Positions 1 to 64,000 of a stretch of 64,000 nucleotides of DNA are shown here, in pieces. Made by a program: the position numbers and the translations under genes. The DNA is from Comamonadaceae bacterium OTU4NAUVB1 (GTDB lineage Bacteria; Pseudomonadota; Gammaproteobacteria; Burkholderiales; Burkholderiaceae_C): assembly GCA_024372625.1 (NCBI GenBank), contig CP099605.1, positions 1,798,001 to 1,862,000 of the forward strand, in the 5' to 3' direction. Each line of letters opens with the position of its first letter. The stretch's first letter is position 1. Under the pieces are notes generated by a model, which was not told the origin of the DNA, did no database searches, and worked only from the letters and a program-made list of their open reading frames with translations.

Positions 1-858
1 GCGCCCGACGTCTCGCCGCTGGTCGGCGCGGTGGGCACGCCCCAGCGGCTGCGCACGCGCAGCGCCATCCAGGAGATCCGCGCCCGGCTCGCCGGCACCG
101 ACGGCCTGGCGGGCGACCGCATGGGCGCCGCCGAGGTCCGCCAGGTGATCCTGCGCGACCGCAACCTGGCCGGCGCGCTGGTCGTGGACGACCTCCTCGC
201 CGCCTGTGGCGCACCGGACCGCGCCGGCCACGCGGCCCTGAGCACCGATCAGGCCACCGGCTGCCGCGTGCTGGCCGGCTGGGACCGCACCAGCACGGCC
301 GAGGCCCGCGGCGCGCCGCTGTTCCGCGAGTTCTGGCGCCAGGCGAAGGACGTGCCGAGGGTCTGGCGCGTGCCTTTCGACGCACGCCGGCCCGTGGCGA
401 CGCCCACCGGGCTCGACATGGCCACGCCCGTCACGCGCGAGGCCGTCCTCAAGGCGCTGGGCGACGCGGTGGCCGCACTGCGCGCCGCCGGTTTCGCACC
501 CGACGCGACGTTGGGCGAGGCGCAATGGCACGACGTGCGCGGCCGGCGCGTGGCGCTGCACGGCGGCGACGAATTCGAAGGCGTGCTCAACAAGCTCGAA
601 TCGCAGGGACAGCCCCGCATCGCGCCGGGCGGCTATCGCGTCAATTACGGGACCAGCTACCTGCAGGCCGTGACCTTCGACGAGCGCGGACCGGTCGCTC
701 ACGGCCTGCTCACCTATGGCCAGAGCAGCGATCCCGCCTCGCCGCGCGCCTACGACCAGTTGCCCCTGTTCGCCGCCAGACGCTGGGTGCCGCTGCCCTT
801 CCATCCGGAGGACGTGCGCGCGCAACGCGAAGGGCCGCCGCTGCGGCTGGACTACTGA
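1..858 (+). CDS. Penicillin acylase family protein (AHL acylase-like), 3' part
   Basis: The frame is open from the first base, so this is the C-terminal part (285 residues) of a longer gene that begins outside the window. Near the end it carries GGYRVNYGTSYLQAV and LTYGQSSDPASP, which match the C-terminal beta-chain region of Ntn-hydrolases such as PvdQ/QuiP acyl-homoserine-lactone acylases and aculeacin/penicillin acylases. These are exported, self-cleaved enzymes that hydrolyse amide bonds of fatty-acyl or aryl-acyl substrates in the periplasm. The signal peptide, alpha chain and catalytic serine are not visible, so substrate and activity cannot be judged. Quorum quenching is possible but only inferred. 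Confidence 0.85.
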   Translation, partial: APDVSPLVGAVGTPQRLRTRSAIQEIRARLAGTDGLAGDRMGAAEVRQVILRDRNLAGALVVDDLLAACGAPDRAGHAALSTDQATGCRVLAGWDRTSTAEARGAPLFREFWRQAKDVPRVWRVPFDARRPVATPTGLDMATPVTREAVLKALGDAVAALRAAGFAPDATLGEAQWHDVRGRRVALHGGDEFEGVLNKLESQGQPRIAPGGYRVNYGTSYLQAVTFDERGPVAHGLLTYGQSSDPASPRAYDQLPLFAARRWVPLPFHPEDVRAQREGPPLRLDY

Positions 859-919
859 CACCCCGGCACCCGCACGTCCAGCCCCCTTCATCCCTCAACG
901 CCGACCCGTCGAACACCCC

Positions 920-1585
920 ATGACCCATCCGATGCCCCACGCCGTTCCCGGCCTCGCCCAGATCGTGCGGCTCGGCGCCGCGCACCCGCTCGATCCGGCC
1001 TGCGACCACTTCTATTTCCTGCGCCACGGCCAGACCGGACGCAACGCGCTGCGCATCTTCCAGGACGTCGACGAGCCCCTGAGCGAACTCGGACTGATGC
1101 AGGCGGCGCGCGCGGCCGGGCGGCTGGCCGGCGAGCCGATCCGCACGGTGGTGTGCAGCGACGCCCGCCGCGCCTTCGACACGGCCAGCGCGGTGGCGGC
1201 CCGGCTCAAGCTCGTGCCGACGCCGGAGGCGCGCCTGCGCGAGCGCCACTTCGGCGCGCTGATCGGCACCTCGTCGGCGAACATCGACTGGGCCTGCGAA
1301 CCCGAGGGCGGCGAGACGCTGGCGCAGTTCGTCGAGCGCAAGCGTGCCGCGCTCGACGCGGCCCTGGCGCTGCCCGGCCCCGTGCTGGTGGTGGCGCACG
1401 GCGGCACGCTCTACGCGCTGGCCGCGCTCCTGGGCGTGCCGGTGGACGCCGGCGTGCTCGGCAACGCCCAGCCGCTGCGTTTCGCGCGCCGCGACGGTGT
1501 CTGGCGGGCCGAGGCGCTGACGCTGCCGCCGATGCCCGGGCAACCGGGAAGCACCGGCCAGGACGCCGGCGCCGCCATCGCCTGA
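920..1585 (+). CDS. Histidine phosphatase family protein
   Basis: A 221-residue protein of the phosphoglycerate-mutase-like histidine phosphatase superfamily. The signature FLRHGQTGRN places the catalytic His at residue 36. A second conserved His sits in VVAHGGTLYAL in the C-terminal half. The ATG at 920 is chosen because the RHG motif then lies where the family usually has it; the frame is open further upstream but gives only low-complexity sequence. It could be a broad phosphomonoesterase, or a CobC- or GpmB-like enzyme; substrate cannot be told from sequence. It follows the acylase gene by 61 bases and may be co-transcribed. Confidence 0.85.
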   Translation: MTHPMPHAVPGLAQIVRLGAAHPLDPACDHFYFLRHGQTGRNALRIFQDVDEPLSELGLMQAARAAGRLAGEPIRTVVCSDARRAFDTASAVAARLKLVPTPEARLRERHFGALIGTSSANIDWACEPEGGETLAQFVERKRAALDAALALPGPVLVVAHGGTLYALAALLGVPVDAGVLGNAQPLRFARRDGVWRAEALTLPPMPGQPGSTGQDAGAAIA

Positions 1586-1691
1586 GCGGTCTCGGCCGTT
1601 CGCGGCGGTTAGCGGCGTTCCAAGCCGTCCGCCGTGCACCACCGCGAACCGGCCTCTTTTCTTTTCCCTCTCCACCGCCACGTTCATCGCC

Positions 1692-2666
1692 ATGGATTTC
1701 AAGAACTATTACCAGGTGCTCGGTCTGGAGCGCACGGCGTCGGAGGACGACGTCCGCAAGGCCTATCGCCGGCTCGCGCGCAAGTACCACCCGGACGTCA
1801 GCAAGGAAGCCGACGCCGAGCAGAAGATGCGCGACGTCAACGAAGCCAACGACGTGCTGCGCGACAAGGAAAAGCGGGCCGCCTACGACGCGCTGGCCGA
1901 CCGCGTCGCGCGCGGCGGGCGGCCCGATGGCGACTTCCAGCCCCCGCCGGGATGGGACGCAGGCTACGAATTCCACCGGGGCGGCGCCGGCGCGGGTCCG
2001 GACGGGCCCGCCGACCAGGCCGACTTCAGCGATTTCTTCTCCTCGGTCTTCGGTGCCGCCGAACGGCGCGGCGCCGCGCGACAGTCCTACCGCGCCAAGG
2101 GAGAAGACCACCATGCCGCCATCGAGATCACGCTGGAGGACGCGCTGCGCGGCAGCGAGCGCGAGATCTCGCTGCGCGCCGTGGAGACCGGCGCCGACGG
2201 CCAGCCCGCCTTCACCACCCGCACGCTGTCGGTGAAGATTCCGCCCGGCGTGCACGAGGGACAGTACGTGCGTCTGGCGGGTCAGGGCATGCCCGGCCAC
2301 GGCGGCGAACCCGCGGGCGATCTGTTCCTGGAGGTGCGCATCGCGCCGCACCGGCTCTACCGCATCGACGGCCGCGACCTGACCATGACGCTGCCGGTGA
2401 CGCCGAGCGAAGCCGCGCTGGGCGCCGCGGTGGCGGTGCCGGTACCCGGCGGCGGCACCGTCGAGGTCACCGTGCCGACCAAATCGCGCAGCGGAATGAA
2501 GCTCCGGCTCCGGGGTCGGGGCTTTCCGGGCGCGACCCCGGGCGACCTCTACCTGCTGCTCGACATCGCCCTGCCGCCCGCCGACGACGATGCCGCGCGC
2601 GCGGCCTACCGCCAGCTCGCCGCCGTGACGGCCGGCTTCGATCCACGCCAGCATCTGAAAGGCTGA
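1692..2666 (+). CDS. cbpA: DnaJ-class co-chaperone CbpA (curved DNA-binding protein)
   Basis: A 324-residue J-domain protein. The N-terminal J domain (about residues 5-70) has the HPD motif at 33-35, which stimulates DnaK ATPase. A linker with Gly/Pro-rich stretches follows, then a DnaJ C-terminal substrate-binding region (about 130-305). There is no Cys-rich zinc finger, which separates CbpA from DnaJ. In Escherichia coli CbpA is a DnaK partner and nucleoid-associated protein made in stationary phase. The following gene, five bases downstream, encodes the CbpM-type modulator, which supports the CbpA call strongly. Confidence 0.93.
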   Translation: MDFKNYYQVLGLERTASEDDVRKAYRRLARKYHPDVSKEADAEQKMRDVNEANDVLRDKEKRAAYDALADRVARGGRPDGDFQPPPGWDAGYEFHRGGAGAGPDGPADQADFSDFFSSVFGAAERRGAARQSYRAKGEDHHAAIEITLEDALRGSEREISLRAVETGADGQPAFTTRTLSVKIPPGVHEGQYVRLAGQGMPGHGGEPAGDLFLEVRIAPHRLYRIDGRDLTMTLPVTPSEAALGAAVAVPVPGGGTVEVTVPTKSRSGMKLRLRGRGFPGATPGDLYLLLDIALPPADDDAARAAYRQLAAVTAGFDPRQHLKG

Positions 2667-2671
2667 ATTCC

Positions 2672-3037
2672 ATGGCCCGCTTTTCCGTTTCCTCGGCGAC
2701 CGCCTCGCGCTCGGACGGCGCCATCGCCGTCACCGCTTCGGTGCTCGACGCCACGCCGTCGCTCGCCGCGCGCGACCTCGCCCATGCCTGTGGTGCCGAG
2801 GTCGCGTGGGTGGTGCAGCTGGTGGAGATCGGCATCGTCGAGAGATCGCCGTCCGAGCCCGTCGCCGGACCCGAGCAATGGCGTTTTCGCGGCGTCGACC
2901 TGCGGCGCGCGCTGGAGACACGCCGGCTGCAGCGCGACTTCGGCGTCGAACTCGACGCGGCCGCGCTGATCCTCGACCTGCAGCACGAGGTGCGCCGCCT
3001 GAAGGCGGCGTTGCAGGCCGGCCAGCTCGGCCGTTGA
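2672..3037 (+). CDS. cbpM: CbpM-like chaperone modulator (MerR-like fold)
   Basis: A 121-residue protein starting five bases after cbpA. It has the length and pattern of CbpM: a MerR-like N-terminal part containing WVVQLVEIGIVERS and QWRFRGVDLRRA, then a helical C-terminus (LDLQHEVRRLKAAL) that suggests dimerisation. CbpM binds the J domain of CbpA and blocks its co-chaperone and DNA-binding activities. The first 30 residues (Ser/Ala-rich) are less conserved. It converges with regA 60 bases downstream, and no strong terminator is seen between them. Confidence 0.85.
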   Translation: MARFSVSSATASRSDGAIAVTASVLDATPSLAARDLAHACGAEVAWVVQLVEIGIVERSPSEPVAGPEQWRFRGVDLRRALETRRLQRDFGVELDAAALILDLQHEVRRLKAALQAGQLGR

Positions 3038-3097
3038 CGCGCCCGACGCCCTCGTCGCGCGCTGCCCGCCCTTCTTGTCCTTTTCGCCCTACCAGCC

Positions 3098-3643
3098 CTA
3101 CTTGACCTGCTGCTTCTCCAGCTTCCGGGCCAGGGTGCGCCGATGCATGCCCAGACGGCGTGCCGTCTCGGAGATGTTGAAACCGGTCTCGGCCAGCACC
3201 TCGTGGATGCGCTCCCATTCGAGCGTCTTGATCGACGAGGCGCGGTTGGTCAGTTCGACCTCCGTGGTGCCTTCCGCGCGTCCGAACGCCGCCTCGATGT
3301 CGTCGGTGTTCGACGGCTTGGCCAGATAGTGGCAGGCACCGAGCTTGATGGCCTCGACGGCCGTCGCGATGCTGGCGAAGCCGGTCAGCACCACGATCAG
3401 CATGCCCGGGTCGTGCGCGTTCAGCAGCCTCACGCAGGCCAACCCCGAACTCTCGCCATTGAGCTTCAGGTCGACCACGGCGTAGCGCGGTCCGGGTTCG
3501 CGCTGCAGCAAAGCGGCGACCTGGTCGAAGCTGTCGGCCAGGCTCACCGTGTAGCCCCGCCGTTCGAAGGAACGCCCGAGGATGCGCGCGAAGGCCGCGT
3601 CGTCCTCGACGATCAGGAGATGGCGTGCGTCTTCATCGGACAT
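3098..3643 (-). CDS. regA: RegA/PrrA/ActR-family redox response regulator
   Basis: A 181-residue response regulator. The receiver domain (about 1-125) has acidic residues at 13-15 and the phospho-acceptor Asp58 in VVDLKLNG. The short C-terminal Fis-type helix-turn-helix (about 140-178) ends in GMHRRTLARKLEK, the near-invariant DNA-binding helix of the RegA/PrrA/ActR/RoxR group. It overlaps regB by 11 bases, so the pair is co-transcribed and probably co-translated. The family controls respiration, carbon and nitrogen metabolism in response to quinone redox state. Its place at the end of the cyo/SURF1 operon fits control of terminal oxidases. Confidence 0.92.
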   Translation of the reverse strand: MSDEDARHLLIVEDDAAFARILGRSFERRGYTVSLADSFDQVAALLQREPGPRYAVVDLKLNGESSGLACVRLLNAHDPGMLIVVLTGFASIATAVEAIKLGACHYLAKPSNTDDIEAAFGRAEGTTEVELTNRASSIKTLEWERIHEVLAETGFNISETARRLGMHRRTLARKLEKQQVK

Positions 3644-5018
3644 CGGTGGCTTCCTTGTGCTTGTCGGCGGCCAGCAGCCGCTCGAGTTCGTCGTCCAGCG
3701 CGATCGTGGCCAGCGGCAGGCGCAGCGTGACGATGGCGCCGCCTTCGGCGCGGTTGGCCGCCGTCACGCTGCCCCCGAGCGTGCGCAGCACGTTGACGAC
3801 CAGGAACAGGCCCAGGCCGCCGCCCGGACGGCCCTTGCTCGACTGGTAGGGCTTGCCCAGCTGCGCCAGCATGCGCGGGGCGAAGCCGCGGCCGGTGTCG
3901 GTGACGGTGATGACCAGCGTGTCGCCCGCGCGCGTGGCTTCCAGCGCGACGTAGTCCGGTGACGCCTCCAGGGCGTTGTCCAGCACGTTGCAGATGGTCT
4001 GCTTGAAGGCGGAGTCGGACACCATCGACAGGTCCTCGCCGAAGTGGTTGGCGTAGTCGAAGACCACCACCGGGCGCGTGGCGCGCCACTCCCGGGCCAC
4101 GTCGTCGAGGAAGTCGGCCACCGTCGTCGCCGCCGACGACTCGCCGCGCGCCTCGCCGGCCGACAGCAGGATGCCGCTGACGATCGACTTGCAGCGCTGC
4201 AGTTGCACCTGCATCTCGCCGATCTCCTGCAGCAGCTCGGGATTGCCCTTGAACTCCGGCATGCGCCGCCAGTCGCCGAGGATGACCGACAGCGTGGCCA
4301 GCGGCGTGCCCAGTTCGTGGGCGGCGCCGGAGGCCAGCAGGCCCATGCGCACGGCGAGTTCCTCCTCGGCGGCGCGCTGGCGCAGTTCGGCCAGCCGCTC
4401 GTCGCGCGATCGCAGGTTGGCGTTGATGCGGCTGATGAAGACGATCAGGAGCGCGGCGTCGAGGGCGAAACACGCCAGCAGACCCTGGATGTAGGGACTG
4501 GACAGGCCCTGGTCGTGGTCGAGCGCCAACGGCAGCGGCACCGAGAAGATCGCCAGCCCGGCCAGGCACAGGATCGTGACGACCGCCATCGTGGCGCTCG
4601 ACCAGGCCTTCAGCAGCACCGCGCCCAGGATGACCTGCAGCAGGTAGAGGAAGACGAACGGGTTGGTCGTGCCGCCGCTCAGGTAGAGCTGCGCCGTGAG
4701 CAGACCCAGGTCCACCAGCATGTTGAGGAACAGCTCGCCGTTGGTCACCTTGCGCCCCAGGCGGGCGCGCTGCAGGCTCAGGAAGTTGAAGACGATCAGG
4801 CAACCCAGCACGATCGTCATCTGGTCCAGCGGCAGCCGGATGTCGAAACCGAAGTGCACCACGCCGATCGTCACGATCTGGCCGAAGGCGGCGATCCAGC
4901 GCAGCTGGACGAGTTGCTCCAGGTTGCGCAGGCCGGCGGCCGACTCGATCGCATGGCCGCCGCGTGGCAGCCTGGCCTCGCGCCGCGACAGGCGACGCAG
5001 CGAAGGCAGCCGGATCAT
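3633..5018 (-). CDS. regB: RegB/PrrB-family redox sensor histidine kinase
   Basis: A 461-residue membrane kinase. About six transmembrane segments fill residues 35-200 and include GGTTNPF at 115-121, the ubiquinone-binding GGxxNPF signature. The H-box AHELGTPL puts the phospho-accepting His at 234. A Cys at 276 (LQRCKSIV) sits where the redox-active Cys of Rhodobacter RegB lies. The ATP-binding domain ends with GRPGGGLGLFLVVNVL. The ATG at 5018 overlaps the stop of the SURF1 gene (ATGA), which decides this start over upstream options. All three features expected for redox sensing (quinone motif, Cys, H-box) are retained. Confidence 0.93.
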   Translation of the reverse strand: MIRLPSLRRLSRREARLPRGGHAIESAAGLRNLEQLVQLRWIAAFGQIVTIGVVHFGFDIRLPLDQMTIVLGCLIVFNFLSLQRARLGRKVTNGELFLNMLVDLGLLTAQLYLSGGTTNPFVFLYLLQVILGAVLLKAWSSATMAVVTILCLAGLAIFSVPLPLALDHDQGLSSPYIQGLLACFALDAALLIVFISRINANLRSRDERLAELRQRAAEEELAVRMGLLASGAAHELGTPLATLSVILGDWRRMPEFKGNPELLQEIGEMQVQLQRCKSIVSGILLSAGEARGESSAATTVADFLDDVAREWRATRPVVVFDYANHFGEDLSMVSDSAFKQTICNVLDNALEASPDYVALEATRAGDTLVITVTDTGRGFAPRMLAQLGKPYQSSKGRPGGGLGLFLVVNVLRTLGGSVTAANRAEGGAIVTLRLPLATIALDDELERLLAADKHKEATDVR

Positions 5019-5842
5019 GGCCGGTCCGGACGCGACGCGGGAGCGTCCCGACCCGCCCGCTGCGCGGGCCGGCCCTCCCGCCACCACTCGCGCCCCAGGT
5101 AGGCGGCGGCCAGCGCGACCATCAGCGCGAGCCCGTACCACGTCAGCGCGTAGACGAGGTGGTGGTTGTTGAAGCGGATCACCGTCAACCCCGCCGCCGG
5201 CCAGATGCGGTCGGCGTCGGCCATAAGCTGCGGCTGGGCGCGCTCGGCGGCGGTGGCCTCGGCGTCGACGAAATAAGGCAGCACGTCGCCGAGCCCCCGC
5301 GCCCGTGCGATCGCGACGACGTCGCGCGAATGCCAGCGTCCGGCGGACGGATCGTTGCGCCGCAGGAAGCCCCCGCCGGGCTCGCTCGGGCGCAGCAGTC
5401 CGACGAAGGTGACCGTGGTGCCTGCACCGGGCGCGGCTGCGCGCTCACCGCGCGCGGCGGGCTCGCGGCGTTCCGGCGGGACGAAACCGCGATTGACCAG
5501 GACCACGCGCCCGTCCACGAGGCGCAAGGGCGTCAGCACCCAGAAGCCGCCACCGAGTTCGGTGCTGGCCTGGACGAGGGTCTCCCGATCGTCGAGGAAC
5601 GTGCCCGTCAGGCGGAGCCGGCGGTACTCGTCGCGCCGGGGGTCGATGCCGACCGGCGGGTCGACGGGTTCGGCCTGCAGCTGACGCGTCACGCGCTCGA
5701 TAAGCGCCAGCTTCCAGATGCGGCGCTCGATCTGCCAGGTTCCCAGCGCCATCAGTCCCGTGAACACGGCCAGCGCCACGATCGCCGCCAGGAGGCGCAT
5801 CGCGCCGAAGCGCCGTGACGGGCGTGCGACAGCGGCAGCCAT
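5015..5842 (-). CDS. SURF1-family oxidase assembly protein
   Basis: About 275 residues. One transmembrane helix lies near the N-terminus (around 14-34, ending GTWQIERRIWK) and one near the C-terminus (LTWYGLALMVALAAAYLG), with a periplasmic domain between; this is the SURF1/Shy1 topology. Conserved features include GTFL, VNRGFVP and the NNHHLVYALTWYGLA block near the end. SURF1 helps insert haem a into cytochrome c oxidase; here it sits directly behind cyoD and before regB. The start at 5842 is the first ATG giving a short positively charged N-terminus; 5803 is an alternative. Cytochrome c oxidase genes are not in the window. Confidence 0.88.
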   Translation of the reverse strand: MAAAVARPSRRFGAMRLLAAIVALAVFTGLMALGTWQIERRIWKLALIERVTRQLQAEPVDPPVGIDPRRDEYRRLRLTGTFLDDRETLVQASTELGGGFWVLTPLRLVDGRVVLVNRGFVPPERREPAARGERAAAPGAGTTVTFVGLLRPSEPGGGFLRRNDPSAGRWHSRDVVAIARARGLGDVLPYFVDAEATAAERAQPQLMADADRIWPAAGLTVIRFNNHHLVYALTWYGLALMVALAAAYLGREWWREGRPAQRAGRDAPASRPDRP

Positions 5843-5871
5843 GAAGGCGCGGGAGGACCGCCCGGGTGCGT

Positions 5872-6357
5872 TCAAGACGACGGCGTGTGCATTCCGTGGT
5901 CCATCATCCCCGGCATCATGTTCGTGTTGAGGTGATACATCACCCACAGCGAACCCGCCAGCATGATGACGAGCAGGACCAGCGTGAAGATCAGCGCCAG
6001 CAGGCTCCAGCCCCCTTCGGAACGCGTGTTCATGTGCAGGAAATAGATCATGTGAACCACGATCTGCACCGCCGCGAAGGCCAGGATCACGATCGCCGTC
6101 GTGCGCGGGCTCTCGATCACGTTGCCCATGACGAGCCAGAACGGGATCGCCGTGAGGATCACCGCCAGGATGAAGCCGGTCACGTAGCCCTTGAGCGTGC
6201 TGTGGCTGGCGCCGTCGTGGTGATCGTCGTCGTGGCCATGGCCGTGGCCGTGGCCGTGGTCCTTGTCGTGGCTGTGGTCGACGTTGTCGGGCGCGGCGTG
6301 GATGCCGCGCGGGGACTTGTTCTCGAAAGGCGCCGCGGCGCTCGGGCTGGCGCTCAT
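5872..6357 (-). CDS. cyoD: Cytochrome bo3 quinol oxidase subunit IV, with His-rich N-terminus
   Basis: A 161-residue subunit IV with three transmembrane helices in the C-terminal two thirds ([60 protein letters not shown]). The start overlaps the cyoC stop (ATGA). The protein is longer than Escherichia coli CyoD (about 109 residues) because of an extra N-terminal cytoplasmic region with a dense His/Asp run around residues 28-52. That run could bind metal. It assists assembly of the CuB-haem site in subunit I. Confidence 0.92.
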
Positions 6358-7001
6358 TTCAGCACTCCCATCAGGTAGACGAAGGTGAAGACGCCGATCC
6401 AGACGACGTCCAGGAAGTGCCAGAACATCGACAGGCACATCAGGCGGCGGCGGTTCTCGGGGATGAGGCCGGTGCGCCCGACCTGCACCATCAGCACCAC
6501 CAGCCAGATGCAGCCGAAGAAGACGTGCAGCCCGTGGGTGCCGACCAGCACGAAGAAGGCCGAGAGAAACGCGCTGCGCTGCGGTACCGCGCCCTCGTGG
6601 ATCAGGTGGGCGAACTCGTAGAGCTCCAGGCCCAGGAACCCGAGGCCGAGCAGTCCGGTGATGGCCAGCCAGGCCAGCGTCTTGCCCTTCTGCCGCTTCT
6701 GCATCTCCAGCATGGCGAAGCCGTAGGTGATGGAAGAGAACAGCAGCAGCGAGGTGTTGATCGCCACCAGCTTCAGGTCGAACAGGTCGGCGCCCGACGG
6801 ACCGGCCGCGTAGCTGCGCCCCAGCACGCCGTAGATGGCGAACAGGCAGGCGAAGATGAGGCAGTCGCTCATCAGGTAGAACCAGAACCCCAGGAGGGTT
6901 CCGTTCTCCACGTGATGCTCGCCCGGAACGTAGAAGCGCAGGTTGTCCGGCGCGTCGACGCTGGCGGTGTTGGAAGTGGTCATGACGGCGGAATCAGACA
7001 T
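6354..7001 (-). CDS. cyoC: Cytochrome bo3 quinol oxidase subunit III
   Basis: A 215-residue integral membrane protein with five transmembrane helices of the cytochrome oxidase subunit III family. Recognisable blocks are [33 protein letters not shown] and the C-terminal [19 protein letters not shown]. It lies between cyoB and cyoD, overlapping cyoB by eight bases and cyoD by four, so translation is coupled. It supports assembly and stability of the proton-pumping quinol oxidase in the cytoplasmic membrane. Confidence 0.95.
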
Positions 7002-8997
7002 GGGCAGCCATGAGGCGGGTGCGATCGCCCTCGATCCGGACGACGTCGTCCGAAGGGATGTAGTAGTCGCGCTTGTAGTTGAAGGTGTGCACGATGGAGA
7101 CCAGCACCAGCAGCGCGAAGGACACGCCGGCCAGCAGCCACATCTGCCAGATCATGCAGAAGCCGAAGCCTCCGGCCAGCGCCGAGATCACGAACCCCGC
7201 CCAGGTGTTCTTGGGCATGTGGATGGGCATGAAGCCCTGGCTCGGACGCTGGTAGTTGCGCGCCTTCATGTCGGCCCAGGCGTCGCTGTCGTGGATCTGC
7301 GGCGTGAACGCGAAGTTGTAGGGCGGCGGCGGCGACGACGTCGACCATTCCAGGGTGCGGCCGTCCCACGGGTCGCCGGTGTGGTCGCGCAGCGACTCGC
7401 GGCGCAGGAAGCTCACCACCAGCGTGATGCCCATGCAGACGATGCCGCACAGGATCAGGAAGGCGCCGAAGGCGGCGATCTGGAACCAGATCTGCAGCGA
7501 CGGGTCCTCGAAGTGGTTCAGACGGCGCGTCACGCCCATGAAGCCCAGCACGTAGACCGGCGCGAACGCGAGCCAGAAACCCACCAGCCAGAACCAGAAC
7601 GCGCACTTGCCCCAGAACGCGTCGAGCTTGTAGCCGAAGGCCTTCGGGAACCAGTAGGTGATGCCGGCGAACATGCCGAACACCACGCCGCCGATGATCA
7701 CGTTGTGGAAGTGGGCGATCAGGAACAGGCTGTTGTGCAGCACGAAGTCCGCCGGGGGGACCGCCAGCAGCACGCCGGTCATGCCACCGATCGTGAAGGT
7801 GAACATGAAGCCGATGGCCCACATCATGGGCACCTCGTAGCGGATGCGGCCCTTGTACATCGTGAAAAGCCAGTTGAAGATCTTCGCCCCGGTCGGGATC
7901 GAGATGATCATGGTCGTGATGCCGAAGAACGAGTTGACGCTCGCCCCCGAGCCCATCGTGAAGAAGTGGTGCAGCCACACGAGGTAGGACAGGATGGTGA
8001 TCACGACCGTCGCGTAGACCATCGACGCGTAGCCGAACAGCCGCTTGCCGGAGAAGGTGGACACCACCTCGGAGAACACGCCGAACGCGGGCAGGATCAG
8101 GATGTAGACCTCGGGGTGGCCCCAGATCCAGATCAGGTTCACGTACATCATGGCGTTGCCGCCGAGGTCGTTGGTGAAGAAGTTGGTGCCGACGTAGCGG
8201 TCCATCGACAGCAGCGCGAGCACGGCGGTCAGGACCGGGAAGCTCACGATGATCAGCACGTTGGTGCACAGCGAGGTCCAGGTGAAGATGGGCATCTTCA
8301 TGAACGTCATGCCGGGCGCGCGCATCTTCACGATGGTCGCCAGCAGGTTGATGCCCGACAGCGTCGTCCCCACCCCCGCCACCTGCAAGGACCATATGTA
8401 GTAGTCCACCCCCACGTCCGGACTGAACGCGATCCCCGACAGCGGCGGATACGCCAGCCAGCCGGTGCGCGCGAACTCGCCGACGAACAGCGACGCCATC
8501 ACCAGGATGGCGCCGAAGGCGGTCATCCAGAAGCTGAAGTTGTTGAGGAACGGGAAGGCCACATCGCGCGCGCCGATCTGCATCGGCACGACGAAGTTCA
8601 TGAGGCCCGTGACCAGGGGCATGGCCACGAAGAAGATCATGATCACGCCGTGCGCGGTGAAGATCTGGTCGTAGTGGTGAGGCGGCAGGAAGCCGGGGTT
8701 GTCGCCGAAGGCGATGGCCTGCTGGGCACGCATCATCAGGGCGTCGGCGAAGCCGCGCAGCAGCATCACCAGGCCCAGGATGATGTACATGATGCCGATC
8801 TTCTTGTGGTCGATGCTGGTGATCCAGTCACGCCACAGCGGTCCCCACAGCCGGAAATACGTCAGTCCGGCGACCACGCCCAGCCCGCCCAGCAGGACGG
8901 CGGCGAAGGTGACGAGCAGGATGGGCTCGTGCAGGGGAATCGCCTCCCAGGTGAGGCGGCCGAAGATCAGCTTCGTCAGTTCGGATGAGTCGGGCAT
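6994..8997 (-). CDS. cyoB: Cytochrome bo3 quinol oxidase subunit I
   Basis: A 667-residue haem-copper oxidase catalytic subunit, matching the usual CyoB length (about 663). It has the ubiquinol-oxidase N-terminal extra helix, a low-spin haem ligand His in TAHGVIM (about 116), the CuB/cross-linked Tyr motif GHPEVYIL (294-298) and the His pair in WLHHFFTMG. Protons are pumped as ubiquinol reduces O2 to water. The start at 8997 lies two bases after the cyoA stop; an in-frame ATG at 9018 inside cyoA is an alternative. It overlaps cyoC at its end. Confidence 0.96.
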
Positions 8998-8999
8998 TT

Positions 9000-10022
9000 T
9001 CAATCTCGGGGAGTGCACATCGCCGCGACGTAGGTCCGCATCGGCGACTTGTTGTTATCGGGTTGCCAGGGCTTGGAAGCCGTGTTGTGCGTGCCGGGCT
9101 TGCCCAGGCCGCCCTCGGCGTCGATGGCCATCATCTGGTTCATGCACATCTTGGTCGTGTCGACGCAGCGGTTCAGGATGGCCTGGTACAGGTCCGGCGC
9201 CACGGTGCCGAATCGACGCACCGGGTCGCGCTCGCTGGGTTGCTCGAGCTTCATGTAGGTCGGGCGGTCCAGCGCGCCGCCACCGGCCTTGGTGCGCTCG
9301 ACCCAGCGGCCGAAGTCGGCCGAGTTCATGCCGTGGAACTTGAAGCGCATGCCCGAGAAGCCCTCGCCGCTGTAGTTGGCGGAGAAGCCGTCGAACACGC
9401 CGGGCTTGTTGATGACCGCGTGCAGCTTGGTCTCCATGCCCGGCATCGCGTAGATCTGTCCCGCCAGCGCCGGAATGAAAAACGAGTTCATGACCGACGA
9501 GGAGGTGATCTTGAAATGGATGGGCACGTCCACCGGCGCCGCCAGTTCGTTGACCAGCGCGATGCCCTGGTCGGGATAGATGAAGAGCCACTTCCAGTCG
9601 AGCGCCACCACCTCCACGTTGATCGGCTGGGCATCGGCCGGAATCGGGCGCTTGGCATCGAGCCGCGTGAGCTGGCGGTACGGGTCGAGCGTGTGCGTGC
9701 TGATCCACGTGACCGCGCCCAGCGCGATGATGATGAGCAGCGGCGCACCCCAGATCGCCAGTTCCAGCTGGACGGAGTGGTCCCAGTTGGGCGAATATTC
9801 CTTCTTCGCCGTGTCGCTTCCGTGGCGGTAGCGCCAGGCGAAATAGAACACCAGGAAGATCACCGGGATGATGATCAGCAGCATCAGCACCGTCGAGATG
9901 ACGATGAGACGCCCCTGCTGGTTGGCGATGTCGCCGGAAGGATTGAGCAGGACTGTGTTGCAACCGGCCAACAGCATGGCGGGGGCAATCAGCAGACCGC
10001 GGAGGTTCTTGAAGGTGGGCAT
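9000..10022 (-). CDS. cyoA: Cytochrome bo3 quinol oxidase subunit II (lipoprotein)
   Basis: A 340-residue subunit II. A lipoprotein signal ends in MLLAGC (Cys21), followed by two transmembrane helices (about 35-60 and 80-100) and a periplasmic cupredoxin-like domain with [13 protein letters not shown]. It lacks the CuA Cys pair, as expected for a quinol rather than cytochrome c oxidase. The C-terminal COX_ARM-like extension is longer than in Escherichia coli. The ATG at 10022 is preferred because it gives a compact lipoprotein signal; 10055 is in frame but adds 11 unlikely residues. It is the first gene of the cyoABCD operon. Confidence 0.94.
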
Positions 10023-10061
10023 GCGGTAAAAATGGAGAGCGTGCTGCGTGAGCACCCGGTG

Positions 10062-10091
10062 AATTTACGGCCAATGAGTCGACTTTGTCAT
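10062..10091 (-). promoter_or_regulatory. Candidate sigma70 promoter for the cyo operon
   Basis: On the minus strand, ATGACA (10091-10086, one mismatch from TTGACA) and TAAATT (10067-10062) are separated by 18 bases and lie about 40 bases before the cyoA start. The match is moderate and was found by eye. The 156-base space is shared with the divergent MFS transporter gene. Confidence 0.35.
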
Positions 10092-10178
10092 TGGACGTTT
10101 TGTCCTATGGTCACAATCGCCCTGCGGTGAGACGCTACGGCATGCAGCAATTACAACCGGAAAACTCCGCCTAGAACC

Positions 10179-11546
10179 ATGACGACGTCCACTCTGGCCC
10201 CCCAGGGCAGCAACACATCGACCGACAAGGACATCGCGCATGCCGTGGGTGGCGACCACGGCCAGATCGAACCCGGCGAGATCGCGGTCGGCGTGGTCAT
10301 CGGACGCGCCTCCGAGTACTTCGACTTCTTCGTCTACGGCATCGCCTCGGCGCTGGTCTTCCCGACCATCTTCTTCCCTTTCGCCGACGCACTGACCGGC
10401 ACGCTCTATTCGTTCGCGGTGTTCTCGCTGGCGTTCCTGGCACGGCCCTTCGGCACGGCGATCTCCATGGGCGTGCAACGCCGCTACGGCCGGCAGGCCA
10501 AGCTGGCGATCGCGCTTTTCCTGCTGGGCACCTCCACGGCGGGCATCGCCTTCCTGCCGGGTTTCAACAGCCTGGGCAACGCGTCGATCGTGCTGCTGGG
10601 CGTGCTGCGGATCCTCCAGGGGCTCGCGCTCGGCGGCTCGTGGGACGGCCTGCCGTCGCTGCTCGCGCTGAACGCACCGAAGCACCGCCGTGGCTGGTAC
10701 GCCATGCTCGGCCAGCTCGGCGCGCCGCTGGGCTTCGCGGTGGCCGCGGCCCTGTTCGCCTACCTGACGGCCAGCCTGACGCGCGAGGAATTCCTCTCCT
10801 GGGGCTGGCGCTATCCCTTCTACGTGGCCTTCGCGATCAACGTCGTGGCGCTCTTCGCCCGCCTGCGCCTCGTGGCGGCCACCACCTACTCCAAGCTCCT
10901 GGACGAGCGTGAACTCGCGCCGACCGGGGTCGTCGAGATCTTCCGCGCCCAGGGTTCGAACATCCTGATCGGCGCGTTCGCCGCGCTCGCCAGCTACGCG
11001 CTGTTCCACGTCGTGACCATCTTCCCGCTCTCGTGGGTGATGCTCTATTCGGCCGATCAGAGCGTGAGCGAGTTCCTGGTGGTGCAGCTGGTGGGGGCCG
11101 CGCTGTGCGGCGTGGGCATCGTGGCGTCGGGCAAGATCGCCGACCGCTTCGGCCGGCGCAACACGCTGGGCACGCTGGCCGTGCTGATCGCGATCTTCAG
11201 CGGCTTCGGCCTCACGCTCATGGGCGGCAGTTCGCTCGCGCAGGACATCTTCATCCTGGTGGGCTTCGCGCTCCTGGGTCTGTCGTACGGCCAGGCCGCC
11301 GGCGCCGTGACGTCGAATTTCTCCGGCAAGTACCGCTACACCGGCGCGGCGCTCACGTCGGACATCGCGTGGCTGATCGGCGCGGCGTTCGCGCCCCTGG
11401 TGGTGCTGGGCCTGTCGGCGCATTTCGGCCTGGCCTACATCAGCGTCTACCTGCTGTCGGGCTGCGCGGCGACATTGGCCGCGCTGTTCATCAACCGCAA
11501 GCTGGGCGAGCGCGAGATCGAATCGGACGCCGAAGCGGCTCGCTGA
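10179..11546 (+). CDS. MFS transporter (metabolite:H+ symporter type)
   Basis: A 455-residue permease with about twelve transmembrane helices and the MFS inter-helix motif GKIADRFGRRNT between helices 8 and 9. The early block RASEYFDFFVYGIASALVF resembles the metabolite:H+ symporter family (citrate, shikimate, ProP-like carriers), which has a conserved acidic/aromatic first helix. The substrate cannot be read from sequence. It is divergent from the cyo operon with 156 bases between, so the two may share regulation. A strong terminator follows at 11590-11615. Confidence 0.85.
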   Translation: MTTSTLAPQGSNTSTDKDIAHAVGGDHGQIEPGEIAVGVVIGRASEYFDFFVYGIASALVFPTIFFPFADALTGTLYSFAVFSLAFLARPFGTAISMGVQRRYGRQAKLAIALFLLGTSTAGIAFLPGFNSLGNASIVLLGVLRILQGLALGGSWDGLPSLLALNAPKHRRGWYAMLGQLGAPLGFAVAAALFAYLTASLTREEFLSWGWRYPFYVAFAINVVALFARLRLVAATTYSKLLDERELAPTGVVEIFRAQGSNILIGAFAALASYALFHVVTIFPLSWVMLYSADQSVSEFLVVQLVGAALCGVGIVASGKIADRFGRRNTLGTLAVLIAIFSGFGLTLMGGSSLAQDIFILVGFALLGLSYGQAAGAVTSNFSGKYRYTGAALTSDIAWLIGAAFAPLVVLGLSAHFGLAYISVYLLSGCAATLAALFINRKLGEREIESDAEAAR

Positions 11547-11589
11547 AGGACGTCGGCGACCCGTTGCCGCCCCTCGCGCGCCACAGTCG

Positions 11590-11615
11590 AAAAAGGCCCC
11601 TTCCGGGGCCTTTTT
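11590..11615. terminator. Bidirectional rho-independent terminator
   Basis: An 11-base stem (AAAAAGGCCCC at 11590-11600, GGGGCCTTTTT at 11605-11615) with a four-base loop has an A-run on one side and a T-run on the other. It can stop transcription of the MFS gene from the left and of the hydrolase gene from the right, which converge here. Confidence 0.9.
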
Positions 11616-11702
11616 CGCGTCTGACCGACGTGGTCCAGGGTGGCGGACGGCCCGAGCCGGAGGAGCCATCCGAGGGCCGATCCGTCGCGCGGCGACAGGG
11701 GA

Positions 11703-13910
11703 TCAGGGCAACACGACCGTCGCCTTCGCCCGGGCGATGCGGCGATCGGCGTCGCCGCGCAGCAGGAAGCCCTGGTCGACCAGCGCGTTCGCCGCCGTCG
11801 TCACCGCCGCCACGTAGCCGGCCTGGTTGCCGTAGAGCGCCTCCAGCGAGGGACGCGCGTCGCCCGCCGCCAGGCGCGCGGCTTCGGTCGTGTGGAACGG
11901 GATGTAGGCGCCGGTCAGGTTGACCAGGTCGGTGATCCCCGGTGTGGCGACGTAGTTGAACTCGATGCTCGTTCCGATCGGCGCCTGCACGTCGACGTTG
12001 CGGATGCCCGCCGTGGGCAGTCCGGTACGGGCATCGACGTTCGGCACCAGGATGGCATAGCTGCGCCCCAGGTTCGCCGGCGGCAGCAGGGTCGGGATGC
12101 CCGACTCGTCCTGCGGACGGTAGAGCGGACCGAAGTCCAGCAGGGCGAACTCGTTGTAGAGACCGCGGTAGGCGAAGTCGGGCAGCGCCACGCCGTTCGC
12201 GCGCGGGAAGCTCACGCCCTTCATGGCCGGGAAGCGCAGCTGCTCGGGACGCACCAGCGAGCCGTCGGCCAGCCGTGGCACCTGGCTGGGCGACGGCGCC
12301 TTGTCGGTCGTGACCCAGTCGGTGAGCTGCACGAACAGCGCCCGGAAGGTGTCGGCGAAATCGACCGTGTTGCCGCGCGGATAGACCGCGCTCGCCGGCG
12401 CGTAGGCGATGCCGGTCTCCAGTCCGCCCGTGCCGCCGCCGTGCTGGGTGGCGGCGTAGTAGTAGACCCGGGCGTTGTCGGGCTGCACCAGGTCGCGGAA
12501 GCCCCAGGCGTCGGTCAGCACCGGCGAGCCCTGCAGCTGCCAGAACTCGGTCCCCGACAGGCCCAGGAAGTACTTCGGGCAGGTGGTCGTGGCCTGGCAG
12601 CGCGCCATCACGCCGCCGGTGCGGCCGGCCACGTCGTCGCGGTAGTCGGCCGCCAGGCCGCGCGGCGCGGTCTGGCCGAAGGCGCGGTGGTCGGTGCGCA
12701 CGCCGCCACCGCCGCCCGGCACGGCGAAGCGGGTGTTGATGTTGGTCTGGCGCGCCGCGACGTGCGTGTACAGGCCGTCGAACACCTTGCCGCCGACGAG
12801 CGACTGGTTGAAGCCCAGGTGCAGGAAGGTCTTGAGCGCGTTGCCCGACTGCGAGGTGCCCTGCCCGATCGTGGCCTTGATGCGGCCGGCCAGCGGGTTG
12901 GGCCGGCCGGCGGCGTCGGCGGTGGCGTGGCGGAAGAAATCCACCGTGTCGCGCAGCGCCGCCAAGCCCACGCCCATGACGCGCGGGTCCTTGGCGACAT
13001 AGCTGACCTCGTAGAGCGTGTCGGGCTGGAAGCCGCCCTTCAGGCAGACCGTGGCCGGATCGGCCGTGCCGGGAAACGGCTTGTCGCTCGCGTTGCAGCT
13101 GGCGAATTTCCAGTCCGATGCCGGAATGGGGATGCGCGGATCGGCCTCGTTGACGCGGCGGGTCAGCAGGTAGCCGTTCTGGGTGTTGTCGAGGCTGGCG
13201 GGGGCGTACGGGATCATGCTGCCGTTGAACACGCCGCCGGGCAGCGCGAGCGCGGGCGCCGCGACGGCGGTCAGCAGCTCGGCGGTGTAGGGGCCGGTGA
13301 TCGAGCTGCCGTCCCTGTTCTTCGCGACCGGCACCGTGGCCGTGAGGCGCTGCGGCGAACTCTTGGGCACGTCGCCCTGCCAGGCCGAGAACAGCCAGAC
13401 GAAGCCGCGCTCGAAGTAGACCGCGTCGCCCGGGTTGGCCGCCAGGTTGGGCGCCGTGAGGATGTTGCCGCGGTTGGGCGCGTCGTAGCGCAGGACGCCG
13501 CTCGCCTTGCTCATGTCCTTGGGCTTGAGCATCGTGAAGTCGGCGCTGTACTCGACCATGCCGCGCGCGTTCACCGGGGCCAGTTCGAGGTCCTGGATGA
13601 TCGCGTTCCTCGCGTCCTTCGGGTCGACCTCGCCGGAGATCGTGCCCGTGACCTGTTCGTAGGCGCCGACGGCGCCGAAGCTGCCGGGGTAGTCGACGGT
13701 CGAGGTGATGGCCAGCGTGAGCTGCGGCTTGGCGGCGACCGGGGTCGCGGGCGTGGCCGGTGTCGTCGGCGTGGTCGCCGGCGGCGCCATGGCGGCGCTG
13801 CCGTCGTCGTCGCTGCCGCCGCAGGCGGCCAGCACCAGCGCGGCGAGCCCCACGGTCAGGCCCGCGCGGACCCGGCGGCGGGACGTGGAAAGTCCTTGGT
13901 TGCGTTGCAT
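11703..13910 (-). CDS. Alpha/beta hydrolase domain lipoprotein (Abhydrolase_10-like)
   Basis: A 735-residue predicted lipoprotein: the signal peptide ends LVLAAC with Cys30, followed by a Thr/Pro/Ala-rich spacer (about 35-60). The rest matches the large alpha/beta hydrolase domain family typified by GQGTSQSGNALKTFLHLGFN (nucleophile-elbow region), YFLGLSGTEFWQLQG and ARVYYYAATQHGGG. Members are exported esterases of poorly known substrate. It is transcribed in the same direction as the Bug receptor and AtuA genes upstream, so it may take part in the same catabolic pathway. A large 3-hydroxybutyrate-oligomer hydrolase was considered but fits less well. Confidence 0.75.
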   Translation of the reverse strand: MQRNQGLSTSRRRVRAGLTVGLAALVLAACGGSDDDGSAAMAPPATTPTTPATPATPVAAKPQLTLAITSTVDYPGSFGAVGAYEQVTGTISGEVDPKDARNAIIQDLELAPVNARGMVEYSADFTMLKPKDMSKASGVLRYDAPNRGNILTAPNLAANPGDAVYFERGFVWLFSAWQGDVPKSSPQRLTATVPVAKNRDGSSITGPYTAELLTAVAAPALALPGGVFNGSMIPYAPASLDNTQNGYLLTRRVNEADPRIPIPASDWKFASCNASDKPFPGTADPATVCLKGGFQPDTLYEVSYVAKDPRVMGVGLAALRDTVDFFRHATADAAGRPNPLAGRIKATIGQGTSQSGNALKTFLHLGFNQSLVGGKVFDGLYTHVAARQTNINTRFAVPGGGGGVRTDHRAFGQTAPRGLAADYRDDVAGRTGGVMARCQATTTCPKYFLGLSGTEFWQLQGSPVLTDAWGFRDLVQPDNARVYYYAATQHGGGTGGLETGIAYAPASAVYPRGNTVDFADTFRALFVQLTDWVTTDKAPSPSQVPRLADGSLVRPEQLRFPAMKGVSFPRANGVALPDFAYRGLYNEFALLDFGPLYRPQDESGIPTLLPPANLGRSYAILVPNVDARTGLPTAGIRNVDVQAPIGTSIEFNYVATPGITDLVNLTGAYIPFHTTEAARLAAGDARPSLEALYGNQAGYVAAVTTAANALVDQGFLLRGDADRRIARAKATVVLP

Positions 13911-13978
13911 GTCGTCGTCTCCTTTGATGTGTCTCGTGTGCTTCGAGCCGCGCCATCGGCCGCGCGGCGAGCCGACGT

Positions 13979-14956
13979 TCATTCCGCCTCGATGCCGGCG
14001 GCCTTCACGATGCGACCCCATTTCTGCGACTCGCCGGCCTGGAACTTCGCCAGGTCCTCCGGCGAGGTCGTGAAGACCTCGGTGCCGGTCGGTTCGTAGA
14101 AAGCGGTCTTCGCCGCCTCGCTGCGGGCGGCCTTCACCAGCAGCTCGTTGAGCCGCTTGACGACCGCCGGCGGCGTCTTCGCCGGGACGTAGGCGGCGAA
14201 CCAGTAGCCCATCTCGTAGCCCTTGACGCCGGCCTCGGCGATGGTGGGCACGTCGGGCGCGAGCGGTGAGCGCGCCGCGCTCGACACGCCGATCGCGCGC
14301 AGCTTGCCGGCCTTGACCTGCGGCAGGCCGGTCGCGGTGTCGGTGATCATCATGTCGATCTGGCCGCCGAGCAGGTCGGTCACGGCCAGGGTGTTGCTCT
14401 TGTAGGGCACGTGCAGGAGCTTGACGTCGGCCATCTGCTGGAGCAGCTCGCCGGCCATGCGGCTCGACGAACTGCCGCTGCCGAAGCTGTACTTGCCAGG
14501 GTCCTTCTTCGCCAGCGCGACGAACTCGGCCACCGACTTGGCGGCGAAGTCCGGACGCACCACCATGATCTGGCCGCCCTTGCCCAGCGCGGCGACGGGC
14601 GCGAAGTCCTTCACCGGGTCGTAGGGCATCTTCTTGTAGAGGTGCTCGTTGGCCGCGTGCGTGGTGTTGGTGGTGACGAGCACGGTGTAGCCGTCCGGCG
14701 GCGCCTTGGCCACGAACTGCGACGCGATGAAGCCGCTGGCGCCGGCCCGGTTGTCGATGATCACGGCCTGCTTGCTCTCGCCGGTGACGCCGTTGCCCAG
14801 CGCACGGGCGATCTGGTCGGTGGCGGTGCCGGCGGCGAAGGGCACGACGAAGGTGATGGATTTGGTGGGGAAGTCCTGCGCCTGCGCGGCGAGGGGACTC
14901 AGCGCGACGACGCTCAGGGCGGCGGCCGCGAGGGCGATCGGACGGAACGGGTTCAT
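13979..14956 (-). CDS. Bug/TctC-family tripartite tricarboxylate transporter substrate-binding protein
   Basis: A 325-residue periplasmic receptor. The signal peptide (about 1-26, ending AAQAQ) is followed by DFPTKSITFVVPFAAG, the typical start of mature Bug proteins. Other family blocks are VIIDNRAGASGFIASQFVA and VPTIAEAGVKGYEMGYW. Bug receptors bind organic acids or amides for TctAB-type uptake or sensing; many, like this one, lie without tctAB genes. It sits between the hydrolase and the AtuA pair on the same strand, suggesting it brings in the substrate of that pathway. Confidence 0.92.
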   Translation of the reverse strand: MNPFRPIALAAAALSVVALSPLAAQAQDFPTKSITFVVPFAAGTATDQIARALGNGVTGESKQAVIIDNRAGASGFIASQFVAKAPPDGYTVLVTTNTTHAANEHLYKKMPYDPVKDFAPVAALGKGGQIMVVRPDFAAKSVAEFVALAKKDPGKYSFGSGSSSSRMAGELLQQMADVKLLHVPYKSNTLAVTDLLGGQIDMMITDTATGLPQVKAGKLRAIGVSSAARSPLAPDVPTIAEAGVKGYEMGYWFAAYVPAKTPPAVVKRLNELLVKAARSEAAKTAFYEPTGTEVFTTSPEDLAKFQAGESQKWGRIVKAAGIEAE

Positions 14957-15012
14957 GGGTCTTGTCTCCTGGATGAGGTTTTATGGACGGGAAGAAGGAA
15001 GCACCGGGCGCG

Positions 15013-15408
15013 TCAGCCCTCGTCGGGGCCGACCAGCCGGTGCCGCAGGCGCGCGGGCACCCGCAGCGGCATGTCCAGCAGCAGGAACGACAGCGACTTG
15101 CCGTGCGCATCGAGGTTGAGCGCGTCGTTCACGCCGCCGTCGAGCACGGTGTCGAGCACGAAGTTCATCGCCTGCAGCCCCGGCATGACGAAGCGCTGCA
15201 CGCGGCTGGGCGCGCGGTGGCGGAACTGCGCGGCCACGGCCTCGGGGGTGACCTGTTCGAGCAGGAGCGGCCACAGGTCGGGATGCCAGGCGATCACGCT
15301 GATGTTGGAGCGGTCGCCCTTGTCGCCGGTGCGCCCGTGGGCCGCGCGGTCGAGGGAGACGGTGACGTCGTCCGCGTTCGCGGCCGCGTCTGGACGGGTG
15401 GGGTTCAT
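15013..15408 (-). CDS. AtuA-like C-terminal (ferredoxin-fold) domain protein
   Basis: A 131-residue protein with the core HGRTGDKGDRSNISVIAW and a C-terminus rich in Leu, matching the small domain found at the end of long AtuA proteins or as a separate partner. Its ATG overlaps the stop of the AtuA gene (ATGA), so both products are made together and probably form one enzyme. The AtuA family is linked to acyclic terpene and other branched-acid utilisation; the reaction is not established. Confidence 0.8.
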   Translation of the reverse strand: MNPTRPDAAANADDVTVSLDRAAHGRTGDKGDRSNISVIAWHPDLWPLLLEQVTPEAVAAQFRHRAPSRVQRFVMPGLQAMNFVLDTVLDGGVNDALNLDAHGKSLSFLLLDMPLRVPARLRHRLVGPDEG

Positions 15409-16811
15409 GCGGCCTCCTCCATCATCTCGAAGCGCACCGGCACCGCATCGCGCGGCAGCAGGCAGGAGATCGTGTTCAGGCGTGGCGTGAGCGTGCTGCG
15501 CACGCCCCCGCCGCCGGCGGGACCGCAGGTGTAGAGCGCCATCACCTCGCGTCCCAGGGTCTCGGCCACGGCGCGCTCGTCGTGCGTGGCGGCGACGCGC
15601 AGGCGCACGTCGCGCGCGCCGCCGTCGGGCCTGGCGGCCAGCGCCCGCCCGGCGTCGTCGCCCAGGATGCTGATGGCGCCGATCAGGTCGACCCGCAGGT
15701 CGAGCGCGGGCAGGCGCTCGCGCAGCACCTCGGCCGCCAGGCGGGCACGGGCCTCGGCGCGCGCGCCGGCATAGGAGATCTCGCCCTCGGCCAGCCAGCC
15801 GCCCTCGTGGCAGACGTTGACCTTGTAATGGGTGGGCCGCGGGTGCCCGCGCACGCCGGCGAGCGCCACGCGATCGGCGCCCACGCGGTGCACCGACGCC
15901 TCGGCGATGTCGGCCACCACGTCCGGCGTGAGGTAGGCCGCCGGATCGTGCACCTCGTAGATCAGCTGCTCCTTGACCGTCGCCTCGGTCACGAAGCCGC
16001 CGGTGGCGTCGGCCTTGCCGATGGTGCAGCGACCCTCGGCGTCGATTTCGGCGATCGGGAAGCCCACGTGGCCGAGGCCCGGCACGTCCTTGAAGCCCGG
16101 GTCGGCGAAGTAGCCGCCGCAGACCTGCGCGCCGCATTCGAGCAGGTGACCGGCCATCGTGGCGCGGCCGAGACGCTCCCAGTCGTCGGCGCGCCAGCCG
16201 AAGTGCGACATCGCCGGGCCGACCGCCAGCGACGGGTCCGCCACGCGCCCGCACACCACGATCTGCGCGCCGGCGTCGATCGCCCGGGCGATCGGCTCGG
16301 CGCCGATGTAGGCGTTGGCGCTGACGATGCGCAGGCCGTCCATCGCGGCGCCGACCTGCTCGCGCAGCAGCGCACGGAAGCCCGGCGCCGACAGGTCGTC
16401 GCCCTCCACCACCGCCACGCGCGGCGCCGGCAGCCCCAGTTCGCGCGCCATGCGCTGGATGCGGCGTGCCGCGGCGCGCGGATTGGCCGCGCCGAAGTTG
16501 CTCACGATGCCGATGCCGTGCGCCAGGCAGCGCGCGAGCACCGGCCGCAGCATGGGGTCGAGCAGGGGTTCGTAGCCCGCCTCGGGATCGGCGCGGCGCC
16601 GCAGCTGCGCCAGCGCGAGCGTGCGCTCCGCCAGGGTCTCGAAGATCAGGAACGCACGCGGCGCGGCCGGCGGCGTGGTCGACGCCATCGCGCCGAGCCG
16701 CGCGATCAGCGTCTCGACCACCGGTCCGGCGGCGTCGGTGCGGTCGCCGGAGAAACCGGCGGCACAGCCGATCAGCAGCGGCGCCGGGGGTGTCGGGGCG
16801 GGTTCGTTCAT
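15405..16811 (-). CDS. AtuA family protein (DUF1446)
   Basis: A 468-residue cytoplasmic protein of the acyclic terpene utilisation AtuA (DUF1446) family. Family blocks are IGCAAGFSGDR near the start, IVSNFGAANPRAAARRI, GRVADPSLAVGPAMSHFGW and THYKVNVCHEGGWLAEGEIS. The ATG at 16811 is the first giving the family N-terminus. It begins an operon (AtuA, AtuA-C, Bug receptor, hydrolase) read away from a divergent LysR gene 130 bases upstream. The role is probably an early step in degrading an organic acid or terpenoid; the substrate is unknown. Confidence 0.85.
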   Translation of the reverse strand: MNEPAPTPPAPLLIGCAAGFSGDRTDAAGPVVETLIARLGAMASTTPPAAPRAFLIFETLAERTLALAQLRRRADPEAGYEPLLDPMLRPVLARCLAHGIGIVSNFGAANPRAAARRIQRMARELGLPAPRVAVVEGDDLSAPGFRALLREQVGAAMDGLRIVSANAYIGAEPIARAIDAGAQIVVCGRVADPSLAVGPAMSHFGWRADDWERLGRATMAGHLLECGAQVCGGYFADPGFKDVPGLGHVGFPIAEIDAEGRCTIGKADATGGFVTEATVKEQLIYEVHDPAAYLTPDVVADIAEASVHRVGADRVALAGVRGHPRPTHYKVNVCHEGGWLAEGEISYAGARAEARARLAAEVLRERLPALDLRVDLIGAISILGDDAGRALAARPDGGARDVRLRVAATHDERAVAETLGREVMALYTCGPAGGGGVRSTLTPRLNTISCLLPRDAVPVRFEMMEEAA

Positions 16812-16890
16812 GGTCCCTCGTCTCCTTCGTTTCTTCGTTGTCGTCGTTCTCGTCGTTCTCGGGAGCGGCCACTGTAGGAGTCGCCCGGCC

Positions 16891-16935
16891 ATCCGTAAAA
16901 TCGAAAATTCGGATCGATTCATCCGTTTTCCGGAT
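16891..16935. promoter_or_regulatory. Candidate operator: two ATCCG/CGGAT inverted repeats
   Basis: ATCCG (16891-16895) pairs with CGGAT (16910-16914), and ATCCG (16921-16925) pairs with CGGAT (16931-16935). Both lie in the 130-base space between the AtuA operon and its divergent LysR gene; the second ends six bases before the LysR ATG. The surroundings are AT-rich compared with the genes. This is where a LysR regulator would bind to control itself and the operon. Confidence 0.45.
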
Positions 16936-16941
16936 CGCCAC

Positions 16942-17856
16942 ATGACCGCTCCCGACCTTTCCACGCGGCAGCTCCGCGCCTTCCTGGCGTTGGCCGCGCA
17001 GCGCAACTTCACGCGCGCGGCGCGGTCCTGCCACCTGTCGCAGCCGGCCTTCAGCGCCCTCATCAAGGCGCTGGAGGACACGCTCGGCGCGCGGCTGTTC
17101 GACCGCGACACGCGCAGCGTCGCGCTCACGCCCGAGGGACGGCTGTTCGAATCGTCCGCGCGCCGCCTGCTCGACGACATGGGCGAGGCCCTGGCCGGCC
17201 TGGCCGATCACGTCGAGCGGCGCAAGGGCCGCGTGCGCGTGGCGGCCCTGCCCTCGCTGGCGGCGGGCTGGCTGCCGGCGGTCTTCGCGGAGTTCATGGC
17301 GGCCTGGCCCGGCATCGCGCTGGAGCTCGACGACGCGCTGTCCGACGCCTGCATCGCCCACGTGCGCAACGGCCGCGCCGACTTCGCGCTGGCGTCCTCG
17401 GGCGCGGGCACGGTCGCGGAGGTCGACCTGATCGGGCGCCGGCTGTGCAGCGACGGCTTCCACCTCGTGTGCCGCGCCGACCATCCGCTGGCCACCGAAT
17501 CCCCGCTCACCGCCCGCAAGCTCGCGCCGTGGCCCTTCATCCAGATGGCGCGCCACAGCAGCGTGCGCCAGTCGCTCGACGCGGCGCTGCAACCGCTGCG
17601 TCTGAACGCGGTGTTCGAGGTCGAGCACCTGGCCACGGTGATGGGGCTGGTCGAGGCCGGCCTGGGCATCAGCGTGGTGCCGGCGCTGACGCTGTTCCAC
17701 TTCCGGCGCGACGCGCTGGTCACGCGGCCCCTGCCGGTGCCGGGACTGCGGCGCAATGTCTACCTGGTGCGCCGTCGCGAGGGCGGCCTCTCGGTGGCCG
17801 CCCAGACGCTGCACGACCTGATCGTGCGGCGCCTGGGCGACCTCAAGCTGGACTGA
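16942..17856 (+). CDS. LysR-family transcriptional regulator
   Basis: A 304-residue LysR regulator. The N-terminal winged helix-turn-helix (about 5-65: LRAFLALAAQRNFTRAARSC, LSQPAFSALIKALEDTLGARLF) is followed by the effector-binding domain of the periplasmic-binding fold (about 90-300). It is divergent from the AtuA operon and shares its control region, so it most likely regulates that operon with the pathway substrate or an intermediate as co-inducer. The codA gene downstream on the same strand (102 bases) could also be a target. Confidence 0.93.
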   Translation: MTAPDLSTRQLRAFLALAAQRNFTRAARSCHLSQPAFSALIKALEDTLGARLFDRDTRSVALTPEGRLFESSARRLLDDMGEALAGLADHVERRKGRVRVAALPSLAAGWLPAVFAEFMAAWPGIALELDDALSDACIAHVRNGRADFALASSGAGTVAEVDLIGRRLCSDGFHLVCRADHPLATESPLTARKLAPWPFIQMARHSSVRQSLDAALQPLRLNAVFEVEHLATVMGLVEAGLGISVVPALTLFHFRRDALVTRPLPVPGLRRNVYLVRRREGGLSVAAQTLHDLIVRRLGDLKLD

Positions 17857-17958
17857 TCCGCAAGGCATCCCGGTCGTCAACATAATCGACGCCGAGACCG
17901 CCGCCCTTACCGCCCTTACCGCCCTCTTCCGTCTTCTTGCGCCGAAAGAACGCCCGCC

Positions 17959-19239
17959 ATGCTCCAGCTCCTCGTCCGCGACGCCACCCTGCCCGACGGG
18001 CGCACCGGCATGTCGATCGCCGTGCGCGACGGCCTGATCGTCGAGGTCGCGCCCGGCCTGGACGCCCCGGCGCTGCACACGCTCGACGCCGCCGGGCAGC
18101 TCGTCGCGCCGCACTTCGTCGATCCGCACTTCCACATGGACGCCACGCTCAGCCACGGCCTGCCGCGCGTCAACGAGAGCGGCACCCTGCTCGAGGGCAT
18201 CGCGCTGTGGGGCGAGCTCAAACCGCTCCTGAAGCAGGAGGCGCTGATCGGACGCGCGCTGGCCTACTGCGACTGGGCCGTGGCCAAGGGCCTGCTGGCG
18301 GTGCGAACGCACGTCGACACCAGCGACCCGAGCCTGCTGGCGGTCGAGGCACTGCTGGAGGTGAAGCGGCGCGTCGCCCCCTACCTGGACCTGCAGCTGG
18401 TGGCGTTCCCGCAGGACGGCGTCCTGCGTTCGCCGGGCGGCCTGGCCAACCTGGAACGCGCGCTCGACCTCGGGGTCGACGTGGTCGGCGGCATTCCGCA
18501 CTTCGAACGCACGATGGCCGACGGCGCCGACAGCGTGCGGCGGCTGTGCGAGGTCGCCGCCGCGCGCGGGCTGCTGGTGGACATGCACTGCGACGAGTCC
18601 GACGACCCGCTCTCGCGCCACATCGAGACGCTGGCGGCCGAATCGCAGCGCCTGGGCCTGCAGGGCCGCGTGACCGGCTCGCACTGCACGTCGATGCATT
18701 CGATGGACAACTACTACGTGAGCAAGCTGCTGCCGCTGATCGCCGAGAGCGGCGTCGCCGTGATCGCCAACCCGCTCATCAACATCACCCTGCAGGGGCG
18801 CCACGACACCTACCCCAAGCGCCGCGGCATGACGCGCGTGCCGGAGCTGATGGCCGCGGGCGTGACGGTCGCGTTCGGCCACGACTGCGTGATGGACCCG
18901 TGGTACGGCATGGGTTCGGGCGACATGCTGGAGGTCGCGCACATGGGCCTGCACGTGGCGCAGATGACCAGCCAAGCCGGCATCCGGCGCTGCTTCGAGG
19001 CCGTGACGACGAACGCGGCGGCGATCATGCACCTGCCGCGCTACGGGCTGGACGTCGGCTGCGACGCCAGCTTCGTGCTGCTGCAGGCGCGCGATCCGGT
19101 CGAGGCGATCCGGTTGCGCGCCACGCGTCTCGCGGTGTTCCGCCGTGGCGTGCTGCTGGCCGAGACGCCGCCGGCCACCGCACGGCTGCACCTCGCAGAC
19201 CGCCCGGCCCGGGTCGACTGGCACACGCCGGCGCGCTGA
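17959..19239 (+). CDS. codA: Cytosine deaminase
   Basis: A 426-residue amidohydrolase, collinear over its full length with Escherichia coli CodA (427 residues). Metal-binding and catalytic blocks are [14 protein letters not shown] (His57 and His59), [19 protein letters not shown] and [14 protein letters not shown]. It deaminates cytosine to uracil and ammonia for pyrimidine salvage. No CodB permease lies next to it. A related role on another cyclic amidine cannot be excluded. Confidence 0.88.
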
Positions 19240-19287
19240 GTCCGGACCGCCCGCAGGGCCCCGACGACCCGCCGATAATCCCGTCCC

Positions 19288-20526
19288 ATGAATCCCCTGC
19301 TCGCCAAGCTGCAGCCCTACCCCTTCGAGCGGCTGCGCCAACTCTTCGCGGGCGTCGTGCCCAACGCCGATTACCGCCCCATCAGCCTGGGCATCGGCGA
19401 GCCCAAGCACCCCACGCCGGTCTTCATCCGCGACGCCCTGGCCGGCGGACTCGACGCCCTGGCCGCCTACCCGGCCACGGCCGGCGACCTGAAGCTGCGC
19501 CAGTCGTTCACGGCCTGGCTGCAGAAGCGCTACCGGCTCTCGCTCGACCCGGCGACCCAGGTGCTGCCGGTCAACGGCTCGCGGGAGGCGCTGTTCGCGC
19601 TGGCGCAGACGGTGGTCGACGCGAGCCGCCGGCCGATCGTGGTGTCGCCCAATCCGTTCTATCAGATCTACGAGGGCGCGGCCCTGCTCGCCGGCGCCGA
19701 GACGCACTACGTGCCCAGCATGCCCGAGCGCAACTTCGCGGTCGACTGGGACAGCGTGCCCGATGCGGTCTGGTCCCGCGCGCAACTGGTCTTCGTCTGC
19801 TCGCCCGGCAATCCGACCGGTGCCGTGATGCCGCTGGAGGAATGGCAGAAGCTGTTCGCGCTGTCGGACCGCCACGGCTTCGTGATCGCCTCCGACGAGT
19901 GCTACAGCGAGATCTATTTCCGCGACGTGCCGCCACTGGGCGGCCTGGAAGCGGCGCAACGGCTGGGACGCCACGACTTCCGCAACCTGATCGCGCTGAC
20001 CTCGCTGTCCAAGCGCAGCAACGTACCCGGGCTGCGCAGCGGTTTCGTCGCCGGCGACGCCGCGCTCATCAAGGCCTTTCTGCTCTACCGCACCTACCAC
20101 GGCAGCGCCATGGGCGGCGCGGTGGCCGCGGCGAGCATCGCGGCCTGGAGCGACGAGTCCCACGTGGTGGAGAACCGCGCGCTCTACCGCGCCAAGTTCG
20201 CGGCCGTGACGCCGCTGCTCGAGGCGGTGCTCGACGTGCGCCTGCCCGACGCGGGCTTCTACCTGTGGGCCGGCGTGCCGGCGTCCTGGCACGGCGACGA
20301 CGCCGGCTTCGCCCGCGCGCTCTACGCTCAATACAATGTGACGGTGCTGCCCGGCAGCTTCCTCGCCCGCGATGCCGGCAGCGGCGCCGAGCCGCCCGCC
20401 GTGGCCTCGGTGGCCGCGCCACCGGCGCCCAACCCGGGCCGTGGCCGCATCCGCATGGCGCTGGTCGCCGGCACCGACGAATGCGTCGAGGCCGCCCGCC
20501 GCATCGTGGACTTCGTGCGACGCTGA
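19288..20526 (+). CDS. dapC: Succinyldiaminopimelate transaminase
   Basis: A 412-residue class I/II aminotransferase. The PLP-binding Lys is at residue 242 in [26 protein letters not shown] and [10 protein letters not shown] are family motifs. It makes N-succinyl-LL-diaminopimelate in the succinylase route to lysine and peptidoglycan. The N-terminus [16 protein letters not shown] is typical of beta-proteobacterial DapC. dapD follows by 83 bases. A GATAAT hexamer (19274-19279) just before the start may be a -10 element. Confidence 0.93.
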
Positions 20527-20609
20527 GGCCCGGCATCGATCTCCGCGCCGTTTCCTCGTCCTTTCCTCGACTTCCCCCGATTCCGTTTCCTCCTCTTCCG
20601 AGCCTTCCA

Positions 20610-21434
20610 ATGACCCAGCAACTCCAGCAGACCATCGACGCCGCATGGGACGACCGTGCCAACCTCTCCCCCGCCCAGGCCCCGGCCGAGGTGCGCGAGG
20701 CCGTCGAGCACGTGATCTCCGAACTCAACAACGGCCATCTGCGCGTCGCCACGCGCGAGTCCGTGGGGCAGTGGACGGTGCATCAGTGGATCAAGAAGGC
20801 TGTGCTGCTGTCGTTCCGTCTGAAGGACAACGAGCAGATCCAGGCCGGCGCGCTGGGCTTCTACGACAAGGTGCAGACCAAGTTCTCCCACCTGTCGGCC
20901 GCCGAACTCAAGGAAGCCGGCGTGCGCATCGTGCCGCCGGCGGTCGCGCGCCGGGGCAGCTACATCGCCCGGGGCGCCATCCTGATGCCGTCGTACGTGA
21001 ACATCGGCGCCTACGTCGGCGAGGGAACGATGGTCGACACGTGGGCCACCGTCGGCTCGTGCGCCCAGATCGGCGCGAACGTGCACCTCTCGGGCGGCGT
21101 GGGCATCGGCGGCGTGCTGGAGCCGCTCCAGGCGGGCCCGACCATCATCGAGGACAACTGCTTCATCGGCGCGCGCTCCGAAGTGGTCGAGGGCGTGGTG
21201 GTCGAGGAGAACTCGGTGCTGTCGATGGGCGTGTACATCGGCCAGAGCACCCCGATCTACGACCGCGCGACCGGCGAGACGACCTACGGCCGCGTGCCCG
21301 CCGGCTCCGTGGTCGTCAGCGGCAGCCTGCCCAAGGACAACGGCCGCTACAGCCTGTACGCCGCGATCATCGTGAAGAAGGTCGACGCCAAGACGCGTTC
21401 GACGACCAGCCTGAACGACCTGCTGCGCGATTGA
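20610..21434 (+). CDS. dapD: 2,3,4,5-tetrahydropyridine-2,6-dicarboxylate N-succinyltransferase
   Basis: A 274-residue enzyme, the standard DapD length. Residues from about 105 onward form a left-handed beta helix of hexapeptide repeats (for example [20 protein letters not shown]), with the conserved block [20 protein letters not shown]. It succinylates tetrahydrodipicolinate, the step before DapC. The N-terminal helical domain with [14 protein letters not shown] matches close homologues. It acts as a cytoplasmic trimer. Confidence 0.97.
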
Positions 21435-21495
21435 GCCGATCGCCGCAGCGCCTGCGCCGCTCCCGCGAACCGTCCACCCACCCCGGAACGTGCTC

Positions 21496-22656
21496 ATGAA
21501 GACGATGGAACGGTTCCTGCGGCTGATGGCCGACCGCCAGGCCTCCGACCTCTACCTGTCGCCGCGCGCGCCGGTGCTCATGCGCATCAACGGCGTGTGC
21601 GTGCCGGTGAATTCGCAGTTGCTGCCGCCCGAGGCGCCGCTGAACCTGCTGGCCGAGGTGGTCCACGAGAGCCGCATCGCCGAGCTCGAGTCGACCGGTG
21701 AACTCAACATGGCCGTGCAGATCGAGGACGCCGGCAATTTCCGCATCAGCGGCATGCGCCAGCGCGGCTGCTACGCGGTGGTGGTGCGCCACATCGCGGC
21801 CACCATTCCCTCGCTCGACGCGCTGCTGCTGCCCGACGTCCTCAAGACGCTGATCATGGAGAAGCGTGGACTCATCCTCATGGTGGGGTCCACCGGCGCG
21901 GGCAAGTCGACCACGCTGGCCTCGATGCTCGACCACCGCAACGCGAACGCCACCGGCCACATCCTGACGGTGGAGGAACCGATCGAGTTCACCTTCACCA
22001 ACAAGAAGTCCGTGGTCAACCAGCGCGACGTGGGCAGCGACACGCAATCGCTGCGCATCGCCCTGAAGAACGCGCTGCGACAGGCGCCCGACGTCATCCA
22101 GATCGGCGAGATCCGCGACCGCGAGACCATGAGCGCGGCCATCGCCTATGCACAGTCGGGCCACCTGTGCGTGGCCACGCTGCACGCCAACAACGCCTAC
22201 CGCGCGCTCGGCCGCATCCTGAGCTTCTACCCGGCCGAGGTGCGCGGCACCCTGCTGGGCGACCTGGCCGGCGCGCTGCGCGCCATCGTCGCGCAGCGCC
22301 TGCTGCGCACGCCGCGCGGCAGCCGGATCCCGGCCGTCGAGGTCATGCTCAACACGGCGCTCGTCGCCGAGATGATCGAGGTCGGCGACTTCACCGCCAT
22401 CAAGGAAGCCATGGCGCAGTCGATGGCCGAGGGCTCGCAGACCTTCGAGGAGGACATCGCGCGCCTGATCGACGCCGGGCTCGTGGCGCGCGAGGAAGGC
22501 CTCGCCCACGCCGACTCGCCGATCAACCTCACCTGGCGGCTGCAGAACCGCGAATCGCCCTCCGCGCCGAACGCCGACGAGGCGCGCGAGCAGCACCAGA
22601 ACCGGCTCGACGACGAGCCCTCGTTCACCGAGATCACGCTCGACGTGCGTTTCTGA
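21496..22656 (+). CDS. pilU: PilT/PilU-family type IV pilus retraction ATPase
   Basis: A 386-residue secretion ATPase of the PilT group. The N-terminal PAS-like domain ([20 protein letters not shown]) is followed by Walker [10 protein letters not shown] (Lys137), the Asp box, Walker B and [15 protein letters not shown]. The long C-terminal tail after residue 340 resembles PilU rather than PilT. PilU helps PilT drive pilus retraction and twitching. Its place between dapD and dapE is odd for function, and no other pilus gene is nearby. ATG 21496 is chosen over GTG 21490. Confidence 0.88.
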
Positions 22657-22711
22657 CGTGCCCGATCCGAATTCGCTCCCACGCCTCCCGACCCGCCTCG
22701 ACCCGCCGCCC

Positions 22712-23899
22712 ATGTCCCGCACCCTCCAACTCGCCGAGCAGCTCATCTCGCTGCCCTCCCTCACGCCCGACGACGCCGGCTGCCAGCGCCTGATCGGCGC
22801 ACGGCTCGCACCGCTGGGCTTCCAGCTGGAGACCCTCGAGAGCGGGCCCGCCGGTGCTCGGGTCATGAACCTGTGGGCCATGCGCCCGGCGGCGGCGGAC
22901 GTCGTCTCGCCCCGCACCGTCGCCTTCGCCGGTCACACCGACGTCGTGCCGACCGGTCCGATCGAGCAGTGGACCAGCCATCCGTTCGCGCCCACGCACC
23001 GCGATGGCCGACTCCACGGGCGCGGCGCCTGCGACATGAAAACCTCGCTGGCGGCCTTCGTGGTCGCCATCGAGGAGTTCCTGGCCGCCGATCCACGACC
23101 CTGTCTGAACCTGGCGCTGCTGCTGACCAGCGACGAGGAAGGCCCCGCCACCGACGGCACGGTCGTCGTGTGCGAGGCGCTCGCCGCGCGCGGCGAGGCG
23201 ATCGACTACTGCATCGTCGGCGAGCCGACCTCGGTCGAACGCTGCGGCGACATGATCAAGTACGGCCGGCGCGGCACCATGAGCGGCCGGCTGACCGTCC
23301 ATGGCCTGCAGGGCCACATCGCCTACCCGCACCTGGCGAGGAATCCGGTGCACGCCGTAGCCCCGGCACTGGCCGAACTCGTCGCGATCGACGCGGCGGG
23401 CGAGTGGGATGCCGGCAATGCGCACTTCCAGCCGACGAGCTGGCAGGTCAGCAACTTCCACGCCGGCACCGGCGCGAGCAACGTGATCCCCGGGGACGCC
23501 GTGATCGACTTCAATTTCCGCTTCTCGACCGAGTCGACCCCGCAGTCGCTGCAGCGGCGCGTCGAATCGGTGCTGGCCGCGCACGGCGTCGACCACACGC
23601 TGGCCTGGACCATCGGTGGCCTGCCCTTCCTGACCGAGCCCGGCGAACTGGTGACGACCGTCGAGCGGGCGATCCGCGAGGAGACCGGCATCGAGACCGA
23701 ACGCTCCACGAGCGGCGGCACCAGCGACGCCCGTTTCATCGCCCGCATCTGCGCCCAGGTGATCGAACTCGGCCCGGTGAACGCGAGCATCCACAAGATC
23801 GACGAGCACATCGCCGTGGTCGACATCGAGCCGCTGAAGAACATCTACCGCCGCACGCTCGAAGGCCTGGCGGCGCTGCAGCCGAAGGCCCGGCCGTGA
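22712..23899 (+). CDS. dapE: Succinyl-diaminopimelate desuccinylase
   Basis: A 395-residue M20-family zinc peptidase. Metal and catalytic motifs are [37 protein letters not shown] and, near the end, [14 protein letters not shown]. It releases succinate to give LL-diaminopimelate. ATG 22712 gives the family start [21 protein letters not shown]. Its stop overlaps the GTG start of prmB. Confidence 0.96.
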
Positions 23900-24789
23900 C
23901 CGATACCCACCCCGACACCGTCATCGGACTCGTCGACGCCGCCGCCACGCGGCTCGACGCGGCCGGCGTGGCGTTCGGCCACGGCACCGCCAACGCCTTC
24001 GACGAAGCCGCGTGGCTGGTGCTGTGGCGCCTGGGTCTGCCGCTGCACGACCTCGACGCCGTGGCCGCGCGGGGGGTGTCGCCGGCCGACGCGCGGCGGG
24101 TGGAGGACCTCGTCGCGCGCCGCATCGAGACCCGCCAGCCCGCCGCCTACCTGACCCGGGAAGCTTGGCTGCAGGGCGTGTCGTTCTACATCGACGAACG
24201 CGCCATCGTGCCGCGCAGCTTCATCGCCGAGGTGCTGGCCGAAGGCACCGTCGATTATTGGCTGGGCGAGCACACCCGGCGCGTGCTGGACCTGTGCACC
24301 GGCAATGGCAGCCTCGCCGTGCTGGCGGCCCTGACGTACCCGGACGTGTGCGTCGATGCGGCCGACCTCTCGCTCACCGCGCTGGAGGTGGCCGCGATCA
24401 ACGTCACGCGCCACGGCCTCGACGCACGGATCACGCTGCTCGCCTCCGATGGCCTGGCCGCCGTGCGTGGTCCCTACGACCTCGTGCTGTGCAATCCGCC
24501 CTACGTGAACGCGCGCAGCATGGCCGCGCTGCCGGCGGAATACCTCGCGGAGCCCGAACTCGCCCTGGCCGGCGGCGCCGACGGCATGGACTTCGTGCGT
24601 GGCCTGCTGCGCGACGCGCCGGCGCACATGGCGCCCGGCGGCGTGCTGGTGCTGGAGATCGGCAACGAGCGCGCGCACTTCGAGGCCGCCTTTCCGACGC
24701 TGGAGGTGTTCTGGCTCGAGACCTCGGCCGGCGAGGACCAGGTCCTGCTGGTCACGCGCGACGCCCTCGTGGCGCGGACCGCAGGCTGA
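23896..24789 (+). CDS. prmB: Ribosomal protein L3 N5-glutamine methyltransferase
   Basis: A 297-residue SAM-dependent methyltransferase of the HemK/PrmB group. The SAM-binding motif is [17 protein letters not shown], and the catalytic NPPY is at 200-203 in [13 protein letters not shown]. The N-terminal helical domain and [10 protein letters not shown] fit PrmB rather than PrmC. The GTG start (23896) overlaps the dapE stop, so translation is coupled. It methylates a Gln of ribosomal protein L3. Confidence 0.92.
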
Positions 24790-25143
24790 CCGCCGCGGGC
24801 CCCGGACCCCGGGACGCGCACCAGCGCGACGGGGTCGAGGAGGTCGAGGAGGTCGCGGTCCGGCGGTGAGCGACCCTGCCCACGACCCGGCATGGCCCCG
24901 GCCGGAGCAGGGTTCGCCGGCCGTCCCAACTACAATGGCCACCCCCGCCGGCCGCCATCGGCAGGCCTCCGTGACGGCCCCGCGCTGCGTCGTCACGGTC
25001 GGACGCCTCGTGCAAGCCCTGTTTACGGTCGCCGGTCCGCCGCGACGGCGATGTCCGGAATGCCTTTCTTCCGCCGGTCCGCCATCCGCGGACCGTCCCG
25101 TTCCCGGCCGCGACCCCGGCCCTGAGTCTCTATTCGTCCCGCC
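24790..25143 (+). promoter_or_regulatory. Structured leader region before yheS
   Basis: This 354-base gap holds no gene. A TACAAT hexamer (24931-24936) is a candidate -10 element, although no good -35 is seen. Downstream lie two hairpins: CGTGACG/CGTCACG (24970-24976 with 24991-24997) and CGGTCCGC/GCGGACCG (25075-25082 with 25088-25095, five-base loop). A short GAGGTCGAGGAGGTCG repeat lies near 24835-24855. A 5' leader of about 200 bases with RNA structure is therefore possible. Confidence 0.35.
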
Positions 25144-27198
<2,055 letters not shown>

Positions 27199-27248
27199 TC
27201 CGGCATCGTCGGTCGGTCCGCTCCCCCCACCTCCACAAGCCACACCGC

Positions 27249-27788
27249 ATGCCCTCCGCCATCGAACTCGCCCAAGGCGATGCCCGCCTGATCGAAGCGA
27301 TCCGGCGCAGCCGCCGCCTCATCGGTCGCAAGGCGATGCTCGCGGCGGCCGCCAGCGCCGTGCCGCTGCCCGGCATCGACTGGGCGGCAGACGCCGCGCT
27401 GCTGTCGCGGCTGGTGCCGCAGATCAGCGCCGAGTTCGGTCTGTCGCCGATTCAGATCGATCGCTTGTCACCCCATTGGCAGGAGCGTATCCAGCAGGCC
27501 ATCGGCACGGTCGGTGCCCTGCTCGTCGGGCGCATGGTGACGCGCGACCTGCTCATCGCCCTGGCCAGGCACGCCGGGCTGCGTCTGACCGCCAAGCAGG
27601 CCACGAAATACGTGCCCTTCGCCGGCCAGGCCGTCTCGGCCATGCTCGGCTACGCCGCCTTGCGGGCGTTGGGCGAGCATCACATCAAGGACTGCGTCAA
27701 GGTCGCCGTGGCCGCCCAGCATCTGCTGGCGGCTCCGAAATCCCCGTCGGCTGACACCAAGGGAACTGAACGGAAACTGAACCCGTGA
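27249..27788 (+). CDS. Conserved hypothetical protein with hydrophobic helices
   Basis: A 179-residue protein. It has a charged N-terminus, then RRLIGRKAMLAAAASAVPLPGIDWAADAALLSRL, read here as two pieces (RRLIGRKAMLAAAASAV and PLPGIDWAADAALLSRL), followed by further amphipathic or hydrophobic stretches (AIGTVGALLVGRMVTRDLLI; YVPFAGQAVSAMLGYAAL). The Pro-Gly-Asp pattern with an ALLSRL helix resembles DUF697/EcsC-like proteins, but the family is not certain. It follows yheS by 50 bases and still has the GC-rich codon use of the main chromosome. Confidence 0.65.
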   Translation: MPSAIELAQGDARLIEAIRRSRRLIGRKAMLAAAASAVPLPGIDWAADAALLSRLVPQISAEFGLSPIQIDRLSPHWQERIQQAIGTVGALLVGRMVTRDLLIALARHAGLRLTAKQATKYVPFAGQAVSAMLGYAALRALGEHHIKDCVKVAVAAQHLLAAPKSPSADTKGTERKLNP

Positions 27789-27872
27789 TACGCTGTTGCG
27801 ACAAGTTGTGAATCCAATCCATCGCAATGGCAGCGACGGAATATTTATCAAGCTCAACAGCAGAGACATCCG

Positions 27873-28106
27873 ATGAACAACACAGAGCTTGCCGCATCGA
27901 TCGACCGCCTCATGGCCCATGTCGACTATTACCTCCACTGTGAGCTCGACGAGGAGTACGACCACGACCAGCCGAATTCGGCGCGTTTTCAGCTCCAACA
28001 TGCCATCAAGCAGGAACTGCTGCGGGCCAGTGCGATCGGCATCGTGACGTCCCTCACCGGTTCCGGCATCGCCGCCGTTGCAAACATTGACGATTTCTCG
28101 GCTTGA
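27873..28106 (+). CDS. Small hypothetical protein (77 residues)
   Basis: Not recognised. It has an acidic middle (YYLHCELDEEYDHDQPN), a helical part (FQLQHAIKQELLRAS) and a hydrophobic C-terminus (AIGIVTSLTGSGIAAVANI) that could be one membrane helix. A purine-rich stretch (CAGCAGAGAC) lies a little upstream of the ATG. It is a plausible real small gene at the edge of the AT-rich segment. Confidence 0.4.
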   Translation: MNNTELAASIDRLMAHVDYYLHCELDEEYDHDQPNSARFQLQHAIKQELLRASAIGIVTSLTGSGIAAVANIDDFSA

Positions 28107-29790
28107 ATCACAGGATTGACAGGACTCGCGCTAGAACTTGATGGCTTTAGGAATTCTCCCAGAGACGCCTTGGTAGCATGCTGCGCCTAACCCAGGCTTT
28201 TTCGCTCCGGGTTTTTGTCAATTAGCATTGACGCTGCTCAGCCCAATGGATGACGCGGCCACGCCGGAAGTCGGGCTTGGGGCAGCCATTGGTCTGACGC
28301 TGAGGTACGTGGGCTGGCTGGATCCGACCTTCAACCCGATCGATGCTCCCAGACAAACCGACAAGCGATGCACATGGCTGGCGAATCGTCTTCAATCCCG
28401 CAGGAAAGTACCGCATGTCATGTGCGGTGCACAAGCGATCTTGCGGTAACCGTGCGGTTGCGCGGCCTCTCGGATCACGATCGCTCACCAAACCAAGCCG
28501 GTGTGACGTGAGCCCAGATGGGGCTGAGGCGGCGAATGGAAGCAAAGTCTGCGCCGACTTTATTTCAACTACCGTGTTGGACGGCCACGAACTTGCGTCA
28601 TCGCCATTCCGGCACCGGGGCACAAGCACGACGCGACGAAGTGCAAGAACGTCATGCAGTCGGTTGACTTCTGATTGCCTGAAGCTGGAAGAACGTGACG
28701 CGCACGACATGGCTTGACCCGCGCATCCGCAACCGCTCGATGGCGTAGCGCGCAGGCAGGCTGGCAGGTTTCAGTGGTCTGTCGCCTACAGGGCGTCCTG
28801 TACCGTGATGCACATTGCTTCGGTACCAACCCAAATGGGCCCGCTGATGCGCATGCCCGGGCCACTGGGCAACTGGCGGCTTTGCCACCAAGCACGCAGC
28901 GCGAGACGCAAAATGCGCAACTCCGCTGCTGACTTGGTGGCGCACCACCAAACGGCCGCACGCTGATCAAACCAAAGTCATCTACAGTCCTCTTCAACAA
29001 GGGCAATCGGGGCATGAAAATCGCGAGAATGGGCATTCTGCGTTCGGGTCAAGAAGCAAGGCCGTTGACAGAACCCTCAAGAACGATGATCTACCAATGC
29101 ATCTTCATCAATGCCGACCACCTTACATGTGACGATGGAGGAAAGATTAAAACGCCACCTGTCCCAAGGGAACTTGGGAGGAACACACCGTACGCGATCG
29201 TGTGCGACATGCTCCTAGTCCTGCCGACACCGAGCCTTCTTTGCATCCAATTCAAAATACTTTGGCTTGTGCTTCTAACGATTTTTTTCAGTGCAACACG
29301 ATGGAACTTAACCCAGTCAATGTCAAAAGCGGGATTATTCAGTGCAAACTACATGCTGCACGATCCCTCATTGAAATTCCGGTGTTTGCTTGTTGGAATA
29401 CAAGTCAACAAAACACTTCAATGTACGCTGGCAGCGGCAACCGATCACATTATTTCCCACATCCTAACGAGGGTTCTAGGCGATCGGTATCCGGGTTAAA
29501 AGTAATTTTTCGGCTCGCTGTCCGCAACTACAGAGCGATGAATTTTTATCGTTCAGACGGTATAACTTGTACTCTCTCAAAAACCAATCAAATGCCATTG
29601 ATAGAAAAATTCAAGAAAATAGTTTCTCGGATTCACTGATCAAAAAATAATGGTCATTATCTCGAGAATCCATAACATTTGCAACGGGTCATTGTCATGA
29701 CGTTGGGCAGTGCGTTGAAAAAATCTTAGATTTCCACACCAATGCCGTCTCACACGCATTGAAATATTTATAGATCCTAATTATTTTAAA
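28107..29790. other. Gene-poor stretch, no supported gene
   Basis: About 1.7 kb with only short open frames in several overlapping phases, none with a recognisable domain, ribosome-binding site or consistent codon use. Composition becomes more AT-rich towards the glycosyltransferase. The block could hold remnants of decayed genes. A terminator-like hairpin lies at 28189-28216. Nothing else is supported. Confidence 0.5.
28189..28216 (+). terminator. Possible rho-independent terminator
   Basis: AACCCAGG (28189-28196) and CCGGGTT (28207-28213) form an imperfect stem with one bulged A and a ten-base loop, running into a T-run (28212-28216). It lies about 80 bases after the small hypothetical gene. 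Confidence 0.4.
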
Positions 29791-30825
29791 ATGAAAATTG
29801 TTTTACTTTCTTATGCTTTCTCACCAGGCGTCGGAGGCATCGAAACTGTCAGCAAACTGCTTGTCAACGGATTCCGTGCGCGTGGCCATGAAGTGACTGT
29901 CGTAACTCACACGCTGACGGCACCGAACAGCCCTGAGTCGGAAAAGCATGTGTTGCGTCGCCCCTCGGCATTGAAACTTCTCGCTGCATTGCGATGGTCA
30001 GACGCCGTTGTCCAATCAAACGTGAGCATTGGTTTGGCATGGCCTTTGAAACTTGGATTAGTTAAACGACCTTGGATAGTCGTCAACCATACTCCCATCA
30101 GTCGGCCGAGTGGTGAGCGCACGTGGCGTGATCATCTCAAAATGGCAAGTCTTGCTCGGGCGCATGTTTACGCCGTTTCGGAATATCTTCGCGGTGTGAC
30201 ATTGAAGAGTTCTCGAATAATGCGTAATCCCTATGACAACACAGCGTTTTACAGTGGGCCTGCTTCAAACATTGCAGCCAGGGATGGTGAACTGCTGTTC
30301 GTAGGACGTGTCGTACGCGCGAAGGGTCTCGACATACTGATAGAAGCGTTGTATTTGCTCAAGCAACGTGGCAAACGCTTTCGTCTGTCGATTGCCGGCG
30401 ATGGCGACGAGCGCTCGACGCTGGAAGCGCGTGTCATCCAACTTGGAATGTCCGACCAAGTCGAATGGCTGGGTATTGTCAAGGGAAAGCAGCTAGGCGA
30501 TGTCATGCGCCGACATGTGGTGGTGGTTTTACCGTCCAGGCCGGAACCGCCAGAAGCTCTTCCTTTGGTGCCGATCGAGTCGATAGCATGCGGTTGTCTT
30601 GTGATCGCGAGTCGGCAAGGTGGTCTGCCGGAGTCCGTCGGACCATGCGGACTTCTTGTAAAACCAGAAGATCCTGCGGCGCTGGCCGACGCCATCGTCG
30701 AATTGCTCATGTCACCAGAGATGCAGTATCGTTTTTTGGACGCAGCGCCTGGTCACCTCAGACCTTTCCATCCGGATGCCGTCATTGGAGATTATGAAGC
30801 AGCAATTCAGGACGCAGCGCGCTGA
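29791..30825 (+). CDS. Family 4 glycosyltransferase
   Basis: A 344-residue GT-B-fold glycosyltransferase. The N-terminal acceptor domain begins MKIVLLSYAFSPGVGGIETV. The C-terminal nucleotide-sugar domain has ELLFVGRVVRAKGLDILIEAL and the GT4 EX7E motif (Glu255 and Glu263) in EALPLVPIESIACG. It probably acts on surface polysaccharide, but there are no polysaccharide genes next to it, so donor and acceptor are unknown. Codon use is much more AT-rich than neighbouring genes, a sign of transfer. No ribosome-binding site is seen before the ATG; TTATTTTAAA directly precedes it, so the message may be leaderless or the gene silent. Confidence 0.85.
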   Translation: MKIVLLSYAFSPGVGGIETVSKLLVNGFRARGHEVTVVTHTLTAPNSPESEKHVLRRPSALKLLAALRWSDAVVQSNVSIGLAWPLKLGLVKRPWIVVNHTPISRPSGERTWRDHLKMASLARAHVYAVSEYLRGVTLKSSRIMRNPYDNTAFYSGPASNIAARDGELLFVGRVVRAKGLDILIEALYLLKQRGKRFRLSIAGDGDERSTLEARVIQLGMSDQVEWLGIVKGKQLGDVMRRHVVVVLPSRPEPPEALPLVPIESIACGCLVIASRQGGLPESVGPCGLLVKPEDPAALADAIVELLMSPEMQYRFLDAAPGHLRPFHPDAVIGDYEAAIQDAAR

Positions 30826-31939
30826 GCTATTCAAAACATGCGGAGATAGCCAGATACAACGGAAATTTCGCTTAGGAGTACGGCGACATGTCGCATTAAA
30901 CTGACCTGATGCGCAACGACATTGAGATTTACAATTTCACCGGGCTTACGATCCGGCGATCGGTAAATCTTCAAAAATCCAGTTTCAAAGCCAAAAATTT
31001 AATTTCTAAAATCATTGCACCCAGTGACGACCTTGCCGTAGACGCCGGAACTGCTTCTAATTGAGATGGATTTGCAGCAATATTTTTCAACTGCTCATCA
31101 TGGAAGTTAAAAGCAATCGAATCCAGTCGTATCACATCAACCATGAACCGAACTCGATCTCGCATGCGGCAAAAATTCGGATTTTTGCGCTGTACAGAGT
31201 TTTCAGACCACAAAATGTCCAAATTATCGGACTAAAAGAAGTTCGAGATCGAGCCGATTGAGCTGGCTGAGTCGATGGTAGATCACGATGCGATGCAGCG
31301 GTCGCTTACCAGCGACCATCGTGGGTGACTGAAAACGTCGTCGACACGTGCGCATTGCCAGAGCGCATGCATTATCCCGATGCCGGAGTATTGAGTTAAT
31401 TAAGCACTGAACGCTGGAGCGACAGTCATTCACCGCGAGGTATCTTATCGATTGCGGACGACCTCATTTCGCATCGCATTGCGTGCGCAAGGCCATGCGT
31501 GACTGCTGGAGAGGAATGTCATGGCCTCTATCGTCGGCGATTTCACCCGCCCTGTCGCAAGGCCTACTTCTGCGCTGCCCATTCAGCCGGTTGTATCCAG
31601 CCCGTCAAATCGCTGCATCGACAGCAGAAAACTAATGCAAGCAAGAGCCATGGCATCTCCTGCATTACAAAGAGTAAACAATAGCTTGAATTTTCGAGGC
31701 AAGCGAGCGAACTAAGGGGCGTGGCACTCGCTGGTCGAAGCTCAATTGATGAATAGTGGAAGTTCTGAGACCGCGGGCACCCGAAATGGTCATCGTCTTT
31801 ATCGCCCCTATCAAGAAAGCAAGCAGCCTTGTTACTGCGTAACCTACCTTGCATTCAAACAATCCAAAATCGATACCGGAAAGCTTTGCGATTACAACCG
31901 TACAAGAAAATCTGGGCCCCTGATTTTACTGGGGATGTT
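30826..31939. other. Gene-poor AT-rich stretch, no supported gene
   Basis: About 1.1 kb between the glycosyltransferase and tRNA-Lys. Only very short open frames are present, including one of 51 codons at 30909-31064 with no ribosome-binding site. A perfect seven-base hairpin (GGTCGCT/AGCGACC, 31300-31317) is the only local structure noted. No gene family, insertion sequence end or attachment-site repeat is recognised. Confidence 0.5.
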
Positions 31940-32015
31940 TGGTGGGACGTGCGGGGGTCGAACCCACGACAAACGGATTAAAAGTCCGCTGCTCTACCAA
32001 CTGAGCTAACGTCCC
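31940..32015 (-). tRNA. tRNA-Lys (anticodon UUU)
   Basis: A 76-base tRNA including an encoded CCA (31940-31942). Acceptor stem GGGACGT pairs with ACGTCCC; the D arm (TTAGCTCAGTTGGTAGAGCA), the anticodon loop CTTTTAA giving UUU, and the T arm GTGGGTTCGACCCCC (with TTCGA) are all standard. It is transcribed leftwards, so its 3' end borders the AT-rich segment. Confidence 0.97.
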
Positions 32016-32082
32016 GTGAATCACCCCGAGAGGTCATCCAACTAACTTGGTGCTGCCGAACTGGAGTGCGGCGAAGCCTGCG

Positions 32083-32088
32083 ATTATA
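32083..32088 (-). promoter_or_regulatory. Candidate -10 element for tRNA-Lys
   Basis: The minus strand reads GCTATAATCG here, a perfect TATAAT about 67 bases before the tRNA 5' end, overlapping the tcdA stop codon. No strong -35 hexamer is seen at the right distance. Confidence 0.4.
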
Positions 32089-32935
32089 GCGTGTTCTTGG
32101 ACGCAATCCGCTCGATCACCCATCCGGCAGCACATTGTCCAAACGTCGCCGTCACGCTGACGACCGAACCGTAGCCACTGCAGTTGAGGGTACCGTCTCC
32201 CTCGACGGCACAGGACGTGTCGGGTGCCGCGACGCTTTCGCGACTGAAGACGCAGGCCACCTGCATCTTCTTGCCATCCCGGGGTGCGCCATGCAGTTTG
32301 CGCAGGCGTTGGCGCAATTGAGCCAGCAGCGGATCGTGCGTCGCCACGGAGATGTCCTCGATCTCCACCCGGTGGGCGTGCCGCTTACCACCCGCCGCGC
32401 CGACGGTGATGAAAGCCGGCACCCGGGACTCGCGCGCCCACCGGCTCATCGCGAGCTTGGCTTTCAATTGATCGCATGCATCGATCACGCCGTCGATCGG
32501 ACCGAGCGCCTCCTCGGCCGTGCGCCGCAACGTCGACCAGTTCTCCTCGTCCACGAAATCGTCGATCGCGAACACACGGCACGCCGGGTTGATGCCACCG
32601 ATGCGCGCTCGCATCGCTTCGACCTTGGATTGCCCGAGCGTGGATTCCAACGCATGGATCTGGCGATTGATGTTGGACTCGGCGATGTGGTCGAGATCGA
32701 CGAGCGTCAGACGCTCCACACCGCAGCGCGCCAACGCCTCGACGCTCCACGATCCCACTCCGCCGATGCCCACCACCATGACATGGGCCCTTCGGATGGC
32801 GGCTGCGCCCGTGACGCCGTAGAGACGTTCGAGTCCGCCGAAGCGACGCGCGGTCGGCCCGGTCGAGGCATCGGCCGGCTGCACCACCGTCACCGTCGGC
32901 CTGTCCACGCGCTCCTTGCCAGCCAGGACACTCAT
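32084..32935 (-). CDS. tcdA: tRNA threonylcarbamoyladenosine dehydratase
   Basis: A 283-residue ThiF/E1-like enzyme of the TcdA/CsdL (YgdL) family. The nucleotide-binding motif is HVMVVGIGGVGSWSVEALAR; the arginine block is NINRQIHAL; and the adenylation-domain acidic stretch is LTLVDLDHIAESN. It cyclises t6A37 to ct6A in tRNAs reading ANN codons, including tRNA-Lys, whose gene lies just downstream. The C-terminal part (CAVEGDGTLNCSGYGSVVS) is typical of the family. It ends the strand group containing tolB-pal-cpoB. Confidence 0.93.
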   Translation of the reverse strand: MSVLAGKERVDRPTVTVVQPADASTGPTARRFGGLERLYGVTGAAAIRRAHVMVVGIGGVGSWSVEALARCGVERLTLVDLDHIAESNINRQIHALESTLGQSKVEAMRARIGGINPACRVFAIDDFVDEENWSTLRRTAEEALGPIDGVIDACDQLKAKLAMSRWARESRVPAFITVGAAGGKRHAHRVEIEDISVATHDPLLAQLRQRLRKLHGAPRDGKKMQVACVFSRESVAAPDTSCAVEGDGTLNCSGYGSVVSVTATFGQCAAGWVIERIASKNTL

Positions 32936-32948
32936 GCCGGGCTCATGC

Positions 32949-33710
32949 TCACTTGAGCCGCGACAGGCGCTCGCGGCCGGCCTGGGCCGCCTCGGACTGC
33001 GGGTAGGCCTTGGTCAGGTCTTCCAGCGTCCGGCGGGCCGCACGCATGTCCTTCAGTTCGATCTGGCAATTGGCGATCGACAGGACGGCTTCGGGCGCCT
33101 TGGCGTGATCCGGCGCCAACGACAGCATCGAGCGGAAATTGGCGATCGCCTCGTTGTAATTGCGCGTGGCGTACTGGGCATTGCCCAGCCAGAACAGGGC
33201 GGATGCGTTGTAGCCGCTCTGGGGATAGCGCTTCACGAAATCGGCGAAGGCGGTCTGGGCCTGGGCGAACTGACCGGAACGGAACACGCCCAGGGCCGCA
33301 TCGAACTCGGCCTTCTCTCGCGGATCCGCGGTGAATTCGCGGCCGTCGACCGTGATCTTCGACGGTTCGGTCTTGCGCAGACGTTCGTCGACGTCGGTCT
33401 GGCGTTGCTGCACTTCGGACACCGAACGCGTGAGCTGCTCGTTCTGACCGGTCATGCGCGCCATGTCGCCTCGCATCGCCTCGATCTGCGTCTGCAGGTC
33501 GAGAAGGCTGCGTCGCAACTGCGCGTTCTCGTCGGTCAGACGCTGCTCGGTCTGGACCCGCTGCGCCTCGACGCGCTGGCGCAGGTCGAGGATGGCGCGG
33601 CGCGCCTCGTCGTCCTCGAACAGCGCGGCGTTCGCGCCCAGCGAGGCACAGCACAGCGCGGCGGCAAGCGCCCCGCGCTTCAGGCGGCTGAGGGAACTGC
33701 CGTACATCAT
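32949..33710 (-). CDS. cpoB: Tol-Pal system protein CpoB (YbgF)
   Basis: A 253-residue periplasmic protein. The signal peptide ends ASLGANA. A coiled-coil N-terminal part (about 30-110, rich in Gln/Arg/Leu; trimerisation region) is followed by tetratricopeptide repeats (about 130-250, for example YNASALFWLGNAQYATRNYN). CpoB links Tol-Pal constriction of the outer membrane to peptidoglycan synthesis. Its ATG overlaps the pal stop (TGATG), so translation is coupled. Confidence 0.93.
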   Translation of the reverse strand: MMYGSSLSRLKRGALAAALCCASLGANAALFEDDEARRAILDLRQRVEAQRVQTEQRLTDENAQLRRSLLDLQTQIEAMRGDMARMTGQNEQLTRSVSEVQQRQTDVDERLRKTEPSKITVDGREFTADPREKAEFDAALGVFRSGQFAQAQTAFADFVKRYPQSGYNASALFWLGNAQYATRNYNEAIANFRSMLSLAPDHAKAPEAVLSIANCQIELKDMRAARRTLEDLTKAYPQSEAAQAGRERLSRLK

Positions 33711-34243
33711 CAGCGGTAGGAGATCTCGGCGCGCCGGTTCTGAGCCCAGGACGGCTCGCCGTCGCCCGTGACGGCAGGCTTCTCCTTGCCGAAGCTCACC
33801 GCCTCGATCTGCGCGTCGTTCACGCCCAGCAGGGTCAGTGCGCGACGCACGGCTTCGGAGCGCTTCTGACCGAGGGCCAGGTTGTACTCGCGTCCGCCAC
33901 GGTCGTCGGTGTGCCCTTCGATGGACACGCGACGCTGCGAGCTGGCTTTCAGGAAGCGCGCATGACCGTCGATCAGCGACTGGAACTCGGGCTTCACGGC
34001 GTAGCTGTCGTAATCGAAATACACGATGCGCGCCACGCCAACCGGACCCGCCGCGTTCTGTGCGTTGGGATCGATGGTGACCGGCGACACGCCACTGGCC
34101 GCACCGCCCCCACTGGCACCGCCGCTGCCCTGCCCGGCCATGCCGCCGCGATCGACCACCGGCGTGTCGTTGAGCTTCGTGCCCGACGAGCAACCGGCGA
34201 TGAGGGCCACGATGGCCAGCGAATAGATCGTACGTTTCAACAT
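33710..34243 (-). CDS. pal: Peptidoglycan-associated lipoprotein Pal
   Basis: A 177-residue outer-membrane lipoprotein. The signal ends ALIAGC with the lipidated Cys at residue 18. A Gly/Ala-rich linker (about 30-55) is followed by an OmpA-like peptidoglycan-binding domain with ARIVYFDYDSYAVKP and IEGHTDDRGGREYNLALGQK. It binds TolB and peptidoglycan. It follows tolB by 22 bases. Confidence 0.97.
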   Translation of the reverse strand: MLKRTIYSLAIVALIAGCSSGTKLNDTPVVDRGGMAGQGSGGASGGGAASGVSPVTIDPNAQNAAGPVGVARIVYFDYDSYAVKPEFQSLIDGHARFLKASSQRRVSIEGHTDDRGGREYNLALGQKRSEAVRRALTLLGVNDAQIEAVSFGKEKPAVTGDGEPSWAQNRRAEISYR

Positions 34244-34265
34244 TTCTTCGAACTCCTCTTATGAA

Positions 34266-35582
34266 TCATTGCTTCTGGAACGGACCCCAGTCCGGTTCGC
34301 GGATGTCACCGGCCTGTCCGGCCAGCCGTGCCTTGATCTTGCCGTCCAGCGTGGTGGTCATCAGGGCCTCGCGACCCTGGAGTTGCGTGGCATAGACGAT
34401 CAGCTTGCTGTTGGGCGCGAAACTCGGATTCTCGTCGGCGCTCGTCTCGGTGATCGCGGTGACGTTGCCCGTCGCCAATTCCATCACATGGAGCTTGAAG
34501 GCACCGCCGACCCGCGAGATGTAGGCCAACCACCGCCCGTCGCCGCTGATGGAGGGTGAGATGTTGTAAGTGCCGCTGAATGTCACGCGCGTGGGCGTGC
34601 CCCCGCCGTTGCCCATCTTGTAGATCTGCGGCGCGCCGCCGCGATCGCTGACGAAATAGATGGTGCCGCCATCGGCGGAGAAGACCGGCTCCGTGTCGAT
34701 GCTGTTGCTTTGCGTCAGGCGCCGGGGCTCGCCGCCGGCCGCCGGAATCGTGTAGAGCTGCGAACCGCCGTCGCGGCTGAGGGTGACGGCCAGCGAGGCG
34801 CCATCGGGCGCCCAGGCCGGCGCGCTGTTGGAACCCCTGAAGTTGGCCAGCAGCCGACGCTGGCCGCTCGACACGCTGTGCACGTAGACCACCGGCTTGC
34901 GCGACTCGAACGACACGTAGGCGAGTTGGCCGCCATTGGAGGACCACACGGGCGAGATGATGGGTTCGGGGCTCGCAAGCGCGGCCTGGGAGTTCTCGCC
35001 GTCCGCATCTGCCACCCACAGGTTGTAGCGCCCGCCGTTCTTGGTGACGTAGGCGATGCGGGTGGAGAAGATGCCCTTTTCGCCCGTCAGCTTTTCGTAG
35101 ACGTAATCGGCGATCCGATGCGACGCCAGGCGCAGATCGCCTTGCGGGACGGTGTAGCTTTGCCCCCCCAGGTCCTGACCGCGGACCACGTCCCAGAGCC
35201 GGAAGCGTACGTCGTAGCGGCCGTCGGCCAGTCGGTTGACGCTGCCCACCACGAGCGAGTCGGCGGTGCGCTGGCGCCACAGCGTCAGGTCGGGGCGGGA
35301 GGATTCGTCGAGCGATTGGCCCGAGGCGTCGACGCCCCGGAACTGGCCGCTGCGCTCGAGGTCGGCCTGCACGATGGTGGAGATCTTCTGCGGCGACGCG
35401 TCCTGACCCTTGAAGGGCGCCAGGGCGATCGGCAGCTGCGTCAGCCCGACGCCCGAGACTTCCACCCGGAACTGGGCGAACGCGGGAACCAGGGGAGATG
35501 CGGCCATGGCGGCGACAAGGCCGCGACGGGCGAGAAGCGATGAAGAAAGGGTGCGGGAGGGATCGGGCAGCGGCTTGTTCAT
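34266..35582 (-). CDS. tolB: Tol-Pal system beta-propeller protein TolB
   Basis: A 438-residue periplasmic protein. An N-terminal signal (with RRGLVAAMAASPLVPAFA) is followed by the alpha/beta TolB N-terminal domain (about 35-170) and a six-bladed propeller of WD40-like/PD40 repeats (SPVWSSNGGQLAYVSFES and similar). ATG 35582 is chosen because it gives a sensible signal peptide. tolQ, tolR and tolA are not in the window but would be expected just upstream; here msbA is divergent instead, so tolQRA must lie elsewhere. Confidence 0.96.
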   Translation of the reverse strand: MNKPLPDPSRTLSSSLLARRGLVAAMAASPLVPAFAQFRVEVSGVGLTQLPIALAPFKGQDASPQKISTIVQADLERSGQFRGVDASGQSLDESSRPDLTLWRQRTADSLVVGSVNRLADGRYDVRFRLWDVVRGQDLGGQSYTVPQGDLRLASHRIADYVYEKLTGEKGIFSTRIAYVTKNGGRYNLWVADADGENSQAALASPEPIISPVWSSNGGQLAYVSFESRKPVVYVHSVSSGQRRLLANFRGSNSAPAWAPDGASLAVTLSRDGGSQLYTIPAAGGEPRRLTQSNSIDTEPVFSADGGTIYFVSDRGGAPQIYKMGNGGGTPTRVTFSGTYNISPSISGDGRWLAYISRVGGAFKLHVMELATGNVTAITETSADENPSFAPNSKLIVYATQLQGREALMTTTLDGKIKARLAGQAGDIREPDWGPFQKQ

Positions 35583-35737
35583 GCGGTTCGGAGAGGTTTC
35601 CGGCAACAAAGTTTCGCCGGTCGGAAGCAGGCGACATGGTACACATCGGCGATGGCGCCGACGGGGCGCCATGGCGTCCCGGCCAGCGTCGGGGCGCGGC
35701 CGGGCGCCCGGGAAAGGCGCCTTTAGAATCCGCCGCC

Positions 35738-37522
35738 ATGCCTCCCATCCCCCCTGGCGACGCCGCGCGGCCTCCCCTGACCCGCCGCCTCGCCCGCCTG
35801 ATGACCTGGTTCGCGGGTTCCCGGCGCTGGTGGGCACTGGCGCTGGGCGCCGCCCTGCTGGCGGCCGTCACCGAGCCGCTGATGCCCGCGCTCCTCAAAC
35901 CCCTGCTCGACCGCGGCTTCACCCGCGGCCAGTTGGCCCTCTGGATGGTGCCAGCGGCCATCGTCGGGCTGTTCGCCGTGCGCGGGCTGGCCCAGTTCGT
36001 GTCGCAGTACGCCCTGGCGCGCATCGCCAACGAAGGCATGCAGCGGCTGCGCCGGGTGCTGTTCCAGCGGCTGCTGGCGGCGGAACTCTCGCTGTTCTCC
36101 AGGCAGTCGGCCAGCGCCCTGTCCAACACGGTCGTCTACGAGGTGCAGACCGGCTCGATGCTGCTGGTGCAGGCCCTGCTCGGGCTGTCGCGCGACGGCT
36201 TCACGCTGTTGGCCCTGCTGGGCTACCTGATCTACCTGAACTGGAAGCTGACGCTCATCGTCGGCCTGCTGGTGCCCGGCGTGGCCTGGATCATGAAGGT
36301 GCTCTCCAAGCGCCTCTACCACCTCACGCGCCTGGGCCAGACCGCCACGGACGACCTGGCCTACGTCGTGGAGGAGAACGTCCTGGCGCATCGCGTGGTG
36401 CGCCTGCACGGCGCTGAAGCCGCCCAGGCCGAACGCTTCGAGCAGCTCAGTCGCATGCTCAACCGCCTGGCCGTCAAGTCCACCATCGCTTCGGCCGCGA
36501 TGACACCACTGACGCAACTGCTGGCGGCCGTCGCGCTGTCGGTGGTGGTGATGATCGCGCTGTGGCAGAGCAGCGAGCAGGGCCTGACGGTGGGCGGCTT
36601 CGTCGCCTACATCACGGCGATGCTGATGCTCATCGCGCCGATCCGCCGGCTCGCGGACATGGCCAACCCGATCACGCGTGGCCTCGCGGCGCTGGAGCGC
36701 GGGCTGGCGTTGATCGACGACGTGCCCTCGGAAGCCGGCGGCGCGTTCGCGCTGGCGCGCGCCACGGGCCGGATCGAGCTGCGCGACGTGCGGGTGCGCT
36801 ATCGCGGCGAGGACGAGGGTCACGCGCTCGACGGCATCAGCCTGGAGATCGCGCCGGGCGAGGTCGTGGCGTTCGTCGGCCCGTCCGGCTCGGGCAAGAG
36901 CACGCTGGTCAACCTGCTGCCGCGCTTCGTGCTGCCGAGCGGCGGCGAAGTGCGGCTCGACGGCCACGCGCTGGCGGACTGGCGGCTGGCGAGCCTGCGC
37001 GCCCAGTTCGCGATGGTCAGCCAGGACGTGGTGATGCTCAACGACACCCTGGCGGCGAACGTCGCGCTGGGCGCGGCCGTCGAGCGCGACCGCGTCGCGC
37101 ACTGCATCGCCGCGGCCAACCTGGCCGATCACGTGGCCGGCCTGCCGCAGGGCATCGACACGGTGCTCGGCCACAACGCGACGCAGCTCTCGGGCGGCCA
37201 GCGCCAGCGCCTGGCCATCGCCCGCGCGCTCTACAAGGACGCCCCGGTGCTGCTGCTCGACGAGGCCACCTCGGCGCTGGACACCGGCTCGGAACGACTG
37301 GTGCAGGAGGCCTTGCAGCGCCTGATGCAGGGTCGCACGACGCTGATCGTCGCGCACCGCCTGAGCACCATCCAGCACGCCGACCGCATCGTGGTGATGG
37401 AACGCGGTCGCATCGCCGAGCAGGGCTCACACGCCCAGCTCATGGCGCTCGACGGGCTCTATGCGCGACTGCAGAACAACGCCGTGCGCGGTACGCCGCC
37501 CGGACAGGCACCCACGCTGTAA
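35738..37522 (+). CDS. msbA: Lipid A export ABC transporter MsbA
   Basis: A 594-residue half-transporter: six transmembrane helices (about 25-310) then an ATPase domain with Walker A GPSGSGKST (Lys387), signature LSGGQRQRLAIARALYK and Walker B VLLLDEATSALD. It flips lipid A-core across the inner membrane as a homodimer. ATG 35738 fits the family start; TAGAAT (35724-35729) just before it may be a -10 element. A related exporter function cannot be excluded. Confidence 0.88.
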   Translation: MPPIPPGDAARPPLTRRLARLMTWFAGSRRWWALALGAALLAAVTEPLMPALLKPLLDRGFTRGQLALWMVPAAIVGLFAVRGLAQFVSQYALARIANEGMQRLRRVLFQRLLAAELSLFSRQSASALSNTVVYEVQTGSMLLVQALLGLSRDGFTLLALLGYLIYLNWKLTLIVGLLVPGVAWIMKVLSKRLYHLTRLGQTATDDLAYVVEENVLAHRVVRLHGAEAAQAERFEQLSRMLNRLAVKSTIASAAMTPLTQLLAAVALSVVVMIALWQSSEQGLTVGGFVAYITAMLMLIAPIRRLADMANPITRGLAALERGLALIDDVPSEAGGAFALARATGRIELRDVRVRYRGEDEGHALDGISLEIAPGEVVAFVGPSGSGKSTLVNLLPRFVLPSGGEVRLDGHALADWRLASLRAQFAMVSQDVVMLNDTLAANVALGAAVERDRVAHCIAAANLADHVAGLPQGIDTVLGHNATQLSGGQRQRLAIARALYKDAPVLLLDEATSALDTGSERLVQEALQRLMQGRTTLIVAHRLSTIQHADRIVVMERGRIAEQGSHAQLMALDGLYARLQNNAVRGTPPGQAPTL

Positions 37523-37642
37523 ACGTCAGCGAAAGCCGCGGAAAGCCGTGAAACGCCGTGGAACGGGCTTCGCCCGGCCACTGGCGTTGCCCCCGGAAGG
37601 GGGTGGGCGCTGCGACACGAAGTGCGCAAGCCTGGGGGCGAA
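37522..37642. repeat. Intergenic repeat/hairpin cluster between msbA and rng
   Basis: Four imperfect copies of a ten-base unit resembling GAAAGCCG (about 37529-37563) are followed by two hairpins: CGGGC/GCCCG (37564-37576) and CCCCC/GGGGG with a GGAA loop (37590-37603). Convergent genes flank it, so it may act as a GC-rich terminator. Similar dispersed repeats are common between genes in Comamonadaceae; whether this one is dispersed cannot be seen from one copy. Confidence 0.4.
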
Positions 37643-39172
<1,530 letters not shown>

Positions 39173-39191
39173 GGCGTGCGCGCGTGGGCGG

Positions 39192-39800
39192 TCAGGTCGT
39201 GAAACCGGCCTGCCGTAGCAGCCGCGCGGTCTCGTGGAGGGGCAGTCCCATGATGCCCGAATGGGAGCCGGCGATGTGCTCGACGAAGGCGCCGGCGCGG
39301 CCCTGGATGGCGTAGGCACCGGCCTTGCCCATCGGTTCGCCGCTGGCGGCATAGGCGTCGACCTCGGCGTCCGCGAGCATGGCGAAGCGCACGCGCGAGA
39401 CCTGGAGCGCCGCGTGGCGCTGCGTCCCGTGCTGCAGCGCCACGGCGGTGAGCACGCGGTGCATGGTGCCCGACAGGCGCCCCAGCATGCGTCGCGCATC
39501 CGCCTCGTCCGCCGGCTTGCCGAGGATGGTGCGACCGAGCGCGACGGTGGTGTCGGCGCACAGGATCGGCGCAGCGTCCAGACCCTGGCGCCGGTGGCGC
39601 TGGACCGCCGCATCGAGCTTGAGCGCCGTCACGCGCTGCACGTAGGCGCCCGGCGACTCCCCGGGCCGCACGGCTTCGAGCGCTTCCGCGTCCTCGTCGG
39701 GTCCGGCCGGCAGCAGCCGGTGGCGCACGCCGATCTGATCGAGCAGTTGCGCGCGGCGCGGGCTCTGCGAGGCGAGGTAGATGAAGGGCTGGGGGGTCAT
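39192..39800 (-). CDS. maf: Maf family nucleoside triphosphate pyrophosphatase
   Basis: A 202-residue Maf/HAM1-fold protein. The family start is [29 protein letters not shown] and [19 protein letters not shown] are also conserved. Maf proteins hydrolyse non-canonical or canonical nucleoside triphosphates. The subtype (YhdE dTTP/UTP or YceF m7GTP) cannot be settled by eye, but QSPRR favours the YhdE type. It lies 19 bases upstream of rng. Confidence 0.93.
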
Positions 39801-39865
39801 GGTGGTCGCGGCGCGCGCATCGTGCGTGGCCGCGTCCCGCGGCGGACCGGCACGCGCGGTCCCGC

Positions 39866-40333
39866 TCATTCGCGGTGGTAGGGGTGGCCGGCGTTGACCG
39901 ACCAGGCGCGGTAGAGCTGCTCGACCAGCAGCACCCGCGCCATCGCATGCGGCAATGTCAGGTCCGACAGGCGGATGCGCTCGTGCGCGGCGGCCTTGAA
40001 GGCCGGGTCGAGCCCGTCGGGGCCGCCGATGACGAGGGCGACGTCGTCGCCCTCGCCCTGCCACGCCTGCAGTCGCGCGGCCAGGGCCTTGGTAGTGAGC
40101 GCGGTGCCGCGCTCGTCCAGCGCCACGATGCGCATGTTGCGGCCGATGGCGCCTTCGATGCGCTCTCGCTCGGCGGCGTAAAGGGTGTCGAGTGTCTTGG
40201 AGCCGCGCGGCTCGGTCTTGACGGCACGCAGTTCCAGCTTGAGTTCGGGCGGAAAGCGTTTCGCGTAGTCGTCCCAGGCGGTCTGCGCCCAGTCGGGCAT
40301 GCGCTGCCCGACCGCGACCACCAAGAGCTTCAT
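39866..40333 (-). CDS. rlmH: 23S rRNA pseudouridine-1915 N3-methyltransferase
   Basis: A 155-residue SPOUT methyltransferase, the exact RlmH length. It has [12 protein letters not shown] and the C-terminal knot [19 protein letters not shown] followed by NAGHPYHRE. It methylates pseudouridine 1915 on assembled 70S ribosomes. The ATG overlaps the rsfS stop (ATGA). Confidence 0.97.
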
Positions 40334-41190
40334 GGGTTGCGCGGTGCGGTCTTGCGGGCGGGTGCCTTGCGCGGCGCGGCCGTACCGGTCGAGGCCTTGC
40401 CGGCCGGGGCCTTGCGGGCGACGGGCTTGCCGATGACCTTGACCGGGATCTTGGCGGGGGCGGCCGCCTTGGCGGTGCGCTTGGCCGGAGCCGGAGCGAC
40501 GGACTTGTCGGCCACGGCAGCGGCCGGCGTGGTCGCGGCGCGTTTGCGGGCGGGCGCCGTCCCGCCGGCGGGGACCGCCGTCGTGCGCTTGCGCGCCGCA
40601 GCCGCAGCCGGGGCCGGCGCCGCGCCCGAGGCGGCCGCCGTCTTGCGCGCAGCGGTCTTTCGCGCCGCCGGTTTGGCACGCTCGGCCTTCTCGGCCTTGG
40701 CGAGCTGCTCGGCCTCGCGGATGGCCGTCTTGGCGGCGCTGGCGCGGCGCAGCGTCTTGGCGGCGGCGGGCTGCTTCTTCTCGGCCGCCGCGCCCTCGGC
40801 ACTGGCGGTGGCCGGCTTGGCGGCCCCCAGCTTCAGTCGCACGGGTTTGTCGCCCCAGATCTCCTCGAGGTGGTAGTACTGGCGGATCGCCGGCTGCATG
40901 ATGTGCGCGACCGCAGCGCCGCAGTCCACGATGATCCACTCGCCGTTGTCCTCGCCCTCCATGCGTGGCTTGGGAAATCCCGCCTCGCGCACGGCGTCGC
41001 GCACGCTGGCGGCGAGCGCCTTGGTCTGGCGGTTGGAGGTGCCCGAGGCCACGATCACCCGCTCGAACAGCGGCGACAGGTGCTCGGTGTCGAAAACCTG
41101 GATGTCCTGCGCCTTGACGTCTTCGAGCCCGTCGATGATGGCTCGCTGGAGCTTGTGGGTGTCTTTCTTGGCGGCGGCTTCAGTGGTCAT
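40330..41190 (-). CDS. rsfS: Ribosome silencing factor RsfS with long Lys/Ala-rich tail
   Basis: A 286-residue protein. Residues 1 to about 118 are a normal RsfS domain ([40 protein letters not shown]). RsfS binds ribosomal protein L14 and blocks subunit joining during starvation. The remaining 165 or so residues are a low-complexity tail of Ala, Lys, Pro, Arg and Thr with KKxxA/ARKTA-type repeats, like histone H1-type tails. Typical RsfS is 105-130 residues. The start overlaps the nadD stop by one base. Confidence 0.93.
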
Positions 41191-41846
41191 CAGGCGGGGG
41201 GGGCGTAGAGGTGGTGTTGGTCAATATAGCGTTCAACCGCTGGCGGAACCAGACCGGTGATGCGCTGGTGTCGCGCCAGGCGGGCTCGGATGTCGGTGGC
41301 GCTCGTGGCCACCGGCGGGAGTTCGAGGAACTCGAAGCGGGCGCCGGCAGGCAGGCCGGGCAGCGTCGCAGGATCGAAACGCGAAGCGGGCCGGGTGAAT
41401 GAGCCTGCCGGCTCGGCCGCGACGACGGAGGGGGCGGATTCTAGTCGTTCGGCGACGCACACGACGGCCGCCGAGACAATCTCCCGCCATCCATGCCATC
41501 CCGGCAGCGCGCGGGCTTGGTCGCTGCCCATGATCAGCACCAGTTCGGCGCCGGGCTGCTCCGCCTGCAGCTGCTGCAGCGTGTCGAGCGTGTAGGTCGG
41601 GCCTTCGCGCAGCGTCTCGCGCGGATCGACGACGGTGCCGGGTACGTCGCGAAACGCCAGTTCGGCCATAGCGATGCGGTGCGCGGCGGCGCTCAGGACG
41701 CGGGCCTTGTGCCATGGGTGGCCGGTCGGGAAGATGCGCAGCTCGTCGAGGCCGCGTTGCGCCATGGCCGCCCGCGCCAGCGCGACATGGGTGATGTGCG
41801 GCGGGTCGAACGCGCCGCCGAAGACGCCCACCCGAGCCCGGGTCAT
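41190..41846 (-). CDS. nadD: Nicotinate-nucleotide adenylyltransferase
   Basis: A 218-residue nucleotidyltransferase. The HxGH-type motif appears as [20 protein letters not shown] and the C-terminal SATDIRARL complete the signature. It makes nicotinic acid adenine dinucleotide in NAD synthesis. ATG 41846 overlaps the hemF stop (ATGA); ATG 41852 is an alternative. nadD-rsfS adjacency is a common bacterial arrangement. Confidence 0.95.
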
Positions 41847-42757
41847 GCCCATTCGCGCCGCACGATGAAGTCGCTGTAGAGCGTGGCCTCGGGCGTGCCG
41901 GGCGCCGGGACACTGCGGTACGACCAGCTCGCCAGTGGCGGCATCGACAGCAGGATCGACTCGGTGCGGCCGCCGGACTGCAGGCCGAAATGCGTGCCCC
42001 GGTCCCACACGAGATTGAATTCCACGTAGCGGCCGCGCCGGTAGAGCTGGAAGCCGCGCTCGCGCTCGCCATAGGGCAGGTCGCGGCGGCGCTCGACGAT
42101 CGGCAGGTAGGCCGGCAGCAGCGCGTCGCCGACGGCGCGCAGCATGGCGAAGCTGTCGTCGAAGCCCAGCTCCGAGAAATCATCGAAGAACACGCCACCG
42201 ACGCCGCGCTGCTCGTTGCGGTGCCGCAGGAAGAAGTACTCGTCGCACCAGGCCTTGAAGCGCGGGTACTTGTCCTCGCCGAAGGGCGCCAGCGCGTCGC
42301 GGCAGGTGCGGTGGAAGTGCGCGGCGTCCTCCTCGAAGCCGTAGATCGGCGTCAGGTCGAGGCCACCGCCGAACCAGCACACGGGCGGCCCCTCGGTGGG
42401 CAGCGCCGCGAGCATCCGCACGTTCATGTGCACGATCGGCACGTACGGATTGCGCGGATGGAAGACGAGCGACACGCCCATCGCCTCGAAGGGCGCGCCG
42501 GCCAGTTCGGGGCGATGCTGCGTCGCCGAGGGCGGCAGCCGGGGGCCGCGCACCTGCGAGAAGCCGCAGCCGGCGCGCTCGAACAGCGCGCCGCCTTCGA
42601 GGATGCAGGTCAGGCCGCGCCCCTGCAGCGGCTCGCCGGGCGCCTTCTCCCAAACGTCGCGCACGGCATGCGTGCCGTCGGCCGCCTCGATGGCGCCGAC
42701 GATGCGCTGCTGCAGGCCGCCCAGGTAATCGCCGACCGCCGCCGGATCGGCCCGCAT
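41843..42757 (-). CDS. hemF: Oxygen-dependent coproporphyrinogen III oxidase
   Basis: A 304-residue enzyme with the HemF signatures [30 protein letters not shown] and FCDEYFF-like [13 protein letters not shown], plus [14 protein letters not shown]. It converts coproporphyrinogen III to protoporphyrinogen IX in haem synthesis and needs O2. ATG 42757 overlaps the purD stop (TGATG), which fixes the start. Confidence 0.97.
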
Positions 42758-44064
42758 CAGCCGTTGCCGCGGGCCTGGAGCGCGCGGTGCCCGATGTCCC
42801 GGCGGTACTGAACGCCGTCGAACTGGATGCGCGCGGCGACTTCGTAGGCGCGCTGTTGCGCCAGGCGGACGTTGTCGGCGAGCACGGTGACGCACAGCAC
42901 GCGTCCGCCGCTGGTCCTGAGTTCGCCATCGGTCAGCGTGGTGCCGGCATGGAAGACGACGGCATCGGGCGACTCGGGCGGCAGGTTGCGGATGACGTCG
43001 CCCTTGCGCGGCGCCTCCGGGTAGCCGTGTGCGGCGAGGACCACGCCCAGGGCGACGCGGCGGTCCCACTCCAGGTCGACGGTGTCGAGCGTGCCGTCGG
43101 TGGCGTGCCAGAACAGCTCGAACAGGTCGGACTTCAGCCGCATCATGATCGGCTGGGTCTCGGGGTCTCCCATGCGGCAGTTGAACTCGAGCGTCTTGGG
43201 GTGACCGGTGGCGTCGATCATCAGGCCCGCGTAGAGGAAGCCGGTGAACGGGATGCCGTCCTTCTCCATGCCGCGCACGGTCGGCAGGATGATCTCGCGC
43301 ATGGCACGGGCGTGGACTTCGGCGGTCACCACCGGCGCGGGCGAGTAGGCGCCCATCCCGCCGGTGTTGGGACCCTGGTCGCCGGCGAGCAGGCGCTTGT
43401 GGTCCTGGCTGGTGGCGAGCGCGGTGACGTTGCGCCCGTCGCACAGCACGATGAAGCTGGCTTCCTCGCCCTGCAGGAATTCCTCGATGACGACGCGCGG
43501 CACGGCCTGGCCGTCGGCGCCGGCGTTGTGCGAGACGCCGAACTTGTTGTCCACCAGCATGAAGTCGATCGCCTCGTGCGCCTCCTGCAGCGTCGTGGCG
43601 ACGACCACGCCCTTGCCGGCGGCCAGGCCGTCGGCCTTGACGACGATCGGCACGCCCCTGGCGTCGACGTAGGCGTGGGCGGCGTCGGCGTCGGTGAAGG
43701 CCTCGTACTCGGCCGTCGGAATCCTGTGGCGCTTCATGAACGCCTTGGAGAAGGCCTTGGAACTCTCCAGTTGCGCCGCCGCCTTGGTCGGGCCGAAGAC
43801 GCGCAGGCCATGGGCACGGAACTCGTCGACCACGCCGGCGGCCAGCGGGGCCTCGGGGCCGACCACGGTCAGCACGATCTTTTCCTTCTGGGCCCACTCG
43901 CGCAGCGCGACGACATCGGTGATGTCGACGTTCTCGAAGCGCCGGTCCAGCGCGGTACCGCCATTGCCCGGCGCCAGATAGAGACGCGACACGCGCTGGG
44001 ATTGCGACAGCCGCCAGGCCAGCGCATGTTCGCGGCCGCCGCCGCCGATCACGAGGACTTTCAT
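42757..44064 (-). CDS. purD: Phosphoribosylamine-glycine ligase
   Basis: A 435-residue ATP-grasp enzyme. The family start is [19 protein letters not shown]. The ATP-grasp region contains [18 protein letters not shown] and [12 protein letters not shown], and the catalytic region contains [15 protein letters not shown]. It makes glycinamide ribonucleotide in purine synthesis. ATG 44064 gives the conserved N-terminus. It lies 13 bases after yebC. Confidence 0.97.
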
Positions 44065-44077
44065 GGATGGCTCCCCG

Positions 44078-44803
<726 letters not shown>

Positions 44804-45003
44804 GGCTCTCTCTTCTCGCTGTCAGATGTTTCTAAACCTGAGGGGAGTTTACTGTCCGGCCCGGCGGACCGTGGCGGTCGCCAGGAGGCCGGTCGCATTG
44901 GCGATAATCCACCGGCCCGATGTGGGTAATCGGACCATCGCGCGTCCACCCGCACCACCCGGTTCGAAAAAAAGGAATCTTCCATGTCGATGCAGGAGCC
45001 CCA
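44804..45003. promoter_or_regulatory. Divergent control region, yebC / pigment cluster plus arm, with mini-ORF
   Basis: A 200-base space between divergent operons. GATAAT (44903-44908) is a candidate -10 for the plus arm. Before the chorismatase, AAGGAA (44972-44977) precedes a seven-codon frame (44984-45007, peptide MSMQEPQ) whose TGA overlaps the chorismatase ATG; GGAG (44995-44998) inside it serves the chorismatase itself. This could be a translation-coupling leader. Confidence 0.4.
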
Positions 45004-46035
45004 ATGAGCGCACGTGACCTGACGCTGCCCCCACTGCGCATCGAGCGGTTGTCGCTGGACGACGGCCTCGCCCTGTCGGCCGGTGGCGCGGCGCCTTTCG
45101 GCGGACTGGGCTACGGCACGCCCGACGACCTGCCCTGGATGCCGATGGTGAACGCCCGGGTGCTGTCCGAGCGGGGACCGATGGCCGACATCTGGCACGC
45201 CGAGCGCGCGGTGCGCTCGGGCATGACCGGCGTGGTGCGCTGGCGCACCGACGGCCACTGGGTGCTGGGGGCCATCGACCTCGACGAATCGGACGGGCAC
45301 CCGGGCCTCGCGCACCTGTCGCAACTCGCCTACCGCGACCTGTTCAGGACGCTGCAGGACACCGGCTGCCCGCACCTGCAGCGCATCTGGAACTACCTGC
45401 CCCAGATCAACGGGGACGGCGGCGGGATGGAGCGTTATCGCCAGTTCAACATGGGTCGCCAGCAGGCCTTCCTCGACGCCGGCCAGGCCGCGTTCGACGG
45501 TGCCCCGGCAGCCTGCGCGCTGGGCATCCGCCAGGGCGCGCTGTGCGTGCGCTTCCTCGCCGGCCCGGTCGCGCCGGTGCCGGTGGAAAACCCGCGCCAG
45601 GTCTCGGCCTACCGCTACCCGGAGACCTACGGCCCGCGCGCGCCCACCTTCTCGCGCGCCGCCCTCGCCGCGCTCGGTGGCGGCGATGTCGCGCTGTTCA
45701 TCTCCGGCACCGCCAGCATCGTCGGCCACGAGACCGTGCACCCGGGGGACGTGCGCGCGCAGACGCACGAGACGCTGCGCAACCTCGCGGCCGTGATCGC
45801 CGCGGCCAACGTCCGCACCAGCGCCGTCTTCGAGCGGTCGCGGCTGGAGGCCGTGGTGTACGTGCGCCACGTGGCGGACGCACCGGTGGTGCGGGAGGTA
45901 CTGGACGAGGTCCTGGGTGCCGGCGCGCACACCGTGCGCCACGCCGTCTACCTCGAGGCCGACATCTGTCGCCAGGACCTCCTCGTGGAGATCGAGGCGC
46001 ATGCCACCGCGCCCGGGACGCTGGGCGCCCCATGA
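45004..46035 (+). CDS. Chorismatase (XanB2/FkbO/Hyg5 family), hydroxybenzoate starter supply
   Basis: A 343-residue chorismatase. Family blocks are RIWNYLPQIN, GMERYRQFNMGRQQAF, VENPRQVSAYRYPETYGP, SGTASIVGHETVHPGDV and, near the end, LEADICRQDLLVEIEA. The family removes pyruvate from chorismate; XanB2 gives 3- and 4-hydroxybenzoate for xanthomonadin and ubiquinone. The Cys in DICRQ may mark the 3-hydroxybenzoate-forming subtype, but this needs alignment. The start is fixed by GGAG eight bases upstream and by overlap with a seven-codon leader frame. It is often annotated as a pteridine-dependent deoxygenase. It heads the plus arm. Confidence 0.88.
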   Translation: MSARDLTLPPLRIERLSLDDGLALSAGGAAPFGGLGYGTPDDLPWMPMVNARVLSERGPMADIWHAERAVRSGMTGVVRWRTDGHWVLGAIDLDESDGHPGLAHLSQLAYRDLFRTLQDTGCPHLQRIWNYLPQINGDGGGMERYRQFNMGRQQAFLDAGQAAFDGAPAACALGIRQGALCVRFLAGPVAPVPVENPRQVSAYRYPETYGPRAPTFSRAALAALGGGDVALFISGTASIVGHETVHPGDVRAQTHETLRNLAAVIAAANVRTSAVFERSRLEAVVYVRHVADAPVVREVLDEVLGAGAHTVRHAVYLEADICRQDLLVEIEAHATAPGTLGAP

Positions 46036-46084
46036 CCGGGGAACGCGACCGCGCGCCCGCGCCGCGACGCGGCGGCGCGTCGCG

Positions 46085-46891
46085 ATGACGCACCTGCCCG
46101 GCGCGCTGCGCCAGGCGGCCCGGCTGCTGCTGGCGGTGCCGCTCTATGTGCTGCTGTCGGTCCTGGGCGTCGCGTCGCTGGGATGGAATCTGGTCGCCCT
46201 GGTCCTGCGCCCGCTGCTCTCGCCCGAGCGCGGACGAGCGGTCGGGCGCTGGACGATCGCCTTCGCCTACCGCGTCTTCTGGGCCACCGCCTCCGCCTGC
46301 GGGATGATGCGCATCGACACGGGCTGCCTCGACGCCCTCCGCGAGGAGCGCGGACTGATCCTCGCGGCCAACCACCCCACCATGCTCGATGCCCTGCTGA
46401 TGGTGGCACGGCTGCCGCGCAGCGCCTGCATCATGAAGGCCGGACTGACGAGGAACGTCTTCATCGGCGCCGGCGCGCGCCTGGCGCACTACATCAGCAA
46501 CGACTCGGCCCACAGCATGGTGCGGCTGGCCGTGGAGGACCTGCGCCGCGGCGGCCAGCTGGTCATCTTTCCGGAGGCCACGCGCACCGTCGAGTCGCCG
46601 CTCAACCCCTTCCGCCCCGGTCTCACCCTGATCGCCAAGCTGGCGCAGGCGCCGATCCAGACCGTCTTCATCGAGACCGACTCGCCCTACCTCGGCAAGG
46701 GCTGGCCGCTGTGGCGCGTGCCGCCGCTGCCGTTGGTCTTCACGCTGCGCCTCGGCCAGCGCTTCGCACCGGCGCAGGACAGCGCGGCACTGCTGCAGCA
46801 GGTCGAACACCATTTCCGCCACACCATGGAGCCGCGCTCCCCCGAAGCGCTACCCGAATGCCAGCCCCTTCGCGCACCCACCTCGTCCTGA
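46085..46891 (+). CDS. 1-acylglycerol-3-phosphate O-acyltransferase-like protein
   Basis: A 268-residue PlsC-type acyltransferase. A hydrophobic N-terminus (about 8-50) anchors it to the membrane. The catalytic HX4D appears as NHPTMLD, and the acyl-acceptor block is VIFPEATRTVES. In aryl polyene clusters such enzymes are thought to join the polyene carboxylic acid to a lipid or glycolipid. It follows the chorismatase by 49 bases and overlaps the glycosyltransferase by 34 bases. Confidence 0.88.
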   Translation: MTHLPGALRQAARLLLAVPLYVLLSVLGVASLGWNLVALVLRPLLSPERGRAVGRWTIAFAYRVFWATASACGMMRIDTGCLDALREERGLILAANHPTMLDALLMVARLPRSACIMKAGLTRNVFIGAGARLAHYISNDSAHSMVRLAVEDLRRGGQLVIFPEATRTVESPLNPFRPGLTLIAKLAQAPIQTVFIETDSPYLGKGWPLWRVPPLPLVFTLRLGQRFAPAQDSAALLQQVEHHFRHTMEPRSPEALPECQPLRAPTSS

Positions 46892-47634
46892 TCCCGAGCT
46901 ACAACACCGGCGAACGTCTCTTCTCGACCGTGCGCGAGGCCCGGGCCCGCTGGAGCCCGGTCTGGGTCGTGGTCGACGGCAGCACCGACGGCACCGGCGA
47001 GCGTCTGCGCGCGCAGGCCGAGGGCGATCCCGGCCTGCGCGTGGTGGCACTGCCGCGGAACCAGGGCAAGGGCGCGGCCGTGCTGCACGGTTTGCGTCTT
47101 GCCCGCGAGGCCGGCTTCACGCATGCGCTCACCATGGACTCCGACGGCCAGCATCCCGCCGCGCTGATTCCCGATTTCATGCGCGCCTCGCAGGCGCGTC
47201 CGGACGTCATGGTGCTCGGCCGGCCGGTCTTCGATGCCAGCGCGCCGCTCCTGCGGGTGCGCGGCCGCAAGGTCTCCAACGGCTGGGCCAACCTGGAGAC
47301 GCTATGGGCCGGCATCGGCGATTCGCTCTACGGCTTTCGGATCTATCCGATTCCGCCGCTGATCCACGTCATGGAACGCCAACCCTGGATGCGCCGCTTC
47401 GACTTCGACCCCGAAGCCGTGGTGCGCCTGGTCTGGCGCGGCGTGAAGCCGCTCAATCTCGACGCGCCGGTCAGGTACCTCAGCGCCGCCGAGGGTGGCG
47501 TCTCCCACTTCGACTACGTGCGCGACAACGTGCTGCTCAGCTGGATGCATGCCCGCCTGATGGCCGAATTCCTGCTGCGGCTGCCCCTGCTCGTGACGCG
47601 GCGGCTGCGCCGCCTGCCGCCGTTCCAGCGTTGA
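46858..47634 (+). CDS. Family 2 glycosyltransferase
   Basis: A 258-residue GT-A glycosyltransferase. HLVLIPSYNTGERLF and VVVDGSTDGTGERL form the nucleotide-binding start, and LTMDSDGQHPA is the DxD-type metal site. It resembles dolichyl-phosphate-mannose-synthase-like enzymes found in aryl polyene clusters. It may glycosylate the lipid or aryl head. The start at 46858 lies inside the end of the acyltransferase gene, implying coupled translation. Confidence 0.88.
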   Translation: MPAPSRTHLVLIPSYNTGERLFSTVREARARWSPVWVVVDGSTDGTGERLRAQAEGDPGLRVVALPRNQGKGAAVLHGLRLAREAGFTHALTMDSDGQHPAALIPDFMRASQARPDVMVLGRPVFDASAPLLRVRGRKVSNGWANLETLWAGIGDSLYGFRIYPIPPLIHVMERQPWMRRFDFDPEAVVRLVWRGVKPLNLDAPVRYLSAAEGGVSHFDYVRDNVLLSWMHARLMAEFLLRLPLLVTRRLRRLPPFQR

Positions 47635-47675
47635 ACGCCGCCCGATCGCCCTGGGCCGCGGAGATCGCCCTGCGC

Positions 47676-48365
47676 ATGCGGCGGCATTTCGTCCTGAAGT
47701 TCATCGGCACCACCGCTTTCACGTGCCTGTTCTTCGTCGGCTATTTCCACCTGCTGCGCCATCCGGGGGGCAGCGTGACGGTCATGCCGCTGACCGTCGT
47801 CGACGGGTGGATCGCGTTTCGTCCCGAGGCGCTCCCCGCCTACCTCTCGCTGTGGCTCTACGTCGGCTTCGGTCCCGGACTGCAGCGCGACCTCGCCGCG
47901 CTGCTGGCATACGCGGCGTGGATCGTCGCGATGTGCGCCACCGGCCTCCTGCTGTTCTATCTCTGGCCGACGGCCATCCCGCCGCCGGACGTCGACGCCT
48001 CGGGCTTTCCCGGCTTCGCGCTGCTCCAGGGCGTGGACGCGGCGGGCAACGCGTGCCCGTCGATGCACGTGGCCGCGGCGATGTTCACGGTGCTGCGCGT
48101 CGCCGAGATCCTGCGCGTCGCGGCGGCCCCGGCGACCCTGCGCGTCCTCAACGTCGCGTGGTTCCTCGCCATCGCCTGGTCGACACTGGCCACCCGCCAG
48201 CACGTCGCGCTCGATGCCCTGGCCGGGGCACTGCTGGGGCTGGCCTTCGCCCTGCCCTCGATGCGCTGGCGGCCCGTCGACGGCGCCCCTGCGCGGCGGC
48301 GGATTCGACGCGTGCCGTCGATATCATCGAATCCGGCTCAAAAAACGGAAGCACACACACCATGA
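47676..48365 (+). CDS. PAP2-family membrane phosphatase
   Basis: About 229 residues, mostly membrane helices. The acid-phosphatase motifs appear as GNACPSMHVAAAMF and ATRQHVALDALAGALLG, with His and Asp in the expected spacing. It resembles inositol-phosphotransferase/PAP2 enzymes and may dephosphorylate a lipid carrier or transfer a head group. GGAG 12 bases before ATG 47676 supports this start; a TTG at 47631 overlapping the previous stop would give 244 residues. Its stop overlaps the ACP start (ATGA). Confidence 0.82.
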   Translation: MRRHFVLKFIGTTAFTCLFFVGYFHLLRHPGGSVTVMPLTVVDGWIAFRPEALPAYLSLWLYVGFGPGLQRDLAALLAYAAWIVAMCATGLLLFYLWPTAIPPPDVDASGFPGFALLQGVDAAGNACPSMHVAAAMFTVLRVAEILRVAAAPATLRVLNVAWFLAIAWSTLATRQHVALDALAGALLGLAFALPSMRWRPVDGAPARRRIRRVPSISSNPAQKTEAHTP

Positions 48366-48748
48366 GTTCGCTGAAGGCATTGCAGGACCTCATCCACGAG
48401 AAATACGACATCCCGATGTCCGAGCTCGATCCCGAAGCATCGATGCGCGACAAGGGCCTCGACTCGCTGGCACTGGCCGAATTCATCTTCGCGGTCGAGG
48501 ACCATTTCCACGTCGTGGTGCCCGACGACGATCCGTCGATCATGTCGCTGGGCGGCCTGGCGACGGTGGTCGACCGGCTGCTGGCCGAGAAGGCCGCGAA
48601 GGGGGCCGCCACGGGGAACGTAACGCCGGCCGGGATCGCGGCGACATCGGACGCATCGGACGCATCGGCGACGACGCGGACCACCGCGCCAGGCGCCGAC
48701 ACCGCCGACGCGGCCGGCGCCGACCCGAAGACGTCGAGCCACGCATGA
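48362..48748 (+). CDS. Acyl carrier protein (first, with C-terminal tail)
   Basis: A 128-residue protein. Residues 1-80 form an ACP domain with DKGLDSLALAEF; Ser35 would carry phosphopantetheine. The last 45 or so residues are an Ala/Ser/Asp/Thr-rich low-complexity tail, unusual for an ACP. It lies directly before the ketosynthase with an ATGA overlap, so both are made together. It probably carries the growing chain, or the aryl starter, in the pathway. Confidence 0.92.
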   Translation: MSSLKALQDLIHEKYDIPMSELDPEASMRDKGLDSLALAEFIFAVEDHFHVVVPDDDPSIMSLGGLATVVDRLLAEKAAKGAATGNVTPAGIAATSDASDASATTRTTAPGADTADAAGADPKTSSHA

Positions 48749-49974
48749 CCCCGCGAGAGGCCGTCGCCGTGACCGGCCTGGGCGTCGCCGCGCCGCATGG
48801 CGACGATCCGGCGCGACTGTTCGAGGCACTGTCACGGGGCGAGTCGGCCCTGCGGCCGGTGTTCGCCGACGAAATGCCCCGGCCCGCCGCCGCCGCGACG
48901 GTCGACTTCGACGTCCGGCGCTGGTTCACCAAGCTTCAACTCCCCGGCGTCGACCGCGTCAGCCAGCTCGCCGTCGCGGCGTCGAGCCTGGCGATGGCCG
49001 ACGCGGGGCTGCCGGCGGGCACGCCGCACGGCCTCGATGCCACGCGCATCGGCGTGTTCGTCGGATGCGGCATGGGCGGCGCCACGGCGCTGGAGACCGC
49101 CTACCGCGGCGGCGCCCGCGTGCCGCCGCTGACCATTCCGGCCTTCATGCCCAACGCGCCCGCCGCCCACGTCGCGCTGCGCCACGGCGTGCACGGCCCG
49201 GTGCTGAGCTACTCGGTGGCGTGCGCCTCGTCGTCCATCGCCATCGCCGAGGCCGCCAAGGCGGTGCGCTGCGGCGATGTCGACCTCGCCATCGCCGGCG
49301 GCGCCGAGGCGCTGATCGTGCCGGGCGTGGTCCTGGCGTGGCAGGCGATGCAGACGCTCGCGGGCTTCGCCCCGGGCGAAGCCGCGCGGGCGGTGCGTCC
49401 GTTCGCCGCCGAGCGCAGCGGCTTCGCGCTCGGCGAGGGCGCGGCGTTCCTGATCCTGGAATCCACCGCGCACGCCGCCGCGCGCGGCGCGCGCCGCTAC
49501 GCCACGCTGGCGGGCTGGGGCGCGAGCTGCGACGCCACCCACCTCACCAAGCCCGACGCGGCCGGCCAGGCCCGCGCCCTGCGCGCGGCGCTCGCCTCGG
49601 CGGGCCTCGCCCCGCGCGACGTCGGCTACTGCAACGCCCACGGCACCGCGACGCGCATCGGCGACGCCGTGGAGGCCGAAGCGCTGGCCGAGGTGTGGGG
49701 CGCCGACATCGACCGTCTGCGCGTGAGTTCCACCAAGGCGCTGCACGGCCACCTGCTGGGGGCGGCCGGCGCGCTGGAGGCGCTGGTCACCGTGTTGGCC
49801 CTGCACCGCGGCGAATTGCCGCCCAACGCCCATTGCGAGACGGTGGACCCGGCGATTCCCCTGAACCTGGTGCGCGACACCGGCCACGCGGCGCCCGGGC
49901 TGCGCGCGGCGATCAGCAGTTCGTTCGCCTTCGGCGGCAGCAATTCGGTGCTGGCCTTCACGCGGCCCGCATGA
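48745..49974 (+). CDS. Beta-ketoacyl-ACP synthase (FabF-like ketosynthase)
   Basis: A 409-residue thiolase-fold enzyme with the complete Cys-His-His triad: Cys160 in [11 protein letters not shown], His in [13 protein letters not shown] and His in [15 protein letters not shown]. It extends the aryl polyene chain by decarboxylative condensation with malonyl-ACP. It is the only ketosynthase in the cluster. The start overlaps the ACP stop and the end overlaps the DUF2272 gene. Confidence 0.92.
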
Positions 49975-51074
49975 GGCGCTCCGGGGCCCGCGCGCCGCGC
50001 CCGCCGGCGACCGGCCGGTGTCGCGGCCACCGCCACCGTGTCATGCCCGCGCCCATGTTCGTGCTCGTGCTCGCGGCCCTGGCGTCCGGCGGCGGCGTGC
50101 CGACGACCGCGCACGCGACGTCGATGCCGTCGCAGTGCCTCGACACGGCGGTGCTGCCCGCCCCGCCTCGCGCGATCGCCATGGCGCGGGCGGCGCTCGA
50201 GGAGCACGCCCGGTTCGGCGGTCCGGCACTGGACGCCGAGGGCCGGATGGTGCGCGCCGGCGTCTCGGAGGCCGAGGACGCCTTTCCGGGACGCCGACGG
50301 ATGCTGGCCGCCGCGCCGTGGGAACGCGTGCTCGGCTACTGGGGGGCGCTCGACGAGGGCGACGGCAGCGCGTCCGGGCTGCCCGACCTGGTGCGCTTCG
50401 GCGCCCTGCGTCCGGCCTCGCGCCGGCTGCTGCGGCAGGCGCTGGACCAGGCCACGGCGCCCCGCCTGCGCGGTCTCGGCGCCGCTCCGGGGCAGGGACT
50501 CGAATCGTCGGAACTGCGCGCGCTCGGCACGGCGCTCGACCGCGTCGCCGTCATGGACACGCCCTGGTCGGCCGCCTTCGTCAGCTGGCTCGCGCGCGAG
50601 GCCGGCTGGGACGCGGACGAGTTCGCGTTCTCCGAGGCGCACGCCGACTATGCCGGCGCCGCGTGGCAGGCCACCGTCGCGGAGGCCGACGGGCGACCCG
50701 TGCGCGCCGCCCTGCGCGCCTGCAACCTGACGTCGACCACGCCGCGCGTCGGCGACCTGGTCTGCCAGACCCGTGGCGCCGGCGCGGCGCTGACGGATTT
50801 CGAGGCGCTGGGCCGGGTACTCGCCGGGCGCGCGACCGGTGGCCAGGCCGTGCCGATGCATTGCGACGTCGTGACCGCCGTGGACGCCACCGGCTTCGAC
50901 GCCGTGGGGGGCAACGTGCTGCAGTCCGTCACGCGGCGTCGGCTGGCGTTCGCGCCGGGCACCGGACGGCTCGATCCGAGCTACCTGCCGGCCGGTTGCG
51001 AGGCCGGGGCGCCGGGCTGCGTCGACCGCCACCTGAGTCGGCAGCCCTGGTCGCTGCTGCTGCAGTGGCGTTGA
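49971..51074 (+). CDS. DUF2272 domain-containing exported protein
   Basis: Up to 367 residues. After an Arg-rich start comes a signal-peptide-like stretch (PMFVLVLAALASGGG ending TTAHA). The domain (about 190-360) contains DTPWSAAFVSWLAREAGW and FSEAHADYAGAAW, the blocks typical of DUF2272, and paired Cys residues. The family has no known function, although the fold resembles NlpC/P60-like or amidase-type proteins. ATG 49971 overlaps the ketosynthase stop; ATG 50043 is an alternative that begins just before the signal. Coupling to the ketosynthase suggests a role in pigment maturation or placement. Confidence 0.7.
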   Translation: MRRSGARAPRPPATGRCRGHRHRVMPAPMFVLVLAALASGGGVPTTAHATSMPSQCLDTAVLPAPPRAIAMARAALEEHARFGGPALDAEGRMVRAGVSEAEDAFPGRRRMLAAAPWERVLGYWGALDEGDGSASGLPDLVRFGALRPASRRLLRQALDQATAPRLRGLGAAPGQGLESSELRALGTALDRVAVMDTPWSAAFVSWLAREAGWDADEFAFSEAHADYAGAAWQATVAEADGRPVRAALRACNLTSTTPRVGDLVCQTRGAGAALTDFEALGRVLAGRATGGQAVPMHCDVVTAVDATGFDAVGGNVLQSVTRRRLAFAPGTGRLDPSYLPAGCEAGAPGCVDRHLSRQPWSLLLQWR

Positions 51075-51169
51075 GGGATCGCGCCGCTTGACCCCGCTGC
51101 CATGGGACTTACCCTGGTACGTAGTAAGCTGAAAGGCTTCATGTATCGAGGTTGAAAGGGGTGGGTGGC

Positions 51170-51943
51170 ATGTCGGTCGTTTGCGAGGCTTGCAAGACGT
51201 CCAATCGCGCCACGGCGATGTTCTGCATCGGCTGCGCGGGTCGCCTGCCCGCGTTCGTCGCGACGGGGCCATCGGCGCTGGAGGCCATGGGCGTGTCGCC
51301 GTCGGCGCCGCGCCGGGAGCGCGCGGTGCCGCGCCGTGAGGCACCGACGCGCACCGGGGCGCCCCTGGGCTGGTGGACCTGCGGCCTGGCGGCGTCGGCG
51401 GTGCTCGCCGCCGCCTTCGCCTGGCAGGTCCTCGGCGGGCGCGCGGACCCGGCCGCTCCGGCCACCGGGACCGTGGCCTCGGCCCGGGCCCAGGCCGAGG
51501 CGCCGCCGTCGCCACGGGAGTGGCTGGACACGGCCGAGGAACTCGTCGAGCGGGTCGCGCCACGCACGGCCGTCGTCGCGCCCGCGCTGACGCCGCTCGT
51601 GCCGGCGCCTCTGGCGCGCAACGACATCGGCCCCGATGCACCGGCGCGCGTCGTCGCGGCCTTCTACGGCGCGCTGGCCGCCGGTGACGGCAAGGCGGCG
51701 GCGGCGGTCGTCACGCCGGCCAAGCGCGACGTCGGCCGTTTCTCCGAGGCGGGCATGACGCAGTTCTACGGCTCGTTCAGCGAGCCGCTGTCGGTGCGTT
51801 CGATCCGCCAGATCGACGCCCACGCGGTGGAGGCGCGCTACACCTACCGCGCCACGCGGACGGTCTGCGAGGGCGTCGCCCTGGTGCGGACCGAGCGGAT
51901 CGCGCAGCAGACGGTGATCCGCAGCATCAGCGCCAACTGCTGA
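51170..51943 (+). CDS. Zinc-ribbon, single-pass membrane protein of unknown function
   Basis: A 257-residue protein. An N-terminal zinc ribbon (CEACKTSNRATAMFCIGC, two CxxC pairs at residues 5-22) is followed by a Pro/Arg-rich linker and one transmembrane helix (about 66-85, WWTCGLAASAVLAAAFAW). The periplasmic C-terminal domain (about 155-257) has a pattern (ARVVAAFYGALAAGDGKAA) that may be NTF2-like; this is inferred. A strong AAGGGG ribosome-binding site precedes ATG 51170. It ends the plus arm, seven bases from the convergent ketoreductase gene. It is not recognised as a standard pigment gene. Confidence 0.7.
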   Translation: MSVVCEACKTSNRATAMFCIGCAGRLPAFVATGPSALEAMGVSPSAPRRERAVPRREAPTRTGAPLGWWTCGLAASAVLAAAFAWQVLGGRADPAAPATGTVASARAQAEAPPSPREWLDTAEELVERVAPRTAVVAPALTPLVPAPLARNDIGPDAPARVVAAFYGALAAGDGKAAAAVVTPAKRDVGRFSEAGMTQFYGSFSEPLSVRSIRQIDAHAVEARYTYRATRTVCEGVALVRTERIAQQTVIRSISANC

Positions 51944-51949
51944 GCCGCC

Positions 51950-52681
51950 TCAGATCATTCCACCGTTGATCGAGATCACCTGGCCGGTGATGTAGGCGGC
52001 GTCGGGACCGGCGAGGAACGCGGTCAGCGCGGCCACCTCGTCGGGCGTGCCGGCGCGCTTCATCGGCACCATCTGCTGGATCACCGCCGGATCGAAGACG
52101 GCATCGGCCATGGGCGAGGCGATGATGCCCGGCGCGATGGCGTTGACCGTGACGCCGCGCGAGGCCACCTCCAGCGACAGCGCCTTGGTCGCGCTGTTGA
52201 GCGCGCCCTTGGCCGCGGCGTAGTTGACCTGGCCGCGGTTGCCGGTGAGCGAGGCGACCGAGGAGATGTTCAGGACGCGGCCCCAGCGCGTGCGCATCAT
52301 CGGCAGCAGCAGCGGCTGGGTGACGCGGAAAAAGCCGTTGAGCGAGACGTCGATCACCTTGTGCCACTGCTCGGGACGCATGCCGGGCATCACGGCGTCG
52401 TCGTGCACACCGGCGTTGTTGACCACGATCTGCACCGGCCCGCCCGCGAGCATGGCGGCGCAGCCGGCGGCCGTCGCCTCGTCGCTGCGCAGGTCGAACA
52501 CGTGGCACTCGGCCGTGCCGCCGTCCGCCCGGATGGCTTCGGCCAGCGCCTCGACCGCGTCCGGGCGGGAACTGGCGTGCAGCAGGAGGGAGGCGCCGTC
52601 GCGGGCGAGGCGTCGGGCGATGGCGGTGCCGAGCGCGCCGCTGGCGCCGGTGACGAGGGCGCGTTTGCCGGTGAGGGTCAT
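51950..52681 (-). CDS. 3-oxoacyl-ACP reductase (FabG-like)
   Basis: A 243-residue short-chain dehydrogenase. The NADP-binding motif is TGASGALGTAIA; NNAG is at the fourth strand; the catalytic Ser and YxxxK are in ISSVASLTGNRGQVNYAAAK. It reduces the beta-keto group after each condensation. It is the last gene of the minus arm, equivalent in role to the cluster-encoded ketoreductase of other aryl polyene clusters. A 61-base gap separates it from the dehydratase. Confidence 0.92.
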   Translation of the reverse strand: MTLTGKRALVTGASGALGTAIARRLARDGASLLLHASSRPDAVEALAEAIRADGGTAECHVFDLRSDEATAAGCAAMLAGGPVQIVVNNAGVHDDAVMPGMRPEQWHKVIDVSLNGFFRVTQPLLLPMMRTRWGRVLNISSVASLTGNRGQVNYAAAKGALNSATKALSLEVASRGVTVNAIAPGIIASPMADAVFDPAVIQQMVPMKRAGTPDEVAALTAFLAGPDAAYITGQVISINGGMI

Positions 52682-52742
52682 GGGTCGGGAGTCCGGTGGA
52701 CGGTGGAGGATGGCCGGTCGCGCGCGCCGCCGTGGCGGCCGC

Positions 52743-53225
52743 TCATTTCGGGGTGGAAGGATCGGGGACGGCCCGGTTGAGCACGACGACGGCCCGGCCT
52801 TCGCCCAGGGAACGGTCGTCCGCGTCCCGGACGACGAACGCGTAGAGGATCTGCTGGGCATCGCCGGAGAGCCGGCGGGCATGGACGTGCAGTTCGCCCG
52901 CGACGTCGTCGAAGCGCGCGACGGCGAAGCGCACGTTGCGCGCGCTCGCCAGGAAGCCCGCCGAGGGCGCCGCGTCCGGCGGCGCGAGCAGGCCGCCGTG
53001 CAGCGCCATCGCCTGCGCCGCGTACTCGATCAGGTTGGACGCCAGCAGGCCGCTGGCCGTGCGCAGCGGGTTGTCGGCATCCGCGTGGCTCGTCGCGGTG
53101 CAGTGGATGGCCTCGGCGTCCCAGGCGCGCAGGCCGTCGAGCAGGCACATCGTGCCGCTGTGGGGGATGCGGCGGGCGATGCCGATGCGGTCGAGGGTCT
53201 GGGGCTGGAACGGGGCGGAGGTCAT
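52743..53225 (-). CDS. 3-hydroxyacyl-ACP dehydratase (hotdog fold, aryl polyene type)
   Basis: A 160-residue hotdog protein with the catalytic His22 in RRIPHSGTMCLLDGL and the helix block ASNLIEYAAQAMALHGG. This is the small dehydratase family associated with aryl polyene clusters, rather than FabZ itself. It dehydrates beta-hydroxyacyl-ACP to keep the double bonds. Its start overlaps the methyltransferase stop (ATGA). Confidence 0.88.
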   Translation of the reverse strand: MTSAPFQPQTLDRIGIARRIPHSGTMCLLDGLRAWDAEAIHCTATSHADADNPLRTASGLLASNLIEYAAQAMALHGGLLAPPDAAPSAGFLASARNVRFAVARFDDVAGELHVHARRLSGDAQQILYAFVVRDADDRSLGEGRAVVVLNRAVPDPSTPK

Positions 53226-54037
53226 GTCGGGCGCGGCGCGGACGCGCCGTGGGCGGTGGCGGGAAGGTCGGCGACGAGCAGCACGTTGGCGAACGGCGTG
53301 CCCTCGCTCATGGGCACGCTCTGGACCGTGAATCCCAGGCCCGCGAGCAGCGCCTTCCATTCGGGCAGGGTGCGCCCCCAGGTCGGCGAGACGCGGTGGC
53401 CGCGCACGCGCGTGACGGTGCGGTCGACCCACTGGCTGACCGCGAAGCCGCGCGGGCTCGACGCGTCGCCGATGCGCAGCAGCAGCCGGCCGCCCGGGGC
53501 GAGCGCGTCGCGCACCCGGCGCAGCACGCCCGCCTGCGCGGCCGGGTCGACGTAGTGCAGGACGTCCAGGATCACCACCAGGTCGCAGGCCGGCAGCACG
53601 GCCGTGCGCATGTCGGTGCACACGAGGGTGGGTGGCGGCCGGAGCGCCCGCAGCGACGCCTGGGCGCGCGCCACGTCCTTGGGCATGAGTTCGATGCCGG
53701 TGTAGTCGACGCGCGGAGGCGTCGGGGTCCAGCGGGTCGGCCACCGGCCTTGGGCCTGCATGGCCGCGGCCACCGACAACAGGCTGGCGATCAGGCTCTG
53801 GCCGCTGCCGATGTCGACCACCCGCGCACGCTGCGCGCCGATCAGGCCGCGCTCGATCAGGCTGCGGAACACCGGGTCGCGCCCGAGCTTGCCGCGCGCG
53901 AAGTGCCAGGCGAAGCGGCCCCCCTGGCGGTACGGCGCCGTCGCCTCGTCGTGCAGGTGGTGCCAGGCCGCGTCGGCCGTGGGCGGCGGCGCGGCGCCGG
54001 CAGCGGCGGCCGTGGGTGGCGGTGCGTCGACCTTCAT
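53222..54037 (-). CDS. SAM-dependent methyltransferase
   Basis: A 271-residue class I methyltransferase. An Ala/Pro-rich N-terminus precedes the SAM motif VVDIGSGQSLIA; DLVVILDVLHYVDP is the post-motif block. The likely target is the hydroxyl or ring of the aryl head group, as in methylated aryl polyenes; this is inferred. It is translationally coupled to the dehydratase and deacetylase-like genes. Confidence 0.85.
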   Translation of the reverse strand: MKVDAPPPTAAAAGAAPPPTADAAWHHLHDEATAPYRQGGRFAWHFARGKLGRDPVFRSLIERGLIGAQRARVVDIGSGQSLIASLLSVAAAMQAQGRWPTRWTPTPPRVDYTGIELMPKDVARAQASLRALRPPPTLVCTDMRTAVLPACDLVVILDVLHYVDPAAQAGVLRRVRDALAPGGRLLLRIGDASSPRGFAVSQWVDRTVTRVRGHRVSPTWGRTLPEWKALLAGLGFTVQSVPMSEGTPFANVLLVADLPATAHGASAPRPT

Positions 54038-54888
54038 TCGGAGAGTCCCTGGGTCAAGGTGACGGCGCGCAGGCCGTCGTTGTCGAAGCGTTCGAACAGG
54101 CGCGGCAGCACGTCGAGCACCACCGCCCGGCCCTGCGCGGTGCGCGCGGCGTTGCCGTCGTGCAGCAGCAGGATGTCGCCGGGCGCGAGGTCGCGCGTCA
54201 GGCGCGCCAGCACGCGGCCCGGATCGCGCTCGCGCGTGTCGAAGCCGCGCCGCGTCCAGCTCACCAGCACGAGGCCGAGCCGGTGCAGCACCGGCGCGAG
54301 GAACGGATTGCGCAGCCCGGCCGGCGCCCGGAAGCAGTGCGGCGTCTCGCCGGTGATGCCGGCGAGCATCGCCTGCGCGCGCGCGATCTCGGCCGTGTAG
54401 CGGCGCGGGCCGAGGAACGAGAAGTCGTGGCGATGGCGCGCGGTGTGGTTCTGCACGCTGTGGCCGCGCGCGACGATCTCGCGCGCGAGCCCCGGGTGCG
54501 CGGCGGCGCGTTCGGCGATACAGAAGAAGGTGGCGCGCTGGCCGTGGGCGTCCAGCAGGTCGAGCACGCGCGGCGTGACCTCGGGGTCGGGGCCGTCGTC
54601 GATGGTCAGGGCCACCTCGCGGCGTGCCGCGGCGGCCGCGGGCAGCCGCGTGACGTTGGCCCCCAGCCAGCGGCTGCGCGGCGTGAGGCCGACGCCCGTG
54701 ATGAGGACGTGGTTGAGCGCCACCGCGCCCAGCGCCCACGGCGCCGCGCCCGGCACCCAGGCGGCGGCGCCGAGCGCGGCGACGTGCAGGCCGGCGCTGG
54801 CGGTCACCAGGCGCGGCAGCGGCCAGCGCCCGGGCGGCGGAGCGCCGGCGTGGGCGTCGACGTGGGCGGGGGTCCGGGACGCAGTCAT
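54034..54888 (-). CDS. Polysaccharide deacetylase (NodB-like) membrane protein
   Basis: A 284-residue protein. Two hydrophobic segments (about 25-70) precede a NodB-homology domain with TIDDGPDPEVTPRVLDLL (first Asp pair) and the metal-binding HX3H in QNHTARH. The family removes N-acetyl groups from sugars with a divalent metal. Here it could act on an amino-sugar or lipid head attached to the polyene. It overlaps the methyltransferase and MMPL genes by four bases each. Confidence 0.85.
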   Translation of the reverse strand: MTASRTPAHVDAHAGAPPPGRWPLPRLVTASAGLHVAALGAAAWVPGAAPWALGAVALNHVLITGVGLTPRSRWLGANVTRLPAAAAARREVALTIDDGPDPEVTPRVLDLLDAHGQRATFFCIAERAAAHPGLAREIVARGHSVQNHTARHRHDFSFLGPRRYTAEIARAQAMLAGITGETPHCFRAPAGLRNPFLAPVLHRLGLVLVSWTRRGFDTRERDPGRVLARLTRDLAPGDILLLHDGNAARTAQGRAVVLDVLPRLFERFDNDGLRAVTLTQGLSE

Positions 54889-57341
54889 GGGGCGCCGCGA
54901 GGCAGGGGATCGAGCACCGCGGAGCGGCGCGCGAACGCGGCCGACAACAGCAGCGCCAGCAGCGCGCCCGGCGCCACCACCCGCCCGATGGCCGACAGCG
55001 CCGGGATGTCGGAGATCGCGATCAGCCCGAAGGACACGACGGTGGTCAGGTTGGCCAGCATGAGCGAGGCCAGCGTGTCCTCGTCGGCGCGGCCGGTGAC
55101 CTGCAGCTGGTCGAAGAACAGCGCGTAGTTGGAGCCGACCGCCACGATCAGCAGCAGCCCCACCAGGTGCAGGATGCCCAGCGGCACCTGCAGCGCGGCC
55201 ATGCCGCCGAGCGTCAGCACCACCGCCAGCAGCAGCGGCTGGCACACGGCGACCAGCCGCCTGAGCGAGCGCAGGTAGAGCCCCAACAGCACGACCACCG
55301 CCGTCGCGCCCAGCATCACCTGCACGAAGGCCTCGTGCAGGTAGCGGTCGTACAGGCTGCCCAGTTCGCGGCCGATGTCGACCACCTGGACCTGCGGCAG
55401 CGGCGCCAGCGCGGCGGCGAGCCCGGCGGCGTCGAAGCGCTCGGTGGTGTGCAGGGCGATCAGCGAGGCCCAGCCGCCGCCGGGACGCTCGAACAGCAGC
55501 GCCCGCACGATCGGCGCCAGGGTGCCGTCGGCGAAGTCGGCCCGCGTGACCGGCGGCAGGACGCGTGCGGCCTCGACGGCGGCGACGAAGGGTTCCAGGC
55601 GCGCGGGCGCGAGCGGCAGGTCGGCGGCGGCCTCGGCCAGGCGCGCGCGCAGGGTCGCCGCGTCGGGCAGGCTGGCCAGGCGGTCGCGCTGCAGCGCCTC
55701 GCTCGGCAGCAGGCGCGCGACGCTCTCGTAGCCGGCCAGCCGGCCTTCGGCCACCAGCGCGTCGAGCTTCTCGCCGGCCGCCTCGGTGGCGCGCAGCGCG
55801 GCCTGCACGTCGTCGGCCTGGATCACCACCAGCGTGCCGCCGTCGCTCGCGCCGATGTCCGCGCGCAGGCCGGCGTCGAGGTCCTGCGCGGCCTGCGAGA
55901 TCGGGCTCATCGACGACAGGTTGGCGCGCCACAGGTGGCCGCCCTGCCACACCATCAACCCCACCGCGCCGATGCCCAGCGCCACGAAGACCGGCCGCAG
56001 GCGGGGCAGCAACCGCACGATGGCGCCGGCGAGCTGCGCCATGCGGTGGCGCAGGCCCATCCCGCTGGCACCGTCGGGAGCGAGCATCGGCAGGCCGTGG
56101 CGCGTGACGAAGGCGGCGGCCACGAGGCCGGCGATGGAGAACACGCCGAGCTGCGCCAGCCCCGGGAAGCCCGAGAACAGCAGCGCGGCGAAGCCCACCA
56201 CCGAGGTCAGCAGGCCGAGCCGCACGGTCGGCCAGTTGAGGTCGCGCCAGCGCTGCCAGCCGGTGCCGGGCACGGCCGCGCCGCGCGCCTGGATCAGGTA
56301 GTAGATGGCGTAGTCGACCGTCTCGCCGATCAGCGTGCTGCCGAAACCCATCGTCAGCCCGTGGACCGAGCCGAAGACCAGCGCCACGGCGGCGGTGCCG
56401 GCGACCACGCCGGTGAGCACCGGCAGCACCGCGACGACGAGCGCGCGCGGCGAGGCGAACGCCGCCAGCAGCAGCGCGCCCATCACCAGGGCACCGACCA
56501 CGGCCAAGTGGACGGCCTCGCCCTTGATCTTGTCGCGGCTCTGCACCGAGAACACCGGTGCGCCGCTCAGCAGCAGCCTCGGGGCCGTGGCGGACGCGGT
56601 GCCGGCCGCCGACGCCGCGCCGGTCGTGGCGACGATGCGGTCGAACTCGGCCTGGACGCGCGCCACCGCCGCCGCCTGCGCGTCGATGTCGCTGCCCGAG
56701 GCCCGGGTGGTGGCCAGCAGCAGCGCGCGTGGCGCGGTGCGCGAGACCCACACGCCCTCCTCCGTGCGCGGCGAGGTCGCCGGGATCAGCACCTCGGCCA
56801 CGCGCGCGGTCTCGCCGGTCGGATCGCGCTCGAACAGCGGCCGCATCAGGTTGCCCGCCGGCGTGCCGAGCAGCGAGATGGTGTCGCCGATCGCATCGCG
56901 CAGGCCGTCGGCGGTGAAGCGCGCGGGCGACACGTCCGGCGAGAGCTGGTAGCGGCGGTCGAAGACGAAGGTGCCGGCGTCCTGCCAGTCGGTGGTGTCG
57001 CCGTTCTGCACCTGTTCGTAGAGGCCGCTGGCGCGCATCGCCTTGCCCAGGGCGCGCGAGACGTCCGCGCGCTGTGCCGCGCCGGTGCCGCCCTCCACCG
57101 CCGCCATCAGCGTGCGCGAGGCGACGCCGCTCTGCAGCTGCTCGATCAGCACCCGCTGACGCGCGTCGGGATTGGCCGGCAGGAACGCCGACAGATCGGC
57201 GCTGAAGGGCGTGCGCGCGACGACCGCCGCACCGGCGACCAGGGCCGCCACCCACAGCAGCAGGACGAGGGCGCGGCGCCAGCCGCCCGGGCCCTGGCCG
57301 GACGTCGGGGACGGCACGCGCGAACCGGCCGGCCGGCTCAT
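54885..57341 (-). CDS. MMPL/RND-family exporter
   Basis: An 818-residue membrane protein with two repeated halves, each one helix, a large periplasmic loop and five more helices. SVHGLTMGFGSTLIGETVDYAIYY and VGSNYALFFDQLQVTG, quoted here in part (GFGSTLIGETVDYAIYY; VGSNYALFFDQL), mark the two RND-type helix-4 regions. Such exporters in aryl polyene clusters are thought to move the lipid-linked pigment from the inner membrane, using proton flow. It works with the LolA-like protein encoded just upstream. Confidence 0.9.
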   Translation of the reverse strand: MSRPAGSRVPSPTSGQGPGGWRRALVLLLWVAALVAGAAVVARTPFSADLSAFLPANPDARQRVLIEQLQSGVASRTLMAAVEGGTGAAQRADVSRALGKAMRASGLYEQVQNGDTTDWQDAGTFVFDRRYQLSPDVSPARFTADGLRDAIGDTISLLGTPAGNLMRPLFERDPTGETARVAEVLIPATSPRTEEGVWVSRTAPRALLLATTRASGSDIDAQAAAVARVQAEFDRIVATTGAASAAGTASATAPRLLLSGAPVFSVQSRDKIKGEAVHLAVVGALVMGALLLAAFASPRALVVAVLPVLTGVVAGTAAVALVFGSVHGLTMGFGSTLIGETVDYAIYYLIQARGAAVPGTGWQRWRDLNWPTVRLGLLTSVVGFAALLFSGFPGLAQLGVFSIAGLVAAAFVTRHGLPMLAPDGASGMGLRHRMAQLAGAIVRLLPRLRPVFVALGIGAVGLMVWQGGHLWRANLSSMSPISQAAQDLDAGLRADIGASDGGTLVVIQADDVQAALRATEAAGEKLDALVAEGRLAGYESVARLLPSEALQRDRLASLPDAATLRARLAEAAADLPLAPARLEPFVAAVEAARVLPPVTRADFADGTLAPIVRALLFERPGGGWASLIALHTTERFDAAGLAAALAPLPQVQVVDIGRELGSLYDRYLHEAFVQVMLGATAVVVLLGLYLRSLRRLVAVCQPLLLAVVLTLGGMAALQVPLGILHLVGLLLIVAVGSNYALFFDQLQVTGRADEDTLASLMLANLTTVVSFGLIAISDIPALSAIGRVVAPGALLALLLSAAFARRSAVLDPLPRGAP

Positions 57342-57919
57342 CGGTTGGGCGAGATGGTCATGACCGAGCGGTCGCCGCCGCGGAACTCCATCTCCACGCC
57401 CAGGACCTCGCCACCGCGTCCGCTCAGGCGGAAGCCGTCGACCTGCTGCGCCAGGCGGGCGTCGACCGGCGCGAGGTCGAGCGTCCACTGCGCGGCGCTG
57501 CCGTCCAGCCGGGGCTTGAAGTAGCGCTCCAGCACGGTGGCGTTGCCCGCCAGCGTGGCCCGCATCGCCTCGACCAGGCCCAGCAGCTCGGGCACGCTGT
57601 CGAGGGTCATGCTGCGCGTGCGGCCGCCGCGCGTGAGGGTCAGGTTGTTGCCGTCGACGGCCATGGTCTCGGCGCGCGGCGAGGTCGTGCGGCGCACCAG
57701 CCGGTCGGGCGCGGTGAAGCTCAGGGTGCCGCTGGCGTTGAGCGGGCCGTCGAAGCCGCGCACTTGCCGCTGCTCGACGAAGCGCGCCTCCGCGTGCGTC
57801 TGCCGGGCCAGCAGCGCCATCAGCTCGGGCAGGTCGAAGGCCCACGCCGGGGCCGCCGCCGCCAGCCACAGGAGGCCGGCGACCACGGCGCACCGGGTGC
57901 CGCGGCGCGCGCGCCGCAT
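57338..57919 (-). CDS. LolA-like outer-membrane lipoprotein carrier
   Basis: A 193-residue periplasmic protein: signal peptide to about residue 28 (AAAAPAWA), then the LolA-type fold with FVEQRQVRGFDGPLNASGTL and RLVRRTTSPRAETMAVDGN. LolA relatives in these clusters are thought to shuttle the hydrophobic product from the MMPL exporter to the outer membrane. ATG 57919 gives the best signal peptide. It overlaps the MMPL start (ATGA). Confidence 0.86.
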   Translation of the reverse strand: MRRARRGTRCAVVAGLLWLAAAAPAWAFDLPELMALLARQTHAEARFVEQRQVRGFDGPLNASGTLSFTAPDRLVRRTTSPRAETMAVDGNNLTLTRGGRTRSMTLDSVPELLGLVEAMRATLAGNATVLERYFKPRLDGSAAQWTLDLAPVDARLAQQVDGFRLSGRGGEVLGVEMEFRGGDRSVMTISPNR

Positions 57920-57923
57920 CGGG

Positions 57924-58889
57924 TCAAGCCGCGTCTTCGAGCCAGAAATCATGGAAGTTGAACCAGTTGTAGGGATGGGCGCGGCACAGGGATTCGAGGC
58001 GCGCGACATAGGCTTCGATGGCCGCGCGGATGCGTCGTTCCCGCTCGGCCGGGTCCTTCACGCGTTCGCTGAAGTCGGCCAGCGGCTCGAACGTCACATC
58101 GTAGCGGGCGCCGCCCCGGTGGACGCCGGCCATGAAGAACACCTTGCGCCGCAGCAGCGCCGCGAGCCGGAACGGACCGTCGTTGAAAGCCGCCGTGCGA
58201 CCGAGGAACGGCAGCATCACCGTGCCGCCGCGGTGCTCGCGCGGCGCGGGCACCGACGCCGCGTCGTCGGCCGGCAGCGTGCGGTCGGCCAGCATGCCGC
58301 CCAGGCCGCCCCCGTCGAGCCAGTCGCGCAGCGCCAGCATGGACTGCGGCTGACCCAGCGCGATGACGTGCGGACGCATCGCCGGCACGCTGATCGCGTC
58401 CAGCACGGCGGCGATGCGCCGGGCGTTGCTGGTGAACATCAGCATCGCCACGCGCAACGCCTCCTGATCGGCGCTCTGCTGCCTGCAGGCGCCCAGCGCC
58501 TCGAAACTGCCGAAATGCGCGCCGATCAGGAAGGCGCCGTTTCCGGCGACGGCCTCGGCCTCCACCGGCGGATGACCGGCCACGCGCACGTCGAACAGGT
58601 CGAGCCGTCCGCGCAGCAGGTAGACCCGGTCGAGCAGCGTCGAGGCGAAGGTGTGGAACAGCCGGTAGGCGTCGGTCCAGCCCGCCCCGGGCCCGATGGC
58701 GCGGCCCAGGTAGCGGCGCACGTGCCGGCGCGACGACGGCGCGAAGACCATGAAATACGCGCACACCGGCGGCAGCAGCCAGCGCGTGACGCGGCGCCCG
58801 AAGGTCAGCGCGATCCAGCACATGAAACGCAGCGCGAGCATGTTGCTGCGCTCGGGCCTGCGGGTCCAGTCGCCCGCCACCTGGTCCAT
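57924..58889 (-). CDS. LpxL/HtrB-like lysophospholipid acyltransferase
   Basis: A 321-residue acyltransferase of the lipid A late-acyltransferase family. The HX4E motif appears as GAHFGSFEALG, and an N-terminal membrane helix is at about 20-45. It probably transfers the polyene or a fatty acid to a lipid acceptor. Its start overlaps the ligase stop (TGATG), fixing ATG 58889; the LolA-like gene begins five bases after its end. Confidence 0.88.
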   Translation of the reverse strand: MDQVAGDWTRRPERSNMLALRFMCWIALTFGRRVTRWLLPPVCAYFMVFAPSSRRHVRRYLGRAIGPGAGWTDAYRLFHTFASTLLDRVYLLRGRLDLFDVRVAGHPPVEAEAVAGNGAFLIGAHFGSFEALGACRQQSADQEALRVAMLMFTSNARRIAAVLDAISVPAMRPHVIALGQPQSMLALRDWLDGGGLGGMLADRTLPADDAASVPAPREHRGGTVMLPFLGRTAAFNDGPFRLAALLRRKVFFMAGVHRGGARYDVTFEPLADFSERVKDPAERERRIRAAIEAYVARLESLCRAHPYNWFNFHDFWLEDAA

Positions 58890-60712
58890 CAGCGTGCCTC
58901 TGCCGGCGCCGGTGCCGGCGCGACCCAGCGTCCGCTGGCGGCCACCACCTCGCCCTGGCGGACCTCGAAGCGCACGCCGCGCCCCGCGCCGGCTTCGGGC
59001 AGCAGCTCGACGAGCAGTTCGGCGCCGGGGCGCACCGGCGCGAGGAACTTGACGGCGGCGAGCGCCGGTGTCGGCCCCAGCCGCGCGACCATGGCCGGCA
59101 CGCGCCGCAGGACCTCGCTCACCTCGGCCACCAGCAGCGCGCCGGGCAGCAGCGGCTGGCCCGGGAAATGCCCCGCGAAGGCCGGATGGTCGACCGGCAC
59201 CGTGTGCGTGACGCGCACGGGCGTGTCGTCGCCGGCGAGCTGCGCGAGCGCGAACTCGCGCAGCGCGCGCGTCGTCAGCTTGCCCGTGCCCTCGCGCGGC
59301 AGCGACGCCACGTGGACCACGCGCCGCGGCACGAACACCGACTCGACGCGCTGGCGCAGCGCCGCGACCACCGCCGCCGCGTCCAGCGTCGGCGCCACCA
59401 CGAAGGCCACGGGGCGCACCACGCCGTCGGCCTGCTCGTCGGGCAGCCAGAAGGCGCCGTCTTCCATGCCCGGGATGCTGTTGAGGTGGTAGTTCAGGTG
59501 GCCGAGCGAGCTGCGTTTGCCGGCCACGTGGATCAGGTCGTTGGAACGCCCGAGGAGGCGGAAGCGCCGGTCGTCCAGCAGCTCCAGCACGTCGGCCATC
59601 GGCGTGGGCTCGGGAATGAAGTCGCCTTCGAAGACGAAGCGCTCGGTGGCCCCGTCCCCCGCCGGACCGTCCGGCACGGCCGCCACGGGCTCGGCGCGCA
59701 CGCGGATCTCGCCGAAGTTCTTCCAGACCTCGCTGACCGTGGGTCGCCGCGCGGCGACCTGGCCGGACTCGGTGCTGCCGTAGATCTCCACCAGCACGCC
59801 GCCCAGGGCGTCCTCGGCCTGCGCGGCGAGCTGCGGCGACAGCGGCGCGGTGGCCGACAGGATCAGGTCCACCGGCGGCAGCGCGATGCCCGCCAGCAGC
59901 AAGGTCTTCAGATGGAACGGCGTGGTGACCAGGGCGCGCGGCCGGGGCACCGAGGCCAGCGCCGCGGCGATGTCGGCCGGAAAGAACGGCCGGCCGCTGT
60001 CGAAGGCGGCGCCGCCCAGGAGCGCCAGCAGCGCCGAGGATTCGAGGCCGTAGCTGTGCTGCACCGGCACGGTCGCCACCAGCGTGAGTTCGGCGAGCGA
60101 AGGTCGCCCGATGCACGCCGCGAGACGGCCCACGGCGGCGGCGACGTCGCCGCACAGCGTGGCCCAGCGCTTGGCATGGGGCTGCGGCACGCCGGTGGAG
60201 CCCGACGTCAGCAGGCTGACGGCGTGCAGGTCGCCCGGGACGAGGGGCACCGGCGCGCCGGGCGCGGCGCCCTCGCCCGCGGTCGACACCTTCGCGCCGC
60301 CGGCCCCGGCCGCGCCGAACGGCACCAGCACGCGCGACAGGCCGGGCGTCTGCAGCGACGGCTCGTCGGTCAGCACGACCAGGTCGCCATGGGACTGGCG
60401 AAGGCGCGCGAGCGTGTCGGCGCGGGCGTCGGGGGGCAGCAGGCTGGGCTGGCCGCGCACCAGGGCGGCCCCCAGCGCGACGGCGAAGGCATAGCGGTCG
60501 TTGCACAGGTTGACGACCGGGCCGCCCGCGGGCATGCGCGCGGCGAGACCGGCGGCGAGCCAGTCGACGTCCTTCAGGTAGGTGTGGCCGGTCACGGGCT
60601 CGCCGGCGCACCAGGCCAGGGGCGCATCGAGGTCGCGCACGGCCAGCAGCGGCAGCATCGACGGGAGGGACGGGGAGGAGGAAGAGGAAGGAAGAAGGGA
60701 TTCGTTCGACAT
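58889..60712 (-). CDS. Acyl-AMP ligase fused to a hotdog dehydratase domain
   Basis: A 607-residue fusion. Residues about 20-480 are an ANL-type adenylating domain: P-loop LLTSGSTGVPQPHAKRW, acceptor block EIYGSTESGQVAARR and catalytic Lys in REGTGKLTTRAL. Residues about 500-600 are a FabA/FabZ-like hotdog with HPAFAGHFPGQPLLPGALL (His515). The first part activates the hydroxybenzoate starter and loads it on an ACP, the role shown for XanA2 in Xanthomonas; the second supplies dehydration. The start at 60712 lies 112 bases from the COG4648 gene. Confidence 0.9.
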   Translation of the reverse strand: MSNESLLPSSSSSPSLPSMLPLLAVRDLDAPLAWCAGEPVTGHTYLKDVDWLAAGLAARMPAGGPVVNLCNDRYAFAVALGAALVRGQPSLLPPDARADTLARLRQSHGDLVVLTDEPSLQTPGLSRVLVPFGAAGAGGAKVSTAGEGAAPGAPVPLVPGDLHAVSLLTSGSTGVPQPHAKRWATLCGDVAAAVGRLAACIGRPSLAELTLVATVPVQHSYGLESSALLALLGGAAFDSGRPFFPADIAAALASVPRPRALVTTPFHLKTLLLAGIALPPVDLILSATAPLSPQLAAQAEDALGGVLVEIYGSTESGQVAARRPTVSEVWKNFGEIRVRAEPVAAVPDGPAGDGATERFVFEGDFIPEPTPMADVLELLDDRRFRLLGRSNDLIHVAGKRSSLGHLNYHLNSIPGMEDGAFWLPDEQADGVVRPVAFVVAPTLDAAAVVAALRQRVESVFVPRRVVHVASLPREGTGKLTTRALREFALAQLAGDDTPVRVTHTVPVDHPAFAGHFPGQPLLPGALLVAEVSEVLRRVPAMVARLGPTPALAAVKFLAPVRPGAELLVELLPEAGAGRGVRFEVRQGEVVAASGRWVAPAPAPAEAR

Positions 60713-60824
60713 GGCCGGGCCTCTGCGGGTTCTGCGGGTGCTAGCGCGCTGGACGGAAGGATCTGGGCGGAATGGAAAACGGAGCGTGGCGCACCGGCGC
60801 CCCGAAGGCGTCCGGTCGCCGGGC

Positions 60825-61469
60825 TCAGGGCTTGGCCGGCGGCTCCGCGACCGAGGACACGCCGTAGAACGCGCGCACCGCATCGATCATGCGGGTGCGC
60901 TGGAATTCAGGATGGATGCGATGGCGCACCAGGTGCTCGCCCACGAACAGCACGCCGACCAGGACCGGGCTGACGACGTTGGCCAGCAGCGACCAGGCCG
61001 CGAACGGCAACCACAGGTACACCGCGATCGACGCCACGGCCGTCAGCGCGAAGTAGCCGGTCCAGACCCAGGTGACCTGGCGCGTGTACTCGCGCAGTCC
61101 GGGTTCCATGCGCTGGACGCGGCTCGCGAATTCGCCGATCAGCGACAGCCGGTCCCCGCGCAGCGTGCCGCCGAACCAGCCGCCCAGCACCGCGTTGATG
61201 CTGAAATGCTGCAGCACGTAGAGCCGGTCGGGGTCGCCCACCGCGCCGCGCGCGATCAGCCAGAACGCGATCCCGCCGGCCACGGCCGCCACCGCCACGC
61301 CCAGGCCGCCGAAGCGCGCGCCGCCCAGTCCGAGGGCCGTCAGCCACAGCGGCCCCAGCAGCACCGCCATGGCCCACGGCGCATGCGGATGGAACACCAT
61401 CATCCAGTGCGACACGCCGGCATAGGCGATCCCCGCCAGCAGCATCGAGGCCAGACGCCAGCGCGACAT
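60825..61469 (-). CDS. COG4648-family membrane protein
   Basis: A 214-residue integral membrane protein with about five helices, including a small cytoplasmic loop containing YVLQHFSINAVLGGWFGGTL and FASRVQRMEPGLREYTRQVT. This conserved family accompanies aryl polyene ACP and ligase genes; its function is unknown. It could form part of a membrane assembly site. It lies between the ACP and ligase genes. Confidence 0.85.
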   Translation of the reverse strand: MSRWRLASMLLAGIAYAGVSHWMMVFHPHAPWAMAVLLGPLWLTALGLGGARFGGLGVAVAAVAGGIAFWLIARGAVGDPDRLYVLQHFSINAVLGGWFGGTLRGDRLSLIGEFASRVQRMEPGLREYTRQVTWVWTGYFALTAVASIAVYLWLPFAAWSLLANVVSPVLVGVLFVGEHLVRHRIHPEFQRTRMIDAVRAFYGVSSVAEPPAKP

Positions 61470-61523
61470 GCGTCAGTCCCGCGCCCGCGGGCGCCGACCC
61501 TCCCGCGCGTGCGGACGGGTCAT

Positions 61524-61838
61524 TCAGGCGGTCGCGCCGCGGTGCTGCTCGACGTGGGTGGCGAGCGTGCGCAGCGACTGGAAGATCTGCTGGTTGCGCT
61601 CGTCGTCCGAGCGCAGCTGGAAGCCGTAGCGGCGCGACACCTCGAGCGCCACTTCCAGGATGTCGATCGAATCCAGACCCAGCCCCTCGCCGTAGAGCGG
61701 CGCGTCGGGATCGACGTCGGCGGCGGCGACCTCGAGGTTGAGCGAGTCGACAAGCAGCACGGCGAGCTCGTGCTCCAGGGGCGTCTGCCCGGCGGCGGCA
61801 CCGCCGACGGCGGGAACGGAAGGGGGGATCGATGACAC
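61524..61838 (-). CDS. Acyl carrier protein (second)
   Basis: A 104-residue ACP with the phosphopantetheine site GLGLDSIDILEVAL (Ser57) and an extra N-terminal Pro/Ala segment of about 18 residues. It heads the minus arm, next to the COG4648 and ligase genes, so it is the likely acceptor of the hydroxybenzoate starter. This pairing (ligase plus ACP) matches the XanA2/XanC arrangement. The divergent HerA-like gene begins 104 bases away. Confidence 0.92.
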   Translation of the reverse strand: MSSIPPSVPAVGGAAAGQTPLEHELAVLLVDSLNLEVAAADVDPDAPLYGEGLGLDSIDILEVALEVSRRYGFQLRSDDERNQQIFQSLRTLATHVEQHRGATA

Positions 61839-61942
61839 GCGGCGGACTCCTGAAAACGATGGCGCGGGTGACCCGCGAGGGCGGCGAATTATAGGAGGCC
61901 GGTTTGGCTAGACTGCCCGCTCCCGACCACTCCGGAGCCCCC

Positions 61943-63487
61943 ATGCCCGAACCGCTTGCGCTCGCCCGACACGGCACGACCGAATGCTTCCTGCTGCCCG
62001 CGCTGGCCAACCGGCACGGGTTGATCACCGGGGCCACCGGGACCGGCAAGACGGTCACGCTGCAGACCCTCGCCGAGCGGCTGTCGGGCATCGGGGTGCC
62101 GGTGTTCATGGCCGACGTCAAGGGCGATCTCGCCGGCATCGGTCAGCCCGGCGCCATCGCCGGCAAGCTCGCCGCGACCCTGGCCGCGCGCGGCATCGCG
62201 CCGCCGGCGCCGCTCGCCTGCCCCGTCACGCTGTGGGACGTCTTCGGCGAGCAGGGCCACCCGGTGCGCGCCACGGTCTCCGACATGGGCCCCCTGCTGC
62301 TCGCGCGCATGCTCGACCTCAACGACACCCAGGCCGGCGTGCTCAACCTGGTCTTCCGCATCGCCGACGACCACGGGCTGCTGCTGCTCGATCTGAAGGA
62401 CCTGCGCGCCATGCTGCGCCACGTGGGCGACAACGCGAGCGAGTTCACCACCGCCTACGGCAACGTCAGCGCCGCGAGCATCGGCGCGATCCAGCGCGGC
62501 CTGCTGCAGATCGAGAGCCAGGGCGGCGACCGCTTCTTCGGCGAGCCGATGCTCGACGTCCGCGACCTGCTGCAGACCGTCGACGGCCGGGGCGTGGTCA
62601 ACGTGCTGGCCGCCGACCGGCTCATGAACGCGCCGCGCCTCTACGCCACCTTCCTCCTGTGGCTGCTGTCGGAGCTGTTCGAGCACCTGCCCGAGATCGG
62701 CGACCCCGACAAGCCCGTGCTGGCCTTCTTCTTCGACGAGGCGCACCTGCTGTTCAAGGACGCGCCCAAGGCGCTGGTCGAGCGCATCGAACTCGTCGTG
62801 CGGCTGGTCCGCTCCAAGGGCGTGGGCGTCTACTTCGTGACGCAGAACCCCCTGGACATCCCCGACACCGTGCTCGCGCAGCTCGGCAACCGCGTCCAGC
62901 ACGCCCTGCGCGCCTTCACCCCGCGCGACCAGAAGGCCGTGAAGGCGGCGGCCTCGACGATGCGCCCGAATCCCGGGCTCGACCTGGAGGCCGTGATCAC
63001 CGAGCTCGCCGTGGGCGAGGCGCTGGTCAGCCTGCTCGACGACCAGGGCCGCCCGAGCGTGACCGAGCGCGTGTACGTGCTGCCCCCGGGCAGCCGGATC
63101 GGGCCGGTCACGCCGGCCGAGCGCCAGGTGCTGCGGGACGGCTCGCTGGTCGCGGGCGTCTACGAGCAGGCCGTCGATCGCGAATCGGCGCACGAGAAAC
63201 TGCAGGCGCGCGCGGCGAGCGCGCCGGCCGCGCCCGCGCCGGCCGGCCGCGGTGGTGCCGTGGCCGGAGGCGCGGCGCCGGCCACGCCGGAAGCCGCCGC
63301 CGGCGGCGGGCTCGCGGGCGGTCTCGGCGACCTGCTGTTCGGCCACACCGGCCCGCGCGGGGGTCGCCACGACGGCCTGGCGCAGACCATGGCGCGATCG
63401 GCCGTGCGGACCATCGGCAGCAGCGTCGGCCGCGAGATCCTGCGCGGCGTGCTCGGCGGCATCTTCGGCGGCAAGCAGCGACGTTGA
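61943..63487 (+). CDS. HerA-like ATPase/helicase (DUF853 family)
   Basis: A 514-residue P-loop ATPase. Walker A is [17 protein letters not shown] (Lys36) and Walker B is [34 protein letters not shown] and [13 protein letters not shown] are typical of the DUF853 HerA/VirB4-like group. The C-terminal 100 residues are Ala/Gly/Pro-rich, ending in a Gly-rich amphipathic segment. The function in the cell is unclear (DNA translocation or repair suggested by homology). GGAG before ATG 61943 supports this start. It is not obviously part of the pigment cluster. Confidence 0.88.
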
Positions 63488-63701
63488 GCGAGGCGCGTGC
63501 GGTGGCGCGCACCGGCGCCGGGGTCGGACGCGGCCCCGACCGGCGACGCCATCGATGCCGCGACCTCGCGTAGGCGAGTGCCGGCAATGGGCCAGCCCCC
63601 TGGAAACCGGCGCTCGCCGCCACTAGGATGCCAGCACAGACCAGCAGCCGCCTCGGTGGCGGCAACGATAGGTCTGGTTCATCTCCAAGGAAAGTTGTCA
63701 C

Positions 63702-64000
63702 ATGCAAGTCACCTCGCGTTTCCGCACGTTCGCCACCATCGCCGCCGTCGCGGCCTGCAGCGCCGCCTTCGTCGGCTGCACCACCACCCGTCCCGGCGAC
63801 ATGGGTTCGAACGCGTCGAGCCGTTCCTCGCTCGACGCCCAGGCCGATGCGGCCCTGTCCAAGCTGTACGCGACGGTGCCGGGTTCGCGTGAACTCGTCG
63901 CCAAGTCGCAGGGCGTGCTGGTGTTCCCGGCGGTCGTCGGCGCCAGCCTGGGCGTGGGTGCCGAGTACGGCCGCGGCGTGCTGCGCACGGCCGGTCGCAC
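63702..64000 (+). CDS. SYLF/YSC84-domain lipoprotein, 5' part
   Basis: The first 99 residues of a gene cut by the window edge. The signal peptide ends AAFVGC with a lipobox Cys at residue 26, followed by a Ser/Asn linker and LDAQADAALSKLYATVPGSRELVAKSQGVLVFP, quoted in part as SKLYATVPGSRELVAKSQGV, the start of the Ysc84/SYLF lipid-binding domain common in Burkholderiales lipoproteins. AAGGAAA lies ahead of the ATG. The remaining domain is outside the window. The 214 bases before it hold a GC-rich imperfect hairpin near 63513-63545 but no gene. Confidence 0.85.
   Translation, partial: MQVTSRFRTFATIAAVAACSAAFVGCTTTRPGDMGSNASSRSSLDAQADAALSKLYATVPGSRELVAKSQGVLVFPAVVGASLGVGAEYGRGVLRTAGR

Follow-up and report, generated by a model that had tools for sequence, protein, structure and literature searches.

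A xanthomonadin-like gene cluster of Variovorax has already been published (PMC3949708, PMC3691225), and the locus described here thus adds a member to a described type. One of the two arc clusters is that of Variovorax paradoxus S110; the other is that of Azoarcus sp. BH72, whose gene table we used for comparison (PMC3949708). In Azoarcus, ArcB, the counterpart of the chorismatase, makes 3-hydroxybenzoate (3-HBA), and the arcK and arcT mutants are colourless (PMC3949708). The polyene polyketide synthase of Lysobacter enzymogenes OH11 requires a ketosynthase (KS) together with a chain-length factor (CLF) (PMC3691225). For the E. coli ape cluster, the table of which has no chorismatase, the predicted starter is 4-hydroxybenzoate (4-HBA), formed from chorismate by UbiC (PMC8253772).

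We examined positions 45004–61838 of a stretch of 64,000 nt (the window) from a genome that is placed within Variovorax. Judged from the sequence, this locus is very probably the larger half of a Variovorax xanthomonadin-type aryl polyene pathway, which would be split over two loci. Every gene type that an earlier note had named for this region is present as an open frame (Table 1), and its view of a xanthomonadin-type gene set with chorismatase, methyltransferase and membrane-targeting genes in a betaproteobacterium was borne out by the sequence. The acyl-AMP/ACP ligase, an acyl carrier protein (ACP), a ketoreductase and two dehydratases are present, both dehydratases being recognized by weak matches. 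Exporter, LolA and acyltransferase genes are present as well, the exporter and the LpxL-like gene again by weak matches. The gene order of the locus is conserved across Variovorax loci. No thioesterase or DUF3261 family was detected among the window proteins scanned with Pfam and NCBIfam models. The DUF2272 and zinc-ribbon genes were tried as conserved pathway parts and rejected, having no tblastn match at 1e-8 in 73 chorismatase loci, some of which are incomplete in sequence. The ORF caller was trained on 15 window genes, and starts may be shortened. One ORF survey used a plain longest-ORF rule with a minimum of 80 aa, which missed short ACP genes and some others, and whole-genome protein and alignment searches were capped at 10 scored candidates per genome.

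Table 1. Genes of the examined locus, with positions in the window and the evidence for each assignment.
Feature	Position	Strand	Evidence
Chorismatase, Hyg5/XanB2 type	45004..46035	+	PF21168 1.3e-39; PDB 5ag3/5a3k/4bps; 4 invariant residues
Lysophospholipid-acyltransferase-like, ApeD/ArcD counterpart by family	46085..46891	+	PF01553 1.3e-15; 58/59 Variovorax-type loci (59th incomplete in sequence)
Glycosyltransferase family 2	46858..47634	+	PF00535 3.2e-18; 58/59 Variovorax-type loci (59th incomplete in sequence)
PAP2-family membrane phosphatase or phosphotransferase, trio gene 1	47676..48365	+	PF14378/PF01569; alignment A4; 6/59 loci
ACP, accessory trio	48362..48748	+	PF00550 7e-9; 6/59 loci
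KS, accessory trio, FabF-like	48745..49974	+	PF00109/PF02801; tree
DUF2272 protein, membership doubtful	50043..51074	+	PF10030 8.1e-22; unmatched in 73 chorismatase loci
Zinc-ribbon gene, membership doubtful	51170..51943	+	N-terminal CxxC pairs and hydrophobic segment, by eye; no Pfam family
Ketoreductase, FabG/ApeQ type	51950..52681	-	PF13561 3.9e-49; FabG NF004200 328.6 bits vs cut-off 273
Dehydratase, ApeP-like	52743..53225	-	No Pfam family; 9-homologue profile vs 6qsr_B 1.1e-5
SAM methyltransferase (putative ring O-methylation)	53222..54037	-	PF08242 2.3e-9
Polysaccharide deacetylase, NodB-like	54034..54888	-	PF01522 4.5e-30; TIGR04243 under its cut-off
RND/MMPL-type exporter, ApeM counterpart	54885..57341	-	HAE3/HpnN models under cut-offs; no Pfam family; 32/59 loci matched
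LolA-like chaperone	57338..57952	-	PF19574 1.4e-26
LpxL-like acyltransferase	57924..58889	-	Weak NCBIfam matches under cut-off; no Pfam family; 31/59 loci matched
Acyl-AMP ligase fused to FabZ/ApeI-like dehydratase domain	58889..60712	-	PF00501 1.6e-14; fused domain PF07977 3.2e-4 and fabZ 5.1e-6, both under cut-off
Membrane protein, ApeG (COG4648) counterpart	60825..61469	-	Position and weak similarity (30-41% to same-place gene of five ApeC-type clusters); no Pfam or NCBIfam family; COG4648 as name for the ApeG position, PMC8253772
ACP of polyene pathway	61524..61838	-	PF00550 1.3e-7; NF006617 130 bits vs cut-off 70

The locus shares with the Azoarcus arc genes the chorismatase, acyltransferases, glycosyltransferase, ketoreductase, dehydratases, methyltransferase, deacetylase, exporter, LolA, AMP-ligase and ACP. 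Genome-wide, the KS-CLF pair and two-component genes are also common to both, as is the distribution over two unlinked loci, and the halogenase of Azoarcus has a halogenase-like gene as its possible counterpart here. The arrangement differs, since in Azoarcus KS-CLF, halogenase, chorismatase and ketoreductase lie in one locus, while here KS-CLF and the halogenase-like gene lie apart from the chorismatase and ketoreductase; moreover, no DarB-type enzyme was found here and a PAP2-ACP-KS trio is present. Common to this genome and L. enzymogenes are the XanB2-type gene, ACP, ketoreductase, two dehydratases, transport genes, the lack of a thioesterase and a KS with a half-size CLF, but Lysobacter has a single 17-gene cluster instead of two loci 1.35 Mb apart. 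The E. coli ape order ACP-COG4648-ligase-dehydratase-acyltransferase-LolA-RND-dehydratase-reductase is recognisable here (PMC8253772), whereas the ApeR, thioesterase and DUF3261 genes set the E. coli and Xenorhabdus clusters apart (PMC8253772). ApeC-type clusters of the same family (L119, L121–L124) have the same core functions and differ by an in-cluster lyase.

In the window, PF13723 detected no chain-length factor. The single PF13723 match of the genome (G000:C3:3190186-3190665) adjoins an ApeO-type KS at a distance of 1.35 Mb from the window locus, the ApeO-type KS and half-size CLF occupying positions 12817-14876 of the remote locus (L083). This KS scored 506 bits with NF006618 (cut-off 407), had 6qsp_A as best PDB match and clustered with ApeO-position proteins in the tree with a support of 1.0. 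The CLF showed weak matches to 7f28_A and 6qsp_B. Homology and co-occurrence suggest that the remote pair belongs to the same pathway as the window locus. The pair is accompanied by a two-component system and, beside the CLF, by a halogenase-like flavoenzyme that matches PF04820 and stayed under the cut-off for all of the best 25 of 30 NCBIfam models. WxWxIP-like and FxxPxxSxG-like stretches, which we take to be motifs of such enzymes, are readable in this protein. In relatives, matches to it at 25-29% close to the chorismatase were taken as a different flavoenzyme.

The chorismatase is of the XanB2/Hyg5 type: it matches its Pfam family and solved Hyg5/FkbO-type chains, but with 231 bits against a cut-off of 325 for the NCBIfam FkbO/Hyg5 model TIGR04444 it is a relative and no strict member of that model. 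Residues G235, C322, E329 and E331 were invariant among 12 homologues, in an alignment made without Nat-hyg5 and XanB2 themselves. G235 and C322 align with the Gly and Cys of Hyg5, which are Ala in FkbO, and E329 aligns with Glu-334 (chain numbering) of 5ag3; such Gly, Cys and Glu-334 are type II or catalytic residues (PMC7170507). The Gly and Cys characteristic of CH-II/CH-III and the catalytic Glu are present, residues by which type II and type III are not separable. The chorismatase would supply the hydroxybenzoate starter, an alignment alone giving no accurate prediction of the product of such enzymes (PMC3949708). The sole PF00221 match in the genome is a HutH.

The distribution of the chorismatase among 180 family genomes is consistent with a role in pigment synthesis. 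Of the 29 chorismatase-bearing genomes, 27 had a xanthomonadin-type CLF, versus 16 of the 151 that have no chorismatase (kinship was ignored in the Fisher test), and in 14 of the 27 both genes were at most 15 kb apart. None of the 12 genomes with an ApeC-type CLF, a number too small by itself, had the chorismatase, and an aromatic amino-acid lyase lay inside all five ApeC-type clusters read, out of 12 found in the family. A strong-scoring ApeC-type CLF with in-cluster lyase, as in these five relatives, was not found in the genome studied here. Within this one bacterial family, a change of starter supply seems to go along with a change of CLF type. The contrast drawn earlier, of a lyase-derived starter in most aryl polyene clusters and a chorismate-derived one in Xanthomonas, is partly right, as it fits these five clusters but not E. 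coli with its predicted UbiC route (PMC8253772).

Since XanB2 feeds both pathways in Xanthomonas (PMC3949708), the chorismatase could also serve mainly for ubiquinone synthesis through 4-HBA, with the pigment as a secondary product, which we consider improbable. Two of the 29 chorismatase genomes (G074 and G167) are without a PF13723 match, as would fit such a role. No PF04345 chorismate lyase was found in the genome. This also fits, but as 108 of the 180 family genomes have neither chorismatase nor UbiC by the models used, the absence of PF04345 says little. No UbiC-like gene was recognisable by eye beside two of the three UbiA matches (18 kb in L116, 15 kb in L117). A ubiquinone role would have been backed if chorismatase and UbiC excluded each other, but both occurred in 5 of the 29 genomes, with 7.7 expected (29 x 48 / 180; p 0.26). 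The close tracking of the pigment CLF by the chorismatase also argues against this role.

The KS inside the window is FabF-like and in the tree, for which FabF was start-trimmed (394 aa), it formed a clade separate from ApeO-, ApeR-position and housekeeping FabF proteins. It remained under the cut-off for all of the best 25 of 31 NCBIfam models. It belongs to the PAP2-ACP-KS trio, which is variable in place; of 59 Variovorax-type loci, 6 have the trio at this position. Among the extra genes of the earlier claim, the trio is real, and the DUF2272 and zinc-ribbon genes are doubtful members of the cluster. At E 1e-120, with the 10 best candidates per genome scored, orthologues of the window KS came up in 12 of the 180 family genomes; the chain-length factor is present in 11 of these 12. 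The trio is most likely an accessory module that acts on the acyl or lipid part and not on the polyene. More tentatively, it may represent a module of xanthomonadin-type pathways that is so far undescribed and builds an acyl or lipid part: its own ACP and KS would make a dedicated fatty chain and PAP2 would ready the lipid acceptor. Since other families have PAP2 in their aryl polyene clusters, with no trio-type KS seen next to it, PAP2 would be the older partner, which ACP-KS joined later in the family of the window. Among the literature matches listed, no mention of PAP2 with aryl polyene terms was found.

Like ApeR, the third ketosynthase of ape clusters, the trio KS is extra to the KS-CLF pair. 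ApeR is needed for initiation in vitro, and an E. coli apeR mutant still contains the main APE lipid, plus late intermediates (PMC8253772). Nevertheless, the trio KS is unlikely to correspond to ApeR: it is 31-32% identical to two ApeR-position proteins (named by position rather than by experiment), and in the tree these two group with FabF while the trio KS groups with another KS that this genome has paired with an ACP.

The window KS has its Cys-His-His in invariant columns of alignment A3 and sits in the cluster adjoining an ACP, and the earlier note had regarded it as the polyene ketosynthase. Such a function, alone or with an unrecognised partner, has very little probability. The protein is apart from ApeO-position proteins in the tree, and 53 of 59 Variovorax-type loci showed no copy of it at the chorismatase locus itself (Root473 has one elsewhere). 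It also went undetected in 21 of 29 chorismatase genomes (E 1e-120; 10 best candidates per genome), while a KS-CLF pair is available in the same genome. Because of the tree placement and the remote KS-CLF pair we concluded that the window KS is probably not the polyene elongase. An arcuflavin-like dialkylresorcinol ester has been proposed for Azoarcus BH72, and V. paradoxus S110 might make one as well, but it is hardly to be expected as product here. Dialkylresorcinol or resorcinol clusters are reported in Variovorax strains, but only one gene of this genome passes PF08541, and its neighbours FabG and FabF mark it as FabH. A second match stays under the cut-off, and the lack of a DarB-type enzyme beyond FabH above the cut-off makes such an ester unlikely.

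For the xanthomonadin-type pathway over two loci, we infer the chemical steps from the genes present, the families they belong to, and the way they are conserved and co-occur. The chorismatase would convert chorismate to 3-HBA, perhaps also to 4-HBA, and the AMP-ligase would load the hydroxybenzoate onto the ACP encoded at 61524-61838. The remote ApeO-type KS with the truncated chain-length factor would elongate the chain with malonyl units, and the ketoreductase and two dehydratases would keep it fully conjugated. The methyltransferase would cap the phenol, and the ring might be halogenated by the remote halogenase-like enzyme. Acyltransferases, glycosyltransferase and deacetylase would attach the polyene to an anchor, either a lipid or an amino sugar, and the exporter and LolA would transport it to the outer membrane.

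This locus illustrates that a reading bound to the cluster can select the wrong ketosynthase. An unchanged pigment after loss of the window KS would mislead if taken as refutation of the polyene reading. The case points to a recurring ACP-KS-PAP2 module and, should the trio indeed build a dedicated fatty chain and ready its acceptor, the pigment would bear a tailor-made anchor.

The window (G000:C3:1798001-1862000), part of a genome of 4.66 Mb that is 98.8% complete, harbors the predicted xanthomonadin-type gene set in two rows on opposite strands, which meet at about 51.95 kb of the window. The stand-alone dehydratase of the minus-strand row matched no Pfam family and was assigned by a profile of nine sequences, with a match to 6qsr_B at 1.1e-5, and the dehydratase-like domain fused to the AMP-ligase showed a weak match below the Pfam and NCBIfam cut-offs. 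The DUF2272 and zinc-ribbon-like genes, which separate the PAP2-ACP-ketosynthase (KS) trio from the ketoreductase, had no match among 73 related loci. According to PMC3691225, a xanthomonadin-like PKS of Lysobacter requires, besides a KS, a chain-length factor (CLF) of half size. Such a CLF was not found within the window.

Location of features in the window and in the remote KS-CLF locus (L083)
Feature	Strand	Position
Row, in order: chorismatase, lysophospholipid-acyltransferase-like, glycosyltransferase 2, PAP2, ACP, KS, DUF2272, zinc-ribbon-like	+	
PAP2 of trio	+	window 47676-48365
ACP of trio	+	window 48362-48748
Window KS	+	window 48745-49974
DUF2272 and zinc-ribbon-like genes	+	window 50043-51943
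Row, in order: ACP, membrane protein, AMP-ligase fused to dehydratase-like domain, LpxL-like, LolA, exporter, deacetylase, methyltransferase, dehydratase, ketoreductase	-	window 61838 to 51950
Remote KS		L083 12817-14058
Remote CLF		L083 14055-14876
Halogenase-like flavoenzyme		L083 14886-16565
Response regulator		L083 16663-17409
Histidine kinase		L083 17414-18598

The single match of the genome to the CLF family PF13723 was located at G000:C3:3190186-3190665, 1.35 Mb away from the chorismatase. The remote KS exceeded the NF006618 cut-off and had its best solved match in 6qsp_A, and the remote CLF was weakly matched by 7f28_A (5.9e-6) and 6qsp_B (1.6e-5); 6qsp is ApeO-ApeC. A tree built from 19 KS proteins placed the remote KS with ApeO-position proteins and two ApeR-position proteins with FabF. 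The trio KS formed a clade (support 0.98), the sister of which was another ACP-paired KS of the same genome (support 0.97, 47% identity). Since the best solved match of the L083 flavoenzyme was a flavoprotein/dehydrogenase, with halogenases behind, halogenation by this protein is a guess. In G109 (L114), which is assigned to the same genus, the genes called from the CLF to the regulator included no halogenase-like one. Elsewhere, two KS-CLF pairs were seen in one genome (L104:15025-17102 with L105:289-2306), a KS-CLF-KS row with a first frame of 721 aa at L108:13904-18125, and four CLF matches in G090.

Among 180 genomes of the family, that of the window counted in, the chorismatase was present in 29, PF13723 in 55 and the chorismate lyase UbiC (PF04345) in 48. 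By a division and names of our own, the PF13723 genomes comprised 12 with strong scores (E 2.4e-47 or better, ApeC type) and 43 with weaker ones (E 1.8e-31 or worse, xanthomonadin type). Xanthomonadin-type CLFs occurred in 27 of the 29 genomes with chorismatase versus 16 of the 151 without (Fisher value 9e-19, ignoring kinship of the genomes). No ApeC-type genome had a chorismatase (0/12), which alone was not significant (p 0.22). G074 and G167, from one genus, contained a chorismatase and no PF13723 match; a non-pigment use is possible there. In 14 of the 27 genomes chorismatase and CLF lay within 15 kb; 5 had them on a single contig at a distance above 100 kb, and 8 on different contigs, where drafts do not allow the distance to be placed. 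The split between chorismatase and CLF therefore recurs.

The chorismatase scan yielded 73 loci, and the 59 close ones (L009-L067) were labeled Variovorax (57), Xenophilus sp. L33 and Burkholderiales bacterium 8X. The window chorismatase could be aligned with the Hyg5 and FkbO chains of solved structures. G235 (SGTAS glycine), C322 (DICR cysteine) and E329 align with Hyg5 chain 5ag3, E329 with the Glu at position 334 of that chain, and were invariant across 12 homologues; FkbO has alanines in place of G235 and C322. From this comparison, which covered Hyg5 and FkbO chains and the 12 homologues, we take the three as counterparts of characteristic or catalytic chorismatase residues. The pattern argues for an aromatic product and does not favor type II over type III; PMC3949708 states that the reaction is not accurately predictable by alignment alone. 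Chorismatase neighbors seen in relatives and not in the window include a methyltransferase-like gene (by eye; L113:8716-9507) and a 434-aa flavoenzyme (L104:9416-10720).

An aromatic amino-acid lyase was present in all five ApeC-type clusters read (L119, L121-L124; hand-picked from 12), and the only PF00221 gene of the window genome scored above the HutH cut-off. Thus, two starter routes accompany the two CLF types among the clusters read. UbiC was also found in 8/12 ApeC-type genomes, and PMC8253772 predicts that the E. coli cluster takes 4-HBA made by UbiC. Sixteen family genomes had a xanthomonadin-type CLF with neither chorismatase nor UbiC. Neither protein was detected in 108/180 genomes; if these make ubiquinone, the implication is that 4-hydroxybenzoate reaches them from a different source or that their UbiC is divergent.

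The trio was located between glycosyltransferase and ketoreductase in 6/59 Variovorax-type loci (L009-L012, L016, L059), a count covering this place only; Root473 has it at another place (L112). Within 7 kb beyond the glycosyltransferase, the ketoreductase was found in 33 of the 55 loci extending that far. Window-KS orthologues (E 1e-120, best 10 candidates per genome scored) occurred in 12/180 family genomes, 11 of them with PF13723 (absent in G092) and 8 with chorismatase. Besides the window genome, 11 genomes carry the orthologue; wider regions were read in nine of them, and G062 and G067 are known from the match alone. The three genes were together in eight regions, within an aryl polyene cluster in G046, G088, G157 and G176, and with no further pathway gene called nearby in G064, G072, G109 and G159; G092 had ACP-KS without PAP2. 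The PAP2 protein was present in 8/275 other genomes of the class sample, among aryl polyene genes in five (L134-L137, L140), ambiguously in L139 and L141, and without visible link to such genes in L138. A trio-type KS was never the best match beside PAP2 in these eight loci (ORFs under 80 aa left out). From the family of PAP2 and its wider company we infer a lipid role of the trio. About 45 residues at the C-terminus of the trio ACP form an Ala/Thr-rich tail, and the called homologues are 79-91 aa long. An alpha/beta hydrolase accompanies another ACP-KS pair (L085:7951-10498; G000:C3, about 20-22.5 kb), which adjoins a gene row resembling RND efflux by eye; the KS of this pair shares 47% identity with that of the window.

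The gene set is ordinary in kind. Xanthomonadin-like clusters of betaproteobacteria, with V. paradoxus S110 among the carriers, and an assayed chorismatase are already on record in PMC3949708; PMC3691225 lists Variovorax among genomes carrying the KS-CLF pair; PMC9542644 describes a Ralstonia pig-like cluster without xanB2 and PMC10946135 a Variovorax with arylpolyene clusters. Published gene tables may already show the trio. The useful correction to the earlier note, which proposed pigment analysis of ketosynthase mutants, is which ketosynthase to test, and the trio is a small further question.
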